From: Stappia sp. WLB 29
Lineage (GTDB): Bacteria; Pseudomonadota; Alphaproteobacteria; Rhizobiales; Stappiaceae
Direction of reading: 5' to 3'
Assembly (NCBI RefSeq): GCF_023507705.1
Contig: NZ_JALBGD010000002.1
Span: forward strand, 496,001-560,000
DNA length: 64,000 nucleotides
The notes under the pieces are model-generated. The model searched no databases. It had not been told where the DNA came from and was given only the letters and a program-made list of their open reading frames with translations. The translations under genes were made by a program, and so were the position numbers. Shown piece by piece: positions 1 through 64,000 of the stretch (position 1 is its first letter; every line of letters starts with the position of its first letter).

Positions 1-542
1 GAAAGGGCGAGGACAGCTTCCACGGCTCGATCCGGTCCGAACTCGCTCGTCGACTCTGTTCCCATGATGACGGCCAGCCGGGCGCGGGCGCGGTTGACGC
101 GACTTTTTACTGTGCCGATGGCGCAGCCGCAAATCTCGGCGGCTTCCTCATAGGAAAAGCCGGAAGCCCCGATGAGGATCAGCGCTTCGCGCTGGTCGTC
201 GGGAAGCTGGTCGAGAGCCCGGCAGAAATCGTCGAGATCGAGATGCCCCGTCTGATTGGGATGGGAGGCGAGCGTTGCCGAATAGCGCCCGTCCACGTCC
301 TGCACCTCGCGCTTGCGCTTGCGATGCGTCGAGTAGAGCGTGTTGCGCAGGATCGTGAACAGCCAGGCCTTCATGTTGGTGCCGGGCTCGAAGCGGCCGA
401 GATTGGACCACGCCTTCATCAGGGCTTCCTGGACCAGGTCGTCGGCGCGGTCGCCCATCCCGACCAGCGAGGCCGCGAAGGCGCGCAGGCTGGGAATGCA
501 GGCGACCATTTCCTCTTTCAGCTCGAAGCTGTGCTCGCTCAT
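1..542 (-). CDS. ecfG: EcfG-family ECF sigma factor, C-terminus cut by window edge
   Basis: Extracytoplasmic-function sigma factor that directs RNA polymerase to general stress response promoters in alphaproteobacteria. Reading from the ATG at 542 the protein opens MSEHSFELKEEMVACI and continues through a region 2 segment (DDLVQEALMKAWSN, then KAWLFTILRN) and a region 4 helix-turn-helix (FSYEEAAEICGCAIGTVKSR). It runs off the left edge with no stop after about 180 codons, so only the extreme C-terminus can be missing. The ATG overlaps the stop of nepR as TAATG, which implies translational coupling and sigma:anti-sigma stoichiometry. An EcfG-type promoter upstream of nepR (768-792) implies autoregulation. 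Family assignment rests on the nepR partner, the conserved HTH and the promoter match. Confidence 0.93.
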   Translation of the reverse strand, partial: MSEHSFELKEEMVACIPSLRAFAASLVGMGDRADDLVQEALMKAWSNLGRFEPGTNMKAWLFTILRNTLYSTHRKRKREVQDVDGRYSATLASHPNQTGHLDLDDFCRALDQLPDDQREALILIGASGFSYEEAAEICGCAIGTVKSRVNRARARLAVIMGTESTSEFGPDRAVEAVLAL

Positions 543-733
543 TACCGGGTCTCCCCCTCGGAACCGCCGTTTTCGTCCAGTTTCTTCAGCAGGTCCTCGA
601 ACCTTCGGGGCAGGGGCTGGGTCAGCACCTCGTTGTAGTAGGTTTGCAGCTGGTTGCTGATGCGAGAGTGGACATCGCTTTCCGATGTGTTCGGTGGCGC
701 TTTCTTCAGGGACTTCTCGCTGTAATTTAGCAT
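542..733 (-). CDS. nepR: NepR anti-sigma factor
   Basis: Small cytoplasmic anti-sigma factor (63 aa) that sequesters EcfG until phosphorylated PhyR binds it. The central segment contains the conserved NepR core (ISNQLQTYYNEVLTQPLPRRF, residues about 25-45; core residues IG/ISxxLxxxYxxVLxxPLPxRF), flanked by charged variable tails, which is the usual family architecture and length. It is the first gene of a two-gene operon with ecfG (TAATG overlap). An EcfG promoter starts about 35 nt upstream of the ATG. PhyR, usually divergently transcribed next to nepR, is not present in the window: the neighbour is a PLDc_N membrane peptide gene on the same strand. Confidence 0.93.
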   Translation of the reverse strand: MLNYSEKSLKKAPPNTSESDVHSRISNQLQTYYNEVLTQPLPRRFEDLLKKLDENGGSEGETR

Positions 734-767
734 AGGCAGAAAAATCCTTCTTCAGCTCCGCACCGTA

Positions 768-792
768 AACGCGCGGTGTCGGACTTGGTTCC
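768..792 (-). promoter_or_regulatory. EcfG-type promoter of nepR-ecfG
   Basis: On the minus strand GGAAC (792-788) is followed after 16 nt by CGTT (771-768), matching the alphaproteobacterial EcfG consensus GGAAC-N16/17-cGTT. It lies 35 nt before the nepR ATG, as expected for an autoregulated stress sigma operon. Confidence 0.85.
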
Positions 793-847
793 ATCCGGCG
801 CCGTACTTTTTACCGATGCGGACGTTGCGGGGCTGGCGAACGGAGCG

Positions 848-1039
848 TCAAACGGTTGCGGGGCGCGAAGGGCCGGCCACAAGCCAGATGAGGAAGCCAA
901 GGACGGGCAGTGCCAGGATCAGGACGACCCAGACGACCTTCGCGAGCGTGGAGGCGCCCGAGCCGACGATCTTGATGATTGCGTAGACGTCCAGAACCAG
1001 AATGACGAGGCCGAGCAGGCCCCCCACCTCGATACCCAT
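848..1039 (-). CDS. PLDc_N-domain small membrane protein
   Basis: A 63-residue protein beginning MGIEVGGLLGLVILVLDVYA. Two hydrophobic helices (about residues 5-25 and 34-56) flank a short polar turn, and the end (FLIWLVAGPSRP) matches the phospholipase D nuclease N-terminal (PLDc_N) membrane domain that is often found alone in bacteria. The ATG at 1039 is chosen because AAGGAG lies 8 nt upstream; a longer in-frame start at 1171 gives an unlikely Arg-rich tail. An EcfG promoter lies about 125 nt upstream, so it is probably a general stress response gene. Molecular role unknown; no catalytic PLD domain is attached. Confidence 0.82.
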   Translation of the reverse strand: MGIEVGGLLGLVILVLDVYAIIKIVGSGASTLAKVVWVVLILALPVLGFLIWLVAGPSRPATV

Positions 1040-1162
1040 GTTCGTACTCCTTTTGCGGCCGCGCAGGCGGCGTGCATGTCGGTCGACCGCGTCACTTTGC
1101 GGCGCGGGACGAGGCCGGCGGCCGCCGTTCCGCCCTGTCAAAACAGGCGATGTCGGGAGATG

Positions 1163-1188
1163 AACGTGCATCGGCGCGATTTGGTTCC
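1163..1188 (-). promoter_or_regulatory. EcfG-type promoter of the PLDc_N gene
   Basis: Minus-strand GGAAC (1188-1184), 17-nt spacer, CGTT (1166-1163). It fits the EcfG consensus and faces the PLDc_N gene, leaving a leader of roughly 115 nt. The rest of the 1040-1251 intergenic region shows no gene. Confidence 0.78.
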
Positions 1189-1236
1189 CGCGACGCTACG
1201 GAAAGTTTGCATGCCGGTGCAGAGGCTTCCGGAGAA

Positions 1237-1253
1237 AACCGGATTAGCCGGTT
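1237..1253 (-). terminator. possible weak terminator of the LacI gene
   Basis: AACCGG-ATTAG-CCGGTT forms a 6-bp stem that includes part of the TAA stop of the LacI-family gene; on the minus strand it is followed by a short GGTTTTC tract. The stem is short, so this is tentative. Confidence 0.3.
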
Positions 1254-2307
1254 AAAGGTATTGCGAGGGAATGTTCTCGCGGAAGATCAGATCCATTTTC
1301 AGCGGCGGGCGCAGGCCCGCGCCGTCTGCCGGCTGCGCGAAACGGGCCAGCGTCTCACCGATCACCTGGTCCGGGTCGGAGTTGATCACCGCGTCCATCG
1401 TGCCCTCGATGAGGAGGCGGCGGGTGTCGGCGGTCAGGCCGTGGCCGATGAACACGACCCGGTCGCCCATGCCCTTTTCGGCCAGCGCCCTGGCGATGCC
1501 GTCGGACGAGCCGCCGACATTGTAGATGCCGACGAGGTCCGGGTTCTGCTCCAGCAGCGAGCGGGTGTGGTTGTAGTTCTCGTTGCGGTCGTCGTGGCCC
1601 TCGCGCATGCCGACGACCCTGAGGTCCGGATAGGTCTCCTCCAGCAGGCCGAGGAATCCCATCTCGCGCTCGGCATGGGCACGGTAGGTGCGGCTGCCGG
1701 CGACCAGCGCGACGCTGCCCTCGCGCGCGCCGCAGAACCGGCCGAGCAGCAGGGCGGCGGTGCGGCCGGCCGCCTGGTTGTCGAGCCCGACATAGGCCTC
1801 GCGCGCCGGGTGCGGCAGGTCGGAGACGATGGTGACGAGGCGGGTGCCGCCCGCGCTCACCTCTTCGGCGGCCTCGCGCACCAGCGGGTGGTCGATGGCC
1901 ATGAAGGCGATGCCGTCGGCCCAGCGGGCGTGGTGGCGCAGGGCGGCGGCCAGCGCGCCGGCGTCGAAGCTCTCGATGAAGAAGCAGCGCAGCGGCGGGG
2001 CGTCGCGGGTCTGGGTGTCGGCGACGCCACGCACCTTGTCGCCGAGCAGGCGCAGATAGGGGTTGGTGCCCATCGGCAGCAGGAAGGCGACGTTGGGCGG
2101 GCGCCGGCCGCCCAGCTTCTCGCGCTCCTCCGCGCTCATGTAGCCGAGCTCCACCGCCGCCGCGAGCACGCGGGCGACCGTGCGGTCCTTGACGCCCTTG
2201 CGGCGGTTCAGCACCCGGTCGACGGTTGCCAGCGACACCCCGGCCGCTTCGGCCAGGTCCGCCATGGAGGGGGTCTGGGACGGGAGACGGATCTCTCCTG
2301 AGGGCAC
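1252..2307 (-). CDS. LacI-family transcriptional regulator of the TRAP/RuBisCO-like operon
   Basis: DNA-binding repressor of about 351 aa. The N-terminal LacI helix-turn-helix is clear (MADLAEAAGVSLATVDRVLN, about residues 15-34), followed by a periplasmic-binding-protein-like effector domain (VAFLLPMGTNPYLRLL through VFIGHGLTADTRRLL). The GTG at 2307 is preferred because GAGG lies 9 nt upstream; a TTG at 2322 and an ATG at 2265 are in the same frame. It is divergent from the TRAP-VOC-RLP-DUF1537 operon, the usual arrangement for a local repressor sensing the imported sugar acid. A palindromic site overlaps its own start region. The D in ATVDR (rather than S) marks a subfamily often linked to sugar or sugar-acid uptake. 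Confidence 0.88.
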   Translation of the reverse strand: MPSGEIRLPSQTPSMADLAEAAGVSLATVDRVLNRRKGVKDRTVARVLAAAVELGYMSAEEREKLGGRRPPNVAFLLPMGTNPYLRLLGDKVRGVADTQTRDAPPLRCFFIESFDAGALAAALRHHARWADGIAFMAIDHPLVREAAEEVSAGGTRLVTIVSDLPHPAREAYVGLDNQAAGRTAALLLGRFCGAREGSVALVAGSRTYRAHAEREMGFLGLLEETYPDLRVVGMREGHDDRNENYNHTRSLLEQNPDLVGIYNVGGSSDGIARALAEKGMGDRVVFIGHGLTADTRRLLIEGTMDAVINSDPDQVIGETLARFAQPADGAGLRPPLKMDLIFRENIPSQYL

Positions 2308-2308
2308 C

Positions 2309-2421
2309 TCAAAATACCTCAATATTTGATGTTTGACGTGATGCTCACGGCTTCGTAGCCTTTTGTCAAGAGGAACGGATTTCGGCGACCTTCATCGGTT
2401 GAGGATCGTCAAAATACCTCA
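2309..2421. promoter_or_regulatory. divergent LacI/TRAP control region with repeated operator-like element
   Basis: The 13-mer TCAAAATACCTCA occurs at 2309-2321 and again at 2409-2421, exactly 100 bp apart. The first copy extends into an imperfect palindrome TCAAA-N11-TTTGA at 2309-2329. Two spaced copies between divergent genes fit operators for the LacI-family protein, possibly with looping. Inferred, not proven. Confidence 0.55.
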
Positions 2422-2468
2422 TGAGCCTCCGGTCAATCCGGGCCATGGAACCATCTTGGGAGGAAGCA

Positions 2469-3488
2469 ATGACCAGACAGCTGTTTTCCGTCACGCGGCG
2501 CGGCGCCCTTGCGCTCGGTCTCGGTGCGGGTGCCTTCGCCATGGCGCCAGGCCTTGCCCGCGCCCAGTCGCTCACCCTGCGCTACGGCCACAACAACGAG
2601 CCGGCCAGCGTCGCCGGCGCCCAGGCCGACTGGTTCGCGGAAGCGGTGGGCAGGCATTCGGGCGGCGACATCGCCGTGCAGGTCTATCCGTCCTCGCAGC
2701 TCGGCAAGCTGCAGGAACTGGCCGAGGCGGTCTCGCTCGGCACCATCGCCTTCTCGCACAACACCGCCGGCGGCATCGGCTCGCTCTACGAGCCCTTCGC
2801 GGCGCTCGACACGCCCTATCTCTACCGCGACATCGACCACCTGATGAAGGTGATGGACATCAACTCGCCGGTGATGCAGGAGCTCAACCAGGGCCTGATC
2901 GAGGCGGCCAATGTCCGCGTGATCTACGCTCACTATTTCGGCCGCCGCAATCTCACCGCCAACAAGGCGGTCTACAAGCCGGCCGACCTTGCCGGCGAGA
3001 AGATCCGCGCCGTGCCTTTCCCGATCTACCAGGCCGCCATCGAGGGCATGGGTGCCGCCCCCGTCCCGGTCGACTGGTCCGAGGTCCCGACCGCGCTCGC
3101 CACCGGCGTTGTCGCCGGCCAGGAGAACCCGGTCAACGTCATCCTCAACGTCAAGCTCTACGACGTGCAGTCGCATCTCATGCTGACCGGCCACATGTCC
3201 AATGCCGAGGTCGTCGTGATGAACGAGGACGCCTGGCAGGCCCTGTCGCCGGCCCAGAAGGAGGCGGTCGCTGCCGCCTCGCTGGAGATCCGCGAGCGCG
3301 CCACCAAGGCGATCCAGGAGAACGAGGAGAAGGACACTGAGGCGCTGCGCGAGGCCGGCATGACGGTGATCGGCCCCGAGGACGGGCTCGATGTGGAGGC
3401 CTTCCGCGCCTCGGTCAGCAAGCTCGTCGACGAGCGCTTCGGCGAAAAATACGGTGCCCTCTACGAGAAGATCCGGGCGATCTCCTGA
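2469..3488 (+). CDS. dctP: TRAP transporter DctP-type solute-binding protein
   Basis: Periplasmic solute receptor (339 aa) of a tripartite ATP-independent transporter. The ATG at 2469 follows GGGAGG and gives an N-terminus with a twin-arginine signal (VTRRGALALGLGAGAF, cleavage near ARAQ, about residue 33), as in many DctP proteins. The body shows DctP features: HNNEPAS, SSQLGKLQELAEAVSLG, and DLAGEKIRAVPFPIYQ with the conserved Arg that contacts substrate carboxylates (about residue 180). First gene of an operon with dctQ (31 nt downstream), dctM, VOC, RLP and DUF1537 genes, so the ligand is probably the carboxylated sugar processed by those enzymes. Ligand identity is inferred from context. 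Confidence 0.93.
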   Translation: MTRQLFSVTRRGALALGLGAGAFAMAPGLARAQSLTLRYGHNNEPASVAGAQADWFAEAVGRHSGGDIAVQVYPSSQLGKLQELAEAVSLGTIAFSHNTAGGIGSLYEPFAALDTPYLYRDIDHLMKVMDINSPVMQELNQGLIEAANVRVIYAHYFGRRNLTANKAVYKPADLAGEKIRAVPFPIYQAAIEGMGAAPVPVDWSEVPTALATGVVAGQENPVNVILNVKLYDVQSHLMLTGHMSNAEVVVMNEDAWQALSPAQKEAVAAASLEIRERATKAIQENEEKDTEALREAGMTVIGPEDGLDVEAFRASVSKLVDERFGEKYGALYEKIRAIS

Positions 3489-3518
3489 TCCCCGAACACT
3501 GGCGAAAAGGGTGCGGCC

Positions 3519-4073
3519 ATGACCGGCGCGACCGATCCAGTCTCCCCTGATTCCGGAGGGGCCGATCGCACGCCTCCGGGCGGCAGGCTCCTTGCGGGTG
3601 CGGCGGCGAGCTGCCGCACCCTCGCCGTGCTGCTGCTGATGGCGATGAGCGTGCTGGTGGTCGGCCAGGTGCTCGGCCGCAACCTGCTCGATCTCGGCAT
3701 GCCCTGGGCGGACGAGCTTGCCCGCTTCTGCGGCGTCGCGCTCGTCTTCCTCTGCGTGCCGCTGCTGGCGCTGCAGGGCCGGCACGTGGCGGTGGAACTG
3801 GTGCCGATGTCGCTGCCCCTCGGCGCCCGTCGCTGGACCGGCATGCTGGTCGAACTCAGCGTCCTCGCCTTCGCGCTCTTCTTCCTCTACGGGCTCTACC
3901 GTTTCCTCGGGCGGGCGTGGAAGTTCGCCACCCCGACCCTCGGCATCCCCAACTGGGTGTTCTACGCGCCCGCCATCGTCGCGATGGTGCTGCTGGCGCT
4001 GGTCACCCTTGCCCGTCTGCTCGCGCTTCTTCGCGGCGAGACGCCCCCCGGTTCCGATCAGGCCCTGCCATGA
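3519..4073 (+). CDS. dctQ: TRAP transporter small permease, DctQ type
   Basis: Inner-membrane small subunit (184 aa) of the TRAP transporter. After a polar N-terminus of about 25 residues there are four hydrophobic segments (about 30-50, 65-85, 100-122, 143-168). The conserved DctQ stretch GQVLGRNLLDLGMPWADELARF is present with its characteristic W-x-D/E-E pattern, followed by the cytoplasmic RHVAVEL segment. It overlaps dctM by ATGA, indicating coupled translation of the membrane complex. Confidence 0.92.
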   Translation: MTGATDPVSPDSGGADRTPPGGRLLAGAAASCRTLAVLLLMAMSVLVVGQVLGRNLLDLGMPWADELARFCGVALVFLCVPLLALQGRHVAVELVPMSLPLGARRWTGMLVELSVLAFALFFLYGLYRFLGRAWKFATPTLGIPNWVFYAPAIVAMVLLALVTLARLLALLRGETPPGSDQALP

Positions 4074-5347
4074 GCCTCGTGCTTCTCCTCGTCTTTTCCG
4101 CCGCGCTGCTGCTCGGCGCGCCGATCGCCGTCGCCCTCGGCCTTGCCTCGGCGGTGGCCATCGTCGGCTTCGACCTGCCGGTGCATGTGCTGGCGCAGCG
4201 CGGCATCAATGCGCTCGATTCGACGCCGCTGCTCGCCGTGCCGCTGTTCATCCTGGCGGCGAGCCTGCTCAACGCGATGGGCGTCACCACCCATATCTTC
4301 GACCTGGTGCGCCTCGTCGTCGGGCGCATCCGCGGCGCGGTCGCCCAGGTGTCGATCCTCGTCAGCCTGATCTTTTCCGGCGTCTCGGGCGCCGCGCTCG
4401 CCGATATCGGTGCGCTCGGCAAGATCCAGATCGACCAGATGTCGGCGCAGGGCTACCGGCGCGATTTCGCCGCCGGCATCACCATCGCGGCGGCGACCAT
4501 CGGGCCGATCTTTCCGCCCTCCATCCCGCTGATCATCTATGCCAGCGTCACCAATGTCTCGGCGGTGCAGCTGCTGGTCGCCGGCATCGTCCCGGCGCTG
4601 CTGATCACGGCCTTCCTGATGGTGCAGGTCGCCGTCATGGCGCGCATCTACAACCTGCCGCGCGACACGGTCAGCCCGTCGCTTTCCGCCGTCGCCCGCA
4701 AGGCGGCGATCTCGCTGCCGGCGCTGATCGCCCCGGTGATCCTGATCGGCGGGCTGCTCAGCGGCTATTTCGGCCCGACGGAGGTCGCCGGCGTCACGGT
4801 CGCCTATGCGCTCGCCATCGGCTTCCTCGTCTATCGCACGCTGACCTTCAGGGCCGTGTGGGAGAGCCTGCGCGAAACGGTGGAGGCGACCTCCGGCATC
4901 CTCTTCATCGTGTCGACGGCGGCCGTCTTCGCCTGGGTGCTGACGCTCGACCAGGTGCCGGCGATGGCCGGCCAGGTGCTGCTCGGCCTCTCCGACAATC
5001 CGCTGGTGCTGCTGCTGCTGGTCAACCTGCTGCTGCTCGTCGTCGGCATGTTCCTGGAATCCATCGCGGCGATCCTGATCATCGCGCCCATCGTCGCCCC
5101 GGCGCTGCACCAGGCCGGCGTCGATCCGCTGCAGCTCGGCATCGTCTTCGTGCTCAACCTGATGATCGGGCTGCTGACGCCGCCCATCGGCATGAGCCTC
5201 TACATGGTCTCCATCGTCGCCAGGATGCCGGTCCATTCGGTCATCCGCGGCGTGCTGCCCTTCTTCCTGCCCCTCGCGCTGTCGCTGCTGGTCGTCTCGG
5301 CCGTGCCGGCCGTGTCGACGTGGCTTCCCCGACTTCTCTCGCAATAG
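4070..5347 (+). CDS. dctM: TRAP transporter large permease, DctM type
   Basis: Catalytic membrane subunit (425 aa) that couples Na+ or H+ flux to solute uptake. The start at 4070 overlaps the dctQ stop. It is hydrophobic throughout with about a dozen helices. DctM hallmarks include PLFILAASLLNAMGVT near residues 57-72, the FSGVSGAALADIGALG loop near 102-117, IGPIFPPSIPLIIYA, and LTPPIGMSLYM in the C-terminal half. Eight nt separate its stop from the VOC gene, so the enzymes are in the same transcript. Confidence 0.95.
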   Translation: MSLVLLLVFSAALLLGAPIAVALGLASAVAIVGFDLPVHVLAQRGINALDSTPLLAVPLFILAASLLNAMGVTTHIFDLVRLVVGRIRGAVAQVSILVSLIFSGVSGAALADIGALGKIQIDQMSAQGYRRDFAAGITIAAATIGPIFPPSIPLIIYASVTNVSAVQLLVAGIVPALLITAFLMVQVAVMARIYNLPRDTVSPSLSAVARKAAISLPALIAPVILIGGLLSGYFGPTEVAGVTVAYALAIGFLVYRTLTFRAVWESLRETVEATSGILFIVSTAAVFAWVLTLDQVPAMAGQVLLGLSDNPLVLLLLVNLLLLVVGMFLESIAAILIIAPIVAPALHQAGVDPLQLGIVFVLNLMIGLLTPPIGMSLYMVSIVARMPVHSVIRGVLPFFLPLALSLLVVSAVPAVSTWLPRLLSQ

Positions 5348-5355
5348 GGTTCTTC

Positions 5356-5895
5356 ATGAGCAGGTTTCTCGGCGCAATCCGCCAGCTCGGCTACGTGGTC
5401 GACGACATCGAAGCGGCGATGGAGCATTGGCACAAGGTCATGGGCGTCGGCCCGTGGTACTACAATCCGAAGGTGCCCATCGAGGACTACCGCTACGACG
5501 GCCAGTCCTTCGAGGTCCACAATTCCGTCGCGCTGGCCAACAGCGGCCCGGTGCAGGTCGAGCTGATCCAGACCCGCAACGACGCCCCGTCGATGTATCG
5601 CGACTTCCGGCTCGCCGGCCATCGCGGGCTGCAGCATGTCGCCTACTGGACGCAAGCTTACGATGCCGATCTTGCCCGCATGGAGGCCGAAGGCTTCCGC
5701 GTGAAGATGAGCGGCAAGGTCGGCGCCAACGGGCGCTTCGCCTATTTCGACCGCGAGGCCCATCCCGGCACGGTGATCGAGCTGTCCGAGGTGATGGGGC
5801 CGAAGGGCCGCATGTTCGACCTGATCCGCAAGGCCTCCGACGGCTGGGACGGCAGCGATCCGGTCCGTCCCTTCCCCGACCTCTCCGCGATCTGA
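5356..5895 (+). CDS. VOC-superfamily (glyoxalase-fold) protein in the RLP operon
   Basis: Single-chain protein of 179 aa with two beta-alpha-beta-beta-beta halves of the vicinal oxygen chelate fold. The N-terminal half starts LGYVVDDIEAAMEHW and the second half contains HRGLQHVAYWTQAYDADLARME and the late Glu in GTVIELSEVMG, a typical metal-ligand position. VOC members include methylmalonyl-CoA epimerases, isomerases, dioxygenases and lyases; the exact reaction here is unknown. Lying between dctM and the RuBisCO-like gene (8-nt gaps on both sides), it probably handles the imported sugar acid or its ketone tautomer, for instance as an isomerase feeding the kinase/RLP steps. That step is my inference. 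Confidence 0.85.
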   Translation: MSRFLGAIRQLGYVVDDIEAAMEHWHKVMGVGPWYYNPKVPIEDYRYDGQSFEVHNSVALANSGPVQVELIQTRNDAPSMYRDFRLAGHRGLQHVAYWTQAYDADLARMEAEGFRVKMSGKVGANGRFAYFDREAHPGTVIELSEVMGPKGRMFDLIRKASDGWDGSDPVRPFPDLSAI

Positions 5896-5903
5896 GGCGC
5901 GCG

Positions 5904-7202
5904 ATGCGGGCGATCCCCCTGAAACCCGACAGCGTCGAGGCGACCTATCTGGTCGAGACGCCGCTCGCGCCGGAAAAGGTCGCGGCGATCATGGCGGGCG
6001 AGCAGAGCTGCGGCACCTTCGTGCGCGTTGCCGGCGAGAGCGACGAGCTGCGCGGGCGCGCCGGCGCCGAGGTTCTCGCCGTGGAAGAGCTGGAGCCGGC
6101 GACCGCCCCGAGCCTTGCCAGCGCCTGGCTCGAGCGGCAGGGCACGCCCGGTCCCTGGCGGCGCGCGCGGGTGCGCATCGCCTATCCGCTCGCCAATATC
6201 GGCGCCAACCTGCCGACCTTTGCCGCGACGGTCGCGGGCAACCTCTACGATCTCGGCGAGGTCACGGGGCTGCGTCTCGTCGATGTCGCCCTGCCGCAGG
6301 CCTATCGCACCCGCTTCGACCTGCCGCTGCACGGCGTCGCCGGCACCCGCGCGGTGCTCGGCGTCGCTGGTCGGCCGCTCTTCGGCACGATCATCAAGCC
6401 GAATGTCGGCCTCAGCGCCGACGAGATCGCCACGCTGGTTGCGGACCTGTGCGAGGCCGGCGTCGACTTCATCAAGGACGACGAGATCTGCGCCGACCCG
6501 GTCCATGCGCCGCTGGAGGCGCGCGTTCGCGCGGTGATGGCGCAGGTGCGGGCCTATCGCGAGCGCAGCGGCCGCACTGTCATGGTCGCCTTCAACATCA
6601 CCGACGAGCTCGACGCCATGCGCCGCCATGCGGACCTGGTGGAGCGCGAGGGCGGCTCCTGCGTCATGGCCAGCCTCAACTGGTGCGGCCTGTCGGCGAT
6701 GCAGTCGCTGCGCCGCTCGACGCCGCTCGTCGTGCATGGCCACCGCAACGGCTTCGGCGCCTTCGCCCGCCATCCGCTGCTCGGCATCGGCTTCGACGCC
6801 TACCAGGCGCTCTACCGTCTTGCCGGCGTCGACCACATGCATGTGCACGGCATCGGCGGCAAGTTCTCCGACGCTCCCCGAGAGGTCGAGGAGGCGGCGC
6901 GCCGCTGCCTTGAGCCGCTTGCCGTCGACGCCCCGGATGCCTCGGATGCGGTGATGCCGGCCTTTTCCTCCGGCCAGTGGGCCGGCACTCTGCCGGTCAC
7001 CGCGCGCGCTGCCGGGTCCAGCGACTTCCTGTTCATGGCCGGCGGCGGCATCCTTGCCCATCCTTCGGGCCCGGCGGCCGGCGTCGCCAGCCTGCGCCAA
7101 GCGTGGGAGGCGGTGGCCGCCAACGAGGATCTGGAGCAGGCCGCAAGCTCCCGGCCGGAGCTTGCCGGGGCGCTGTCCTTCTTCGGGAAAACGGCCGGGT
7201 AA
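5904..7202 (+). CDS. RuBisCO-like protein, probable acid-sugar phosphate decarboxylase or transcarboxylase
   Basis: A 432-residue member of the RuBisCO large-subunit superfamily, form IV class. The barrel keeps K165 (GTIIKP, equivalent to K175), the carbamylated-lysine and metal triad K191, D193, E194 (FIKDDE, equivalent to K201/D203/E204), H280-R281 (VHGHRNGFG, equivalent to H294-R295) and the loop-6 lysine K320 (GIGGKF, equivalent to K334). The second lysine of the KPK motif is replaced by Asn (KPNVG). With a DUF1537 kinase gene 5 nt downstream it resembles the apionate-pathway enzymes OiaX/OiaT, which decarboxylate or hydrolyse 3-oxo-isoapionate 4-phosphate. It is unlikely to fix CO2: no phosphoribulokinase or small subunit is nearby. 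Substrate uncertain. Confidence 0.9.
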   Translation: MRAIPLKPDSVEATYLVETPLAPEKVAAIMAGEQSCGTFVRVAGESDELRGRAGAEVLAVEELEPATAPSLASAWLERQGTPGPWRRARVRIAYPLANIGANLPTFAATVAGNLYDLGEVTGLRLVDVALPQAYRTRFDLPLHGVAGTRAVLGVAGRPLFGTIIKPNVGLSADEIATLVADLCEAGVDFIKDDEICADPVHAPLEARVRAVMAQVRAYRERSGRTVMVAFNITDELDAMRRHADLVEREGGSCVMASLNWCGLSAMQSLRRSTPLVVHGHRNGFGAFARHPLLGIGFDAYQALYRLAGVDHMHVHGIGGKFSDAPREVEEAARRCLEPLAVDAPDASDAVMPAFSSGQWAGTLPVTARAAGSSDFLFMAGGGILAHPSGPAAGVASLRQAWEAVAANEDLEQAASSRPELAGALSFFGKTAG

Positions 7203-7207
7203 CGGGC

Positions 7208-8473
7208 ATGAGCGGCTACGTCTTCATCGGAGACGATTTCACCGGCGCGTCGGACACGCTGGCGACGCTCGCGGAAGCCGGCATCGGCGCGCGCCTGTGC
7301 CTGGAGCGGCAAGGCCTTGACCGCCTGCCGGAGACGCCGCGCGGGCGGGGGGCGTTTCCGGCCGTCGGCATCGCCACCGACTTTCGCGCCTGCGCGCCGT
7401 CTAAGGTCGAGCCGCGCCTGCGCGCCCTGATGCCGCTGGTGCGGGGATGCCTGCCCCGCTTCGTGCATTACAAGATCTGCTCCACCTTCGATTCCGCCCC
7501 GCATGTGGGCAATGTCGGCGCGGCCGTCGCCGTGCTGGAGGAGGAGCTGTCGCCGGCGCTCACGGTTATTGTCGGCGGCCAGCCCGGCCTGCATCGCTTC
7601 TGCCTGTTCGGCACGCTGTTTGCGCGCGCACCCGACGGGCAGGTGCATCGCATCGACCGCCATCCGGTGATGAGCCGCCATCCGGTCACGCCGATGGGCG
7701 AGGCGGACCTGCGCCGACATCTGGCGGCACAGGGGCTCGGCGATATCTCGCTGCTGTCGCGGCCCGACCTTCCCGATGCGGCCACCACCCTTGCGGCGAT
7801 GATCGCGGGCGGCGGGCGCCGCGTGCTGGTCGATGCGGTCGATGGCACTGATATCGAGATGCTGGGCCTTGCCCTGTCGCTGCTGGAGACCGGCGGCCGG
7901 CCCTTGCTGTTGGTCGGCGCCAGCGGCGTTGCCGAGGCGGTTGCGGGAAAGCCGGCCGAGACGGGGTCCGAGGCGTCCGCGCTCGCCCCGGTTCCCGGGC
8001 CGCGCCTCGCGCTTGCCGGCAGCCGTTCGGCGGCAACGGCGGCCCAGGTCGCAGCCGCATCGCGCTACACGCGCCTTGCCCTCGGTGCGGGAGACATCGC
8101 GGGGGAGGGGCAGGGGCTTTTCGCGGCGCGCTGCGCGCAGATGCTCGCCGCCGGCACCCATGTGCTCGCCCATCTCGATCCGGATGCGGATTACGGTCTT
8201 GCGCCCGACGCCTTGTCCGAAAGCCTTGCCGAGCTTGCCGCGCGCATTCTCGCCCTGCATCCGGTCTCCGCGCTGGCGGTCGCCGGCGGCGACACCTCGG
8301 GGGCGGTGGTGCGCCGGCTCGGCTTCGATAGCCTCTCCTTCGTCGCGCGCGCCGGCTCCGGCGTCGCCGTCTGCCGCGGCCATGCGCCGGGCACGCCGCT
8401 CGACGGCATGCGGTTGATGCTCAAGGGCGGGCAGGTCGGCCCGCCGGATCTCTTCGACCGTTTCGCCGCCTGA
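7208..8473 (+). CDS. DUF1537 four-carbon acid sugar kinase family protein
   Basis: ATP-dependent kinase family (421 aa). The N-terminal domain begins with the signature FIGDDFTGASDTLATLA (residues about 6-22, acidic substrate-binding loop). The C-terminal nucleotide-binding domain ends with the Gly-rich SALAVAGGDTSGAVVRRLG. Known family members phosphorylate tetronates or 3-oxo-isoapionate (OiaK). Adjacent to the RuBisCO-like gene, the likely order is kinase first, then cleavage of the phosphorylated beta-keto acid by the RLP. It ends the operon; the IclR gene converges 34 bp away and no strong terminator is visible between them. Confidence 0.88.
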   Translation: MSGYVFIGDDFTGASDTLATLAEAGIGARLCLERQGLDRLPETPRGRGAFPAVGIATDFRACAPSKVEPRLRALMPLVRGCLPRFVHYKICSTFDSAPHVGNVGAAVAVLEEELSPALTVIVGGQPGLHRFCLFGTLFARAPDGQVHRIDRHPVMSRHPVTPMGEADLRRHLAAQGLGDISLLSRPDLPDAATTLAAMIAGGGRRVLVDAVDGTDIEMLGLALSLLETGGRPLLLVGASGVAEAVAGKPAETGSEASALAPVPGPRLALAGSRSAATAAQVAAASRYTRLALGAGDIAGEGQGLFAARCAQMLAAGTHVLAHLDPDADYGLAPDALSESLAELAARILALHPVSALAVAGGDTSGAVVRRLGFDSLSFVARAGSGVAVCRGHAPGTPLDGMRLMLKGGQVGPPDLFDRFAA

Positions 8474-8507
8474 CTTCGCCGCCTGACCTGTGTCCCGACG
8501 TGCGGCC

Positions 8508-9284
8508 TTACGCGCCGCGCGGCAGGTGGATCGAGTTGGCGACCTCGATCAGGTGCGGGGCCAGTTCCCCGCGCACCCGTTCCACGCTCCATTTCAGGCT
8601 CGACACCGAGCATTGCACGGTGGCGACCGGTCGCCCGTCGCCGGACATGATCGGCGCGGCGATGCCGATCTCGTTCATGATGTTCTCGCTATGGGTGAGC
8701 CCGTAGCCGCAGGCGACCGCCTCCTCGATGGCTGCGGCGATCTTGCTGCGGTCGGTCGTCGTCTTGGGCGTCAGCACCTTGATCGGCCAGGTCTCGACCG
8801 CCTCCTTGCGTTCCGCCTCGCTCAGCCTTGCGATCATCGCCCGCCCGCTCGAGGTGGTCAGCGCCGACAACCGCCGTCCGGCCACCATCGCGCCGAAGGC
8901 GGTGAGCTGGGTCGGAATGCGGATCACGTAGACGATCTCCTGGCCGGCGAGCCGTGCCACATTGACCCGCTCGCCGAGCGTGCGACCGAGCTCGATCGCC
9001 TTGGGCATGGCGAGCTGCACCAGGGGGTCGGCCCATTGATAGGCGTTGCCCAGCTCCAGGAACTTGATCGAGGGGCTGTAGCGCCGCGATTCTGGGTCCT
9101 TGTTGAGATAGCCGGTCTTGTGCAGCGTGTTGGTCAGCCGCTGCGCCGCGCTCTTGTCGAGCCCGGTGAGCTCGGCGATCTCGGTCAGCCCCAGCACCGT
9201 GTGATGCTCGTTGAACAGGCTGAGCACGCGCAGCCCCTTGTCGAGCGAGCCGACGAACAAAGTGTCCTGCTTTTCCTTCGGCAT
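8508..9284 (-). CDS. IclR-family transcriptional regulator of the peptide-uptake operon
   Basis: Regulator of 258 aa. The winged helix-turn-helix is at about residues 10-65 (LDKGLRVLSLFNEH, LTEIAELTGLDKSAAQRLTNTL) and the IclR effector domain follows, with the conserved SGRAMIA near the middle and GLTHSENIMNEIGIAAPI near the C-terminus. The ATG at 9284 is preferred over 9359 because GGGAGGG precedes it by 5 nt. It is divergent from the Dpp-like operon and a clean inverted repeat overlaps the promoter between them, so it most likely controls that operon and perhaps itself. Effector unknown; a gamma-glutamyl compound is plausible from context. Confidence 0.9.
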   Translation of the reverse strand: MPKEKQDTLFVGSLDKGLRVLSLFNEHHTVLGLTEIAELTGLDKSAAQRLTNTLHKTGYLNKDPESRRYSPSIKFLELGNAYQWADPLVQLAMPKAIELGRTLGERVNVARLAGQEIVYVIRIPTQLTAFGAMVAGRRLSALTTSSGRAMIARLSEAERKEAVETWPIKVLTPKTTTDRSKIAAAIEEAVACGYGLTHSENIMNEIGIAAPIMSGDGRPVATVQCSVSSLKWSVERVRGELAPHLIEVANSIHLPRGA

Positions 9285-9352
9285 AGACCCTCCCTGTCCC
9301 TTCGCTCCGTCTTTGGCGCAAGATTCTTGCGGATGACGTGAGTTTTGGATTC

Positions 9353-9407
9353 TTGACACGTTCCAAACTGGCCAATACGCTAAACCATAATACGGTCAAA
9401 CGTATTA
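9353..9407 (+). promoter_or_regulatory. promoter with overlapping IclR-type operator
   Basis: TTGACA (9353-9358) lies 17 nt before TACGCT (9376-9381), a sigma-70-like pair. Directly downstream is the perfect inverted repeat TAATACG-N6-CGTATTA (9388-9407), and an extra AATACG half-site (9374-9379) overlaps the -10 hexamer. The arrangement suits repression by the adjacent IclR-family protein. Confidence 0.7.
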
Positions 9408-9460
9408 GTATATAATAATCTAAACCAGAGGGACCGGTTCCGCGCCGGTTGATTGAGCAG

Positions 9461-10975
9461 ATGAAGACACGCCTCCTGATGAGCTCTGTTGCGCTGGCCG
9501 TCGTCATGACTGCCGGCAGCGCCCTGGCCGACAAGGCCAACGACACGCTGAACGCCGCCTTCACCAAGGAACTGGAATCGGTCGACAGCTACTTCAATTC
9601 CGCCCGCGAGGGCGTGATCCTGCAGCGGTCCATCTGGGACGGCCTGCTCTATCTCAACCAGGAGACGGGCGAGTACGAGGGCAACCTCGCGACCTCCTGG
9701 ACCTGGGTCGACGACACCACGCTGGAATTGAAGCTGCGCGAGGGCGTCAAGTTCCATAACGGCGAGGAGTTCGACGCCGACGACGTGGTCTACACGGTCG
9801 AGTTCGTCGCCAAGCCGGAGAACGGCGTCGTCGTCCAGCGCAACGTCAACTGGATGAAGGGCGCGGAAAAGGTCGACAAGTACACCGTCCGCATCTTCAC
9901 CAACGGTCCGTTCCCGGCCGCGCTCGAGTATCTCGCCGGTCCGGTCTCCATCTATCCGAACGAGTATTACGCCGAGGCCGGTCCCGCCGGCATGGCGCTG
10001 AAGCCGGTCGGCACCGGTCCCTACCGGGTCGAGAGCGTCGAGCCGGGCAAGCATTTCGTGCTGAAGAAGTACGAGGGCTATCACGGCGGCCCGAAGGGCA
10101 TGGCCTCCATCGGCACCATCGACATCCGCACCATTCCGGACGTCAACACCCAGCTCGCCGAGCTGTTCAGCGGCGGCCTCGACTTCATCTGGGGCGTGCC
10201 GGCCGACCAGGCCGAGAAACTCGCGGTGATGGACCGGGTGAACGTCGTCAACGAGAGCACCATGCGCATCGGCTATCTGGAGCTCGATGCTGCGGGGCGC
10301 AGCGGTGCCGACAACCCGATGACCAAGACCAAGGTGCGCCAGGCCATCGCCCATGCCATCGACCGCCAGGCCATCGTCGACAACCTGCTCAAGGGCGCCT
10401 CGAAGGTCGTGCATTCGGCCTGCTTCCCGAGCCAGTTCGGCTGCGACCTCGACGTCGCGAAGTACGAGTTCGATCCGGAGAAGGCGAAGGCGCTGCTCGC
10501 CGAGGCCGGCTATCCGGACGGCTTCGAGGTCGACTTCTACGCCTATCGCGACCGGCCCTATGCCGAGGCGATGCTGTCCTACCTCGCCAATGTCGGCATC
10601 CGGGCCAACCTGAAGTTCCTGCAGTACTCGGCCCTGCGCGACATGCGCCACAAGGGCGAGACCAGCATGAGCTTCCAGACCTGGGGCTCCTACTCGGTCA
10701 ACGACGCCTCGGCGATCACCAGCCAGTTCTTCAAGCACGGCAAGGAAGACTTCGCCCGTGACGACGAGGTGCTGGAGTGGCTCAACGTGGCCGACACCTC
10801 CGTCGATCCGGCGGTGCGCAAGGAGAACTACTCCAAGGCGCTGAACAAGATCGCCGACGAGGCCTACTGGGTGCCGCTGTTCTCCTACAACGCGAACTAC
10901 GTGTTCACGAAGGAGGCGACCTTCACCCCGACCCCGGACGAGGTCGTGCGCTTCTTCCACGTTCGCTGGAACTAG
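9461..10975 (+). CDS. peptide/nickel-type ABC transporter substrate-binding protein
   Basis: Periplasmic receptor (504 aa, SBP family 5, DppA/OppA-like). It has a Sec signal peptide MKTRLLMSSVALAVVMTAG cleaved near ALADKAND. Family 5 features include LATSWTWVDDTTLELKLREG, GVKFHNGEEFDADDVVYTVEF (about residues 93-113), GTGPYRVESVEPG and VRQAIAHAIDRQAIVDN. The ATG at 9461 gives the normal signal peptide; a TTG 12 nt upstream is in frame. First gene of dppBCDF-like plus GGT and M20 genes, so the cargo is probably a dipeptide or gamma-glutamyl conjugate. A 10-bp hairpin follows the stop before the permease genes. Confidence 0.93.
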   Translation: MKTRLLMSSVALAVVMTAGSALADKANDTLNAAFTKELESVDSYFNSAREGVILQRSIWDGLLYLNQETGEYEGNLATSWTWVDDTTLELKLREGVKFHNGEEFDADDVVYTVEFVAKPENGVVVQRNVNWMKGAEKVDKYTVRIFTNGPFPAALEYLAGPVSIYPNEYYAEAGPAGMALKPVGTGPYRVESVEPGKHFVLKKYEGYHGGPKGMASIGTIDIRTIPDVNTQLAELFSGGLDFIWGVPADQAEKLAVMDRVNVVNESTMRIGYLELDAAGRSGADNPMTKTKVRQAIAHAIDRQAIVDNLLKGASKVVHSACFPSQFGCDLDVAKYEFDPEKAKALLAEAGYPDGFEVDFYAYRDRPYAEAMLSYLANVGIRANLKFLQYSALRDMRHKGETSMSFQTWGSYSVNDASAITSQFFKHGKEDFARDDEVLEWLNVADTSVDPAVRKENYSKALNKIADEAYWVPLFSYNANYVFTKEATFTPTPDEVVRFFHVRWN

Positions 10976-10990
10976 CGTCGGACTGCGACC

Positions 10991-11019
10991 CGCGCCCGGC
11001 TTTCCTCTCGCCGGGCGCG
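10991..11019 (+). other. GC-rich intercistronic stem-loop between binding-protein and permease genes
   Basis: CGCGCCCGGC and GCCGGGCGCG form a perfect 10-bp stem (10991-11000 with 11010-11019) around a 9-nt loop, 16 nt after the binding-protein stop. No T-tract follows, so it reads as an mRNA-stabilising or attenuating element that would keep binding-protein mRNA in excess. The rest of the 180-nt gap up to 11155 shows nothing further. Confidence 0.75.
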
Positions 11020-11155
11020 GATCGTGCCTTCCGCAGCTTCGCCATGCCCGAGCGAGCGTCCGCCTTCCGGTCCGGAGCGCGGCTCCTTGCGCCATTGGCA
11101 AGCCCGTTTCGCTCCGCCCCCGCATGATGCGGCCGCCTGACGATCGGAACCCGAG

Positions 11156-12073
11156 ATGCTTATGTTCACCCTGAAACGGCTGGGGCTCGCCATTCTGGTG
11201 ACCTTCACCGTGTCGCTGCTGAGCTTCAGCCTGCTGTTCATGTCCGGCGATCCGGCCTCGGCCATTGCCGGCGAGAACGCCTCCGCCACCGACATCGAGG
11301 CGATCCGCGCCCTCTACGGCTTCGACAGGCCCTTCCTCGTGCAATATGCCGACTGGCTGTTCGGCGCGCTGTCGGGCGATTTCGGGCAGAGCTACTATTT
11401 CCGCGTGCCGGTCGCCCAGCTGATCGGCGAGCGCCTGTCGACGACGATGCTGCTCGGCGTGTGCGGCATCTCCTTCGCGCTGGTCACCGCCATCCCGCTC
11501 GGCGTCGCCGCGGCGATGCGCCCGAACTCGCTGATCGACCGCACCGCGCTGTTCCTGTCGGTGATGGGCCAGGCGATGCCGAGCTTCTGGTTCGGCCTGG
11601 TGCTGATTGTCGTCTTCTCGATCCAGCTCGGCTGGCTGCCGCCGTCCGGCTCCTCGACCTGGAAGCACTTCATCATGCCGACCGTCGTGCTCGGCTACTA
11701 CGCCATGCCGGCGATCATGCGCCTGACGCGCGCCGGCATGCTGGAGGTGCTGAACGCCGACTACATCCGCACCGCCCGCGCCAAGGGCGCCAGCGAGACG
11801 CGGGTGATGTTCAAGCATGCGCTGCGCAACGCGGTGGTGCCGGTGGTGAGCCTTGCCGCCGTGCAGATGGGCTTCATGCTCGGCGGCTCCATCGTCGTCG
11901 AGTCGATCTTCGCCCTGCACGGCGCCGGCTATCTCGCCTGGGAGTCGATCGCCCGCAACGACCTGCCGACCGTGCAGGCGCTGATCCTGATCTTCTCGCT
12001 GTTCTACATCGTCTTCACGTTCCTGTCGGATCTGGTCAATGCCTGGCTCGATCCGCGCATCCGGGTGGGCTGA
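11156..12073 (+). CDS. Dpp-type ABC transporter permease, DppB-like
   Basis: First membrane subunit (305 aa). An N-terminal helix (LGLAILVTFTVSLLSFSLLF), a large periplasmic loop with GFDRPFLVQYADWL, and five further helices match the DppB/OppB fold. The EAA loop that docks the ATPases is visible as RTARAKGASETRVMFKHALRNA (about residues 203-224). The start at 11156 has a second in-frame ATG 6 nt later. The dppC-like gene begins 6 nt downstream. Confidence 0.94.
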   Translation: MLMFTLKRLGLAILVTFTVSLLSFSLLFMSGDPASAIAGENASATDIEAIRALYGFDRPFLVQYADWLFGALSGDFGQSYYFRVPVAQLIGERLSTTMLLGVCGISFALVTAIPLGVAAAMRPNSLIDRTALFLSVMGQAMPSFWFGLVLIVVFSIQLGWLPPSGSSTWKHFIMPTVVLGYYAMPAIMRLTRAGMLEVLNADYIRTARAKGASETRVMFKHALRNAVVPVVSLAAVQMGFMLGGSIVVESIFALHGAGYLAWESIARNDLPTVQALILIFSLFYIVFTFLSDLVNAWLDPRIRVG

Positions 12074-12079
12074 TCCGAC

Positions 12080-12979
12080 ATGGCACGCACCATCGAAACC
12101 GTCGCGGAAGACCTCCGCACCCCGAGCCCGGCCGCGATCCTGCGCAAGCGCATCTTCGGCCATTACGGCCTGGTGTTCGGCATCGCCGTCCTGGCGATCA
12201 TCGTCGCGCTGGCGCTGTTCGCCCCGCTCCTGACGCCGCACGACCCGTACGCCCAGGACCTGATGGCGCGCATGAAGCCGCCGTTCTGGATGGCGGGCTC
12301 GGACCCGAACCACCTGCTGGGCACCGACTATCTCGGCCGCGACTATCTCGCGCGGCTGCTTTACGGCGCCCGCATCTCGCTCGCCATCGGCCTGTTCGCC
12401 GCGCTGATCTCCGGCCTCATCGGCACGGCGATGGGCGTTGCCGCCGGCTATTTCGGCGGCCGGGTGGATCTCGTCGTCACCTTCCTGATCAATGTGCGCC
12501 TCGCCATGCCGGTGGTGCTGGTGGCGCTCGCCGTCGTCGCCATTCTCGGCGGCTCGCTGCAGGTGGTGGTCTGCGTGCTCGGCCTGCTGCTGTGGGATCG
12601 GTTCGCGGTGGTGATGCGCTCCTCCGTGCTGCAGGTGCGCGACCTCGAATACGTCAACGCCGCCAGGGCCATCGGCTGCTCGACCCGGCGCATCATCCTG
12701 CGCGAGATCATGCCGAACGTGGTCAACAACCTGATCGTCGTCGCGACGCTGGAAATGGCCCACGCCATCCTGCTGGAGGCGGCGCTGTCGTTCCTCGGCC
12801 TCGGCGTGCAGCCGCCGACCCCGTCCTGGGGCCTGATGATCTCGGAAGGCAAGCAGATGATGCTGTTCGAGCCCTGGCTGATCGCCATTCCGGGCGTCGC
12901 GCTGTTCGTCCTGGTGCTGGCCATCAACCTTCTCGGCGACGGCCTGCGCGACGTCACCGCACCGGAAAACAGGGGCTGA
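12080..12979 (+). CDS. Dpp-type ABC transporter permease, DppC-like
   Basis: Second membrane subunit (299 aa). It carries the DppC/OppC N-terminal helix (YGLVFGIAVLAIIVALALFA), the characteristic HLLGTDYLGRDYLARLLYGARISL segment (about residues 75-98), and the EAA loop AARAIGCSTRRIILREIMPN with its downstream ALSFLGLGVQPPTPSWG. It forms the heterodimeric channel with the preceding gene product. Confidence 0.94.
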   Translation: MARTIETVAEDLRTPSPAAILRKRIFGHYGLVFGIAVLAIIVALALFAPLLTPHDPYAQDLMARMKPPFWMAGSDPNHLLGTDYLGRDYLARLLYGARISLAIGLFAALISGLIGTAMGVAAGYFGGRVDLVVTFLINVRLAMPVVLVALAVVAILGGSLQVVVCVLGLLLWDRFAVVMRSSVLQVRDLEYVNAARAIGCSTRRIILREIMPNVVNNLIVVATLEMAHAILLEAALSFLGLGVQPPTPSWGLMISEGKQMMLFEPWLIAIPGVALFVLVLAINLLGDGLRDVTAPENRG

Positions 12980-12984
12980 GATCC

Positions 12985-14975
<1,991 letters not shown>

Positions 14976-15020
14976 TCACCGTCGCCCCGCCGTTGTCCCG
15001 CCTGTGGTGAGGAACATCCC

Positions 15021-16604
15021 ATGAGCAATCTTTCGCGCACCCAGTCCGTGCGCAAGCATGTCATCGAGACCCGCGGCGGCGTCGTCGCCTCGCAGCACCG
15101 GCTGGCCGCAGAGACCGGCGCGGCCGTCCTGGCCGCCGGGGGCGATGCGGTGGATGCGGCGGTCGCCGTCTCCTTCGCCGTCGGCGTGCTGGAGCCGTGG
15201 ATGAGCGGCCCGGCCGGGGGCGGCGCCATGGTGGTTTGGCGCGAGGACGAGCAGCAGGCGCACAGCATCAATTTCGGCATGCGTTCGCCTGCCGGCCTCG
15301 ACCCGGCGGACTATCCGCTGTCGGGCGAGGGCAAGGCGAGCGATCTCTTCCCCTGGCCGGCCGTGGAGGGCGACCGCAACGTCCAGGGCGCCACGGCCAT
15401 TGCCGTTCCCGGCACCGTCGCCGGCATGGAACTGGCGCATGCCACCTGGGGGCGGATGGGCTGGAAGGACCTGGTCATGCCGGCCGCCGACCTTGCCGCC
15501 GAGGGCATGCTGGTCGACTGGTACGCCTCGCTGATCATTTCCTCGGTCGCCCGCGACCTTGCCAGGGATCCGGATGCGGCGGCCATGTTCCTCGACGACG
15601 GGATCTGGCCGAAATCCGCCGGCTGGACCGCGCTCTCCAACATCCGCCTCGACCAGGGCCGGCTGGCCGACACGCTGCGGCGCATCGCCGAGGCCGGCGC
15701 GCGCGACTTCTACGAGGGCGACATCGCCGCGGCGATGGCCGCCGATGTGCAGGCCAAGGGCGGCTCGCTGTCGCAGGGCGACCTTGCCGCCTACCGGGCG
15801 GTGCTGGACCCGGCGCTCGAGACCTCCTATCGCGGCGGCACGGTCCATGCCGCGCGCGGCCTGACGGCGGGCGCCAATCTCGTCGAGTGCCTGGCGATGA
15901 TGGAGGCGGCCTTCCTGCCGACCTCCGCCCCGGACGCGGTCAGCTATTCCGAGATGGCCCGGGCGCTGACGGTCGCTTACGAGCGGCGGCTGCGCGAAAT
16001 GGGCGACACGGGCGAGGCGGAGGGCTCCGGCACGCCGTCCTGCACCACCCATTTCAGCGTCGTCGACCGGCACGGCAACATGTGCGCCGTCACCCAGACC
16101 CTGCTCTCGGTCTTCGGCTCGCGCGTCGTCTCGCCGTCGACCGGCCTGCTCATGAACAACGGCATCATGTGGTTCGACCCCGAACCCGGCAAGCCGAACT
16201 CGCTGGCGCCGAACAAGGCCTGTTTGATGAACGTGTGCCCGGCCGTCGGCGAGAAGGACGGGCGGCGCTTCGCCATCGGCGCGTCCGGCGGCCGCAAGAT
16301 CCTCCCCGCCGTGCTCAACCTCACCTCCTTCCTGATGGACTACGGCATGTCGCTGGAGGAGGCCTTCCACCATCCGCGCATCGACAACAGCGGCGGCGGG
16401 GCGATCCTCGCCGACGAGACGCTGCCGCAGTCGGTCGTGTCCGCGCTTTCGGCCGTCCATCCGGTGACGGCCACCCGCCGCACCGTCTTCCCGTACGCCT
16501 TCGCCTGCCCGGCCGGCGTGCTGCGGCAGGATGGCATCAACATGGGCTGCACGGAGATCATGTCGCCATGGGGCGACGCCGTGCCCGAAACCGAGGGAGC
16601 CTGA
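15021..16604 (+). CDS. gamma-glutamyltransferase family protein, no signal peptide
   Basis: Ntn-hydrolase (527 aa) that transfers or hydrolyses gamma-glutamyl groups. The nucleophile after self-cleavage would be T342 in [21 protein letters not shown], matching the TTHxSVVD motif. [14 protein letters not shown] fits the later glycine-rich oxyanion region. The N-terminus ([20 protein letters not shown]) is polar with no signal peptide, unlike periplasmic GGT, so it should act in the cytoplasm on peptides imported by the upstream transporter. Its stop is one base before the GTG of the M20 gene. YwrD-like or acylase variants are alternatives; substrate not determined. Confidence 0.9.
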
Positions 16605-16605
16605 C

Positions 16606-18021
16606 GTGGCAAACCGTGAGAGCGTCATCGCACGCATCGACACTTTCCTTTCGAGCGGCGGTTACGAGACCGAGCTCGCCCGCATGCTCGCCTTCGAGAC
16701 CGAGAGCCAGGACCCGTCCCGCCGGCCGGAGCTGATGCGCTATCTCGTCGAGGAAATGGAGCCCAAGCTCACCGGGCTCGGCTTCGCCTGCCGCATCATG
16801 ACCAACCCGGTCGACCCGTCCGTGCCCTTCCTCTTTGCCGAGCGCATCGAGGACCCGGCCTTCGAGACCGTGCTCACCTACGGCCATGGCGACGTCATCC
16901 GCGCCCAGACCGACCAGTGGCGCGAGGGGCTGCATCCCTTCCGCCTGGTGCGCGAGGGCGACAAGCTCTACGGGCGCGGCACCGCCGACAACAAGGGCCA
17001 GCACTGCATCAACATCGCGGCGCTGCGCACCATTCTCGAGGAGCGCGGCGCGCTCGGCTTCAACTGCAAGATCATCATCGAGATGGGCGAGGAATGCGGC
17101 TCGCCCGGCCTGGCCGAGCTGTTTTCGCAGAACCGCGAGACCTTCGCCGCCGACGTGCTGATCGCCTCCGACGGCCCGCGCCTGCATCCCGACCGTCCGA
17201 CCCTGTTCATGGGTTCGCGCGGCGCGGTCAATTTCGACCTGCGCGTCGAGCTGCGCGAGGGCGCCCACCATTCGGGCAACTGGGGCGGGTTGCTGCGCGA
17301 CCCGGCCATGGTGCTGGCCCATGCGCTCGCCTCGATCACCGACCGGCGCGGCCAGATCCAGGTGCCGGAATGGCGCCCGACCAGCCTGACGCCGGCCGTG
17401 CGCGAGGCGCTGAAGGACTGCCCGGTCGGCGGTTTCGACGGCCCCTCCGTCGACACCGACTGGGGCGAGGAGAGCCTCACCCCGTCCGAGCGCGTCTTCG
17501 GCTGGAACAGCTTCGCCATTCTCGCCCAGACCAGCGGCGTGCCGTCCGCCCCGGTCAACGCCATCTCCGGCCGCGCCCATGCGCATTGCCAGCTGCGCTA
17601 TGTGGTCGGTACCGATCCCGACGACATCCTGCCGGCGCTGCGTCGCCATCTCGATGCCAACGGCTTCCAGATGGTCGAGATCGTCCCGGCCGACCGCGGT
17701 TTCTTCCACGCAACGCGCCTCGACCCCGACCATCCCTGGGTCACGCGCGTCAAGACCTCCATCGAGGCGACCACGGGCAAGAAGCCGGCGATCCTGCCGA
17801 ATCTCGCCGGCTCGCTGCCGAACGAGACCTTCGCCGACATTCTCGGCCTGCCGACCGTCTGGGTGCCGCATTCCTACCCCGGCTGCTCCCAGCACGCGCC
17901 GAACGAGCACGCGCTCCATTCCATGACCCGCGAGGCGCTGGCGATGATGGCCGGCCTGTTCTGGGACATCGGCGAGGCGAACGCGGCCCGCGCCGGCAAG
18001 ACGGCCGAAGCGACCGCCTAA
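16606..18021 (+). CDS. M20-family metallopeptidase (dipeptidase)
   Basis: Cytoplasmic di-zinc peptidase (471 aa). Metal and catalytic residues are visible: H94-x-D96 in YGHGDV, D128 in [10 protein letters not shown]162/E163 in MGEECGSPG and a late His in the C-terminal [15 protein letters not shown]. The dimerisation lid lies between (about 200-330). The GTG at 16606, one base after the preceding stop, gives [12 protein letters not shown]. As the last gene after the transporter and GGT it would split the remaining dipeptide (e.g. Cys-Gly type). A carnosinase-like specificity is possible. Confidence 0.9.
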
Positions 18022-18144
18022 GACGCGGCCTGAACCGGATTTCCCGCTCGTCCGATCCGTCGCCATCATGCCACGGGCCGGACCGGCGGGGATTACTCGA
18101 ACTGGGTGCGGGGACAAGCGTCCCGCCGGCGCTTGGCCGCTTCC

Positions 18145-18167
18145 GGGGATAGGCTTGAGATATCCCC
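18145..18167 (+). other. stem-loop just ahead of the terminator
   Basis: GGGGATA (18145-18151) pairs with TATCCCC (18161-18167) around a 9-nt loop. It sits 11 nt before the terminator hairpin of the peptide operon, giving two hairpins in tandem. Confidence 0.45.
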
Positions 18168-18177
18168 GCACACGACA

Positions 18178-18213
18178 ACGCCCGGACGGGTCTTCGTCCG
18201 GGCGTCGTTTTTT
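18178..18213 (+). terminator. Rho-independent terminator of the peptide operon
   Basis: ACGCCCGGAC (18178-18187) and GTCCGGGCGT (18196-18205) form a perfect 10-bp stem with an 8-nt loop, followed by CG and six T residues (18208-18213). It is correctly placed after the M20 gene; the convergent TTT operon ends 76 bp further on. Confidence 0.9.
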
Positions 18214-18243
18214 GCGACGATTGAGAGCGCTTGCGTCAAGATT

Positions 18244-18285
18244 TCTCGAAATTTTGCAAAATCCGTCTCGAAAATTCTCGAAATT
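18244..18285. repeat. AT-rich iterated TCTCGAAATT element after tctA
   Basis: TCTCGAAATT-like units occur at 18244-18253, 18266-18276 (one extra A) and 18276-18285, between the terminator and the tctA stop. The 14-mer GCAAAATCCGTCTC (18256-18269) recurs identically at 63506-63519. AT content contrasts strongly with the flanking genes. Function unknown; possibly a 3'-end element of the minus-strand transcript. Confidence 0.5.
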
Positions 18286-18288
18286 CTC

Positions 18289-19797
18289 TCAGGCGTTGTT
18301 TTCGCTCATGTTTTTTGCGCGGCGGCGCTTGATCGCCTTCATCACGGGCCACAGGATCATCGCCACGGTCGCCACCGCCAGCACCGCCGAGATCGGCCGG
18401 GTCAGCAGCTCCACCGGGTCGCCCCGGCTGATCAGCAGCGCGCGGCGCACGCTCTGCTCGGCCATCGGCCCCAGGATCATGCCCAGGATGATCGGCGCCA
18501 GCGGCACGTTCAGCTTTTCCAGCAGGTAGCCGGCCGTGCCCGCCGCCAGCATCACCCACAGGTCGACCGGCCGCCCGTTGATCACATAGACGCCGACGCA
18601 CATCAGCACCAGGATCGAGGGCACCAGCAACACGCCCGGAAGTCTTTGAATCTGCGCGAAGATTCTGGTCGCGGCGGCGCCGCCGACCAGCAGGATCAGC
18701 ACAGAGGTCAGCAGCATCTCGATCATGAAGCCGCCGACCAGCACCGGGTTCTGGTGGAACAGCTGCGGCCCCGGCTGCAGCCCGTGGATCATCAGCGCGC
18801 TCAGCACCAGCGCGGCCACCACATTGCCAGGAATGCCAAGGGTCAGCGCCGGAATCATCGAGGCGGCGTTGTCGGCATTGTTGCCGCATTCGGCCGCCGC
18901 CACGCCTTGCGGGTTGCCCTTGCCGAAGCTTTCGGGCTCGGAACTGGCGTTCTTGGCGGCGTTGTAGCTCAGGAACGCGGCGATGTTGCCGCCCGCCCCC
19001 GGCAGGATGCCGACGAAGATGCCGATCAGCGACGAGCGGCCCCAGGTCGGCAGCAGGCCTTTGACCTCGCCCTTGCGGAACGGCACGCTGGCGAGCCGCA
19101 GCTGCGCGGCCGAAAGGCCTTTCAAGTCGCACTTTTCGGCCAGTTGCAGCACCGGCGGCAAGGCGTAGAGGCCGACCAGCACGACCACCAGGTCGAGCCC
19201 GCCGAGCAGCCAGGGCTGGTCGAACGTGTAGCGCGCCTGGCCCGACAGCTGGTCGATGCCGACCGTGCCGAGCAGCAGGCCGAGCACCGCCGCCATCACG
19301 CCCTTGACCGGGTCGCTGCCGACCATGACGCCGACCGAGGCCATGCCGAACATGGCGATCCAGAAATATTCGGCCGGCCCGAAATGCAGCGTCGCGCGGG
19401 CCAGCAGCGGCCCGACGGTCATCAGGGCCAGCGCGCTGGCGATGCCGCCGACGGCCGACGACCAGCAGGCGATCTTCAGTGCCTTGGCCGCTTCGCCCTT
19501 CTCGGCCATCGGGAAGCCGTCGAAGGTCGTGGCGATGGAGGCCGGGGTGCCCGGAATGCGCAGCAGGATCGCCGGGATCGCGCCGCCATACATCGAGCCG
19601 TTGTAGATGCCGGCGACCATCGCCAGAGCCACCAGCGGATCCATCGAGTAGGTCAGTGGCAGCAGCAGGGCAATGGCCATGACCGGGTTGAGGCCGGGCA
19701 GGGCGCCGATCAGTACGCCGAGCAGCGTCGCGCCCAGCATGGCGACGAGCGGCCCGGTCGCCATCACGGCGGAGGTGGCGTTCAGCAGGAAGTCCAT
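18289..19797 (-). CDS. tctA: tripartite tricarboxylate transporter permease, TctA family
   Basis: Large TTT membrane subunit (502 aa, about 12 helices). Typical TctA motifs are GATLLGVLIGALPGLNPVMA (about residues 22-41), YNGSMYGGAIPAILLRIPGTPAS (about 62-84) and LGIPGNVVAALVLSALMIHGL in the second half. The ATG at 19797 is used because GGAGG sits 5 nt upstream; a TTG at 19809 is in frame. Third structural gene after tctC and tctB (1-nt gap from tctB). Confidence 0.94.
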   Translation of the reverse strand: MDFLLNATSAVMATGPLVAMLGATLLGVLIGALPGLNPVMAIALLLPLTYSMDPLVALAMVAGIYNGSMYGGAIPAILLRIPGTPASIATTFDGFPMAEKGEAAKALKIACWSSAVGGIASALALMTVGPLLARATLHFGPAEYFWIAMFGMASVGVMVGSDPVKGVMAAVLGLLLGTVGIDQLSGQARYTFDQPWLLGGLDLVVVLVGLYALPPVLQLAEKCDLKGLSAAQLRLASVPFRKGEVKGLLPTWGRSSLIGIFVGILPGAGGNIAAFLSYNAAKNASSEPESFGKGNPQGVAAAECGNNADNAASMIPALTLGIPGNVVAALVLSALMIHGLQPGPQLFHQNPVLVGGFMIEMLLTSVLILLVGGAAATRIFAQIQRLPGVLLVPSILVLMCVGVYVINGRPVDLWVMLAAGTAGYLLEKLNVPLAPIILGMILGPMAEQSVRRALLISRGDPVELLTRPISAVLAVATVAMILWPVMKAIKRRRAKNMSENNA

Positions 19798-19798
19798 C

Positions 19799-20245
19799 TC
19801 AGCCTCCAAGGCGCGAGGCGGCCCAAAGCTCGGCCGGCAGCGGCTTGTTGAGCACCAGCGAGAAGACGATCCAGACCAGAGCGACGAAGCTCGCCGCCAC
19901 GACCGCCGTGTAGAGCGGCCGGCGGAAGCCCAGCACCGGCGGCAGCGCCAGCATCAGGAGCGCCGAGGCGGTGTAGAAGCCGAGCGGCAGGATCAGCGCC
20001 ACGTAGATCACGCCGGCGGCCAGCGCCTTGACGAGGTTGGCCGGCACGTCGACGAGCCGTCGCGGCGCATCGGTCTTGGAACGGGCGGCGCGCAGCATCA
20101 CCAGAGCGCCGCACAGCGCCAGGCCCAGACCCAGCACCATCGGGTAGGTGCCGCCGGCTCCCTGGTAGGAGCCGGCCTGCCATGCGGCCGCCAGGCCGAG
20201 GCCCGCGAAGAGCAGGCCAAGGGCCAGGTCCTGGCTGCGCTCCAT
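19799..20245 (-). CDS. tctB: tripartite tricarboxylate transporter small subunit, TctB family
   Basis: Small four-helix TTT subunit (148 aa): helices around residues 8-24, 34-50, 75-95 and 108-130 (LYTAVVAASFVALVWIVFSL). It sits one base from both tctC and tctA, the standard C-B-A order. TctB proteins are poorly conserved, so the assignment relies on topology, length and position. Confidence 0.88.
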   Translation of the reverse strand: MERSQDLALGLLFAGLGLAAAWQAGSYQGAGGTYPMVLGLGLALCGALVMLRAARSKTDAPRRLVDVPANLVKALAAGVIYVALILPLGFYTASALLMLALPPVLGFRRPLYTAVVAASFVALVWIVFSLVLNKPLPAELWAASRLGG

Positions 20246-20246
20246 C

Positions 20247-21203
20247 TTACTTCGCCAGACCCAGGTTCTTGGAGACGACGGCGAGCGCGTCGAACTCTTC
20301 CCTCAGCCGCTCGCCGAGCGCCTCGCCCTTGACCACGTTCGGGACTTCGCCCTTGGAGGCCAGGAACTCGACATAGGACGGGTCGTTGACCGCCTCGTCG
20401 ATGACGGCGGCGAGCTTGTCGACGATGGCCTGGTCGAGGCCCTTCGGGCCCAGGATCGCCCGCCACAGCAGGGTCTCCTTGTCGCCGAGGCCGAGGCTTT
20501 CGAGGCCCGCCGCCTGCGGCAGCGCCGGCACGTCGGCGGCCGAGGTCACGACGAGGCACTTGGCCTGCTTCTCTTCGACGTAGGGCAGGACCGGCGAGAT
20601 CGAGCCGCCATAGATGTCGACATGCTTGCCGAGGAAGTTCTGCAGGGTCTCGCCGGCGCCGCCGAACGGGATGGCGACCGCCTTGATGTCGCGGGCCTGG
20701 AAGATGCGTTCGGCGGCCAGCTGCATCGTGCCGCCGATGCCGTCGTTGCCGTAGGTGTACTTGTCCGGGTTGGCGGCGAGCTCGGCCAGGAACTCTTCGC
20801 CCGTCTCGGCCGGAAACTCCGGATGGACGCACAGCGTGTAGGCCGTTTCGGAGGTCGAGGCGATGGGCGTGAAGCTGTCGAGCGTGTAGGCGACGTTCTG
20901 GACCTGCGGCACGGTGGTCAGCGGGCTGTTCCAGGTGGCGAAGAGCGCGTAGCCGTCGGGCTTGGCCTGCATGAACTGCGAGGCGCCGACCGAGCCGCCG
21001 CCGCCGCCGACATTCAGCACGGCGATGGAGGTGCCGAGCTTCTCTTCCAGCAGCAGTGCCAGCTTGCGGGCGCTGGTGTCGGTACCGCCGCCGGCACCGG
21101 CCGGGATGGTGAGTTCGATGGGGCGCTCGGGATAGTCGGAAAGCGCGGGGCTGGAGGTGCAGCCGAGCAGGGCTGCTGCGACAATGATCTTGTTGATTTT
21201 CAT
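20247..21203 (-). CDS. tctC: tripartite tricarboxylate transporter substrate-binding protein, TctC family
   Basis: Periplasmic receptor (318 aa) of the first TTT system. The ATG at 21203 follows GGGAGAG. The signal region MKINKIIVAAALLGCTSS contains LLGC, a possible lipobox (Cys15), so it may be a lipoprotein. TctC hallmarks follow: YPERPIELTIPAGAGGGTD near the mature N-terminus and YTYGNDGIGGTMQLAAERIF in the middle. Preceded by the GntR gene (29-nt gap) on the same strand, probably one operon. Ligand unknown, a carboxylate by family. Confidence 0.9.
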   Translation of the reverse strand: MKINKIIVAAALLGCTSSPALSDYPERPIELTIPAGAGGGTDTSARKLALLLEEKLGTSIAVLNVGGGGGSVGASQFMQAKPDGYALFATWNSPLTTVPQVQNVAYTLDSFTPIASTSETAYTLCVHPEFPAETGEEFLAELAANPDKYTYGNDGIGGTMQLAAERIFQARDIKAVAIPFGGAGETLQNFLGKHVDIYGGSISPVLPYVEEKQAKCLVVTSAADVPALPQAAGLESLGLGDKETLLWRAILGPKGLDQAIVDKLAAVIDEAVNDPSYVEFLASKGEVPNVVKGEALGERLREEFDALAVVSKNLGLAK

Positions 21204-21232
21204 GTTGTTTCTCTCCCGTAAGGCGGCTTTTG

Positions 21233-21964
21233 TCAGCCGATTTCGCTGCGGTAGTGGAATTGCGCGGCACTGCCGCGGGCGATGCGCCATTCGACGGGCG
21301 TGCCGTCGATGTCGAAGGCGGTTCGCCGGATGATCGCCAGCGGGTCGCCGGCCTTGAGCTTCAGCCGGGCGGCGACCTGATCGTCGGCGCGGCCGAAGGA
21401 CAGGTCGTCGGTCGCGCGCTTCACCAGCACGCCGAAGCGTTCGAAATAGAGCGGATACAGCAGCGGCCCGAAGGCGCTGTCCGGCAGGCTTTCGAAGCCG
21501 GCAAAGCGATCTGCGCGAATGTAGAGCTCCTCGAAGAGGACCGGCTGGTCCGAGAGGGACCGCAGGCGGATGATGCCGATCACGTCGTGCGTGCCGAGCG
21601 CCGCCTCGGCCTCCTTCGGCGCCCTGGTGCGGGCGCGCAGGATCAACTCGCTGGTCGGGATGGAGGAGGGGGCGCCGTCGGGGCCGCGCACCTGGAAGAA
21701 GCGGAAGAGCGTCGCGTCGAAGGACGGGCGGCGCAGATAGGTGCCCGAGCCCTGGCGGCGTTCCAGCAGGCCTTCCGCCACCAGCCCGTCGACCGCCTTG
21801 CGGACCGTGCCGATGGAGATGCCGTACTCGCGCGCCAGACGCGCCTCGGAGGGGATCGGATGGTTCGGACCCCATTCGCCGCTGGCGATGCGGGAGGCAA
21901 GGGCGTCGCGCAGCCTGGCATAGGCCGGCAGCCGCTCGTCCGCGCTGGGTATCCTGTGGGCCAT
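21233..21964 (-). CDS. GntR-family (HutC/UTRA) transcriptional regulator
   Basis: Regulator of 243 aa with an N-terminal GntR winged helix (LRDALASRIASGEWGPNHPIPSE, then LAREYGISIGTVRKAVDGLVAEGLLERRQGSGTYL, to about residue 75) and a C-terminal UTRA effector-binding domain (PVLFEELYI through EWRIARGSAAQFHY). The ATG at 21964 follows GGAGG. First gene of the tctCBA transcript and divergent from the amidohydrolase gene, so it probably controls both through the palindrome at 21997-22015. Confidence 0.9.
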   Translation of the reverse strand: MAHRIPSADERLPAYARLRDALASRIASGEWGPNHPIPSEARLAREYGISIGTVRKAVDGLVAEGLLERRQGSGTYLRRPSFDATLFRFFQVRGPDGAPSSIPTSELILRARTRAPKEAEAALGTHDVIGIIRLRSLSDQPVLFEELYIRADRFAGFESLPDSAFGPLLYPLYFERFGVLVKRATDDLSFGRADDQVAARLKLKAGDPLAIIRRTAFDIDGTPVEWRIARGSAAQFHYRSEIG

Positions 21965-21996
21965 TCCGTTTCCTCCTCGAACCTTCCTTAGCGGAT

Positions 21997-22015
21997 GTTG
22001 ACCCATTCAGTCAAC
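21997..22015. promoter_or_regulatory. palindromic operator between GntR and amidohydrolase genes
   Basis: GTTGAC-N7-GTCAAC is a perfect inverted repeat in the 86-bp divergent region, next to an AT-rich segment ending in TCATATATATGA. A likely binding site for the adjacent GntR-family regulator. Confidence 0.6.
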
Positions 22016-22050
22016 TAGTCATATATATGAATTCTTCTCGGGAGTTGCGG

Positions 22051-22830
22051 ATGATCCGGTTCGATTGCCACGTTCATGTCTATGAGGAAGTGACGGCGAC
22101 GCGCGGTGCGCGCTACGTGCCGGCGGTGCCGGCGCCGCTGGCCGGTTGGCAGGCCGGCATGGCGCGGCACGGCCTTTCCGGCGGCGTCATCGTCCAGGTC
22201 AGCTTTCTCGGCTTCGACAATTCGCAGCTGCTCGACGCTCTGTCGCGGCTCGACCCGCAGCGCTTTGCCGGCGTCGCGGTGGTGCCCGACGACATCGACG
22301 CGGCCGCGCTCGATACGCTGGCCGCCGCCGGCATTCGCGGCATCCGCTGGAACCTGGTGCGCGGCGCGCCGGTGCCCGACCTGGAGAGCCCGGCCGTCGC
22401 CGGGCTGCTCCAGCGCTTGCGCGAACGCGGCCTGCACGTGGAGATCCAGCTCGAGGGGCCGCGCCTGCCCGCCATCGTCGGCCCGCTGCTGTCGCGCGGC
22501 ATCACCGTCGTGGTCGATCATTTCGGCCTGCCGGACGAGGCGGATCCTGCCCGCGATCCCTGGCTTTGCGCGCTGGCGCAGGCCGGCGACCTGTCGCGCC
22601 TTTTCGTGAAATTCTCCGCCCCCTACCGCTCGCCGGTCGATGTCGCCCCGCATGCGCGCGCGCTGCTTGAGCTGTTGCCGCCGGACCATGTGGTCTGGGG
22701 CACCGACTGGCCGCATACCCAGCACGAGGCCGTCACCGACTACGACCGGGCGGCGGCCGGCCGCGAGGCCTTCGGCATTGCCGACGATGCGGGTGCGGTG
22801 AAGGCGCTCTACGGCCTCTCCCTCGCCTGA
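22051..22830 (+). CDS. amidohydrolase-family (COG3618-like) lactone or amide hydrolase
   Basis: TIM-barrel hydrolase of 259 aa. The strand-1 HxH motif is in FDCHVHVYEE (about residues 4-13), the strand-5/6 His is in VVVDHFGLPDEAD and the strand-8 Asp is in VVWGTDWPHTQHE. This matches the LigI/galactarolactonase-like branch, whose members hydrolyse lactones such as 2-pyrone-4,6-dicarboxylate. The ATG at 22051 is preceded by GGGAG; an upstream ATG at 22027 is less likely. Divergent from GntR-tctCBA, it probably acts on the compound imported there. Confidence 0.84.
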   Translation: MIRFDCHVHVYEEVTATRGARYVPAVPAPLAGWQAGMARHGLSGGVIVQVSFLGFDNSQLLDALSRLDPQRFAGVAVVPDDIDAAALDTLAAAGIRGIRWNLVRGAPVPDLESPAVAGLLQRLRERGLHVEIQLEGPRLPAIVGPLLSRGITVVVDHFGLPDEADPARDPWLCALAQAGDLSRLFVKFSAPYRSPVDVAPHARALLELLPPDHVVWGTDWPHTQHEAVTDYDRAAAGREAFGIADDAGAVKALYGLSLA

Positions 22831-22890
22831 GGGACTTCTAGCAAGCTGCCGCTTTCCAAGCGGCGGGCGCGGCTGTAGCCTTGCCGGCGC

Positions 22891-23817
22891 ATGGCCAACG
22901 AGACCCCGCTGACGCTCCGCCAGATCGAAGTGCTACGCGCCGTCATGGTGGCGGGCTCGATCGCCGGTGCCGCGCGCATTCTCAACGTCGCCCAGCCCGG
23001 TATCAGCCGGACGATGAAGCATCTGGAAGCCTCGCTCGGCATCAAGCTGTTCACCCGCAGCGGCGGCCGTTACGTTCCGACGCCGGAATCGCAGCAGGTG
23101 TTCCTGCAGCTGCAGGAGGTCCATAAGAAGCTCGTCCACCTGCAGGTCTCCATCGGCCAGCTGGAGCGCGGCCACGACGTCGAGATCTCGCTCGCCTCCG
23201 TGCCCAGCATCGCCAATGTGATGGTGCCGCTGGCGGCGGCCGGGCTGAAGGCCCGCTATCCCGACATCCGCATGAACATCGAGATCCTGAAGATCGAGGA
23301 GGCCATCGACTTCCTGCTGCTCGGCAAGGGTCAGTTCGTGTGCATGAGCCACCGCTTCGAGCATTCCTCGATCGTCTTCGAGCCGCTGGCCCAGGGGCAC
23401 CTGTTCTGCGTCGCGCATCGCGACCACCCCCTTGCCGCGCGGACCAAGGTCACCGCGGCGGAGATCGCCGCCTTTCCGCTGATCGGCATCGACCCGGCGG
23501 ACCCCTATGGCGCGATCCTCGCCGAAATCTTCGCCCGCCAGGGTCTCGACTTCCACATCGAGATCCGCGCCCGCTTCGGCACGACGGTGCTGGGGCTGGT
23601 CCGGCAGAACCTCGGCGTTGCCGTTCTCGACAACTTCACCGTCGCCGACCTGCCACGCGTCGAGCCGGACATCCGCCTGATCCCGATCGCCGAGCCGACG
23701 CCGTTCCGCACCTATGTGGCGCGGCGCTCGGACCTGGAGATCTCGGGCTTCGCCGAGGCCTTCGTCGAGCTGTTGCGCGGCGAAATGGAGACGACGACCC
23801 GGCGGACAGCGACATAA
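22891..23817 (+). CDS. LysR-family transcriptional regulator
   Basis: LTTR of 308 aa: helix-turn-helix near the N-terminus (LRQIEVLRAVMVAGSIAGAARI and AQPGISRTMKHLEASLG, residues about 9-50), then a substrate-binding domain (ISLASVPSIANVMVP; LGLVRQNLGVAVLDNF). Transcribed in the same direction as the following TTT/QuiC genes, 138 bp upstream of tctC. The gap at 23818-23955 is AT-rich and likely carries its target promoter. A GcvA-like or nopaline-catabolism-like subfamily is possible; effector unknown, perhaps an aromatic precursor acid. Confidence 0.9.
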   Translation: MANETPLTLRQIEVLRAVMVAGSIAGAARILNVAQPGISRTMKHLEASLGIKLFTRSGGRYVPTPESQQVFLQLQEVHKKLVHLQVSIGQLERGHDVEISLASVPSIANVMVPLAAAGLKARYPDIRMNIEILKIEEAIDFLLLGKGQFVCMSHRFEHSSIVFEPLAQGHLFCVAHRDHPLAARTKVTAAEIAAFPLIGIDPADPYGAILAEIFARQGLDFHIEIRARFGTTVLGLVRQNLGVAVLDNFTVADLPRVEPDIRLIPIAEPTPFRTYVARRSDLEISGFAEAFVELLRGEMETTTRRTAT

Positions 23818-23955
23818 CCACAGGTTATTGATCTCTGCATTATTGGTATTTGCGTTAAGTTTTTCGTCATGCGATTTTTGACAGGCAATAGCGGCCGCCA
23901 TCTTCATGGTCTGGGAGGACCCGGCAGGCCGCAACAACGATCCTGGGAGGAAATG

Positions 23956-24948
23956 ATGATCCGCAGTCTTGCCGGAGCAGTCGCTGCTCTTGCCCTGTCC
24001 GCCGGCGTTGCCAGCGCCGACTTCCCCGAGCGCGAGATGCTGGGCGTGGTGATGTGGGGCGCGGGCGGTGCCACCGACGTCGTCGCCCGTGCGGTCAACC
24101 CGGCCGCCGAAGCCGCGCTCGGCAAGCCCATCGTGGTGCTGAACAAGGCCGGCGGCGCCGGCGCCATCTCCACCGCCTATGTAAACGCGGCGCCCGCCGA
24201 CGGCTACACGTTCCTCTACGGCGCCGAGAACCCGCAGCTGCACCCGATCATGGGCGTCAGCAAGCTCGACTACTCGAACTTCTACCCGGTCAACATTCTG
24301 GGCCGCGGCGTTGCCGTAATCGTCGTGCCGCAGGCCTCCAAGTACCAGACGCTGGCCGAGCTGCTGGACGACATCAAGGCCAATCCGGGCCAGATCAAGA
24401 TGGGCTCCACCGGCCCCGGCGGCCTGCCCTCCACGGTCAGCGCGCTGCTGTCCAATTCCGCGCCCTTCGACGTCACCGCCATTCCCTTCGACGGCGAGGG
24501 CCCCGGCCTGACCGCGATGCTGGGCGGCGAGGTCGACTTCATGCCGTCCGGCCTGTCGGCCGCGGCCGAGCAGATCAAGGCCGGAACGATGCGGGCGCTT
24601 GCGGTCGTCAATGCCGAGCCGGTCGACACGCTGCCGGGCGTTCCGGCGGTGACCGACACGCTTCCCGCCATGGCGTCCTATCTGCCCTGGGGGCCGTTCT
24701 ACGGCGTCTTCGTGCGCAAGGACACGCCGGACGACGTCAAGGCCAAGCTGGTCGACGCCTTCGCAACGGCGGCCGGCAGCGACGAGTTCAAGACGCTGAT
24801 GGCCAACCGCGGCAACGTCATGATGAACATCTCCGGCGAGGAGGCCGAGAGCTTCCTCGCCAAGTGGCAGCAGGTCACGGCCTGGGCGCTGCAGGACACG
24901 GGCGCCGCCAAGGTCAGCCCGGAGAGCCTCGGTATCCCGCGCCCGTAA
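23956..24948 (+). CDS. tctC: tripartite tricarboxylate transporter substrate-binding protein, second system
   Basis: Periplasmic receptor (330 aa). Signal peptide MIRSLAGAVAALALSAGVASADF, then the TctC motif MWGAGGATDVVARAVNPAAE (about residues 34-53) and KMGSTGPGGLPSTVSALLSN in the centre. Two adjacent ATGs exist; the second (23956) has the better spacing to GGGAGG. Followed by a strong hairpin and then tctB, tctA, a Gfo/Idh/MocA gene and quiC, suggesting uptake of a shikimate-pathway-related hydroaromatic acid (inference). Confidence 0.9.
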   Translation: MIRSLAGAVAALALSAGVASADFPEREMLGVVMWGAGGATDVVARAVNPAAEAALGKPIVVLNKAGGAGAISTAYVNAAPADGYTFLYGAENPQLHPIMGVSKLDYSNFYPVNILGRGVAVIVVPQASKYQTLAELLDDIKANPGQIKMGSTGPGGLPSTVSALLSNSAPFDVTAIPFDGEGPGLTAMLGGEVDFMPSGLSAAAEQIKAGTMRALAVVNAEPVDTLPGVPAVTDTLPAMASYLPWGPFYGVFVRKDTPDDVKAKLVDAFATAAGSDEFKTLMANRGNVMMNISGEEAESFLAKWQQVTAWALQDTGAAKVSPESLGIPRP

Positions 24949-24957
24949 CGCCTCAGC

Positions 24958-24991
24958 GCTGCGGCCGGGACGACGGGGTTCCGGCCGCGGC
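24958..24991 (+). other. GC-rich intercistronic stem-loop between tctC and tctB
   Basis: GCGGCCGG (24961-24968) pairs with CCGGCCGC (24981-24988), extended outward by a G-U and two G-C pairs, enclosing a 12-nt loop. It lies 9 nt after the binding-protein stop. No U-tract follows, so it is not a classical terminator. Confidence 0.7.
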
Positions 24992-25015
24992 CCCCACGCT
25001 GCCAGGAGGGTCATG

Positions 25016-25498
25016 ATGTCCTCGCGAGCCCAGCGGCGGCCGGGCGAGCTCGCCTTCGCCGTCGCCCTTCTCGCGCTCAGCCTGTGGCTGTTCGGCGAGG
25101 CTTTCAAGATTTCCGGTTTTTCCGGCCTGTCGACCCCCGGCGTCTTTCCGATGCTGGCGAGCGGGCTGATGGTCGCCTCCTCGCTGGCGATCCTGCTGAA
25201 GGCGCTGGCGATGTCGCCGGCCGGCGGCGGGTTGCGCCAGTTCCTCGCCGACATCACGCCGCTGCGCCAGACCGTGATGGTGGTGCTGGTCGGCCTCTAT
25301 ATCCTGGCGATGCCCTGGCTTGGCTTCCTCGCCGCCTCGGGCCTCTTCCTGTTCGTGTCGATCCAGTTCCTGTGGCGGCGCAGCCCGTGGCTGACGGCCC
25401 TGGTCAGCCTTGCCGGACTGGCGGCGATCCATGTGATCTTCACCCTGGTGTTCCAGGTGGTGCTGCCGAAGGGAACCCTGCTGCAGGGGCTGTACTGA
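25016..25498 (+). CDS. tctB: tripartite tricarboxylate transporter small subunit, TctB family
   Basis: Four-helix membrane protein (160 aa): ELAFAVALLALSLWLFGEAF, then PGVFPMLASGLMVASSLAILLKAL, QTVMVVLVGLYILAMPWLGF and the C-terminal ALVSLAGLAAIHVIFTLVFQ. Tandem ATGs at 25013/25016 follow GGAGGG; the second has the usual spacing. One base separates its stop from tctA. Confidence 0.9.
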   Translation: MSSRAQRRPGELAFAVALLALSLWLFGEAFKISGFSGLSTPGVFPMLASGLMVASSLAILLKALAMSPAGGGLRQFLADITPLRQTVMVVLVGLYILAMPWLGFLAASGLFLFVSIQFLWRRSPWLTALVSLAGLAAIHVIFTLVFQVVLPKGTLLQGLY

Positions 25499-25499
25499 C

Positions 25500-27026
25500 A
25501 TGCTCGAGTCCTTCGGATACCTGGCGATCTCCTGGCTCGACCCTTGGCTGCTGATGCTGACGGCGGCGGGCACGCTCGCCGGCATCTATGTCGGCGCGAT
25601 CCCCGGCCTGTCGGTGACGATGGCCGTGTCGATCCTGATCTCCTTCACCTTCAAGTGGAGCGTCAACGACGCCCTGGCGCTGATCGCCGGCGTCTTCGTC
25701 GGCGGCGTCTACGGCGGGTCGCGCACCGCGATCCTGCTCAACATTCCCGGCGCGCCGAGCGCCATCGCCACCGCGCTGGACGGCTACCCGATGGCCAAAC
25801 GCGGCGAGGCCGGCGAGGCGGTCGGCCTGACCACGGTCATGTCGGTGTTCGGCGGCTTCGTCGGCGTTGCCGCGCTCGCCCTGTTCGCCCCGCTCCTCGC
25901 CGACTTCGCGCTGATGTTCACCTCGCGCGATTACCTGCTGCTGGCGATGATCGGCATCCTGCTGGTCGGCACCCTGTCGGGCGAGAGCTTCGCCAAGGGC
26001 GTCTTCGCCGGGGCGCTCGGCGTCTTGATCGGCATGGTCGGCCTCGACCCGATGACGGCGGAAGGGCGCTTCACCTTCGACACGATCACCCTGATGGGCG
26101 GCATTCCCTATGTGGTCGCGATGATCGGCTTCTTCGGCGTCGCCGAGGCCTTCGTGCAGCTGCACCAGCTCGACCTGCCGGCGGTGAAACAGAAGATCGA
26201 CCGGGTGATCCCGCGTCTTGCCGACGTGCGCCGCTATTTCCGGGTCGCCATGCGCGCCTCGGGCATTGGCACCGTGATCGGCGCGCTGCCGGGGACCGGC
26301 GGCGACATCGCTGCCCTGCTGGCCTACGACGATGCCAAGCGGGCGACGAAGAACCCGGAGGTGCCCTTCGGCGAGGGCGCCAAGGAAGGGCTGGTGGCGC
26401 CGGAGGCGGCCAACAACGCGGCGGTGGGCGGCGCCTTCGTGCCGATGCTGACGCTGGGCATTCCGGGCGATGCGGTCACCGCCGTCATCATCGGCGCGCT
26501 GTTCATCCACGGGCTGAAGCCCGGCCCCCTTCTCCTGGTCGAGACCCCGCATCTGTTCTGGTTCACGGTCGGCAACCTGGCGCTCGCCAACATCTTCCTG
26601 CTGATCTTCGGCCTGACCGGCATCCGCATCTTCACCAAGATCGTCGAGTGCCCGAAGGCGATCCTGATCCCGCTGATCATCATCCTGTCGGCGGTCGGCT
26701 CCTACGCCATCCAGAACAACCCGGTCGACATCTACTGGATGCTGCTGTTCGGCGTGTTCGGCTATTTCCTGAAGGTCTACGGCTTCCAGGTCGGGCCGGT
26801 GATCCTCGGCGTCATCCTGGGGCCGATGATGGATTCCAACTACCGGCGGGCGATGATCGGAGCACGGAACGATCCGGCGACCTTCATCTGGGATTTCCTG
26901 TCGCATCCGATTTCCTGCGTGCTGCTGATCGCCTTCCTGGCGCTGCTGATCTCGCAGACGCCGCTCGGCCGATTGGCGCGCGAGGCGTGGCGGGGAAGGC
27001 GGGCGCAGGGGCGCGGAGCGGGGTGA
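25500..27026 (+). CDS. tctA: tripartite tricarboxylate transporter permease, TctA family, second system
   Basis: Large TTT permease (508 aa). Motifs: GTLAGIYVGAIPGLSVTMAV (about residues 22-41), GGVYGGSRTAILLNIPGAPS (about 64-83) and LGIPGDAVTAVIIGALFIHGL in the second half. About 12 hydrophobic helices. It is co-oriented with the downstream Gfo/Idh/MocA gene (78-nt gap) and quiC, consistent with a transport-plus-catabolism operon. Confidence 0.94.
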   Translation: MLESFGYLAISWLDPWLLMLTAAGTLAGIYVGAIPGLSVTMAVSILISFTFKWSVNDALALIAGVFVGGVYGGSRTAILLNIPGAPSAIATALDGYPMAKRGEAGEAVGLTTVMSVFGGFVGVAALALFAPLLADFALMFTSRDYLLLAMIGILLVGTLSGESFAKGVFAGALGVLIGMVGLDPMTAEGRFTFDTITLMGGIPYVVAMIGFFGVAEAFVQLHQLDLPAVKQKIDRVIPRLADVRRYFRVAMRASGIGTVIGALPGTGGDIAALLAYDDAKRATKNPEVPFGEGAKEGLVAPEAANNAAVGGAFVPMLTLGIPGDAVTAVIIGALFIHGLKPGPLLLVETPHLFWFTVGNLALANIFLLIFGLTGIRIFTKIVECPKAILIPLIIILSAVGSYAIQNNPVDIYWMLLFGVFGYFLKVYGFQVGPVILGVILGPMMDSNYRRAMIGARNDPATFIWDFLSHPISCVLLIAFLALLISQTPLGRLAREAWRGRRAQGRGAG

Positions 27027-27104
27027 CCGCCGGCAGGGCCGTGCGGCCGCAGACCTGAGACCCGCGCCTTCACTGGCAAAGTGAACGGGCGAAAGAGCGA
27101 AGAG

Positions 27105-28217
27105 ATGAAGACGAAAGCCCGCATCGCCATTGTCGGGGCCGGCAAGATCGGCCGCGTGCACATGGCCCAGGCCGCCCGCGAGGGCGAGCTTGCCGGCGTC
27201 GCCGATCCGTCCGCGGACGGGCGGCAGGCGGCGGAAGCCTTCGGCGTGCCGTGGTTCGAAACTCTCGACGAGATGCTCGCCCGGCTGCGGCCCGACGGGG
27301 TGGTGCTGGCAACGCCGAACCGGCTGCACGCGCCGCAAGCGCTCGCCTGTATCGCGGCCCGCGTGCCGGTGCTGGTGGAAAAGCCGCTGGCCGACACGGC
27401 CGAGGCGGCGCGCGAAGCAGTCGTGGCGGCACGCGCGGCCGGCGTTGCGCTTCTGGTCGGCCATCACCGACGGCACAATCCGCTGATCGCGGCAGCGCGG
27501 GCCGAGATCGCCGGCGGTGCCATCGGCCGGCTGGTCGCGGTCAATGCGCTGTGCTGGTTCCGCAAGCCGGACAGCTATTTCGAGGTGCCCTGGCGCACCC
27601 AGCCGGGCGGCGGGCCGATCCTCACCAACCTGATCCACGACATCGACCTGCTCCGCCACCTGTGCGGCGACGTCGCCGGCGTGCAGGCGCGCGCCTCGTC
27701 CCTGGCGCGCGGCCACGCGGTGGAGGACACGGCGGCCGTGCTGCTGCGCTTCGCCAATGGCGCGCTGGGCACCGTGACCGTTTCCGATGCGGTCGCCGCG
27801 CCCTGGAGCTGGGAGCTGACGGCCGGCGAGAACCCCGACTATCCGGAAACCTCGGCCAGCTGCTACACGATCGGCGGCACGGCCGGCTCGCTGTCGCTGC
27901 CCGATCTCGGGCTCTGGCACTACGAGGGCGCCGCCGACTGGGCGCAGCCGATCTCGCGCAAGGTGCTGACCCGGCAGGGCGGGGACCCCTTCGCGCTGCA
28001 GATGCGCCATTTCTGCGAGGTCGCGCTCGGCCGGGCCGTACCGCTGGTGCCGGGCGAGGAGGGCCTTGCGACGCTCGACGTGCTCGCCGCCATCCGCCGG
28101 GCGGCGGAAACAGGCGGCGAGGTCGAGGTCCCCCCGCCGCTCGGCGCGTCCGTTTCGCCCGTCCCGCCGGAGCCTGGCGTTTCCCTTTCCTCTCACAGCA
28201 AGGCCGGTGCCCCATGA
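27105..28217 (+). CDS. Gfo/Idh/MocA-family NAD(P)-dependent oxidoreductase
   Basis: Dehydrogenase of 370 aa. An N-terminal Rossmann fold opens with RIAIVGAGKIGRVH (GxGxxG, residues about 5-18); VLVEKPLADT supplies the conserved EKP motif (about residue 92) and GHHRRHNP follows; the GGGPILTNLIHDIDLLRHLCG helix carries catalytic-type Asp/His residues. It overlaps quiC by ATGA, indicating a linked pathway: most simply it oxidises a hydroaromatic or inositol-like acid to the 3-dehydroshikimate stage. A very similar domain pairing occurs in bacterial quinate/shikimate catabolism, but the substrate is inferred. Confidence 0.87.
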   Translation: MKTKARIAIVGAGKIGRVHMAQAAREGELAGVADPSADGRQAAEAFGVPWFETLDEMLARLRPDGVVLATPNRLHAPQALACIAARVPVLVEKPLADTAEAAREAVVAARAAGVALLVGHHRRHNPLIAAARAEIAGGAIGRLVAVNALCWFRKPDSYFEVPWRTQPGGGPILTNLIHDIDLLRHLCGDVAGVQARASSLARGHAVEDTAAVLLRFANGALGTVTVSDAVAAPWSWELTAGENPDYPETSASCYTIGGTAGSLSLPDLGLWHYEGAADWAQPISRKVLTRQGGDPFALQMRHFCEVALGRAVPLVPGEEGLATLDVLAAIRRAAETGGEVEVPPPLGASVSPVPPEPGVSLSSHSKAGAP

Positions 28218-30100
28218 AGACGTCCATCGCCACCGTTTCGATCAGCGGCGACCTTCGGGAAAAGCTGGCGGCGATCTCGGCCGCCGGCTTCGACGGGATC
28301 GAGATCTTCGAGAACGACTTTCTCGCCTTCGACGGCAGTCCGCGGGACGTCGGCGCGATGATCCGCGATGCCGGGCTGGAGATCACGCTGTTCCAGCCGT
28401 TTCGCGATTTCGAGGGCATGCCGGAGCCGCATCGGGCGCGCGCCTTCGACCGGGCGGAGCGCAAGTTCGACCTGATGCAGGAGCTGGGCACCGACCTGAT
28501 GCTGGTCTGCTCCAACGTCTCTCCGGTCTCGCTCGGCGGCATCAACCGCGCGGCCGACGATTTCGCCGAGCTCGGCGAGCGCGCGGCCGCACGCGGCCTT
28601 CGCGTCGGCTACGAGGCGCTGGCCTGGGGCCGGCACGTCAACGACCACCGCGATGCCTGGGAGGTGGTGCGCCGGGCCGATCATCCCAATGTCGGCCTCA
28701 TCCTCGACAGCTTCCATACCCTGGCGCGCAAGACCGATGTCGACACGATCCGCGCGATCCCCGGCGACCGGATCTTCATCGTCCAGCTGGCCGACGCGCC
28801 CTTGATCGACATGGACCTGCTCTACTGGAGCCGGCATTTCCGCAACATGCCGGGCGAGGGCGACCTTGCGGTCACCGACTTCATGCGGGCGGTCGCCGCG
28901 ACCGGTTACGACGGGGTGCTATCGCTGGAGATCTTCAACGACCAGTTCCGCGGCGGCTCGCCGAAATCCATCGCCGTCGACGGCCACCGCTCGCTCGTCT
29001 ACCTGATGGACCAGGTGCGCCGCCGCGAGCCGGACGTGCGCATCCCGCTGCCCGAGATGCCCGACCGGATCGAGGCGCAGGGCATCGAGTTCGTCGAGTT
29101 CGCCGCCGACGAGGCGGAGGCGGAGGAGCTGGCGCGCATGTTCGCCAGCCTCGGCTTCGTCGAGGCCGGCCGCCACGTCTCCAAGGACGTCACCTTGTGG
29201 CGGCAGGGCGGGATCAACCTGCTGATCAACACCGAGCGGGAGGGCTTTGCCCATTCCTCCTACCTGGTGCACGGCACGTCCGTTTGCGCCATCGGGCTCC
29301 GGGTCGCCGATGCCGCGGCCACCGTGGCGCGCGCCAGGGCGCTGGGCGCCGACACGTTCGACCAGCCGGTGGGCCCGGGCGAGCTCGCCATTCCCGCGAT
29401 CCGGGGCGTCGGCGGCGGCGTGATGCATTTCGTCGACGAGAAGCTCGCAGGGCTGTGGGAGACCGACTTCCGCCTTGCTGGGGGCGGCAAGGCGGCCGCC
29501 GCCGGCGGGCTCGTGTCGATCGACCATCTGGCGCAGACGATGAACTACGAGGAGATGCTGACCTGGACGCTGTTCTACACCTCGATCTTCGCGACAGCGA
29601 AGACGCCGATGGTGGATGTGGTCGACCCGGCCGGGCTGGTGCGCAGCCAGGCGATCGAGACGGCGGACGGGGCGTTGCGGATCACGCTGAACGGGGCGGA
29701 GAACCGACGCACGCTCGCCGGCCGCTTCATCGCCGAGAGCTTCGGCTCGGCGGTCCAGCATGTCGCCTTCGAAAGCCGCGACATCTTCGCGACCGCCGAA
29801 GCGCTGAAGGCCTGCGGCTTCAAGGCTCTGGAGATATCGCGCAACTACTACGACGACCTGGAGGCGCGCTTCGGCCTCGACCCGGACTTCGCCGACCGGC
29901 TGCGGGCCGAGAACATTCTCTACGACCGGGACGGGGAGGGCGAATACTTCCAGCTCTACGGCCCGAACTACGGCGAAGGCTTCTTCTTCGAGATCGTCGA
30001 GCGGCGCGGCGGCTATCGCGGCTATGGCGCGGCCAATGCGCAGTTCCGCATCGCCGCGCAGAAGCGCCACCTGCGGCCCGAGACCGTCCCGCGCCGCTGA
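28214..30100 (+). CDS. quiC: 3-dehydroshikimate dehydratase, two-domain QuiC type
   Basis: Fusion protein of 628 aa. The N-terminal sugar-phosphate-isomerase-like TIM barrel (1 to about 280) presents the metal and catalytic set E134 (YEALAWGRH), D165 (LILDSFHTL), Q191 (FIVQLADAP) and E239 (LSLEIFND), positions that coincide with the known Pseudomonas QuiC1 residues as I recall them. The C-terminal half (about 300-620) is a VOC/4-hydroxyphenylpyruvate dioxygenase-like domain (IDHLAQTMNYEEMLTWTLFYTSIF; VQHVAFESRDIFATAEAL; EGFFFEIVERRGGY). The enzyme converts 3-dehydroshikimate to protocatechuate. No protocatechuate ring-cleavage genes are in the window, so the product must be consumed elsewhere. 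Confidence 0.9.
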   Translation: MKTSIATVSISGDLREKLAAISAAGFDGIEIFENDFLAFDGSPRDVGAMIRDAGLEITLFQPFRDFEGMPEPHRARAFDRAERKFDLMQELGTDLMLVCSNVSPVSLGGINRAADDFAELGERAAARGLRVGYEALAWGRHVNDHRDAWEVVRRADHPNVGLILDSFHTLARKTDVDTIRAIPGDRIFIVQLADAPLIDMDLLYWSRHFRNMPGEGDLAVTDFMRAVAATGYDGVLSLEIFNDQFRGGSPKSIAVDGHRSLVYLMDQVRRREPDVRIPLPEMPDRIEAQGIEFVEFAADEAEAEELARMFASLGFVEAGRHVSKDVTLWRQGGINLLINTEREGFAHSSYLVHGTSVCAIGLRVADAAATVARARALGADTFDQPVGPGELAIPAIRGVGGGVMHFVDEKLAGLWETDFRLAGGGKAAAAGGLVSIDHLAQTMNYEEMLTWTLFYTSIFATAKTPMVDVVDPAGLVRSQAIETADGALRITLNGAENRRTLAGRFIAESFGSAVQHVAFESRDIFATAEALKACGFKALEISRNYYDDLEARFGLDPDFADRLRAENILYDRDGEGEYFQLYGPNYGEGFFFEIVERRGGYRGYGAANAQFRIAAQKRHLRPETVPRR

Positions 30101-30107
30101 GCGCGCG

Positions 30108-30419
30108 TCACGCCGGCCCGGCGATCTCCATGTCGAGGATCGCCGAGCTCAGGCACTTGCCGTGCGCATCGAGCGCGAGCGAGCGGGTGACGCCGCCCTT
30201 CAGCGCGCCGTGCAGCACGAAATTGAGCGCGCCGAGCCGGGGCAGGACGAAGCGCTCGATCTCGCCGATCTCCAGCCAGGCAAGATGGGCGCGCAGCCGC
30301 TCGGGCGTCACCGAGGCCTCGATCAGCGGCCAGTTCGCCATCTCGTAGGCGATGACCGAGACGTTGGAGATGTTGCCCTTGTCGCCGGTCCGCGAATGGG
30401 CGATGTCGCGCAGCAGCAT
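30108..30419 (-). CDS. AtuA-like small C-terminal-domain protein
   Basis: Small protein (103 aa) beginning MLLRDIAHSRTGDKGNISNV, the motif of the ferredoxin-fold domain found at the end of AtuA proteins or encoded separately beside them (DUF1446-associated). Here it is separate, 3 nt after the large AtuA-like gene, so the pair likely forms a complex. Function not established; relatives act in acyclic terpene or acyl-CoA breakdown. It converges on quiC with 7 bp between stops. Confidence 0.82.
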   Translation of the reverse strand: MLLRDIAHSRTGDKGNISNVSVIAYEMANWPLIEASVTPERLRAHLAWLEIGEIERFVLPRLGALNFVLHGALKGGVTRSLALDAHGKCLSSAILDMEIAGPA

Positions 30420-30422
30420 GGC

Positions 30423-31760
30423 TCAGCTTTCCATCAGGGTCAGGGCGGGGGAGACCTCGGCCTCGGGGATCAGGGTGGAAAGAATGCCGACGATCTCGCG
30501 CACCTGGCGCGTCACGCCGCCGCCGGCCGCCGGGCCGTTGAGATAAAGGCTCTCCACCTCGTCGGCGACCAGCCGGGCCTCCTCCGCCGTGCTGGCGCGC
30601 GCGGCAAAGCGCACCCGCACCTCGCGCGCCTCACGGGCGGCGGAGGTCGATCCGCCGAGGATCGCGTCGACGCCGATCAGCTCGCCGCGCGTCTCCAGAT
30701 AGGGCACGGGGCTTTCCGCGATCCGCTCGCGCAGGATCTCCAGCGCCAGTCGGCCGCGCGCTTCCGCTCCCGGCCCGGCATAGGAGATCTGCCCCTCGCC
30801 GACATGGCTGTCGACATAGCCGAGCGAGACCTTCAGCGTGCCGGTGCGCGCGCGGCCCGAGCCGCCGGAGACCCGCACCCGGTCGGGACCTTCCGCGGCG
30901 ATCTCGACGCCGGAGAAGTCGGCGATGACGTCGGGCTGCAGATAGGCCGCCGGATCGTGCACCTCGTAGAGCAACTGTTCCTTGCAGGTCGCCTCGGTGA
31001 CGGCGCCGCCGGTGCCGGCGAGCTTGGTGATGACCGCGGTGCCGTCCGCTTCCACCTCGGCGATGGGAAAGCCGAGGCGGGCAAGACCGGCAACGTCCTT
31101 GAAGCCGGGATCGGCGAAATAGCCGCCGGTGATCTGGCCGCCGCATTCCATCAGATGGCCGACCAGGGTGCCGCGGCCGAGCAGCGGCCAGTCGTCCATC
31201 GCCCAGCCGAAGGCATGGACCAGCGGCGCGAGATAGAGCGCCGGGTCGGCAGCGCGTCCGGTGAGCACGATGTCGGCGCCCGCTTCCAGCGCGGCGACGA
31301 TGGGGCCGGCGCCGATATAGGCGTTGGCGGAGAGGAGCGGGCGGCCGAGGCCGCGCACCGTGCCCCCGGTCTCCAGCAGCTCCAGCTCCGATCCCTCGAC
31401 GGCGGCCAGCACGTCGTCGCCGGTTACGGCGGCGATCTTCAGACCGCGGATCCCCAGCTCGCGGGCGATGTCCAGCGTCTTGCGGGCGGCGGCCAGCGGA
31501 TTGGCGGCGCCCATGTTGGAGACGATGCGCGGTCCGTTTGCCCCGCGTGCGGGCAGCACCGCGCGCATGCGCCGCTCCAGCAGGGGATCGTAGCCGGCAT
31601 CCGGGTCGGCGCGCCGTGCCTGCTGGGCCAGCGCGATGGTGCGCTCGGCCAGGCACTCGAAGACGAGATAGTCGAGCTCGCCGCGCGCGGCGAGATCCAC
31701 CGCCGGCTCGATGCGGTCGCCGGAAAAGCCGGCGCCGGTTCCGATCCTCAGGCTCTTCAT
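30423..31760 (-). CDS. AtuA-family (DUF1446) protein
   Basis: Protein of 445 aa with DUF1446 landmarks: RIGTGAGFSGDRIEPAVDL at the N-terminus, DYLVFECLAERTIALAQ, IVSNMGAANPLAAAR, GLKIAAVTGDDV, and TGRAADPALYLAPL in the centre. AtuA is required for citronellol/geranyl-CoA use in Pseudomonas but its chemistry is not settled. The gene overlaps the TAXI permease stop (TGATG) and lies beside its small partner, so the operon is TAXI receptor, fused permease, AtuA, AtuA-small. This suggests processing of the imported carboxylate or its CoA ester. Confidence 0.85.
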   Translation of the reverse strand: MKSLRIGTGAGFSGDRIEPAVDLAARGELDYLVFECLAERTIALAQQARRADPDAGYDPLLERRMRAVLPARGANGPRIVSNMGAANPLAAARKTLDIARELGIRGLKIAAVTGDDVLAAVEGSELELLETGGTVRGLGRPLLSANAYIGAGPIVAALEAGADIVLTGRAADPALYLAPLVHAFGWAMDDWPLLGRGTLVGHLMECGGQITGGYFADPGFKDVAGLARLGFPIAEVEADGTAVITKLAGTGGAVTEATCKEQLLYEVHDPAAYLQPDVIADFSGVEIAAEGPDRVRVSGGSGRARTGTLKVSLGYVDSHVGEGQISYAGPGAEARGRLALEILRERIAESPVPYLETRGELIGVDAILGGSTSAAREAREVRVRFAARASTAEEARLVADEVESLYLNGPAAGGGVTRQVREIVGILSTLIPEAEVSPALTLMES

Positions 31761-33622
31761 CCTGCCGCTCCGCTCAGGGGCCGTCGCGCCTTGCCGAAAT
31801 GCCACGACAGGGCGAGCAGCAGGCCGGCAAGCAGCGGCGCGGCCGGGTGCGGCCAGATGGCGAGAGCGATGGAAGTGGCGAACACGGCGATGTTCAGGGC
31901 GCGAATGGCGAAGAGTTTCTGCCCGCTCAGCAGGGACGGAATGGCGATCACCAGCACCAGCCCCGACAGGAGCGCGTTGCCGATGGCCATCCAGTCGCCC
32001 TGTGCCGTCATGCCGGGATAGAGCAGCAGCATGAAGGGCACCACATAGGTGACCGCGCCGAGGCGCACGGCTTCCATCGCGGCGGGCAGCCAGTTGGTCT
32101 GGGCGATGCCGGCACCGACGAAGACGGCGACGCAGACGGGCGGGGTGATCACCGAGATGGTGGCGAAGTAGAAGACGAAGAGATGGGCCGCCAGCGGGTC
32201 GATGCCGACGGCGGTCATGGCCGGTGCCAGCACGGCGGCGACCAGCACATAGGCGGCGGTCGTCGGCAGGCCCATGCCCATGATCAGGCAGACGCCGCCG
32301 ACGATCAGCGCCACCAGCAGGGCGGAGTCGCCGGCCAGCGAGACGATCATCGAGCTCAAGGTGACGCCGATGCCGGTGAGGTTGATCATCGAGACGAGGA
32401 TCTGCGCGCCGGCCAGCAGCACGCCGATGATCACCATGCCCTTGCCGGCATCCTTGATGCCGGCGACGACGAGGCGCGCCATCTTCGCGGCCGGCATCTG
32501 GCCGAGCGAGGTGGCGACGAAGGCGATCATCAGCCCGGTGATGCCGTAGAAGGCGGTGGTGGCGACCGAGCGGCCGAGATAGACGCCGACGGCCAGTCCG
32601 CCGATGGCGGCCAGGATCGGCAGCACCCGGCGCGGGGCGAGGATCGTCGACCAGGCCGGCAGCTCGTCCTCGGGCACCAGCGTCAGGTTCTTGCGCACCG
32701 AGACGATGTGCACCGTGACGAAGACGGAGAGATAGAACAGCAGCGCCGGGATGATCGCGGCGGTGATGATCTGGATGTAGGAGACGCCGAGGATCTCGGC
32801 CATGACGAAGGCGGCCGCGCCCATGATCGGCGGGGCCAACTGGCCGCCGGTGGAGGCGACCGCCTCGACGGCGGCGGCGAAGGCCGGCGGGTAGCCGAGG
32901 CGCTTCATCATCGGGATGGTGAAGTTGCCGGTGGTCGCCACATTGGCCACGGCCGAGCCGGAGATCATGCCGAACAGGCCGCTGGCGATGGTGGCGATCT
33001 TGGCCGCGCCGCCCGCCTGGCGGCCGCCGATGCGCATGGCGAGATCCATGAAGCTCTGCCCGCCGCCGGTATGCAGCAGCAGCGAGCCGAACAGCACGAA
33101 GGCGGCGATGACGGTGGCGGCGACGCCCGTCAGCATGCCCCAGATGCCGAGATCGCCGAGGAAGATGGTCTCGGTGACGAAGGCACCGTCGAAGCCGCGA
33201 TGGGCCAGTGTTCCGGGCAGCATGTCGCCGAACAGCGCATAGGCGAGGCCGACGAGAACGAGGGCGGGAAAGATGACGCCGACGGCCCGCCGGCCGATCT
33301 CCAGCACCGAGGCGACGAGGCCGACGGTCAGCGCCATGTCCAGCGTCGTCGCCCAGGGCAGGGTCGTCATGATCCGGTCGTAGTTGACGACGATGTAGCT
33401 GCAGGCGGCGATGGAGATGCCGGCGGCCGCAAGGTCGACGGCAAGGCCGAGCGGGCGCCACCGCCGGCCATGGCCCAGCGGATAGACCGCAAGGCCGAGG
33501 CAGACGACGAGCGCCAGGAAGACCGCGCGCTGGATCAGGCTCTCGAACGGGCCTGTCGCTGCCGTGTAGAAGACGAAGATGCCCGTCAGCAGCGCCAGGG
33601 CGTCGCGGGTCCGGTTCAGCAC
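31757..33622 (-). CDS. TRAP transporter fused permease (TAXI type)
   Basis: Membrane protein of 621 aa combining a DctQ-like four-helix N-terminal part (1 to about 150) with a DctM-like domain. Diagnostic segments are SGLFGMISGSAVANVATTGN and ASTGGQLAPPIMGAAAFVMA in the first half, and MGMGLPTTAAYVLVAAVLAP with ATISVITPPVCVAVF in the second. Paired with the TAXI receptor gene 24 nt upstream. Its stop overlaps the start of the AtuA-like gene. Confidence 0.93.
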   Translation of the reverse strand: MLNRTRDALALLTGIFVFYTAATGPFESLIQRAVFLALVVCLGLAVYPLGHGRRWRPLGLAVDLAAAGISIAACSYIVVNYDRIMTTLPWATTLDMALTVGLVASVLEIGRRAVGVIFPALVLVGLAYALFGDMLPGTLAHRGFDGAFVTETIFLGDLGIWGMLTGVAATVIAAFVLFGSLLLHTGGGQSFMDLAMRIGGRQAGGAAKIATIASGLFGMISGSAVANVATTGNFTIPMMKRLGYPPAFAAAVEAVASTGGQLAPPIMGAAAFVMAEILGVSYIQIITAAIIPALLFYLSVFVTVHIVSVRKNLTLVPEDELPAWSTILAPRRVLPILAAIGGLAVGVYLGRSVATTAFYGITGLMIAFVATSLGQMPAAKMARLVVAGIKDAGKGMVIIGVLLAGAQILVSMINLTGIGVTLSSMIVSLAGDSALLVALIVGGVCLIMGMGLPTTAAYVLVAAVLAPAMTAVGIDPLAAHLFVFYFATISVITPPVCVAVFVGAGIAQTNWLPAAMEAVRLGAVTYVVPFMLLLYPGMTAQGDWMAIGNALLSGLVLVIAIPSLLSGQKLFAIRALNIAVFATSIALAIWPHPAAPLLAGLLLALSWHFGKARRPLSGAAG

Positions 33623-33646
33623 GGCGATCCTCCGAAGGCTCGGGTG

Positions 33647-34615
33647 TCAGTTGGCGGCGGGCTGCAGGCGGGCCGGGATCTCGATGCCCTGCTCGCGGTA
33701 CCAGCGGGCGGCGCCGGGATGCAGCGGGATCGTCGCGTATTGCAGCGTCAGCTGAGCCAGATCGACGCCCTTGACCGAGGCGAGCGCCGCGCCCTGGGCC
33801 TCCTTGTCCTCCATCACCGCCTTGACGATCTTGTAGGCCGCCTCTTCCGACAGGGCGGGACCTGCGGCCGCGCCGACGCCGAAGCTCCAGGTCGCATAGG
33901 CCGGCATCCCGTCGGCCGCGCCCGCGGGCACGTCGACGATGGAGACGTCCGGCATCTTCTCTGCGAGCACCGCCTTCTGCTCGTCGGTCAGGCCGAGCAC
34001 CTTGATCGGGGTGAAGGTGGCGATGTCGAGGGTCGAGCCGTCGAGCTTGGTGCCGGCGCCCGACTTCACGTAGCCGGCGACGCGGTTGTCCTTGATCATG
34101 TCGACGACGTCGGTGGTCGAGCCGCGCACATAGTCGGCCGACAGGCCGAGCGCTTCGAACACCGCCTCGGTGGTGCTCTCGGTCGCCGAGCCCTTGATGC
34201 CCGGGTTGAAGCGCACGCCCTTCAGCTCGGCAAGGCTGCCGACCTCGGCGTCCTCGCGCACGATGACGTTCTGCGGCGCACCGGTATAGACCCACAGCAG
34301 GCCGAGTTTCATCGGCCGGCCGTCGAACTCGTTGGTGCCGGCATGGGCATGCTGGGCGACGTTGGTGGTGACGAGGCCGAAGTCGACCTGGCCGCGCTCG
34401 ATGCGGCGCAGGTTGTCGAGCGTCGCGCCGGTTTCCACGACGGAGGCCTCGAGGCCCTCCGCCTTCTCGTTCACCAGCTTGGCGACGGAGACGAAATAGC
34501 CGTAGTGGTTGGACGAGGCCGAGGTGGAGCCGATCAGCAGCTTCTCCTGGGCAACGGCGGGCTGGGCGAGCGCAAGCGCGAACGCGCCCGCCATGGCGAG
34601 ATGTGAAAGTCGCAT
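33647..34615 (-). CDS. TAXI-family TRAP solute-binding protein
   Basis: Periplasmic receptor (322 aa) with signal peptide MRLSHLAMAGAFALALAQ cleaved near AVAQ. TAXI features: LIGSTSASSNHYGYFVSVAKLVNE near the mature start, RRIERGQVDFGLVTTNVA and ELKGVRFNPGIKGSATE in the central region. The ATG at 34615 has GGAGG 8 nt upstream. TAXI receptors bind glutamate or dicarboxylates and larger organic acids; ligand here unknown. Divergent from a LysR gene. Confidence 0.92.
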   Translation of the reverse strand: MRLSHLAMAGAFALALAQPAVAQEKLLIGSTSASSNHYGYFVSVAKLVNEKAEGLEASVVETGATLDNLRRIERGQVDFGLVTTNVAQHAHAGTNEFDGRPMKLGLLWVYTGAPQNVIVREDAEVGSLAELKGVRFNPGIKGSATESTTEAVFEALGLSADYVRGSTTDVVDMIKDNRVAGYVKSGAGTKLDGSTLDIATFTPIKVLGLTDEQKAVLAEKMPDVSIVDVPAGAADGMPAYATWSFGVGAAAGPALSEEAAYKIVKAVMEDKEAQGAALASVKGVDLAQLTLQYATIPLHPGAARWYREQGIEIPARLQPAAN

Positions 34616-34757
34616 CGTGATTTCCTCCCATGTGCCCTTGGCGGGCAGCGATCTCGGGCCGGTCCTTCCGCCTGGACGCCGCTCCTCCGGCGCCCGCACC
34701 GACGGCGGACCTGTACCCTTTGCAAGAGTGTCCTAGGATCTTTGTTGTCAGAAGTGC

Positions 34758-34771
34758 TTATTTTGCGATAA
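34758..34771. promoter_or_regulatory. possible LysR site between TAXI operon and LysR gene
   Basis: TTAT-N6-ATAA inverted repeat in the AT-rich divergent gap (34616-34778), 8 bp before the LysR ATG. Consistent with an autoregulatory LTTR site; short, so tentative. Confidence 0.4.
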
Positions 34772-34778
34772 TTGATGC

Positions 34779-35711
34779 ATGGATCGCAACAAATTCGATC
34801 TGGAGGACCTGCGGGTCTTTTCCAGCCTCGCCACAGGCGGGCGGTTTCGCGCCGTCGCCGACGAGATCGGCATGTCCGCCTCCGCCCTCAGCCGGCAGAT
34901 CGCCCGGCTGGAGGAGCGGCTCGGCACGCGCCTGTTCAACCGCGACACGCGCAATGTCTCGCTGACCCCGCAGGGCCACACCCTGCTGCGGCTGGCGCAG
35001 CAGGTGCTCAACACCGCTGCCAATGCGGGGGCGGAGTTCGACGCCTATCTCGCGGCCCGGCGCGGCCGGTTGACGATTGCCGGCCTGCCGTCGGTGACCG
35101 CCGGATTGCTGCCTTCGCTGGTCGCCCGGTTCCTCGCCCGCCATCCCGATATCGACGTGCAGATCAACGACGCGCTGTCCGACAGCGTCATCCGCTCGGT
35201 CGAGCAGGGCGAGTCCGATCTCGGCTTCACGGCCGGCGCGGTGGAAAATTCCGACCGGATCTCGTTCCGCACCCTGCTGTCGGACCCGTTCGTGGCGGTG
35301 GGGGCGGCCGGCGGCATTCTGGAGGATCGCGACAGCTGCACCTGGCGGGAACTCAGCGAAATGCCGCTGGTCGCCATGGCGCGCGGCACCAGCGTGCGGC
35401 TTCTGATCGATGCGGCCTGCTCGCAGCAGAACCTGCCGTTCCGCCCGCGCTTCGAGGTGGCGCATCTCGCCACCGCCGGGGCCTTCGTGTCGCAGGGGCT
35501 GGGCGTCACCGCCCTGCCGGTGCTGACCCTGCCGGTGCTGAGTTCGGGAAATCTGATCTACCGCCGGCTGGTGGAGCCGGAGGTGCTGCGCCATGTCGGC
35601 ATCATCTGGCGGGCCGGCCATGTGCTGTCGCCGGCCGCCACCGCCTTTCTCGACCTGGTGCGCGGCGTCGATCTGTCCAGCGAGGTGCCGGATCCGTTCG
35701 GAACCGGCTGA
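34779..35711 (+). CDS. LysR-family regulator of the TAXI/AtuA operon
   Basis: LTTR of 310 aa. The HTH occupies about residues 8-65 ([42 protein letters not shown]) and the effector domain starts [30 protein letters not shown]. Divergent from the TAXI operon, the usual position of a local activator. The promoter gap is AT-rich compared with the flanks. Converges with the methyltransferase gene 3 bp beyond its stop. Confidence 0.9.
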
Positions 35712-35714
35712 GCC

Positions 35715-36521
35715 TCAGCGCGCCGGCCGGGCATCTCGGGCGCGGCCGCACACGAGAACCGCCTCGCGAGCAACGTTCAGCACGCCGCCGGCCTCGTCCA
35801 GCCGCGCGGCGACGAGCCGGCGCAGAGCCGCGATCTCCGCTTCGCCGGCCCGGTTTCCGGGCGGGTAGGACGTCAGATACTGGACGATGTCGTCGGCGTC
35901 GGCGATGACATAGATGTCCTGGAAGCGGTGCAAGGCGACATCATCGAACCGCTCGCCGAACAACTCGAGCGCCCGGCCGGGGCCGAAGATGCGGGCGGCG
36001 GGATCGCGCGGGGCGCCGCCGAAGGCGCGGCTGCCGAGATCGAACAGCGCGCCGAGATTGTCCTCGCCATTGGTGGTGACGGCGGCAAGGCCCCCCGGGC
36101 GCAACACGCGGGCCATCTCGTCGAGCGCCCGTCCGGCATCCTCCACGTGATAGAGCATGTGCATTGCGATGGCCGCGTCGAAGCTGGCGTCGGCGAAGGG
36201 CAGGTCGGCTGCGTCGCAGGCCTTGCCAGTGAGCGACGGGATACGGCCGTCTCGCTCCAGATTGGCGATCGCTTCCGATACCATCCCGGCGGAATTGTCG
36301 GTGAGCGTAAGCCGCAGGCCGGAGGGGCAGGAGTTGCCGGCGGAGAGCCAGAACCAGCCGGCGCCGCACCCGATATCGAGAACGTCGCTGTCCGGCGTCA
36401 GCTCCAGCTGCGCGCTCACCCAGTCGAACCAGTTTCGATTGGCGTAGCGCGCGTGCAACCCGCCGCGCGCCCTGAGATTGCCGCTCGTGCGGTACTGATC
36501 GGCAACCGGGGTCTCCGGCAT
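35715..36521 (-). CDS. class I SAM-dependent methyltransferase
   Basis: Protein of 268 aa. Motif I VLDIGCGAGWF at residues 47-57, post I LTLTDNSAGMV, motif II FDAAIAMHMLYHVEDAGRAL and motif III VLRPGGLAAVTTN. N-terminal segment short. The ATG at 36521 has AGGAG 6 nt upstream; a start at 36602 would add an atypical Arg/Pro-rich tail. Substrate unknown. Not overlapping its neighbours, so its link to the CoA-transferase unit is uncertain (122-nt gap to the second methyltransferase). Confidence 0.85.
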   Translation of the reverse strand: MPETPVADQYRTSGNLRARGGLHARYANRNWFDWVSAQLELTPDSDVLDIGCGAGWFWLSAGNSCPSGLRLTLTDNSAGMVSEAIANLERDGRIPSLTGKACDAADLPFADASFDAAIAMHMLYHVEDAGRALDEMARVLRPGGLAAVTTNGEDNLGALFDLGSRAFGGAPRDPAARIFGPGRALELFGERFDDVALHRFQDIYVIADADDIVQYLTSYPPGNRAGEAEIAALRRLVAARLDEAGGVLNVAREAVLVCGRARDARPAR

Positions 36522-36643
36522 GGCGCGCTCCTGCATGGCTTGGGAGGGGCCGGCCCGATGCGGACCGGCCCCTGGGTGGGCCTTGCGAGTTAAGCACCGC
36601 ACCGCAAAGCGGGCAAGCTGGCGAGACTTGCAAGGGGCGGGCG

Positions 36644-37348
36644 TCAGCCGGCGGCCGGATGCAGCTCGTAGAGCGTGAGCGGCTGGATCAGGCGAAAGCC
36701 CTTCTCGCTCGCTGTCGCATTGACCTTGAACAGGGCGTCCAGCTCGCCGCGGCGCTCTCGCGCCGCCGCCTTGCGCGCCGGATCGACGGCGACGAGATAG
36801 TCGATGAACTCCTCCAGGGCGGCGAAGTCCGACAGGCGGTCGTAGGTGTCGTGCCGGGCGACGTGCCAGTTTCCGCTGGCGATGTCGGCATCGAGCGCGC
36901 GCAGGGCCGCGGCCCGGATCTCCGTCTCGTCCTCGACCGGGCGCATCACCTCGAAGAAGCTGCCGCGGGCGAGCGGCTCCACGACGATCAGCGCGCCGCC
37001 TTTCGTCAGCACCCGCCGGGTCTCGGCGAGCGCCTGGCGCATCACCGCTTCAGGCACGTGGTGCAGGGCGTTGAGGAAGATCGCCGCGTCGAAGCTGCCG
37101 TCCGCAAAGGGCATGGCCTCGGCGGTCGCGCGCTCGAAGCGGGCGTGCCGTACCGCCTTGCGGGTAGCCTCGATCGCCGCCGCGTCCGGGTCGATGCCGG
37201 TCATCTCGAAGCCCTTGGCAGCGAGCGAGCGCGACAGCGCGCCATGGCCGCAGCCGATGTCGAGTACCTTGCGGGCCTTGCGGCCGGTCAGGATCTCAAG
37301 CAACCGCTCGCCGGTCTGCGGGACGGGAACCGCCTCAGGCCTCGACAC
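36644..37348 (-). CDS. class I SAM-dependent methyltransferase overlapping the CoA-transferase gene
   Basis: Protein of 234 aa. Motif I VLDIGCGHG at residues 28-36, then MTGIDPDAAAI, FDAAIFLNALHHVPEAVMRQAL and VLTKGGALIVVEPLARGSFFE. The GTG at 37348 is selected because GGAG lies 7 nt upstream and it overlaps the CoA-transferase stop by 14 bp, indicating translational coupling. Its substrate is unknown, but the overlap says it is made together with the CoA-transferase; methylation of an acid or acyl intermediate is a possibility (inference). Confidence 0.85.
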   Translation of the reverse strand: MSRPEAVPVPQTGERLLEILTGRKARKVLDIGCGHGALSRSLAAKGFEMTGIDPDAAAIEATRKAVRHARFERATAEAMPFADGSFDAAIFLNALHHVPEAVMRQALAETRRVLTKGGALIVVEPLARGSFFEVMRPVEDETEIRAAALRALDADIASGNWHVARHDTYDRLSDFAALEEFIDYLVAVDPARKAAARERRGELDALFKVNATASEKGFRLIQPLTLYELHPAAG

Positions 37349-38468
37349 GGGAGAACTCCGCGCGGACCCTGTCGGTATCGGCGCCGAGCGCCGGCACCGG
37401 GCCGAACTCCGGCGACTTGCCGTCGACCAGCGCGCCGGGGGCGAGCAGGCGCACCGGGCCGGTCGGCGTGTCCGCCTCGACATGGCGGTTCTGCGGGTGG
37501 CGGACCAGGTCGTCCATGGTGCTCACCCGGCCGAAGGCGATGCGGGCATCGCGCAGCCGGTCGGCCAGCGCATCGCGCGTGTGGCCGGAGAACACCTCGT
37601 TGATGATCGCGTCCAGTTCGGCGCGGTGGGCGACCCGGCGCGAATTGCTGGTGAAGCGGCTGTCGGTCGCCACTTCAGGACGTTCCAGCACGTCGCGGCA
37701 GAAATTGACCCACTCGCGCTCGTTCTGGATCGAGAACAGCACGTCCTTGCCGTCGCTTCCCGAATAGGCGCCGTAGGGAGCGATGGTCGGATGGTTGAGG
37801 CCGTTGCGCTCCGGTTCCTTGCCGCCATAGGCAAACTGCAGGTAGGGCACGTTCATCCAGTCGGCGAGCGCGTGGAACAGCGACACGGCGATATGGCGGC
37901 CCTCGCCGCTGCGCTCGCGGGCGAACAGCGCCTGCAGCACGGCCTGGTGCGCGGTCATGCCGGCCGCGATGTCGCAGACCGAGACGCCGACGCGCGCCGG
38001 GCCTTCCGCATTGCCGGTGATCGCCGACAATCCGCTTTCGGCCTGCACCAAGAGGTCGTAGGCCTTCAGGTCGCGGAACGGACCCTCGTCGCCATAGCCG
38101 GAGATCGACACGGTGATCAGCCGCGGGTTCTCCTGGCGCAGCCGGTCGGGGGCGAAGCCGAGACGGTCGATGGCGCCGGGCGCGAGGTTCTGGATGAAGA
38201 CGTCGGCCTTGGCGATCATCGCCGCCAGCAGGGCGCGGTCGGCATCGTCTCGCAGGTCGAGGCAGACGGACTCCTTGCCGCGGTTGAGCCAGACGAAATA
38301 GGCGCTTTCGCCATGCACCAGATGATCGTAGGCGCGGGCGAAATCGCCCTCGGGCCGCTCCACCTTGACGACGCGCGCGCCGGCTTCCGCCAGCCGCCCG
38401 GACAGATAGGGCGCGGCCACCGCCTGCTCGACGGACACCACGAAGAGACCGGAAAGATCACCCTGCAT
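37335..38468 (-). CDS. class III (CaiB/BaiF) CoA-transferase
   Basis: Formyl-CoA-transferase-fold enzyme (377 aa from the ATG; a TTG 6 nt upstream at 38474 has better RBS spacing, so the start is uncertain). N-terminal VVSVEQAVAAPYLSGRLAEAGARVVKVERPEGDFAR and the catalytic Asp in KAYDLLVQAESGL (D138) are conserved. It moves CoA between acyl donors and a free carboxylic acid. Members of this group include succinyl-CoA:mesaconate/itaconate and mesaconyl C1-C4 transferases. An LTTR site (38546-38564) lies 78 bp upstream and the CitE-like lyase gene is divergent, supporting the CoA-activation step of a branched dicarboxylate pathway. Confidence 0.9.
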   Translation of the reverse strand: MQGDLSGLFVVSVEQAVAAPYLSGRLAEAGARVVKVERPEGDFARAYDHLVHGESAYFVWLNRGKESVCLDLRDDADRALLAAMIAKADVFIQNLAPGAIDRLGFAPDRLRQENPRLITVSISGYGDEGPFRDLKAYDLLVQAESGLSAITGNAEGPARVGVSVCDIAAGMTAHQAVLQALFARERSGEGRHIAVSLFHALADWMNVPYLQFAYGGKEPERNGLNHPTIAPYGAYSGSDGKDVLFSIQNEREWVNFCRDVLERPEVATDSRFTSNSRRVAHRAELDAIINEVFSGHTRDALADRLRDARIAFGRVSTMDDLVRHPQNRHVEADTPTGPVRLLAPGALVDGKSPEFGPVPALGADTDRVRAEFSRVEA

Positions 38469-38545
38469 TTTCAAAGCTTCTCCCTGTAAGTATCGCCAGT
38501 ATGCCCGAAGCGCGGCATCGGGAGTAATAGAGGGGAGCGCCCGCA

Positions 38546-38617
38546 GCTATTGCCGCAATCTATGCCCCGGCGGCCATTCTCGCCCTGCCGCAGCCCCTGC
38601 CATAGCCGCAATCAATG
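38546..38617. promoter_or_regulatory. LysR-type sites between CoA-transferase and CitE-like genes
   Basis: GCTATTGC-N6-CTATG at 38546-38564, with a T-N11-A core, matches the sites at 47733 and 53449. A second copy of its right part, GCCGCAATC(T/A)ATG, occurs at 38552-38564 and 38605-38617, 53 bp apart (about five helical turns). A further GCTATTG half-site lies at 38634-38640. Together they suggest cooperative LTTR binding in the divergent promoter. Confidence 0.68.
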
Positions 38618-38709
38618 AGGGCGGACGCAATTCGCTATTGGCCGGCGCGCGCCGCTCGCGCTTTTGTGGGCGCCTGCGACTTCTGACCAACCCATCCGGC
38701 GGACCCATC

Positions 38710-39549
38710 ATGACACATCGCAACGAGACGACCGCGAAGGTCGACCGCATCACCCTGCCGCTCTTCGTGCCCGGCGACCGGCCGGAGCGTTTCGCCAAGG
38801 CGGTCGCCGCCGGCGCCGACGCGGTCATCGTCGACCTGGAGGACGCGGTCGCGCCCGCCGCCAAGGAGGCGGCGCGTGCCGGGCTTGCCGAGGCACTGGC
38901 ACCACTGGTCGGCGAGGCGAGCATCCTGGTGCGCGTCAATGCCGGCGGCACGCCCTGGCATGCGGCGGATCTTGCCGCCTGCGCCGGCATTGCCGGTCTT
39001 GCCGGCGTCGTCCTGCCCAAGGCGGAGACGGGAGCCGATTGCGCCGGCGTTGCCGAGGCGACCGGCCTGCCGGTGATCGCGCTGGTGGAAAGCGCAAGAG
39101 GCCTTGCCAATGCCGGGGAGGTGGCCGGCGCCAGCGCTCGGCTCGCCTTCGGCTCCATCGATTTTGCCGCCGATCTCGGTATGGCGCACGCGCGCGAGGT
39201 GCTGCGCCCGGCCCGCTTCGCCCTGGCGATGGCCGCGCGCCTTGCCGGCCAGTGCGGCCCCATCGACGGGGTGACCACCGCACTCAAGGACGAGGAGGCG
39301 ATTGCCGGCGACTGCCGCCATGCGGTGGAGATGGGTTTTGCCGGCAAGCTAATCATCCATCCGGCGCAGATCGCTCCGGCGCGGCGGGGCTTTGCGCCGT
39401 CGCAGGCCGAGTGCGCGTGGGCGCAGCGGGTGCTTGCGGCCGTGGAGGGGGGCGCTGCGGCGGTCGCCGTCGACGGCGCGATGGTCGATGCGCCGGTGAT
39501 CATCAAGGCCCGGCAGATCCTGGCCCGCGCCGCCTCCGCCGCCGGCTGA
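38710..39549 (+). CDS. CitE-like CoA ester lyase (HpcH/HpaI aldolase family)
   Basis: Mg2+-dependent TIM-barrel lyase (279 aa). LFVPGDRPERFAKA (about 18-31) binds CoA, VIVDLEDAVAP (about 39-49) is the metal site, and LIALVESARGLANA-type and FGSIDFAADLG motifs (carboxylate ligands) follow; HPAQIAPA closes the barrel. Such enzymes cleave malyl-, methylmalyl- or citramalyl-CoA. Divergent from the CoA-transferase, with shared LTTR sites between, so it probably performs the final C-C cleavage to acetyl-CoA plus pyruvate or a similar pair. Exact substrate is inferred. Confidence 0.88.
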   Translation: MTHRNETTAKVDRITLPLFVPGDRPERFAKAVAAGADAVIVDLEDAVAPAAKEAARAGLAEALAPLVGEASILVRVNAGGTPWHAADLAACAGIAGLAGVVLPKAETGADCAGVAEATGLPVIALVESARGLANAGEVAGASARLAFGSIDFAADLGMAHAREVLRPARFALAMAARLAGQCGPIDGVTTALKDEEAIAGDCRHAVEMGFAGKLIIHPAQIAPARRGFAPSQAECAWAQRVLAAVEGGAAAVAVDGAMVDAPVIIKARQILARAASAAG

Positions 39550-39560
39550 CCGGGTTCCGC

Positions 39561-39610
39561 AAAAAAGACGCCCGTGCCATCGGCCAAAAAAAGACGCCCG
39601 TGCCATCGGC
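39561..39610. repeat. direct repeat duplicating half of a terminator
   Basis: A 24-bp unit (six A residues, then GACGCCCGTGCCATCGGC) occurs at 39561-39584 and 39587-39610, two bases apart. Only the second copy has the matching right arm of the hairpin, so the tandem duplication supplies two interchangeable left arms. Confidence 0.85.
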
Positions 39611-39620
39611 ACGGGCGTTT
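39586..39620 (-). terminator. terminator of the Liv/ALDH/SDR operon, bidirectional shape
   Basis: ACGCCCGTGCC (39594-39604) pairs with GGCACGGGCGT (39608-39618), an 11-bp perfect stem. On the minus strand it is followed by C and seven T residues (39592-39586), placing a strong terminator just after the SDR gene. On the plus strand only three T follow, so it may also weakly end citE transcription. Confidence 0.87.
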
Positions 39621-39663
39621 CCAGTGGTGGGGCAGGGGACCCCTGGCTGCTCGGTCAGACTGG

Positions 39664-40413
39664 CTAGATCGTGCGCCCGCCATCGACCTCGAGGATGACG
39701 CCGGTGATGAAGTCGGCTTCGTCCGAGGCGAGGTAAAGCGCGGCATTGGCGATGTCGCGCGGCTGCGACAGGCGGCCGAGCGGGATGGTGGCGAGGAATT
39801 TCGCCCGGTTCTCCGGCGTGTCCGGCATGCCCATGAACTGCTCCAGCAGGCCGGTGACGCCCATCACCGGGGCGATGCCGTTGACGCGGATCTTGTCGGG
39901 GGCGAGCTCGACGGCAAGGCTGCGGGTCATCAGGTTCACCGCGCCCTTCGACGAGTTGTACCAGGTCAGGCCCGGACGCGGCCGGATGCCGGCGGTCGAG
40001 CCGACATTGATCATCACGCCGGCGCCCTGCTCGCGCCAGATCGGCACGCAGGTCTTGGTCATGTGGAAGATCGACAGCACGTTGATGTCGTAGATCTTGC
40101 GGAAGGTCGCCTCGTCCGTCTCCATCAAGGGCCGGTTCGGGTTGGTCCAGCCGGCATTGTTGACCACGATGTCGAGCGAGCCGAAGGCATCGCAGGTCTT
40201 CGCCACGGCCGCCGCCACGTCCTCGGCCTTGGAGACGTCGCACTTGACGGCGATGGCCGCATCGCCGAGCTCGGCGGCGACGGCCCTGGCGCCGTCCTCG
40301 TTCAGGTCGACGATCGCCACCTTGGCGCCTTCGCGCACATAGGTCTCGGCGATGCCCTTGCCGAAGCCGGAGGCGGCGCCGGTGACGAGAGTGGTTTTTC
40401 CTTGAAGTCGCAT
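39664..40413 (-). CDS. SDR-family NAD(P)-dependent oxidoreductase
   Basis: Classical short-chain dehydrogenase (249 aa). Cofactor loop TLVTGAASGFGKGIA (TGxxxGxG, about residues 8-22), VNNAG motif in DIVVNNAGWTNP, the catalytic Ser in NVGSTAGI and Tyr/Lys in WYNSSKGA, where the YxxxK is read as YNSSK. Last gene of the cyclase-liv-ALDH operon; 13 nt from the ALDH stop. Probably interconverts an alcohol/ketone intermediate of the same pathway. Confidence 0.9.
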   Translation of the reverse strand: MRLQGKTTLVTGAASGFGKGIAETYVREGAKVAIVDLNEDGARAVAAELGDAAIAVKCDVSKAEDVAAAVAKTCDAFGSLDIVVNNAGWTNPNRPLMETDEATFRKIYDINVLSIFHMTKTCVPIWREQGAGVMINVGSTAGIRPRPGLTWYNSSKGAVNLMTRSLAVELAPDKIRVNGIAPVMGVTGLLEQFMGMPDTPENRAKFLATIPLGRLSQPRDIANAALYLASDEADFITGVILEVDGGRTI

Positions 40414-40426
40414 GTCTTTGCTGTCC

Positions 40427-41881
40427 TCAGCCGTGATTGTGGACGACGGTCTTGATGTGAGAGAATTCGTGCAGCGCCGCGAAGCCCTTCTCGCGGCCGT
40501 GGCCGGACTTGCGGATGCCGCCGAAGGGCAGCTCGATGCCGCCGCCCGCGCCGTAGCCGTTGATGAAGACCTGGCCGCAATGCATCGCCTTGGCGACGCG
40601 CTGCTGGCGGCCGCCGTCGCGGGTCCAGATGCCGGCGACGAGGCCGTATTCGGTGCCGTTGGCGATGCGGATCGCCTCCGCCTCGTCGTCGAAGGGGATG
40701 GCGCACAGAACGGGTCCGAACACCTCCTCCTGGGCGATTCTGGAGTTCGGGTCGCAGGGGCCGAACAGGGCGGCGGCGACGTAGTAGCCGCCTTCCGGCG
40801 AGCCCTTGGCGATGCTGCCGCGGGCGACCAGCGGTGCATCGGCCTCGGCGATATAGGTCTCCACCCGCTTCTTCTGGCGGGCCGAGATCAGCGGCCCGAG
40901 CACGGCGTCCTCGCCGGAACCGGAGGCCGCGACCGCCTCGAAGCGGGTCTTCAGCTCGGCCATCACCTTGTCGTAGATGCCCCGCTGCAACAGCACGCGC
41001 GAGCCGGCCGAGCAGGTCTGGCCGCCGTTCTGGATGATGGCGTTGACCAGCACCGGATAGACCGCGTCGAGATCGGCATCGTCGAAGATGATCTGCGGCG
41101 ACTTGCCGCCGAGCTCCAGCGTGCAGCCGATGAAGTTGCGCGCCGCCGCCGTCTGGATCAGCACGCCGACTTCCGGCGAGCCGGTGAAGGACAGGAAGTC
41201 GACCTTTCGATGCTCGGACAGGGCCTTGCCGGCGACCTCGCCGCGGCCGGTGACGATGTTGATGGCGCCGGCCGGGAAGCCGACCTCCATAGCCAGTTCG
41301 CCGATGCGCAGCGCCGTCAGGCAGGCGTCCTCCGCCGGCTTCAGCACGGTGGCGTTGCCCATGGCAAGTGCCGGGGCGATCGAGCGGCCGAACATCTGCG
41401 CCGGATAGTTCCACGGGATGATGTGGCCGGTGACGCCATGCGGCTCGCGCAGCACCTGCACGTTGTAGCCGTTGAGGAAGGGAATGACCTCGCCATGCAC
41501 CTTGTCCGCGGCGCCGCCGTAATATTCGAAGTAGCGGGCCGTCGCGATCATGTCGGCGCGCGCCTGCTTGATCGGCTTGCCGTTGTCCATGGTCTCGAGC
41601 CGGGCGAGCGCCTCGGCCTCCTCCAGGATGCGGTTGCCGAGGCGCACCATCAGCCGGCCGCGCTCGGCCGCCGTCAGCTTGGACCAGGGCCCGCCGTCGA
41701 ACGCGGCGCGGGCGGCCGCAACCGCCGCATCGACATCCTCGGGGCCGCTGTCGGCGATGCGGGTGAACACTTCGCCGTCGATGGGCGAGCGCACGTCCAT
41801 CTCCTTGCCGGAGGCCGCCGGCACCCATTTCCCGTCGATCAGGTTGAGGGCGCGGGGCAGGGGGACGTTTGTGACAGTCAT
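40427..41881 (-). CDS. NAD(P)-dependent aldehyde dehydrogenase
   Basis: ALDH superfamily enzyme (484 aa). Catalytic Cys290 in NGGQTCSAGSR and general-base Glu256 in LELGGKSP keep the canonical 34-residue spacing. The Rossmann segment IIPWNYPAQMFGRSIAPALAMGN and the C-terminal PFGGIRKSGHGREKG are intact. Its ATG overlaps the livF stop as TGATG, so it is coupled to the transporter. It likely oxidises an aldehyde formed by the zinc alcohol dehydrogenase or SDR to a carboxylate that the CoA-transferase then activates. Confidence 0.94.
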   Translation of the reverse strand: MTVTNVPLPRALNLIDGKWVPAASGKEMDVRSPIDGEVFTRIADSGPEDVDAAVAAARAAFDGGPWSKLTAAERGRLMVRLGNRILEEAEALARLETMDNGKPIKQARADMIATARYFEYYGGAADKVHGEVIPFLNGYNVQVLREPHGVTGHIIPWNYPAQMFGRSIAPALAMGNATVLKPAEDACLTALRIGELAMEVGFPAGAINIVTGRGEVAGKALSEHRKVDFLSFTGSPEVGVLIQTAAARNFIGCTLELGGKSPQIIFDDADLDAVYPVLVNAIIQNGGQTCSAGSRVLLQRGIYDKVMAELKTRFEAVAASGSGEDAVLGPLISARQKKRVETYIAEADAPLVARGSIAKGSPEGGYYVAAALFGPCDPNSRIAQEEVFGPVLCAIPFDDEAEAIRIANGTEYGLVAGIWTRDGGRQQRVAKAMHCGQVFINGYGAGGGIELPFGGIRKSGHGREKGFAALHEFSHIKTVVHNHG

Positions 41882-42558
41882 CAGTGGGTCCTTTCGTGCT
41901 CGAGCGAGCTTTCGGAGACTTCCCCGCGCTCGATCAGGAGCGTGCGGCTGGCGAAGCCGCGCAGCAGGGAGGGGTTGGATTCGGTGATGATCAGGGTCAC
42001 CGTCCGGTCGGCGTCGCGCAACGCCTTCAGCGCCTCGGCATAGCGCAGGGCCAGCGCCGGGGCGAGACCCTGGAACGGCTCGTCGAGCATGATGAGGCGG
42101 GTGCCCAGCATCAGGGCGCGGCCGAGGGCGACCATCTTGCCCTGGCCGCCGGAGACGTTGCCGGCCGGGCGGCCGGCCATCGTCTTCAGCTCCGGCAGGA
42201 TGTGGTAGACCCGGTCGAGCCGGCGTTTGGTCTCGGCCGCGTCCAGCTTGGCGACCTGCGCCGGCAGCAGGATGTTCTCCTCCACGGTGAAGGCGGAGAA
42301 CAGCCGCCGGTCCTCCGGCGCATAGCCGATGCCGAGGCCCGGGCGTTTTGCCGGCAACAGGCCGGTGATGTCCTCGCCCTCGAAGCGGATGCTGCCGGTG
42401 ACCGTGGTGAAGCCCATGATCGAGCGCAGCAAGGTGGTCTTGCCGGCGCCGTTGCGACCGATCAGGGCGACGGTCTCGGCGGCGGAGATGGTGACGTCGA
42501 GATTGCGCAGGATCGGGATGATGCCGATCGAGGCGCCGACATTGCTCAGTTCCAGCAT
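41881..42558 (-). CDS. livF: branched-chain amino acid-type ABC transporter ATP-binding protein LivF
   Basis: ATPase of 225 aa: Walker A GRNGAGKT (34-41), a Q-loop region with GIGYAPEDRRLF typical of LivF, signature NVSGGQGKMVALGRAL and Walker B LIMLDEPFQGLAP. Overlaps livG (TGATG at the livG stop) and the ALDH start. Forms the Liv ATPase heterodimer with LivG. Confidence 0.94.
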   Translation of the reverse strand: MLELSNVGASIGIIPILRNLDVTISAAETVALIGRNGAGKTTLLRSIMGFTTVTGSIRFEGEDITGLLPAKRPGLGIGYAPEDRRLFSAFTVEENILLPAQVAKLDAAETKRRLDRVYHILPELKTMAGRPAGNVSGGQGKMVALGRALMLGTRLIMLDEPFQGLAPALALRYAEALKALRDADRTVTLIITESNPSLLRGFASRTLLIERGEVSESSLEHERTH

Positions 42559-43307
42559 CACACGGCCTCCCCGATGACGTCGCGGATCACGTCGGGATGG
42601 CGCAGGATTTCCTCCGGCGATCCCTGCATCTGCAGCCGGCCGGCGGCCCACACGGCCACCTCGTCGGCGTAGCGCGAGACGATGCCCATGTCGTGCTCGA
42701 CGAAGACGCTCGTCACCTTCGCCTCGGACAGCGCCTTGACCAGGATTTCCATGATCTTGAACTTCTCCGAGGAGGCGACGCCCGAGGTCGGCTCGTCCAT
42801 CAGCAGCAGCTTCGGCCGCAGGGCCAGCGCCACGGCGATGTCGACCAGCTTGCGCTGGCCTTCCGAGAGCTCCACCACCAGCCGGTCGGCGACATCGGCG
42901 CAGCCGACCATGTCGAGCAGGTGCAGCATCTCGGCCCGCTCGCGGATGCGGTGCAGGTTCTGCAAGGGATGGCGCAGCTGCTCGCGGGCAGCGGCCGAGA
43001 TCAGCAGGTTTTCGAGCGCGGTGTGCTCGGTGAACAGCTGCGGGATCTGGAAGGCACGGGCAACGCCGAGGCGCACGATGCGGCGCGGCGGCAGCGGCGT
43101 GACGTCCTGGCCCTCGAAATAGACCTTGCCCCTGGTCGGCTTGATCCAGCCGGTGCAGATGTTGAGGAACGTCGTCTTGCCGGCGCCGTTCGGGCCGATG
43201 ATGGCGAGGTTCTTGCCCCGCTCGATGGCGAGCGACACGTCGTCGGCGGCGACGACGCCGCCGAAGCTGATCTGCAGGTTGCGGGCTTCGAGAAGGATCT
43301 CGCTCAT
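42558..43307 (-). CDS. livG: branched-chain amino acid-type ABC transporter ATP-binding protein LivG
   Basis: ATPase of 249 aa: Walker A GPNGAGKT (38-45), LivG-type VARAFQIPQLFTEHTALEN, signature ELSEGQRKLVDIAVAL, Walker B LLLMDEPTSGVAS and FVEHDMGIVSRYADEVAVW near the end. The signature has SEGQ rather than SGGQ, common in LivG. Overlaps livM at its start. Confidence 0.94.
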   Translation of the reverse strand: MSEILLEARNLQISFGGVVAADDVSLAIERGKNLAIIGPNGAGKTTFLNICTGWIKPTRGKVYFEGQDVTPLPPRRIVRLGVARAFQIPQLFTEHTALENLLISAAAREQLRHPLQNLHRIRERAEMLHLLDMVGCADVADRLVVELSEGQRKLVDIAVALALRPKLLLMDEPTSGVASSEKFKIMEILVKALSEAKVTSVFVEHDMGIVSRYADEVAVWAAGRLQMQGSPEEILRHPDVIRDVIGEAV

Positions 43308-44257
43308 TCCGACCTCCCTTTGCCGGTCAGGCGGGCCAGCGCCGCATCGTAGATGCCGATCACGCCCTTGGGCGCGAACAGGATGATGACGAGCAGGAAG
43401 CCGCCGAGCACCATCTGCCACACGTCGCCGGCAAAGGCCGAGGCGTAGGTGCGGATGGTCTCGTAGATGACCGCGCCCACGAAGGCGCCGGCGACCGAGC
43501 CGGCACCGCCCAGCACGGCGATGAAGACCATCTCGCCCGAGCGGATCCACCAGGCGAATTCCGGCGTCACGACGCCCTGGACGATGCCCATGATGACGCC
43601 GCCGGTGCCGCACAGGGCCGCCGACAGGATGTAGCCGGACAGCAGCGCGCGCTGCGGCGAGACGCCGAGATATTGCAGGCGGGTCTCGTTGGTCTTGATG
43701 GTCTGGAAGATCTGCCCGGCGGGCGAGGCGAACCAGCGCATGGTGAACCAGCCGAGAAGGAGCACCAGGGCCACCGACAGGTAGAACATGATCAGCTCGA
43801 ACGGGCCGCGCTCGAGCGCCATGCCGAACACGGTCGGGCGCGGTAGGCGGATGCCGTCGGCGCCGCCCGTGTAGTGGTAGAACTTCTCCAGGATCGACCA
43901 GAAGATCATCGAGAAGGCGAGGTTCAGCATGCCGAAGAAGATGCCGCGGTAGCGCACCACGAACAGGCCGACGATGATGCCGGACAGCACCGCGCCGGCA
44001 ACCGCGACGACGAGCACCAGCACGAGGTCGGCGCCGGGCATGGAGGCCGACAGGAAGGCGGCGGCATAGGCGGCGATGGCGAAGTAGAGCGCGTGGCCGA
44101 ACGAGACCTGGCCGGCGCGCAGCAGCACCGTCACGCCGACGACGGCGATGCCCTTGGCGAGCGCCAGGTTCATCAGGAGCTGAAGCTGCGGCGCGGCGAA
44201 GGGAATCGCGGCGACGGCGAGCACGAGAAGGGCCGGAATGGCCAGACGAAAGGTCAT
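43304..44257 (-). CDS. livM: branched-chain amino acid-type ABC transporter permease LivM
   Basis: Permease of 317 aa with about nine helices. LivM motifs: GQVSFGHALYFAIAAYAAAF (about residues 49-68), RYRGIFFGMLNLAFSMIFW and the late GGAGSVAGAFVGAVIYETIR followed by APKGVIG. Ten nt separate it from livH. Confidence 0.94.
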   Translation of the reverse strand: MTFRLAIPALLVLAVAAIPFAAPQLQLLMNLALAKGIAVVGVTVLLRAGQVSFGHALYFAIAAYAAAFLSASMPGADLVLVLVVAVAGAVLSGIIVGLFVVRYRGIFFGMLNLAFSMIFWSILEKFYHYTGGADGIRLPRPTVFGMALERGPFELIMFYLSVALVLLLGWFTMRWFASPAGQIFQTIKTNETRLQYLGVSPQRALLSGYILSAALCGTGGVIMGIVQGVVTPEFAWWIRSGEMVFIAVLGGAGSVAGAFVGAVIYETIRTYASAFAGDVWQMVLGGFLLVIILFAPKGVIGIYDAALARLTGKGRSE

Positions 44258-44267
44258 CCGTTCCTCC

Positions 44268-45173
44268 TCAGATCTTGCGGGCGGTCGGGCTGCCGAACAG
44301 CCCTTCCGGGCGCACCAGCAGGACGATCAGCATGATGAGATAGGGAACGAGCACCGCCGTCTCCGGCCAGACATAGACCGCGAAGGAGCGGCCGAGGCCG
44401 ATCAGCAGCGCGGTGAAGGCCGCGCCCTCGATCTGGCCGAGACCGGCTGTCGCCACCACGGCGAAGGACAGCACGATCATGTCCGCGCCCATGCCCGGCA
44501 GGATCGAGGTGGTGGGCGAAGCCAGCGCGCCGCCGAGCCCGGCAAGGGCCGCGCCGACGATGAAGGTCACCAGGAACACCTTGTCGGCGTCGATGCCGAT
44601 GGACTGGGCCGCTTCGCGGTCCTCGGTGGTCGCCAGGATCAGCTTGCCGAGGATGGTGTGGCGCAGGAAGAAGCGCAGGCCCACCAGCAGCGTCAAGGCC
44701 AGCAGCGGCAGCAGGATCAGCTGATAGACGGTGTAGTTGACGCCGAAGACCTTCACCATGCCGAGCGCCTGCAGCGCCGAGGCCTGGAAATAGGGCTGGG
44801 TACCCCAGACCAGCCGCTGCACGTCCTCCAGGATCATGAAGACCGCGAAGGTCACCAAGAGCTGGAGCACTTCCGGCTTGTTGTAGATCCGGCGCAGCAG
44901 CAGCCATTCGATGGGGCCGCCGAGCAGCACGCCGACCAGGACCGCCGAGACGATCATCAGCGGGAAGGCCAGCAGCGGCGCGAAGCCGAGCGCCAGCACG
45001 TAGCCGGTGAGCGTGGCCGTCAGATACGCGCCGACCGCATAGAGCGAGCCGTGCGCGACGTTGAGGATGCGCATCACGCCGAAGATCAGCGTGAGCCCCA
45101 CGGCGACACTGAAGACGAGGGCCGCATAGGCGATGCCGTCGAACAGGGCCAGAAGGAAGATGGTGAGGTTCAT
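44268..45173 (-). CDS. livH: branched-chain amino acid-type ABC transporter permease LivH
   Basis: Permease of 301 aa. LivH features: DGIAYAALVFSVAVGLTLIFGVMRILNVAHGSLYAVGAYL near the N-terminus (about 12-51), AGLGGALASPTTSILPGMGADMIVLSFAVVATAG in the middle and VRPEGLFG at the end. No strong Shine-Dalgarno is seen before the ATG at 45173. A 13-bp hairpin separates it from livK. Confidence 0.93.
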   Translation of the reverse strand: MNLTIFLLALFDGIAYAALVFSVAVGLTLIFGVMRILNVAHGSLYAVGAYLTATLTGYVLALGFAPLLAFPLMIVSAVLVGVLLGGPIEWLLLRRIYNKPEVLQLLVTFAVFMILEDVQRLVWGTQPYFQASALQALGMVKVFGVNYTVYQLILLPLLALTLLVGLRFFLRHTILGKLILATTEDREAAQSIGIDADKVFLVTFIVGAALAGLGGALASPTTSILPGMGADMIVLSFAVVATAGLGQIEGAAFTALLIGLGRSFAVYVWPETAVLVPYLIMLIVLLVRPEGLFGSPTARKI

Positions 45174-45236
45174 GGTCGTCCATTCGGTCGATGGGCGGAA
45201 CGGTCCGCAGGCTTGCCGCGGCGGCGTGTTTCGGAA

Positions 45237-45266
45237 CCGCCCCGGACGGGTCACCGTCCGGGGCGG
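45237..45266 (-). other. GC-rich intercistronic stem-loop between livK and livH
   Basis: CCGCCCCGGACGG (45237-45249) and CCGTCCGGGGCGG (45254-45266) form a perfect 13-bp stem with a GTCA-type tetraloop, in the 165-bp gap between binding-protein and permease genes. No T-tract follows on the minus strand. Likely attenuates downstream expression or protects livK mRNA. Confidence 0.8.
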
Positions 45267-45338
45267 GCCGGGAGGAAGGCCGGGGGGAGCGGACCCAGGC
45301 ACGCCTGCCCTGGTCCGCTCGTGCTGTCCCGGCGCTTC

Positions 45339-46625
45339 TTATTTTTCGTAGGTGTCGACTTTCACGCTCGCGGCATATTCCGGCGTGAGCTTGCTGACCC
45401 ATTCGACGGATTCCTGCCCGACCGGGGTGGTCAGCGCTTCGCCGTCGAAGATCATGATGTTTTCCAGCGTGGCGAAGGGATAGTCGCCGGACTGGACGCT
45501 CATGCCGAGGAGCTGGGCCTCGATGCCCTGGTTGTCTTCGCGGATGGTGACCTCACGACCGAGGCCCTGGAAGGTCAGGCCCTCGAAGGCTGCGATGACC
45601 TCGTCCTCTTCCGGCCATTCGCCGCCCTTGGCCGCGATCGCCTTCTCGTAGGCCGCCTTCAGCGCGGCCAGCGCCTGCGACATGTGGAAGACCGGGTAGA
45701 TCGCGTGGGCGCCGGTCTTCTCGCGGAACGCGGCCATGAACTCCTGGAAGTCCGCGTCGTCGCGACGGTCCGGATGCAGGAAGTAGTGGTCGCCGCGCGC
45801 GCCGACGATATGGCCGGCCGGCAGGGTCGAGCCGAGACGCTCCAGCGAGCTTTCGGCCAGCGGGATGACGAAGGTCGAGGTGTTCATCAGGCCGCGCTGG
45901 GCCGCCTGCTGGATGAACGTGTCGAGGTCGCCGCCCCAGGAGGTCGACAGGATGACGTCGGGCTGCATCGCCTGCAGGCGGGAGATCTCGGTCGAGAAGT
46001 CGGCGGCGCCGAACTTGGGGAAGAACTCGCCAACCACCTCGACGTCCGGCTTCAGGGCCTTCAGCGCGGCGGAGAAGATCTGCCAGCTGTCGCGGCCCCA
46101 GGCGTAGTCCTGGTTGACGACGGCGATGGTCTTGAAGTCCGGCTTCACCTTCAGCAGGTAGAGCACGGTGGCGAGCATTTCCGGCGTAGCGTTCGCCTGG
46201 GTCCGGAAGACGTACTTGTAGTCGTTCTGCTCGAAGATCTGCTGGGTGCCGCAGTCCCACATCAGGTTCAGGACCTGGAGGTCCTCCGCCAGCGGGGCGA
46301 GCGTCTGGCAGTTGCCGGAGGAGATCGCGCCCATCATGGCATGGGCGCCGCCCTCGACCTGGCGGCGGAACTCGGTGGTCAGCGCCTCGGCGCCGGCACC
46401 CTCGTCGATGAAGGACAGGGCGACCGGTACGCCGCCGATGCCGCCTTCGGCATTGAGCTTCTCGACGATGATCTCGGCCGCATCGCGCGCCGGCACGCCG
46501 AACACGGAGGCCGGGCCGGTGAGGAACGTGGTGATGCCGACCTTGAGCTCGGCCGGCTTTTCCGCCGCCAGCGCGGCGATCGGGGCAGCGAGGATCGCCG
46601 CCGTCGTGAGCAGGAATTTCCGCAT
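45339..46625 (-). CDS. livK: Liv-type ABC transporter substrate-binding protein
   Basis: Periplasmic receptor (428 aa) of the family-4 type. Signal peptide MRKFLLTTAAILAAPIAALA; mature part begins LKVGITTFLTGPASVFGVPARDAAEI. Other family features are GGAHAMMGAISSGNCQTLAP and VVNQDYAWGRDSWQIF. It is longer than typical amino acid LivK (about 370 aa), as seen in receptors for aromatic or branched acids. Second gene after the periplasmic cyclase, hence the ligand could be the cyclase product. Ligand inferred only. Confidence 0.9.
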   Translation of the reverse strand: MRKFLLTTAAILAAPIAALAAEKPAELKVGITTFLTGPASVFGVPARDAAEIIVEKLNAEGGIGGVPVALSFIDEGAGAEALTTEFRRQVEGGAHAMMGAISSGNCQTLAPLAEDLQVLNLMWDCGTQQIFEQNDYKYVFRTQANATPEMLATVLYLLKVKPDFKTIAVVNQDYAWGRDSWQIFSAALKALKPDVEVVGEFFPKFGAADFSTEISRLQAMQPDVILSTSWGGDLDTFIQQAAQRGLMNTSTFVIPLAESSLERLGSTLPAGHIVGARGDHYFLHPDRRDDADFQEFMAAFREKTGAHAIYPVFHMSQALAALKAAYEKAIAAKGGEWPEEDEVIAAFEGLTFQGLGREVTIREDNQGIEAQLLGMSVQSGDYPFATLENIMIFDGEALTTPVGQESVEWVSKLTPEYAASVKVDTYEK

Positions 46626-46687
46626 GGTTTCACTCCCTTCGAGTAGCCGCGGGCGATTGCGTGCCGCCCGCGTGTCCGTTTGCCCGA

Positions 46688-47653
46688 TCAGCGGATCGCG
46701 ATCGGGTTGATGATCATCTGCACCGCGCCCTTGAGGCGGGCCTGGCCGAGAACGAAGAGGAACTCGTACGCCTCGTCCTTCGCCAGTTCGCGGGTATCCA
46801 TGTTCTCCAGGATGTAGATGCCGTTCTGCGGCTGCAGGATCTGGTGGGCGCGGAATGCCTCGCCCTCGACCTCGGCCGGAACGACCTCCATGCCCCAGGT
46901 GTCGGCGCCCACCGCCATCACACCGAGTTCGGCGAGATATTCGGCGCCGCTGACGCCGAGGCCCGGCTCCGCCGCGCCGAAGCGCTTGGGATCCGGATTG
47001 GGCCCGTCGAGCAGGTTCATCCAGTTGGAGTTGAACAGGACGACGTCGCCCTCGCGCAGCTCGACGCCCTGCTGGGCGGCGGCGGCCTTGATGTCGTCGG
47101 CGGTGTAGGCCTTGCCTTCCTCGATCATGTCGACGCCGTAGAACTTGGCCATGTCGAGCAGCACGCCGCGGCCGACGAGGCCGGGCAGGTTGTGCAGGCC
47201 GAGTTCGGTCAGGCCCGCGGCCTTGGCGAAGTCGCCGGCTTTGTGGCCGTTGTAGTAGACATGGTCGATGCCGGCATGGCCGAGACCGTCGATCTGCGGG
47301 CCGATGCCGAGCCAGCCCATGAAGATGTCGTCGTTGTAGGTGAAGGCGTTTTCGCCCAGCCCGCTATTGGTGATCTGGTTGGGCTGGAGCACGGTCACGG
47401 ACAGGCTGCGCGGCGGAAAGGCCGGCGTGTCGCTGCCGACGATCATGCCGAGGCTGTAGACCTTGCCGGTGTTGACGAGTTCGGCGGCCAGCTTGATGCG
47501 CTCCGGCGTCATCAGGTTCGCCGACCCGATCTGGTCGTCCTTGCCCCAGCGCGATTCCGTCCATTGGTGATTGTGATTGTCGGCCTGGGCAAGGCTGGTG
47601 GCGACGACGAGCGCGAGCCCGGCGAGCGCCGCAGTGCAGTTGAAGACCCTCAT
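46688..47653 (-). CDS. periplasmic cyclase-family (kynurenine-formamidase-like) hydrolase
   Basis: Protein of 321 aa with a signal peptide (MRVFNCTAALAGLALVVATS, cleavage near LAQA) and a cyclase fold (PF04199 type). The metal-site region is IDGLGHAGIDHVYYNG (about residues 121-136, H126 and D130), a variant of the HxGTHxD motif. Relatives hydrolyse formamides, lactones or cyclic amides with Mn or Zn. As the promoter-proximal gene of an operon continuing into livKHMGF, ALDH and SDR, it probably opens a substrate in the periplasm before uptake. LTTR sites lie directly upstream. Confidence 0.86.
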   Translation of the reverse strand: MRVFNCTAALAGLALVVATSLAQADNHNHQWTESRWGKDDQIGSANLMTPERIKLAAELVNTGKVYSLGMIVGSDTPAFPPRSLSVTVLQPNQITNSGLGENAFTYNDDIFMGWLGIGPQIDGLGHAGIDHVYYNGHKAGDFAKAAGLTELGLHNLPGLVGRGVLLDMAKFYGVDMIEEGKAYTADDIKAAAAQQGVELREGDVVLFNSNWMNLLDGPNPDPKRFGAAEPGLGVSGAEYLAELGVMAVGADTWGMEVVPAEVEGEAFRAHQILQPQNGIYILENMDTRELAKDEAYEFLFVLGQARLKGAVQMIINPIAIR

Positions 47654-47702
47654 GGCTTTCCTCCCAAAGCATGTGAGATGAAGAAGCCTAGGTATTGCCG
47701 AC

Positions 47703-47860
47703 AGGGTGCACCAATAATTTGCTTGGTGCTCGGCTATTGCAAAAACCTATGACTGAAGCCGAAAAGCCATTTAAGCTCTGTCTTCACGCGTGTTTGCCGC
47801 TAGCATCCGCCCGACAGCGGGGTGCGATCCGCCGGCCGGCACGGCCCTGAGGGTGCACCA
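47703..47860. promoter_or_regulatory. divergent control region with LysR-type sites
   Basis: Between cyclase and zinc-ADH genes (47654-47924). GCTATTGC-N6-CTATG at 47733-47751 with a T-N11-A core is the shared LTTR motif, 80 bp before the cyclase start. Beside it is a perfect palindrome GCACCAA-N8-TTGGTGC (47708-47729), and AGGGTGCACCA occurs at 47703-47713 and 47850-47860. The LysR gene at 49071 is the obvious candidate regulator. Confidence 0.68.
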
Positions 47861-47924
47861 TCGCAAGCAAACGGGCAACGCCGCGCTGCGGCGGCGGCGA
47901 CCCTAGAGACAAAAGGGTGGAGAC

Positions 47925-49049
47925 ATGAAGATCACGGCGGCGGTGCTGGAGCGGGGCGAGGTCAAGGGCAACTACGCGGCGGAAAAGCCGCTGACCGTGC
48001 GCGAGGTCGAGCTGGCGCCGCCCGGTCCCGGCGAGGTCTTGATCCGCATCGCGGCCGCCGGCGTGTGCCATTCCGACCTCTCGGTGATCAACGGCACGCG
48101 GCCGCGTCCGCTGCCGATGGTGCTCGGCCACGAGGCCTCCGGCTATGTCGAGGAGGTCGGCGCCGGCGTCGACGACCTTGCGCCCGGCGATCATGTCGTG
48201 TGCATCTTCGCCCCCGGCTGCGGCCGTTGCACCCCTTGCGCGGAAGGCCGGCCGGCCTTGTGCGAGAAGGCGGCGAAGCATCACGGCGTCGGCGAGCTGA
48301 TGACCGGCCATCGCCGGTTGTCGATGGACGGGCGGCCCGTCCACCATCACGTCGGCATCTCCGCCTTCGCCAGCCATGCGGTGGTCGCGCGCCAGTCGCT
48401 GGTCAAGGCCGACCAGGACATCGCCCCGCACATCTCGACGCTGTTTTCCTGCGCCATGCTGACGGGCGCCGGCGCGGTATTCAACACCGCCCATATCAAG
48501 CCGGGCGCCAAGGTCGCGGTGGTCGGCATCGGCGGCGTCGGCATGGCCGCGATCCTCGGCGCGGCAGCCGCCGGAGCCGGGCAGATCGTCGCCATCGACC
48601 CGTTCGAGAACAAGCTCGAGGTCGCCCGCCAGATGGGCGCGACCGATGCGGTCAAGGCGGGCGAGGGCGTCGTCGAGGCGGTGCGGGACCTCACCGGCGG
48701 CGGCGTCGACTACGCGTTCGAGCTGGCCGGCTCGGTGCGAGCGCTGGAGACCGCCTACGACATCACCCGGCGCGGCGGCACCACGGTCACCGCCGGCCTG
48801 CCGCATCCGGATTCTCGCATGGCGCTCAACGCGCTGAAGCTGGTCGCCGAGGAGCGCTCGCTGAAGGGCAGCTATATCGGCTCCTGCGTGCCACAGCGCG
48901 ACCTGCCGCGCATGTTCGCGCTGCATCGCCGCGGCCTGCTGCCGGTGGAGAAGATGCTGAGCCACCGGCTGCCGCTTGCCGACATCAACCTGGCGATGGA
49001 CCGCCTGGAAGACGGTTCGGCGATCCGCCAGGTGGTGGAGATCGGTTGA
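47925..49049 (+). CDS. zinc-dependent alcohol dehydrogenase (MDR family)
   Basis: Medium-chain dehydrogenase of 374 aa. Catalytic zinc ligands in GVCHSDLSV and LGHEASGYVEEVG; structural zinc in PGCGRCTPCAEGRPALC (four Cys); further catalytic-site Cys in FSCAMLTGAGAV. NAD-binding VAVVGIGGVGMAAILGA. This resembles class III-like or aryl/short-chain alcohol dehydrogenases. The start at 47925 follows a GGTGGAG-like site. The LysR gene follows by 21 bp, suggesting co-transcription. It likely oxidises the imported alcohol to an aldehyde for the ALDH of the divergent operon. Confidence 0.92.
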   Translation: MKITAAVLERGEVKGNYAAEKPLTVREVELAPPGPGEVLIRIAAAGVCHSDLSVINGTRPRPLPMVLGHEASGYVEEVGAGVDDLAPGDHVVCIFAPGCGRCTPCAEGRPALCEKAAKHHGVGELMTGHRRLSMDGRPVHHHVGISAFASHAVVARQSLVKADQDIAPHISTLFSCAMLTGAGAVFNTAHIKPGAKVAVVGIGGVGMAAILGAAAAGAGQIVAIDPFENKLEVARQMGATDAVKAGEGVVEAVRDLTGGGVDYAFELAGSVRALETAYDITRRGGTTVTAGLPHPDSRMALNALKLVAEERSLKGSYIGSCVPQRDLPRMFALHRRGLLPVEKMLSHRLPLADINLAMDRLEDGSAIRQVVEIG

Positions 49050-49070
49050 AAACCGGCTAATCTGCCCTCC

Positions 49071-50009
49071 ATGGACATCCGCCACCTTCGCTATTTCATC
49101 GCCATTTCCGAGGCGCCGTCGCTCTCCGCGGCGGCGCAGGTGCTGGGCGTCGCCCAGCCGTCCCTGTCGCAATACGTCCAGCGCATGGAGCAGGAGCTCG
49201 GCGTGCAGCTGGTCGAGCGCTCGCCGCGCGGCACGATGCTGACCGAGGAAGGGCACCTCCTGGTGCGCCATGCCCGCGAGATCTGCGCCAGCATGGAGCA
49301 TTGCATCTCGGAGATGCGCGATCTCGGCGGCGGCATCCGCGGCAAGGTCGGCTTCGGCATGCCGCCCTCGGTGTCGATGGTGATGTCGGTGCCGCTGGCC
49401 GAGACCGTGCGGGTCGAGCTGCCGGACGTGCGGCTGCGCGCCATCGAGGCGATGAGCGGCTACATCAAGAGCTGGATCGAGGACGAGACGGTCGATATCG
49501 GCTTCATCTACGACCTGGAGAAGGTCGAGCATTTCCGCATCATCCATGTGCTGGACGAGCAGCTGTTCTTCTTCTCCGCGCCGGACACCTGGCCGCTCGA
49601 CACCCCGCCGGGAACGCCGGTGCCGATGCAGGCGCTGGAAAAGCTGGAGATGATCCTGCCCGGCGTTTCGCACGGGCTGCGCAAGACCATCGAGCGGCAC
49701 GCGGCGGCCTGCGACGTCGATCTCAACGTGGTCATCGAGATGGACGCGATGACCCAGATCAAGGAGCTGGTGGCGCGCGGCTCCGGCCACACGATCTTCG
49801 CGCCCGCCGCCGTGCACGACTTCGTCGCCCGCGGCGAGCTGCTCAAGGCGCCCATCGTCGAGCCGACGATCTCGCGTCCGGTCTATCTCGTCAGCAAGCC
49901 GGCCCGCTCGATGAGCCGGGCCTGCCGCGCGGTCGAGCAGATCACGCTGGAGGTCGCCCGCGACCTGGTGCGGCGCGGCATCTGGGAAGGCGACCTGATC
50001 GAGAGCTGA
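49071..50009 (+). CDS. LysR-family transcriptional regulator, candidate regulon activator
   Basis: LTTR of 312 aa. HTH DIRHLRYFIAISEAPSLSAAAQVLGVAQPSLSQYVQRMEQELG (about 2-45), linker helix to about 90, effector domain from GKVGFGMPPSVSMVMS. Nac/Cbl-like or tricarballylate-type sequence. It lies 21 bp after the ADH gene and beside the divergent promoter carrying the GCTATTGC-N6-CTATG motif. The same motif upstream of two other operons makes it the best local candidate to control all three. This assignment is inferred from position. Confidence 0.9.
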   Translation: MDIRHLRYFIAISEAPSLSAAAQVLGVAQPSLSQYVQRMEQELGVQLVERSPRGTMLTEEGHLLVRHAREICASMEHCISEMRDLGGGIRGKVGFGMPPSVSMVMSVPLAETVRVELPDVRLRAIEAMSGYIKSWIEDETVDIGFIYDLEKVEHFRIIHVLDEQLFFFSAPDTWPLDTPPGTPVPMQALEKLEMILPGVSHGLRKTIERHAAACDVDLNVVIEMDAMTQIKELVARGSGHTIFAPAAVHDFVARGELLKAPIVEPTISRPVYLVSKPARSMSRACRAVEQITLEVARDLVRRGIWEGDLIES

Positions 50010-50017
50010 GGCTCTTT

Positions 50018-50842
50018 CTAACGAGCCGTCGCTTGCATGGTGACAACCCCATCCTCGTCGCGCCGCACGCGCAGCGCCAAACCGCCGTCCTCGCCCTCGC
50101 GCGCTTCGACGCTCACCGGCCTCCCGCAGGTCAGCGGCGACAACCCGCGATAGGTGAAGGCTGCGGGGAGCTTGCCGAGCAGCGAGGCGGCAAGGTTCTG
50201 CATCCAGATCGACTGCAGCGGCCCGTGCACCACCAGCCCGTCATAGCCTTCCACGCCGGTGGCGTAGGGCTGGTCGTAGTGGATGCGGTGGCCGTTGAAG
50301 GTCAGCGCCGAATAGCGGAACAGCAGCGTCGGCGTCGGCGTCACCTGCCAGCGCGCCAGCAGCGCCTGCCAGTCTTCTGCCGGCTGCGGTGCGGTGCCGG
50401 CGCCGGGCTTGGGGTCCTCGCGATAGACGATGTCGTGGCGCTCGACGACATGGGCCTCGCCCGCCACCTCGTAGACATGGTCCAGCGTGACGAAACCGAG
50501 CGGCCCGCTGCGGCCCTGCTTGAAGGTCACGTCGCGGATCGTCGTCACGCGCGTCACCTCGTCGCCGGGCGAAAAGGCCTTGCGGTATTCCAGGTGGCCG
50601 CCCGCCCACATGCGCCGGGGCAGGGGGAGCACCGGCAGGAAGATGCCGGTGCGCGGATGGCCGTCGCGGCCGAGATCCGCCGGCTCCACCACGTCGGGCG
50701 CCAGGCACCAGTGCACGCCGGCCGGAACGTCGGTCTGCCACAGCATGCCCGACAGGGTCGCCCGGTAGCGCTCCAGCAGCTCGCGGTCGAGCGCCTCGCT
50801 CACCCGCCTTTGCTTGCCGATCCACTGCGCATAGTCGCTCAT
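50018..50842 (-). CDS. MaoC/HTD2-like acyl-CoA hydratase (mesaconyl/itaconyl-CoA hydratase-like)
   Basis: Double hot-dog protein of 274 aa (FAS1-like dehydratase). The hydratase motif is YSALTFNGHRIHYDQPYA (about 177-194), the MaoC-type N-x-H-x-I-H-x-D pattern, followed by GYDGLVVHGPLQ. Proteins of this architecture include mesaconyl-C4-CoA hydratase and itaconyl-CoA hydratases. Start at 50842 overlaps the PrpD gene stop. It is the last gene of the acyl-CoA dehydrogenase operon, so it should hydrate the enoyl-CoA made there to a citramalyl-CoA-like product. Confidence 0.86.
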   Translation of the reverse strand: MSDYAQWIGKQRRVSEALDRELLERYRATLSGMLWQTDVPAGVHWCLAPDVVEPADLGRDGHPRTGIFLPVLPLPRRMWAGGHLEYRKAFSPGDEVTRVTTIRDVTFKQGRSGPLGFVTLDHVYEVAGEAHVVERHDIVYREDPKPGAGTAPQPAEDWQALLARWQVTPTPTLLFRYSALTFNGHRIHYDQPYATGVEGYDGLVVHGPLQSIWMQNLAASLLGKLPAAFTYRGLSPLTCGRPVSVEAREGEDGGLALRVRRDEDGVVTMQATAR

Positions 50843-52158
50843 GCCCGTGCTCCCACCAGGGCGCCGAGGTCGGCGGCGGTGAGCGTGTCGAGCTTTTCGA
50901 CCGCCTGCCGCAGCCGTTCGCCCTCTTCGCCGAGCAGCGCCTTCGCCTTGGCGGAGAGGCCGGCGGACAGCTCCGCCTCGCCGAGCCGGCGGGCAAGATC
51001 GTGCGAGAAGGCGATGCTGCGCCCGTCCTTCAGCCGGAGCAGGCCCTTGGCCTGCATGTCGCTCAAGGCCGGGTCGCCGTCGACGGTGATGCTGTCGGCG
51101 AAGACGGCGAGCTGCGGATCGGCGGCGAGCGCGTCGGTATAGGTGTCGTCGCGCGCGGTATCGCGCCCGTCCAGCACCATGCCGGCCAGCCAGGCATAGC
51201 TGAACTTCACCTCCAGCCCGGTGCGCGGCGCCTTGATGTCGCAGACCGACAGCCAGCGCGGGTTGGTGTGCAGCACCATCGCCGCGACATCGTCGACGCC
51301 GATGCCTTCCTGCCCACGCACCGTGCGCAGCGCCTCGATCATCGCATGGGTGCCGTGGCAGCAGGCATGCAGCTTGTACTTGATGTCCTCGAACAGGAAC
51401 GTCTCCGGCGGCGGCGACTGCCAGGCGGCCTCCGGATCGGGCGTGTCGGAATGGGTGGGGATGAAGCCTTGCGCGTTCATCAACCCGTCGTCGGCGGAGG
51501 TGAAGCCGAGGGCCGCGAGCCTTGCGCATTCGACGCCATTGGCGGCGGCGATGCCCGCATTGTAGGGCTTGCCCATGGTGCCGAACTGCGACTTGAGGCC
51601 GGAGGCGCGGGTGGCGCACAGGCCGAGGGCGACGCGCATCTGCTCGCGGGTCAGGCCGAAGAGGCGCCCGGCGGCAATCGCCGCGCCGAAGGCGCCGGCC
51701 GTCGCCGTCTGATGGAAGCCGCGATTGTAGTGGACGGACCCCAGCGCCATGCCGATGCGGATGGAGCCTTCCGCGCCGACGAGGAAGGCTTCGACCACGG
51801 CCCGGGCGGCCGCGCCCATCGTCTCGCCGGCGGCAAGCGCCGCCGGATAGATGCCGACGGAGGTATGGCCGATATGGCCGAAATGGGTGTCGTCGTAGTC
51901 GAGCGCGTGGCTGGTCGCGCCGTTGACCAGCGCGGCCATGCGCGCCGGGGCGGGCGCGCCGCCGAAGACCGAGGCCGTGCCGCGGCCGCCTTCTTCCTCC
52001 GCAAGCTGGCGCAGCTTGCCCGCCAGCGGCTCGGTGATGCCGGCCCGCCCGCAGACCAGCCAGTCGAACAGCGAGAAGCGGGCCATGGCGAGTGCCGGAG
52101 CCGGCAACTCGTCGGCGGGTGTCATGGCAAGGTCGAGGATGCGGTCGATCAGCGTCAT
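50839..52158 (-). CDS. MmgE/PrpD-family protein
   Basis: Protein of 439 aa with the MmgE/PrpD two-domain fold. HALDYDDTHFGHIGHTSVGIYPAALA (about residues 84-109) is the conserved active-site stretch; KLHACCHGTHAMIEALR (about 285-301) is also typical. The family includes 2-methylcitrate dehydratase, cis-aconitate decarboxylase and iminodisuccinate epimerase, so dehydration, decarboxylation or epimerisation of a polycarboxylate is possible. It overlaps the acyl-CoA dehydrogenase by ATGA and the hydratase by its own stop, marking a tightly coupled unit. Confidence 0.88.
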   Translation of the reverse strand: MTLIDRILDLAMTPADELPAPALAMARFSLFDWLVCGRAGITEPLAGKLRQLAEEEGGRGTASVFGGAPAPARMAALVNGATSHALDYDDTHFGHIGHTSVGIYPAALAAGETMGAAARAVVEAFLVGAEGSIRIGMALGSVHYNRGFHQTATAGAFGAAIAAGRLFGLTREQMRVALGLCATRASGLKSQFGTMGKPYNAGIAAANGVECARLAALGFTSADDGLMNAQGFIPTHSDTPDPEAAWQSPPPETFLFEDIKYKLHACCHGTHAMIEALRTVRGQEGIGVDDVAAMVLHTNPRWLSVCDIKAPRTGLEVKFSYAWLAGMVLDGRDTARDDTYTDALAADPQLAVFADSITVDGDPALSDMQAKGLLRLKDGRSIAFSHDLARRLGEAELSAGLSAKAKALLGEEGERLRQAVEKLDTLTAADLGALVGARA

Positions 52159-53336
52159 GCCTTCGGGGCCCCGTAGGATTTCGGCAGGCCGAGCACCTGC
52201 TCGGCGATGAAGCACAGGATCAGGTTGGTGGAGATCGGCGCCACCTGGTAGAGCCGCGCCTCGCGGAACTTGCGCTCCACGTCGTATTCCTCGGCGAAGC
52301 CGAAGCCGCCATGGGTCTGCAGGCAGGCCTCGGCCGCTTCCCAGCTGGCGTCGGCGGCCAGCATCTTGGCGCTGTTGGCTTCCACCCCCGGATTGTGGCC
52401 GGCATCGTACATGGCGGCGGCACGGTAGACGATGGCCTCGGCCGCCATCATGTGCGCATAGGCGCGGGCGAGCGGGAACTGCACGCCCTGGTTTTGGCCG
52501 ATCGGCGCGCCGAAGATCACCCGCTCCTTGGCGTAATTGGAGCCCTTCTCGATGAACCACTTGGCATCGCCGATGCACTCGGCGGCGATCAGGATGCGCT
52601 CGGAATTCATGCCCGACAGGATGTAGCGGAAGCCCTTGCCTTCCTCGCCGATCAGACTGGAGGCGGGGATGCGCGCATTGTCGAAGAAGATCTCCGTCGT
52701 CGCGTGGTTGATCATCGTGCGGATCGGGCGGATCTCGACGCCGTTGCCCTTGAGCTCGCGCAGGTCGATGAGGAACACCGACAGGCCGTCGGTCTTCGAC
52801 TTCACCTGGTCGCGCGGCGTCGTGCGGGCCAGCAGAACCATCAGGTCGGAGTGCTCGGCGCGGGAGATCCAGATCTTCTGGCCGTTGACGATGTAGTCGT
52901 CGCCATCGCGCTTTGCCGTCGTCTTCAGCGCCAGCGTGTCGGTGCCGCTGGTCGGCTCGGTCACGCCGAAGGCCTGCAGGCGCAGCGTGCCGTCGGCGAT
53001 GCCGGGCAGATACTTCTGCTTCTGCTCGTCGCTGCCGTGCCGCAGCACGGTGCCCATCGTGTACATCTGGGCGTGGCAGGCGGCGGCGTTGCAGCCGTTG
53101 CGGTGGATCTCCTCCAGGATCACGGCGGAGGCCGACAGGTTCAGGCCCGACCCGCCATATTCCTCCGGGATCATCGCGGCGAGATAGCCCTCGCGGATCA
53201 GGGCGTCGACGAAGTCCTTGGGATAGGCGCGGCGCGCATCGAGGTCGCGCCAGTATTCGCCGGGGAACTCGGCGCAGACCTTGGCGACACCGTCGCGAAT
53301 GGCACTGTATTCGGCTGTCGGATCGAAGGCGTTCAT
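52155..53336 (-). CDS. acyl-CoA dehydrogenase
   Basis: FAD-dependent dehydrogenase of 393 aa. N-terminal helical domain; IPEEYGGSGLNLSASAVILEEIHRNG; FAD-site strands in QAFGVTEPTSGTDTLALKTTA and KIWISRAEHSD; C-terminal QTHGGFGFAEEYDVERKFREARLYQV with the catalytic-region Glu. It introduces the double bond in a saturated acyl-CoA, plausibly a branched dicarboxylyl-CoA. First gene of the operon. The LTTR motif at 53449 lies 113 bp upstream. The 238-bp region 53337-53574 holds that site and no further gene. Confidence 0.93.
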   Translation of the reverse strand: MNAFDPTAEYSAIRDGVAKVCAEFPGEYWRDLDARRAYPKDFVDALIREGYLAAMIPEEYGGSGLNLSASAVILEEIHRNGCNAAACHAQMYTMGTVLRHGSDEQKQKYLPGIADGTLRLQAFGVTEPTSGTDTLALKTTAKRDGDDYIVNGQKIWISRAEHSDLMVLLARTTPRDQVKSKTDGLSVFLIDLRELKGNGVEIRPIRTMINHATTEIFFDNARIPASSLIGEEGKGFRYILSGMNSERILIAAECIGDAKWFIEKGSNYAKERVIFGAPIGQNQGVQFPLARAYAHMMAAEAIVYRAAAMYDAGHNPGVEANSAKMLAADASWEAAEACLQTHGGFGFAEEYDVERKFREARLYQVAPISTNLILCFIAEQVLGLPKSYGAPKA

Positions 53337-53448
53337 GGTCTTTCCTGAGAACTTGGGTGGACCGAGGCACGCGGGCCGGCCCGGAAATTCGGCTGGCCGC
53401 AAAATCGCAGGTCCGGCGGCCGGCCGGAAATATCTTTGCATGCACGGA

Positions 53449-53467
53449 GCTATTGCGCAGCCCTATA
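53449..53467. promoter_or_regulatory. LysR-type site upstream of the acyl-CoA dehydrogenase operon
   Basis: GCTATTGC-N6-CTATA with a T-N11-A core; extended by one base it contains the symmetric halves CTAT-N11-ATAG (53450-53468). Same orientation relative to the minus-strand operon as the sites at 38546 and 47733. Confidence 0.66.
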
Positions 53468-53574
53468 GCCTTGCGCGGTCCGGTCGCGCGCGCATACGGG
53501 CGCCGTCCCTCGCCCATGTGGCGGGCGCGGCGGGGTTTTTCGCCATGTTTGCGGACCCGTCGGGGCGGGCCGGG

Positions 53575-54636
53575 CTATTGCGGAATGACGGCGATGCCGT
53601 GCCCCTTGGGCAGCAGCCGCACCTCGGCACCGGCGCCGACCTCGTCGCCATCAGCGGGCGCGACGACGAAGAGTTCGCCGAGCGGCGTCTCGATCTCGTA
53701 TTCCATGTGCTTGCCGAGATAGCTGGCGGTCCTCACCGTTCCGGTCAGCCCGCCGGCATCGCTGGCCGCAAGCGGCGCAAGGCGCAGCGCGTCGGGCCGC
53801 AGGGCGACCTTCACCGGGCCGGGCGCGAGGCCGCGCGCGGGCGCCTCGACGCTGGCGCCGGCAAGGTCCAGCACCGCCGTGTCGCCGGCAACGCTGGCGA
53901 TGGTGCCGTCGACCACGTTGGCATCGCCGATGAAGTCGGCGACGAAGAGGTTCGCCGGCGCATTCCACAATTCGCGCGGGCTCGCCTTCTGGGCGATGCG
54001 GGCATTCGACATGACGATGACCTCGTCGGAGACGGCCAGCGCCTCCTCCTGGTCGTGGGTGACATAGACCACCGTCAGGCCGAGATCCTTCTGCAGCGCG
54101 CGGATGTCCTCGCGCACCTTGCGGCGCAGCCGTGCATCGAGGTTCGACAGCGGTTCGTCGAACAGCAGGATCGAGGGTTCCAGCACCAGCGCGCGGGCGA
54201 CGGCGACGCGCTGCTGCTGGCCGCCGGACAGTTCCGAGGGCAGCCGCGTGTCGTAGCCGGACAGGCCCAGCAGGCCGAGCTTCTCGCGCGCCATCTCGGC
54301 CGCCTGCGCCTTGCCGATGCCGGACGAGCGCGGCCCGTACATGACGTTGTCCAGCACGTTCATATGCGGGAACAGCGCATAGGACTGGAACACCATGGTG
54401 ACGTCGCGCTCGGCCGCCGACAGATGCGTCACGTCCTTGCCGTCGATCAGGATTCTGCCCTCGCTCGCCAGTTCCAGCCCGGCGATCATCCGCAAGGTGG
54501 TGGTCTTGCCGCAGCCGGAGGGGCCGAGCAGCGTCGTCAGCGATCCGGCCTCGCAGCGGAAGGAGACGTCGTCCACGGCGGTCACCGCGCCGTAGCGCTT
54601 GGTGACGCCGATGAAGTCGAGGCTTGCCGGTCCCAT
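53575..54636 (-). CDS. ferric/phosphosugar-type ABC transporter ATP-binding protein
   Basis: ATPase of 353 aa. Walker A GPSGCGKT (38-45), Q-loop MVFQSYALFPHM, signature ELSGGQQQRVAVARAL, Walker B ILLFDEPLSNLDA and a C-terminal TOBE-like regulatory domain (about 245-353). The PotA/FbpC class. Its ATG overlaps the permease stop (TGATG). Substrate follows that of the receptor; see the receptor entry. Confidence 0.92.
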   Translation of the reverse strand: MGPASLDFIGVTKRYGAVTAVDDVSFRCEAGSLTTLLGPSGCGKTTTLRMIAGLELASEGRILIDGKDVTHLSAAERDVTMVFQSYALFPHMNVLDNVMYGPRSSGIGKAQAAEMAREKLGLLGLSGYDTRLPSELSGGQQQRVAVARALVLEPSILLFDEPLSNLDARLRRKVREDIRALQKDLGLTVVYVTHDQEEALAVSDEVIVMSNARIAQKASPRELWNAPANLFVADFIGDANVVDGTIASVAGDTAVLDLAGASVEAPARGLAPGPVKVALRPDALRLAPLAASDAGGLTGTVRTASYLGKHMEYEIETPLGELFVVAPADGDEVGAGAEVRLLPKGHGIAVIPQ

Positions 54637-56756
54637 CAGTGTCCCCCTGCGGCGATGGCTTCGCTGCCGCGCCGGCCCAGCCGTGCCTCGCCGACGAGGA
54701 GACGGATGGTGGCGATGGCAACGATCATGAAGACGATCATGAAGGCGCAATAGGCGATGGCGAGCGAGTATTCACCCGCCTCCACCCGGCCGACGATATA
54801 GGCGGTCGCCATGTTGTAGCGCGCCGTGACGAGGAAGATGATCGCCGAGACCGCCGTCATCGCATGCACGAAGGAGAAGATCAGGGTGGCGACGATGGCC
54901 GGCTTCATCAGGGGCAGCACGACGGCGACCAGCGTGCGGCCCGTGCGGGCGCGCAAGGTGGCCGAGGCCTCGTCCAGCGAGGGATCGATCTGCGAAAGCG
55001 CCGCGATGCCGGCCCGCACGCCGACCGGCATGTTGCGGAAGACGAAGCAGGCGATGAGGATGAAGCCGGTGCCGGTGATCTCCACCGGCGGCACGTTGAA
55101 GGCGAGGATATAGGCGACGCCGATCACCGTGCCGGGAATGGCGAAGGACAGCATGGTCAGGAATTCCAGCGACCTGCGGCCGTGGAATTTCTGGCGCGCC
55201 AGCACATAGGCGGTCAGCAGGCCGATGATCGCCGTCAGCGGCGCTGCCGCCGCCGAGACCAGCACCGTGGTCCAGAAGCTGTCCCAGGCCGAGCCGGCCC
55301 AGAACAGGCCGTTGTCGGTCCACTCCACCAGGAAGCCGGTGCGCAGGTGATCGAGCGTCGGCGTCATGTCGAAGCGGCCGATATCCTTCACGAACCCGCC
55401 GATCAGCACGATCGAGTAGACCGCGATGGTCAGGCCGATCCAGGGAATGATGACGCTCCACAGGCCGGCGGGCAGGCCCTTGGGCAGGGCGGCCGGCACG
55501 CCGCTGTCGCCCTTGCCCGACACGGTGACGAAGGAGGCGTTGGCGAGCAGGCGCATCTGCAGCAGGAAGGCGGCGAGCGTGAAGGCGAGCAGCACCATGG
55601 CGAGCACCGCGGCGCGGCCCGGCTCGTGCTGGGCGCCGACGACGGCGAAGAAGATCTTGGTCGACAGCACCTCGAAATTGCCGCCGAGCACCAGCGGGTT
55701 GCCGAAGTCGGCAAGGCTCTCGACGAAGGCGAGCAGGTAGGTGTTGGCGATGGCCGGCAGCAGCAGCGGCAGCGTCACGGTCATGAGGATGCGGGTGCGG
55801 GTGGCGCGCAGGGTCTGCGCGGCCTCCTCCAGCGTCGGCGACAGGGCCTTCAGCGAGCCGACCAGGATCAGGAAGGACAGCGGCACCTGCGACAGGACCT
55901 GCGCCAGCAGCACGCCGGGCAGGCCGTAGAGCCAGCGCGAGCGGGGAATGCCGAACCAGTCCCACAGGGCGCCGGTGACGAGGCCGGTGCGCCCGAACAG
56001 CACGATCAGGGCGAGGCCGATGACGAAGGGCGGCGTGATGATCGGCAGGATGGCGAGCGCGTCGAAGGCGCGCGGGAAGCGCACGTTGGTACGCACCGCG
56101 AGCAGCGCCAGCCCGAGCGCCAGCGTCGTGGAGAAGAAGGCGGCGAGAATGCCGAGAATGACGGTGTTGGGGGCAACGCCGCAGCGTGCCGTCGACCAGA
56201 GGCAGGCGAGCGACCAGATGTCGCCCTGCAGCAGCCGGTCGAGGAAGACGGCGGCGCGCGCCTCGCTTTCCCCTTGAAAGGCCTCGGACAGCATCCGCAG
56301 CACCGGCCAGAACACGAAGAGCACCACCAGCGTGCCGATGGTGATGACGCTGACCGAGACGAAGCGGTCGTTGCGGAAGGCGCCGAAGCGGGCGATGGCG
56401 CCGGCGAAAAGCGCGACGAGGGCGAGGGCGAGAATGCCGGCGCCCGGACCGATGGGGCGGCCGACCTCGTTGTCGGCAAAGCCGATCCCGGCGGCAAGGG
56501 CCGGGAAGAAGCCGGCGAGGATCATCGCGACGAGCGCCAGCATGCCGCCGACCGCCCCGAAAAGGGCGCTGGCGCGCTGGGCCCCGGCAAAGCTCGCGCC
56601 GGCCGCAAGGACCAGCGCCAGACAGCCGAGCGCGGGCGCCGCATGGCCGGCGGCAAGCGCCCCGGCCAGGCGGGTTCCGTCGTCGGCATGGTAGGCCAGC
56701 GCCGCCGGGCCGATCAGTCCGGCGGCGGCCAGGATCACCGGGAAACGGTCGATCAT
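54636..56756 (-). CDS. ferric/phosphosugar-type ABC transporter permease, fused double module
   Basis: Membrane protein of about 706 aa containing two copies of the transport domain, as in FbpB/AfuB. An extra N-terminal hydrophobic region (1 to about 140, several helices) precedes the first module (SLKALSPTLEEAAQTLRATRTRI as EAA loop) and the second (ALSQIDPSLDEASATLRARTGRTL as EAA loop). The start is uncertain: ATG 56756 is used, while a GTG at 56807 with GGAGG 3 nt upstream would add 17 residues and overlap the receptor stop. Confidence 0.88.
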   Translation of the reverse strand: MIDRFPVILAAAGLIGPAALAYHADDGTRLAGALAAGHAAPALGCLALVLAAGASFAGAQRASALFGAVGGMLALVAMILAGFFPALAAGIGFADNEVGRPIGPGAGILALALVALFAGAIARFGAFRNDRFVSVSVITIGTLVVLFVFWPVLRMLSEAFQGESEARAAVFLDRLLQGDIWSLACLWSTARCGVAPNTVILGILAAFFSTTLALGLALLAVRTNVRFPRAFDALAILPIITPPFVIGLALIVLFGRTGLVTGALWDWFGIPRSRWLYGLPGVLLAQVLSQVPLSFLILVGSLKALSPTLEEAAQTLRATRTRILMTVTLPLLLPAIANTYLLAFVESLADFGNPLVLGGNFEVLSTKIFFAVVGAQHEPGRAAVLAMVLLAFTLAAFLLQMRLLANASFVTVSGKGDSGVPAALPKGLPAGLWSVIIPWIGLTIAVYSIVLIGGFVKDIGRFDMTPTLDHLRTGFLVEWTDNGLFWAGSAWDSFWTTVLVSAAAAPLTAIIGLLTAYVLARQKFHGRRSLEFLTMLSFAIPGTVIGVAYILAFNVPPVEITGTGFILIACFVFRNMPVGVRAGIAALSQIDPSLDEASATLRARTGRTLVAVVLPLMKPAIVATLIFSFVHAMTAVSAIIFLVTARYNMATAYIVGRVEAGEYSLAIAYCAFMIVFMIVAIATIRLLVGEARLGRRGSEAIAAGGH

Positions 56757-56790
56757 CGCGATGCGGTCGGTGGGGGGACGGTGGCGCGCC

Positions 56791-57834
56791 TTACTTCGGC
56801 GCGGCACCGACCTCCGTATCCCACTTGGACAGCAGGCGGGTGCGTTCGGCCGACGAACCGTATTTGGCGAAGTCGTAGTCGATCAGCTTGATCGTCGACA
56901 GGTCGGGCGCGCCCTCGGGCGCCTTGGCCGACTTGTTCGACGGCACCTGATAGGACTTGGCCTCCGCGCCGAGGGCCTGGGCCTCGGCGGTCAGCGCCCA
57001 GTCGTACCACTTCTTGGCGTTGTCCATGTTCGGGGCGCCCTTGATGATCGACATGGAGCCGATCTCGTAGCCGGTGCCCTCGCACGGGGAGACGACCTTG
57101 ACCGGCGCGCCCTGCACGGCCTGGGTGACCGCATCGTGCTGGAAGGTGATGCCGATCAGCGTCTCGCCGGTGGCGGCGGCACGCGCCGGAGCGGCGCCCG
57201 ACTTGGTGTACTGGTTGATGTTCTTGTGCAGGGCCTTCATGTAGTCGAAGGCCTTGTCCTCGCCCATCAGCTGCACCAGGGTCGCGACCATCGTGTAGGA
57301 CGTGCCCGACGAGTTCGGGTTGGCGACCTGCACCTCGTCGCGGAACTCCTCGCGCAGAAGGTCCGACCAGCAGGCCGGCTCCGGCGCGCCGGTGGAGGCC
57401 AGCATCTCGGTGTTGAACGAGTAGCCGAGCGCGCCGGCGTAGATGCCGACGGTCTTATGGCCCGACTGCTCGGCCTGCGATACCGCCCAGGGCTGCAGTT
57501 CGGCCAGCATCGGCGACTTGTATTCGACCGTCAGGTCCTCTTCGGCCGCCTGTAGGTGCGGGTCGCCGGTGCCGCCCCACCACACGTCGCCGCGCGGATT
57601 GGCGGCTTCCGCTTTGATCTGGGCGAAGGTTTCGCCGGACGACTTGCGGGTCATGTTGACCTTGATGCCGGTTTCGCGCTCGAAGGCCTGGACCATCGGG
57701 CGGCACCATTCTTCCTGCACGGAGCAATAGACGGTGAGCTCGCCGGACGCCGAGGCGGGCACGGCCCACATCAGGCCGGCAAGGCCGAAGGCGGCGCCCG
57801 ACGCAAGCGCCTGCAGGCTGATAGCGATCTTCAT
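56791..57834 (-). CDS. ABC transporter substrate-binding protein, ferric/phosphosugar class
   Basis: Periplasmic receptor of 347 aa with a signal peptide (MKIAISLQALASGAAFGLAG, cleavage near ASAS). The mature part begins LTVYCSVQEEWCRPMVQAFERETGIKV, with SSGETFAQIKAEAANPRGDVWWGGTGD typical of the FbpA/AfuA fold. The adjacent Tyr-Tyr pair that binds iron in FbpA is absent from the whole sequence. With an inositol-monophosphatase-family gene directly upstream, uptake of a phosphorylated sugar or polyol is more likely than iron. The ATG at 57834 follows GGGAGGAG. Confidence 0.87.
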   Translation of the reverse strand: MKIAISLQALASGAAFGLAGLMWAVPASASGELTVYCSVQEEWCRPMVQAFERETGIKVNMTRKSSGETFAQIKAEAANPRGDVWWGGTGDPHLQAAEEDLTVEYKSPMLAELQPWAVSQAEQSGHKTVGIYAGALGYSFNTEMLASTGAPEPACWSDLLREEFRDEVQVANPNSSGTSYTMVATLVQLMGEDKAFDYMKALHKNINQYTKSGAAPARAAATGETLIGITFQHDAVTQAVQGAPVKVVSPCEGTGYEIGSMSIIKGAPNMDNAKKWYDWALTAEAQALGAEAKSYQVPSNKSAKAPEGAPDLSTIKLIDYDFAKYGSSAERTRLLSKWDTEVGAAPK

Positions 57835-57911
57835 GGTTCTCCTCCCTTTACGATGCATCGTTGCAAAGCTGTGCATTCGTTGGTTCAAATTGGACGGCGC
57901 AGCGCCGGCCG

Positions 57912-58748
57912 TCAATCTCCTGTCTGCGACGCGGCGTCTTTTCGGCGCGGCGCCGGGGCGAGCGGCAGGCCGGTGACGCGCGCTGCATCCTCGGCGATGC
58001 CGGGGGCTGCGACGATGATCGGGTTGCCGCGGGTCCAGTCGCCGCTGAAGAAGTCGCTGACGCGGGCGCCCGCCTCGCTGGCGATGACGACGCCGGCGGC
58101 CACGTCCCAGGAGTTGATGTGGCCTTCCAGATAACCGTCGCTGCGTCCGCAGGCGACGGAGGCAAGGCCCATCGCGCCGGAGGCAGAGCGCTTGACATTG
58201 GCGCCGGCCTCGAACAGGGCCCGGACATTGTCGATGTAGCCGGCGACCGGCAGGCGCGGCGACCAGCCGTGTTCCAGCGTGGCACGGGTGATCGTATCGG
58301 TGGCGGCGACCCGGATCGGCTTGCCGTTCAGCGTGGCGCCGTGGCCGCGGCGGGCGAGATAGGTCTCACTGAGCGCGGGGGCGGCGATGCAGCCGAGTTC
58401 CGGCGTGCCGTCCAGGAGGAAGCCGATGGAAATGCACCAGGTCGTGTCGCCATGGGCGAAGTTGGCGGTGCCGTCGATCGGATCGACGATCCACATGCGC
58501 TCGCTCACCTCGCCGCCGCCTTCCTCGCCCAGCACGCTGTCCTGCGGGAAGACTTCGGCGATGCGCGAGCGGATCAGGGCTTCCACCGCGCCGTCGGCCT
58601 CGGTGAGCCAGTCCTGGGCGCCTTTCAGGGAGATCGCCATGGCGTCGCGGTTCTCGAAATACCGCATCGCCAGGGCCGCGGCTTCCGCGGCAAGTCCCTG
58701 AAGAGCAAGAAAACGCAACGTCACTTCGGGGTTGGCGGATCCGCTCAT
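57912..58748 (-). CDS. inositol-monophosphatase-family phosphatase
   Basis: Mg2+-dependent phosphatase of 278 aa. Metal and catalytic residues: GEEGG (E75-E76), WIVDPIDGTANF (D89, D92, T94) and a late WDVAAGVVIASEAGA Asp. It hydrolyses sugar or polyol phosphates such as inositol phosphate. First gene on the minus strand, 77 bp before the receptor, so it is probably in the same transcript; the imported compound may be its substrate. The ATG at 58748 follows AGAGGAA. A GACA-N6-TGTC inverted repeat (58768-58781) lies just upstream; the rest of 58749-59009 shows no gene. Confidence 0.9.
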   Translation of the reverse strand: MSGSANPEVTLRFLALQGLAAEAAALAMRYFENRDAMAISLKGAQDWLTEADGAVEALIRSRIAEVFPQDSVLGEEGGGEVSERMWIVDPIDGTANFAHGDTTWCISIGFLLDGTPELGCIAAPALSETYLARRGHGATLNGKPIRVAATDTITRATLEHGWSPRLPVAGYIDNVRALFEAGANVKRSASGAMGLASVACGRSDGYLEGHINSWDVAAGVVIASEAGARVSDFFSGDWTRGNPIIVAAPGIAEDAARVTGLPLAPAPRRKDAASQTGD

Positions 58749-59009
58749 GCTTTCCTCTTACTTAGCCGACAAATATCTGTCATCATTGTTTTTCCACGTA
58801 TTCAGCCGACGGAAAAGCGTTTTCCTCGGCATGTTGCCGCCATTATTCCCTGTCAGAATCAGCAATCTGGCCGGAAAATGGGAGGCAGGACACCGGATCA
58901 TGGCGCCGGCGCCAATAGCAATCGGCGATTGCCGCTCCCGGGACAAGTGCCCGAAAAGCGACAAGAGCCGTTGCCGCGAAAGCCGGCGCGACGAGAGGAC
59001 GACAGAAAG

Positions 59010-60737
59010 ATGATGAGTGCGAGTGCGGTCTTCGTGCAGCTGATCGGCGGCGTGGCGCTGCTGATCTGGGCCGTGCGGATGGTGCGCACCGGGGTGGTGC
59101 GGGCGTTCGGCTCCTCCCTCAGGGCGGTTCTTGCGTCGGCGACGCGCAACCGGACGATGGCGGCGTTTGCCGGTGCCGGCGTCACCGTGTTGATGCAGAG
59201 CGCGACGGCGACGGCGATGCTGCTCACCTCCTTCTCGCGCAGCGGCCTGGTGCCGCTCGCCATGGCCTTGGCCGTGGTGCTGGGCGCCGATGTCGGCTCG
59301 GCCATCGCCGCGCAGATCCTGTCGCTCGATGTCTCCTACCTGTGGCCGGTCTTCGTCACCGCGGGCGTCTTCATGTTCCTCTCGATGGAGGCCGACCGGG
59401 CCCAGTGCATCGGCCGGGCGCTGATCGGCCTCGGCCTGCTCACCCTGTCGCTGCAGACCCTGCGGCTGACCGTGGTGCCGCTGGCCGAATCGGAGACCTT
59501 CGGCCTCGTGCTCGCCGCGCTCGGCAGCGAGCCGATCCTCGCCGCGATCCTCGCCGCCGGCATCACCTGGGCGGCGCATTCCTCGCTCGCCGTGGTGCTC
59601 GTCATCGCCACGCTGGCGCTCACCGGCGCGGTGACGCCGACGCTGGCCATCGCCGCCGTGCTCGGCGCCAATGTCGGCGCTGCCGCAGCGCCGCTCTCGG
59701 CCAACTGGGGCGGGGCGCCGGAGACCAAGCGCGTGCCGCTCGGCAACATGCTGATGCGCGGCGCGGTCGCGGCGATCCTGGTGCCGTTTTCCGGCGTGCT
59801 CGCCGACATCGCCACCAGCCACGGGCTCGTCGGGGCGCGGCTGACCGTCGACGTGCATCTTGCGTTCAACATCGTCGTGGCGCTGATCTTCATTCCGCTG
59901 GTCGGCCCGGTGTCGCGGCTGCTGGAGCGGCTGGTGCCGGCCTCGGCGCAGCCGGCCGATCCCAAGCGTCCGCGCTATCTCGGCAGCGCCGCCACCGACA
60001 TGTCGTCCGAGGCTCTGGCCGCCGCCCATCGCGAGGCGCTGGCGCTCGGCGACCGGGTCGAGGCGATGCTGATCAAGTCGATGGAGGCGCTGGAGACCGG
60101 CGATCCGAAGCTGATCCGCGAGATCCGCACTTCGGACGATGCGGTCGACGCGGTCAACGAGGCGATCAAGCTGCATCTCGTGCGCATGTCCCGCAAGGGC
60201 ATGTCGGAGGAGGATTCGCGCCGCTTCATGGAGATCCTCTCCTTCACCACCAACCTGGAGCATATCGGCGACGTCATCGACAAGCAGCTCCTGGAACTGG
60301 CGGAGAAGAAGGGGCGCGGCAATCTCGCCTTCTCCTCGGAAGGCCTTGCCGACCTCAAGGCGTTCCATGCCCGGGTCGCGTCGAACTTCGCCACCGCGCT
60401 CAACGTCTTCGCCACCGGCGACGCGGACCTGGCGCGCCGGCTCTTCGCCGAAAAGACCGCCATCCGCGACCTGGAGCGCCATTATGCCGAGCGTCACTAT
60501 GCGCGGCTGCGCGACGGGGTGAAGCTGTCGATGGAGACGACCTCGATCCATATGGACGTGCTGCGCGATCTGAAGCGCATCCACGGCCATTTCGTCGTCG
60601 TCGCCCAGCCGATCCTCGAGGCCTGCGGCGAGCTCGCCGACACGCGCCTGCGCGTCTCGGCGCCGGCACCGGCCGCCCGGGAGAAGAAGAACGAAGAGTT
60701 CCGCGACACGAGCACCAGCGGCGCGCAGCCCGCCTGA
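59010..60737 (+). CDS. Na/Pi cotransporter family protein with PhoU-like domain
   Basis: Membrane carrier of 575 aa. Inverted-repeat transport domain with QSATAT (Q63-S64, the QSxT motif) and a second, degenerate copy in AAHSSLAVVLVIATLA; about eight helices to residue 310. The remainder (about 330-550) is an alpha-helical PhoU-like cytoplasmic domain (LEHIGDVIDKQLLELAEKK; FATALNVFATGDADLARRLFAEKTAIRDLER). It takes up phosphate, and would admit arsenate; the arsRCH genes follow after a terminator. Two tandem ATGs at 59010/59013. Confidence 0.93.
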   Translation: MMSASAVFVQLIGGVALLIWAVRMVRTGVVRAFGSSLRAVLASATRNRTMAAFAGAGVTVLMQSATATAMLLTSFSRSGLVPLAMALAVVLGADVGSAIAAQILSLDVSYLWPVFVTAGVFMFLSMEADRAQCIGRALIGLGLLTLSLQTLRLTVVPLAESETFGLVLAALGSEPILAAILAAGITWAAHSSLAVVLVIATLALTGAVTPTLAIAAVLGANVGAAAAPLSANWGGAPETKRVPLGNMLMRGAVAAILVPFSGVLADIATSHGLVGARLTVDVHLAFNIVVALIFIPLVGPVSRLLERLVPASAQPADPKRPRYLGSAATDMSSEALAAAHREALALGDRVEAMLIKSMEALETGDPKLIREIRTSDDAVDAVNEAIKLHLVRMSRKGMSEEDSRRFMEILSFTTNLEHIGDVIDKQLLELAEKKGRGNLAFSSEGLADLKAFHARVASNFATALNVFATGDADLARRLFAEKTAIRDLERHYAERHYARLRDGVKLSMETTSIHMDVLRDLKRIHGHFVVVAQPILEACGELADTRLRVSAPAPAAREKKNEEFRDTSTSGAQPA

Positions 60738-60763
60738 CGGCTCCGCCTTTCCCGGTTCAAGCC

Positions 60764-60803
60764 AGGACGGCCGCGCGTGCCTCGCGCGGCCGTCCTGCGT
60801 TTT
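60764..60803 (+). terminator. Rho-independent terminator after the Na/Pi gene
   Basis: AGGACGGCCGCGCG (60764-60777) pairs perfectly with CGCGCGGCCGTCCT (60783-60796), a 14-bp stem with a 5-nt loop, followed by GCG and TTTT. Separates the transporter from the ars operon. Confidence 0.9.
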
Positions 60804-60843
60804 GTCTCTCGCCTTTCCCGTCCCGCGGGGGTTGACGGGCGCA

Positions 60844-60867
60844 ATATATCGAATATTCTCGAAATAT
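60844..60867. promoter_or_regulatory. probable ArsR operator overlapping the arsR start
   Basis: AT-rich imperfect repeat built from ATCGAATAT and CTCGAAATAT, ending at the arsR ATG. Position and composition fit the operator of an ArsR repressor. Confidence 0.6.
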
Positions 60868-61231
60868 GGAAAAGAAAGCCGCCCTTTCGGCCTTTGCCGC
60901 CCTGTCGCAGGAGACCCGCCTCGACGTCCTGCGCCTGCTCATCCGGGCGGGCGGCGAGGGTATGGCGGCGGGCGACATCGCGGCCGCGCTCGACGTGCGG
61001 CAGAACACGCTCTCCACAAACCTTGCGATCCTCACCCGCGCCGGCCTGCTGCGCAGTCACCGGCAGGGGCGCACGATCCGCTATTTCGCCGACATGGGCG
61101 GTCTGACGGCGCTGCTCGCCTTCCTGATGGAAGACTGCTGCGGCGGCGCGCCCGATGTCTGCCGTCCCGTCCTGGCGGCGCTGCCGGCCTGCTGTGCGCC
61201 GAGCCCCGTTACCTGCGAAGGAACCTCATGA
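60866..61231 (+). CDS. arsR: ArsR-family arsenite-responsive repressor
   Basis: Winged-helix repressor of 121 aa (HTH about 36-70: [30 protein letters not shown]). The C-terminus is unusually Cys-rich: C91-C92, C99, C109-C110, C117. A CC-N6-C arrangement at the C-terminus resembles the arsenite site of Acidithiobacillus-type ArsR (C95, C96, C102 in that protein), and the ELCVC-type N-terminal site of the E. coli class is missing. It overlaps arsC by ATGA and probably represses its own operon. Confidence 0.92.
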
Positions 61232-61653
61232 CCATCGTCATTCACCACAATCCCGACTGCGGCACCTCGCGCAACGTGCTGGAGATGATCCGCGCCTCCG
61301 GCGAGGAGCCCGTCGTCATCGAGTATCTGAAGACCGGCTGGACCCGGCCGCAGCTGCAGGCCTTGTTCGCCGGCGCCGGGCTGACCCCGCGCACCGCCCT
61401 GCGCGTGTCGAAGTCGCCGGCCGAGGAGCTCGGCCTCACCGATCCGTCCGTCGACGACGAGACCATTCTCGCCGCGATGCTGGAGCATCCGGTTCTGGTC
61501 AACCGGCCCATCGTCGTCACGGAAAAGGGCATTCGCCTCTGCCGTCCGTCGGAAGTCGTGCTGGAGATCCTGCCCAATGCCGAGATCGGCACCTTCCGCA
61601 AGGAGGACGGCGAGATCGTCGTCGCCGGCTTCGCTTCGGGAGGCGCCTCGTGA
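61228..61653 (+). CDS. arsC: glutaredoxin-dependent arsenate reductase
   Basis: Arsenate reductase of 141 aa. Catalytic Cys11 in [11 protein letters not shown]; the three-arginine substrate site is partly visible (R in TPRTALR and NRPIV). It reduces arsenate to arsenite using glutaredoxin and glutathione. It overlaps arsR upstream and arsH downstream (TGA within GTGA at 61650), a compact operon. No arsenite efflux gene (arsB/acr3) is present in this window. Confidence 0.93.
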
Positions 61654-62384
61654 GTTCTGTTGCCGATCTTGCAGCCGCCGACCTGCCGAACATCGACTTT
61701 TCGCAGATGCACCGGGTCGATCCGGCGGATTACGCCCTGCCGGGCGAGAGCTTTCATGCCCCGCGCATCCTGCTGCTCTACGGGTCGCTGCGCCAGCGCT
61801 CCTTCTCGCGTCTGGTCGCCGAGGAGTCCCGCCGCCTGCTCGACTGGCACGGCTGCGAGACGCGGATGTTCGATCCGCGCGACTTGCCGCTGCCCGATGC
61901 GGCGGAGCCGGACCATCCCAAGGTGCGCGAGCTGCGCGAGCTCGCCATGTGGTCGGAAGGCATGGTCTGGGTCTCGCCGGAGCGGCACGGGGCGATGACC
62001 GGCATCATGAAGGCGCAGATCGACTGGCTGCCGCTGTCGCTCGGCGGCGTCCGGCCCACCCAGGGCAAGACGCTGGCGGTGATGCAGGTCTGCGGCGGCT
62101 CGCAGAGCTTCAACGCGGTCAACCAGATGCGCATTCTCGGCCGCTGGATGAGGATGGTCACCATCCCCAACCAGTCCTCCGTCGCCCGTGCCTTTGCCGA
62201 ATTCGGCGAGGACGACCGGATGAAGCCGTCCTCCTATTACAACCGGATCGTCGACGTCACCGAGGAACTGGTGAAGTTCACGCTGATGGTGCGCGGGCGT
62301 TCAGTCGCGCTGGTCGACCGCTACTCGGAGCGGGTCGAGACGGCGGCGGAGGTCTCCGCTCGCGTCAACCAGCGCTCGATCTGA
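61650..62384 (+). CDS. arsH: ArsH NADPH:FMN oxidoreductase
   Basis: Flavoprotein of 244 aa. FMN-binding [11 protein letters not shown] (G45-R54), the [20 protein letters not shown] segment and [13 protein letters not shown] match ArsH. It oxidises trivalent organoarsenicals. The GTG at 61650 overlaps the arsC stop, giving [13 protein letters not shown]. Last gene of the operon; no terminator is obvious in 62385-62539. Confidence 0.92.
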
Positions 62385-62423
62385 CGCGGTTTCCACTGCT
62401 CTTGCCTGCCGCTGCCGCCCGCC

Positions 62424-62476
62424 GCGGTCGCGCCCATGCTATGTCTGGCGCGGTCGTGCCCGTGCTATCGTCCGGC
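62424..62476. repeat. imperfect tandem repeat upstream of LysR gene
   Basis: Two adjacent units of 26 and 27 bp (62424-62449 and 62450-62476), both starting GCGGTCG and sharing a GCTAT core. It lies 64 bp before the LysR start; possible regulator site or a replication-slippage product. Confidence 0.55.
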
Positions 62477-62539
62477 GCAAACGCGACGGACGCCTGAGGG
62501 CGGATCGTCGATAAAGGGCGGAAACCGGGTTCGGCAGGC

Positions 62540-63451
62540 ATGATCGACAAGCTGGAAATGTTCATTGCGCTGGTGCGCGAGCGCCATTTCGGCCGCGCGG
62601 CGGAGAGCATCGGCGTCACCCAGCCGACGCTGTCCTCGGCCATCCGCCAGCTCGAGGACCAGCTCAACGTCCAGCTCGTGCATCGCGGCTCGCGCTTCCA
62701 GGGGCTGACGCCGGAGGGCGAGCGGGTGCACCTTCTGGCCCTGCGGATCGTCGGCGACATGCGGGCCCTGCGCGAGGAGATGCGCGCCGTACGCTCCGAC
62801 CTGGAAGGCACCTTGCGCATCGGCGTCATCCCGACGGCGCTGCCGATGGTCGCCGATCTCGTCTCTCCTTATGCGCTGCGCCATCCGCGCGTGCGGTTCC
62901 AGATCCTGTCGCGCACCTCGGTCGAGATCCTCGACCAGATGGACCGGCTCGACCTCGATGCCGGCATCACCTATCTCGACGCCGATGCAAGGCGGCGCCG
63001 CACCGTGCTGCCGCTCTACCGCGAGCGCTATCGTCTGCTTGTCGCCGTGTCCGATCCGCTGGCAGCGCGCGACCGGGTGGGCTGGCACGAGCTCGGCGGC
63101 GAGCAGCTCTGCCTCCTGACTCCCGACATGCAGAACCGCGCCATCGTCGACCGGCATCTTGCGGCCGCCGGCGTGACGCCGAAGGCGCAGGTGGAATCGA
63201 ATTCCATCATCGCCCTCGTCGCCCATGTCATGTCCGGCAAGTGGGCCTCGGTCGTTCCCGAAAAGCTCGCCGGCATGTTCGTCTCCGCCGGGGCCATCGC
63301 CGCCGTGCCGATCTCCGGCGAGGGGCGGGGACATCCTGACGGGGAAGGGGAGGACAAGGGCGAGCCGGTCGGTCTCGTCATGGTCCAGCGCGAGCCGCTG
63401 ACGCCGCTGCTGGCGACCCTGTCGGACGTGGCGCGTCGGCTCGCCGTGTGA
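62540..63451 (+). CDS. LysR-family transcriptional regulator, FdsR-like
   Basis: LTTR of 303 aa. HTH MFIALVRERHFGRAAESIGVTQPTLSSAIRQLEDQLNVQLVHRG (about 7-50), then RIGVIPTALPMVADLV and FQILSRTSVEILDQMD. The N-terminus closely resembles regulators of formate dehydrogenase (fds) operons, but no fds genes follow: the next gene is a cold-shock protein on the same strand 436 bp on. It may act on a distant target or be out of its ancestral context. Role inferred. Confidence 0.9.
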   Translation: MIDKLEMFIALVRERHFGRAAESIGVTQPTLSSAIRQLEDQLNVQLVHRGSRFQGLTPEGERVHLLALRIVGDMRALREEMRAVRSDLEGTLRIGVIPTALPMVADLVSPYALRHPRVRFQILSRTSVEILDQMDRLDLDAGITYLDADARRRRTVLPLYRERYRLLVAVSDPLAARDRVGWHELGGEQLCLLTPDMQNRAIVDRHLAAAGVTPKAQVESNSIIALVAHVMSGKWASVVPEKLAGMFVSAGAIAAVPISGEGRGHPDGEGEDKGEPVGLVMVQREPLTPLLATLSDVARRLAV

Positions 63452-63886
63452 CACCGGGTTTGGAGCGGCGAAACTCGAATTTTTCGAATTTCGAGACGGA
63501 ATTTCGCAAAATCCGTCTCAATTTCGTATCGCGCTCAAGTTATTGAAATAAAAAAGGTATTCTTGATTTTTGCGGATTCCTCGCCGTTTCCGTTCTCATT
63601 TCCGGATTTTCCGGGCAAGCGGGTTATCCCCGTCCCTGTCTTGTCCGTTGTCCCCCTCGCGGCCTTGGCCGCCGAACTTATTTTTGCCTTGGCGAGAATA
63701 CGGCCTTGTTTTGGACACCGTTGCCGTCCATATACGTGTCATCGATCTTGGCTGTTGAACTTTGTTCCTGAGCGCGCTTGGCGTGCGAACGGCGATCTTC
63801 CTCTCTCAAAATCGATCTGAACCGTTTGCCACGCGGTCTTCGTGCGGCAGGCACCTACCCGTTCGCGATCTGAAAAGGAAATCGCC
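63452..63886. other. gene-poor AT-rich region between LysR and csp
   Basis: 435 bp without a credible gene. It contains the hairpin at 63493-63519 and, downstream, the leader of the cold-shock gene. The first 100 bp is markedly AT-rich. No confident -35/-10 pair is identified for csp. A short open frame at 63563-63820 lacks family resemblance or a good RBS and is not called. Confidence 0.6.
63493..63519. repeat. hairpin sharing a 14-mer with 18256-18269
   Basis: GAGACGGA (63493-63500) is complementary to TCCGTCTC (63512-63519); with the inner A/T pairs it forms a 12-bp stem with minor mismatches around a CGC loop. GCAAAATCCGTCTC at 63506-63519 is identical to 18256-18269. Confidence 0.65.
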
Positions 63887-64000
63887 ATGAACACCGGTAC
63901 CGTCAAGTTCTTCAATTCTACCAAGGGCTTCGGCTTCATCGAGCAGGGCGGCGGTCAGCCCGACGTCTTCGTTCACATCTCCGCGGTCGAGCGCGCTGGC
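63887..64000 (+). CDS. cold-shock protein, truncated by window edge
   Basis: N-terminal 38 residues of a CspA-family single-stranded nucleic acid-binding protein. RNP1 KGFGFI and RNP2 VFVHIS are present ([35 protein letters not shown]). AAAGGAA precedes the ATG at 63887. The long AT-rich region upstream could be the temperature-sensing leader. The C-terminal half lies outside the window. Confidence 0.94.

Follow-up and report, generated by a model that had tools for sequence, protein, structure and literature searches.

A conserved 38-bp LysR-type operator in Stappia sp. WLB 29 and the C5 branched dicarboxylate regulon proposed for it

The locus studied here lies in a 64,000-nucleotide stretch of the Stappia sp. 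WLB 29 genome (the window) and raises the question of whether several gene groups preceded by one short motif form a regulon and, if so, which regulator and which pathway are involved. A sequence-only reading of the window had placed a 19-bp motif, GCTATTGC-N6-CTATR, ahead of three minus-strand operons, and had assigned these, together with a divergent CitE-like gene and a divergent ADH-LysR pair, to one regulon. All three exact plus-strand copies were recovered where claimed (38546-38564, 47733-47751 and 53449-53467), each with the proposed T-N11-A core (T5-N11-A17) and at the claimed distance from the start codon of a minus-strand gene: 78 from the ATG of the CoA-transferase (38468), 80 from that of the cyclase (47653) and 113 from that of the acyl-CoA dehydrogenase (53336). 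The motif had also been claimed to be rare by chance, and the 4.75-Mb genome contains no exact copy beyond the three in the window. Among 14 genomes of the genus the exact motif occurred 15 times, all within the orthologous locus of six genomes, as compared with three matches to a reversed control pattern. Matches at one or two mismatches were uninformative (80 in the genome, 90 for the control), and one-mismatch matches were present in most relatives; up to three mismatches gave 20 matches in the window versus 10.1 expected, so the looser matches are mostly noise.

The operator and its conservation

The part of the earlier description that did not stand was the extent of the motif, which is real and exact but, as written, only part of a longer 38-bp operator, ATAG-N7-CWATRNC-N16-TATT, derived from orthologous promoters (Table 1). 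The motif would represent the upstream (RBS) part of this LysR-type operator. The promoter set comprised 42 target promoters at 28 loci, which remained after eight redundant loci had been dropped from 36; genes of less than 45% identity were left out, as were those whose match began beyond residue 40, any upstream region of under 80 bp, and L091 (32% over 97 residues). Start codons in the relatives are tblastn estimates, and operator-to-start distances there are approximate.

Dyad and TATT occurred together in 34 of the 42 target promoters, versus none of 20,000 random windows and two of 8400 shuffles. A spacer scan for ATAG-N7-CTAT (at most one mismatch) gave 37 matches in 30 of the 42 promoters against 2.35 expected, with 0 to 6 matches for other spacers. 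The TATT block, which was not a selection criterion, stood at +34 in 25 of 29 promoters (top 4-mer count of 6 in 500 random-shift trials). A -10-like hexamer is often found 22 nt 3' of the operator TATT in the promoter alignment; among the 34 promoters, the -10 columns held A at column 62 in 28 and T at column 66 in 26, with both in 23. The full element was absent from eight promoters, those of the CoA-transferase in L068, L085, L087 and L089 and of the acyl-CoA dehydrogenase in L061, L065, L067 and L086. Chance as the origin of motif and operator was ruled out by the genome, genus and family scans together with the random-window and shuffle controls.

LysR-type operators combine a T-N11-A dyad near -65 with a second site near -35. 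Both were found in the promoter alignment, at a fixed spacing to the -10-like hexamer, and the layout (dyad centre at -65 and TATT at -38 to -35 of the predicted transcription start) would be that of a textbook LysR-type promoter. The TATT block, the -10 spacing, the CitE operator and the pathway had been missed by the sequence-only reading.

Conservation at orthologous promoters had been set beforehand as a test of the motif, and the element was kept in Stappia, Roseovarius, Halovulum, Salipiger, Paracoccus and others, even at loci whose genes stand in a different order. It stands before whichever gene comes first in the operon, which at four loci is PrpD, and was present in all 12 cyclase promoters examined. 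This breadth bears on the idea that the three copies arose by recent duplication of promoter DNA, or belong to a repeat element, and have no regulatory role, as the identity of all 12 fixed positions across the copies might suggest. The copies differ from one another, however, in their flanks and in all six-base spacers, and ATAG, CWAT, TATT and two -10 columns are kept across genera. A repeat element is therefore largely refuted by the unlike spacers and flanks in the alignment, and we regard either non-regulatory origin as extremely improbable.

In 87 genomes of the family, the exact composite operator gave 26 matches, 21 of them within the LysR locus, versus two for its reversed control. 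A pattern with N6 in place of N7 gave one unrelated match, and its reversed control five. The exact composite operator was absent from five of the 14 family genomes carrying the 49071-type LysR. A second, more compact cluster is present in other family members.

The CitE-like gene, which had been included in the regulon as a divergent gene, has an operator of its own (operator 4) in addition to the CoA-transferase site. It is the genome's sole one-mismatch match, and its counterparts have one mismatch in L059 and L060 and two in L061. The site at 47701-47738, with two mismatches, does not rise above the noise of the genome scan, and L059 has the same sequence.

Table 1. Features of the operator-bearing locus, in window coordinates
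Feature	Coordinates	Strand	Remarks
Two methyltransferase genes	35715..37402	-	35715-36602 and 36644-about 37402 (start of second approximate); downstream of CoA-transferase
CoA-transferase family III, proposed Ict (itaconate/methylsuccinate CoA-transferase)	37335..38468	-	CoA_transf_3
-10-like hexamer CATACT	38498..38503	-	promoter alignment; 22 nt after operator 1 TATT
Operator 1	38526..38563	-	ATAG-N7-CAATAGC-N16-TATT; 0 mismatches; conserved in relatives; 57 nt upstream of CoA-transferase ATG; overlaps motif 38546-38564
Operator 4	38602..38639	+	1 mismatch; faces CitE-like gene, 70 nt before ATG
CitE-like lyase, proposed Ccl ((S)-citramalyl-CoA lyase)	38710..39549	+	HpcH_HpaI
SDR	39664..40419	-	family match
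Aldehyde dehydrogenase (ALDH)	40427..41881	-	family match
livK, livH, livM, livG, livF (LIV-type ABC importer)	41881..46625	-	ORFs; named from the sequence, here and in the sequence-only reading
Putative cyclase (PF04199)	46688..47653	-	signal-peptide-like N-terminus judged by eye
-10-like hexamer TAGGCT	47685..47690	-	promoter alignment; 22 nt after operator 2 TATT
Weak possible operator	47701..47738	+	2 mismatches; overlaps operator 2; faces ADH-LysR
Operator 2	47713..47750	-	0 mismatches; precedes cyclase-livKHMGF-ALDH-SDR; overlaps motif 47733-47751
Zinc alcohol dehydrogenase (ADH)	47925..49049	+	divergent from cyclase, upstream of LysR
LysR-type regulator, proposed regulator of the set	49071..50009	+	HTH_1 and LysR_substrate above Pfam cut-offs
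MaoC/FAS1-DH-type hydratase, proposed Ich (itaconyl-CoA hydratase)	50018..50842	-	
MmgE/PrpD protein, proposed methylsuccinate isomerase	50839..52158	-	MmgE_PrpD_N and _C above cut-off
Acyl-CoA dehydrogenase, proposed Mcd (methylsuccinyl-CoA dehydrogenase)	52155..53336	-	
-10-like hexamer GATTTT	53401..53406	-	promoter alignment; 22 nt after operator 3 TATT
Operator 3	53429..53466	-	0 mismatches; precedes acyl-CoA dehydrogenase-PrpD-MaoC; overlaps motif 53449-53467

The candidate regulator

The LysR-type protein encoded at 49071 has both domains of its family (PF00126, 75.0 bits, cut-off 26.6; PF03466, 102.6 bits, cut-off 28), and its orthologues sit at operator-bearing loci, where its presence is by construction since the loci were found with it as the query. 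In the seven genus genomes that lack it (E 1e-50), exact motif and exact operator were both absent. LysR paralogues at 36% in G078 and G099 were left out of the counts, and a plasmid search, also outside the counts, found LysR relatives at 67-75% in four records, three of them with MaoC relatives near the LysR.

LysR-type proteins have similar sites, and a second one is encoded nearby at 34779-35711, so that the operator and regulon could be real and the regulator be this protein or a paralogue elsewhere in the genome. A related operator form does occur beside paralogous genes in genomes without the 49071-type LysR, where a looser operator (ATAT or ATAC for ATAG) preceded the acyl-CoA dehydrogenase in 4 of 13 paralogous genes; the architecture is thus not exclusive to the 49071 LysR. 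However, the 34779 LysR (E up to 1e-80) is found in 10 of the 87 family genomes and is missing from G001, G003 and G004, which have two, two and three exact operators, and a 53% relative is present in G009 and G013, both without exact operators. It was rejected as the regulator on this absence from three operator-carrying genomes and presence in two operator-free ones, and control by any LysR-type protein other than that at 49071 appears improbable. In the genus the operator tracks the 49071 LysR and not the 34779 LysR, which supports the original proposal of one regulon, probably under the former. This distribution suggests that the 49071 LysR binds the operators and controls the four gene groups in common.

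In the mechanism that we propose, the operator would head four transcription units at a fixed distance from the -10-like hexamer: CoA-transferase-methyltransferases, the CitE-like lyase, cyclase-livKHMGF-ALDH-SDR and acyl-CoA dehydrogenase-PrpD-MaoC. One dimer of the 49071 LysR would occupy the dyad near -65 and a second the TATT block at -38 to -35, and transcription would be activated when a pathway metabolite is present.

The top PDB match of the 49071 LysR, by sequence and by fold, is the OxyR of C. glutamicum. The dyad and its 11-bp phase are identical to those of the OxyR operator, given as ATAG-N7-CTAT-N7-ATAG-N7-CTAT in PMC5720770, and the conserved blocks (positions 1, 12 and 34) correspond to three of the four OxyR quarter sites, but at the remaining one, the third (positions 23-26), the 34 promoters have no conserved ATAG. 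No redox cysteine pair like that of OxyR is conserved among 21 LysR orthologues, whose sole nearly invariant cysteine is C78 in helix 59-85. Membership of the OxyR group was rejected on the missing cysteine pair and the want of four conserved quarter sites. In terms of the LysR-family consensus CTATA-n9-TATAG and the multi-site model described in PMC5002191, the ATA-N9-TAT dyad resembles the strong site, with a further site downstream, and the operator differs in its own flanks, with G two bases before ATAG and RNC after CWAT. We regard this as a new LysR-type regulon with an already known architecture; our searches found no literature on it, and the passages of PMC5343134 examined make no mention of itaconate.

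Itaconate genes are regulated by the LysR-type proteins ItcR in Y. pseudotuberculosis and RipR in Salmonella (PMC11275114, PMC9637912, PMC9636186), and here too a LysR-type regulator gene adjoins ict-ich-ccl-type genes. ItcR (7w06), however, matches the 49071 LysR over residues 1-163 only (59.5 bits), below BenM or OxyR, and according to PMC11275114 ItcR acts as a repressor, whereas the present layout suggests an activator. The BenM carboxylate-binding Arg, a ligand-binding residue according to PMC9637912, aligns with Leu149, and judged via this alignment the ItcR ligand contact Arg148 has no Arg counterpart either, on which basis membership of the ItcR/RipR group was rejected. Y147 and D148 do not vary among the 21 orthologues, which also share no conserved Arg near position 149. 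Because the BenM Arg is replaced by Leu149 with no conserved Arg nearby, the effector may be other than itaconate itself.

The genes and the proposed pathway

Pseudomonads have a five-gene itaconate/methylsuccinate cluster (ich, mcd, mmgE/msi, ict and ccl; PA0878-PA0883; PMC12290011, PMC9875883), and the biochemistry of the pathway is treated in PMC12290011. Here a 16-kb stretch contains homologues of each of the five enzyme families, split among three operator-bearing units, whereas the pseudomonad genes form a single cluster. The importer differs as well, being the TRAP transporter IctPQM in P. aeruginosa (PMC12599236) and a LIV-type ABC system under the operator here.

The matches are specific for Ich and Ccl. 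The MaoC hydratase has just two PDB matches, at about 200 bits: 8khg ('Itaconyl-CoA hydratase') and 8huc, which is nearly identical to it, and the best PDB matches of the CitE-like lyase are 9nzb and 8khl at 214-215 bits. The lyase scored 149.5 bits against the RipC_Ccl model, under the cut-off of 375, and of the five genome matches to lyase model NF038242, none above cut-off, it ranks second. The best PDB matches of the MmgE/PrpD protein are B. subtilis IRG1 and IDS-epimerase. Scores of the CoA-transferase, acyl-CoA dehydrogenase and PrpD are at the superfamily level only and do not prove the specific enzymes; Ict is suggested by genomic context only, and Mcd by context together with PMC12290011. 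With these assignments, Ict would activate itaconate or methylsuccinate, Mcd and the isomerase would handle methylsuccinate, Ich would carry out the hydration step and Ccl would convert (S)-citramalyl-CoA to acetyl-CoA and pyruvate, with the LIV importer and dehydrogenases supplying substrate.

The enzymes might instead act on a related branched acid derived from the LIV substrate, with the operator and LysR correctly assigned. In favour of this, the operator also precedes the LIV-cyclase-ALDH-SDR unit, for which the known pathway has no role, the best PDB matches of CoA-transferase and acyl-CoA dehydrogenase are unspecific, and the usual carboxylate Arg is missing from the LysR. Against this stand the exclusively itaconyl-CoA hydratase-type PDB matches of MaoC, the closeness of the CitE-like lyase to 9nzb and 8khl, and the co-location of the five families, and we hold a different acid to be rather unlikely. 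A regulon of the 49071 LysR over four units that serves C5 branched dicarboxylate breakdown, with the dehydrogenases and importer feeding in, is the reading that we consider likely.

A possible feeder module and its significance

The operator links a LIV-type importer, a cyclase-family protein, ALDH and SDR (and a divergent ADH) to methylsuccinate/itaconate-type genes in Alphaproteobacteria. The cyclase-family hydrolase, whose sole PDB match is the uncharacterised 5ibz, is probably exported. We tentatively suggest, as a possibility somewhat short of even, an undescribed feeder pathway that converts an alcohol, aldehyde, lactone or amide from the environment into methylsuccinate or itaconate, with a LysR of non-standard effector pocket as the sensor. 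Many of the operator-carrying Alphaproteobacteria are marine, as is the source organism.

A motif noticed by eye has thereby become a testable regulon with a 38-bp operator, a promoter layout, a proposed regulator and a proposed pathway. The origin of environmental methylsuccinate was unclear until recently (PMC12290011, section 14), and the putatively co-regulated importer and dehydrogenases offer a concrete lead to its source, with the 49071 LysR as a candidate sensor of a C5 dicarboxylate or a relative of one.

Distribution of the motif and the composite operator

The sequence-only reading had claimed three copies of GCTATTGC-N6-CTATR in the window, and these were confirmed as exact matches at the claimed distances from the start codons of minus-strand genes (see the table). 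A scan of the whole genome (4,745,415 bases in 37 contigs) found these three exact copies and no others. Only exact copies are informative, because at up to two mismatches the motif has 80 genome matches versus 90 for a reversed control. Fourteen genomes of the genus together hold 15 exact copies, in six genomes and each at the orthologous locus, against 3 matches for the reversed pattern. The proposed regulator, the LysR encoded at 49071, is present in seven of the 14 (E up to 1e-50); no exact copy occurs in the seven genus genomes without it, nor in G001, which carries the LysR at 87% identity.

Features of the window at and around the operator-bearing promoters
Feature	Position	Strand	Remark
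Motif, CoA-transferase (CoAT) promoter	38546	+	78 bp before ATG at 38468
Motif, cyclase promoter	47733	+	80 bp before ATG at 47653
Motif, acyl-CoA dehydrogenase (ACAD) promoter	53449	+	113 bp before ATG at 53336
CitE operator	38602-38639		Sole 1-mismatch composite site in genome; reads toward CitE-like gene, 70 nt away
Candidate site facing ADH-LysR	47701-47738		2 mismatches; same sequence in L059
-10-like hexamers			CATACT, TAGGCT, GATTTT
49071 LysR	49071-50009	+	Proposed regulator
Second LysR	34779-35711
Putative TAXI-type TRAP binding-protein gene	33647-34621		Beside second LysR
Putative ABC transporter operon	53575-57840		Directly upstream of ACAD promoter, same strand

The 38-bp composite operator, ATAG-N7-CWATRNC-N16-TATT, comprises a dyad (ATAG-N7-CTAT) and a second block, TATT. 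It has exactly three sites without mismatch in the genome and one with a single mismatch, the CitE operator, which is distinct from the CoA-transferase operator, the two facing away from each other, and is kept in related loci (one mismatch in L059 and L060, two in L061). The two-mismatch level is noise, since its 12 further genome sites compare with 10 control matches in all; one of these 12, facing the alcohol dehydrogenase (ADH)-LysR pair, may be an operator, and autoregulation through it would be hypothetical. Across 87 family genomes there were 26 exact composites versus 2 control matches. Nine genomes account for 21 of the 26, all within the LysR locus; five of the 14 LysR-carrying family genomes have none. 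The remaining five composites lie off the LysR locus, three being near-identical to one another, and the sequence common to these three (G082, G033:C2 and G106) may be the conserved promoter of something else.

Operator structure and promoter layout

Of the 87 family genomes, 16 have an orthologue of the 49071 LysR, with at least 51% identity in 14. We compared 36 loci (28 non-redundant), namely thirteen 20-kb stretches, the window and 22 usable loci of 23 from the database, which came from Stappia, Roseovarius, Halovulum, Salipiger, Paracoccus, Pacificispira, Rhodobacter and others. Every locus was retrieved with the LysR as query, so the protein occurs at all of them by design; the informative features are promoter sequence, gene order and gene content. 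Promoters with at least 80 bp of free upstream sequence numbered 42 (15 CoAT, 15 ACAD and 12 cyclase).

The sequence-only reading had proposed examining related promoters, and the element was indeed kept before orthologous targets across genera. When ATAG-Nk-CTAT was scanned in the 42 promoters at up to one mismatch, k = 7 gave 37 matches in 30 promoters, 8 of them exact, with 2.35 expected overall; every other spacer from 2 to 14 gave 0-6. In 29 promoters with a best dyad of at most one mismatch, aligned on the dyad and selected without regard to TATT, TATT stood at +34 in 25, the top count of any 4-mer in 500 random-shift trials being 6. Dyad (up to two mismatches) plus TATT occurred in 34 of 42 promoters (CoAT 11/15, ACAD 11/15, cyclase 12/12). 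Applied to 20000 random windows drawn from non-target parts of these loci, the same procedure gave 0, and 8400 shuffles of the target promoters themselves gave 2. Counting against the proposal, eight promoters lacked the full element: CoAT in L068, L085, L087 and L089, and ACAD in L061, L065, L067 and L086.

Among the 34, alignment column 62 was A in 28 and column 66 was T in 26, both in 23, and in 22 the best -10-like hexamer began at column 61, 22 nt past TATT. LysR-type regulatory sites are typically centred near -65. From the alignment we infer a start at column 73, which would centre the dyad at -65 and place TATT at -38 to -35; as predicted from sequence, this matches how regulatory and activation sites are arranged in LysR-type promoters. 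Two-site promoters with an activation site near -35 are described in PMC4617489.

The LysR proteins and paralogous gene sets

Co-occurrence was compared for two LysR proteins. Within the genus, motif and operator were found only alongside the 49071 LysR. The second LysR, which 10 of the 87 family genomes carry, is distributed independently of the operator: it is absent (E up to 1e-80) from G001, G003 and G004, which bear 2, 2 and 3 exact operators, and G009 and G013 hold a 53% relative with zero exact operators. No composite operator (up to two mismatches) lies near this gene or the neighbouring putative TRAP gene.

By domain match the 49071 protein is a LysR-type regulator, its closest solved relatives in sequence being OxyR and BenM. 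Among the best 50 fold matches listed for its predicted model (mean pLDDT 83.4, pTM 0.67), OxyR and CbnR appear nearest, with BenM lower down and ItcR not included. The sequence match to ItcR (7w06-7w08; PMC9636186) covers residues 1-163 only, and the ligand-contacting Arg of BenM, RipR and ItcR (PMC9637912 and PMC11275114) has no Arg counterpart in the 49071 LysR.

The family also contains a second, paralogous gene set (ACAD 62-65% identical, CoAT 49-54%), which adjoins a LysR of about 35% identity in five loci; loci L120-L138 and L150-L162 are such dehydrogenase-transferase-hydratase-lyase sets of other family members. By our own count, 4 of 13 paralogous ACAD genes from 12 genomes without a 49071-type LysR have an upstream composite with 1-2 mismatches (L124, L131, L137, L138), ATAT or ATAC replacing ATAG in this looser form. 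It is missing from the other nine, and in at least two of these (L122, L136) another gene comes before ACAD. Paralogous ACAD in G014 and G017, both LysR carriers, likewise has a 1- and a 2-mismatch match upstream. The architecture is therefore common to sister regulators, which counts against its being exclusive to the 49071 LysR; what sets the types apart may be ATAG.

Target genes and rearranged gene orders

All five families of the proposed itaconate/methylsuccinate pathway (ict, ich, ccl, mcd and mmgE) are present in the window, divided among three operator-bearing units; a fourth such unit encodes an importer and dehydrogenases. The MaoC protein matched only itaconyl-CoA hydratase-type PDB chains (8khg and 8huc, about 200 bits). 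The CitE-like protein is closest to 9nzb and 8khl (214-215 bits), which we take to be pseudomonad (S)-citramalyl-CoA lyase, and matches NCBIfam RipC_Ccl below the cut-off. PrpD is a MmgE/PrpD protein by family match, and CoAT and ACAD were placed at superfamily level only. The putative ABC transporter operon (ATPase, permease and binding protein) has no composite operator (up to two mismatches) before it.

The kind of system is known. Among the papers listed by searches of mostly open-access literature on itaconate/methylsuccinate regulation, we found no account of this regulon, nor a description of the operator or of the tie of the livKHMGF (LIV)/dehydrogenase module to methylsuccinate/itaconate use. 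PMC12290011 reports 78 methylsuccinate isomerases in Alphaproteobacteria, and a search of its main text gave no occurrence of the word LysR.

At cyclase-less loci the operator precedes livK, exactly in L059 and L063 and with two mismatches in L075. In L063 the cyclase gene is reduced to N- and C-terminal remnants between operator and livK; L059 and L075 retain the operator with no cyclase trace in the stretch examined. At Roseovarius-type loci (REARRANGEMENTS) the LysR adjoins a divergent CoA-transferase (L077, L080) or sits 3' of ADH (L073), and is flanked on the opposite side by the acyl-CoA dehydrogenase; both CoA-transferase and dehydrogenase are preceded by the operator, oriented toward their start codons. 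PrpD-headed operons (L062, L063, L084, L090) carry it with 1-2 mismatches, 87-90 bp upstream of PrpD. The interpretation of these units as one regulon is supported and extended, and the retention of the operator through rearranged gene orders is hard to explain without a common regulator.
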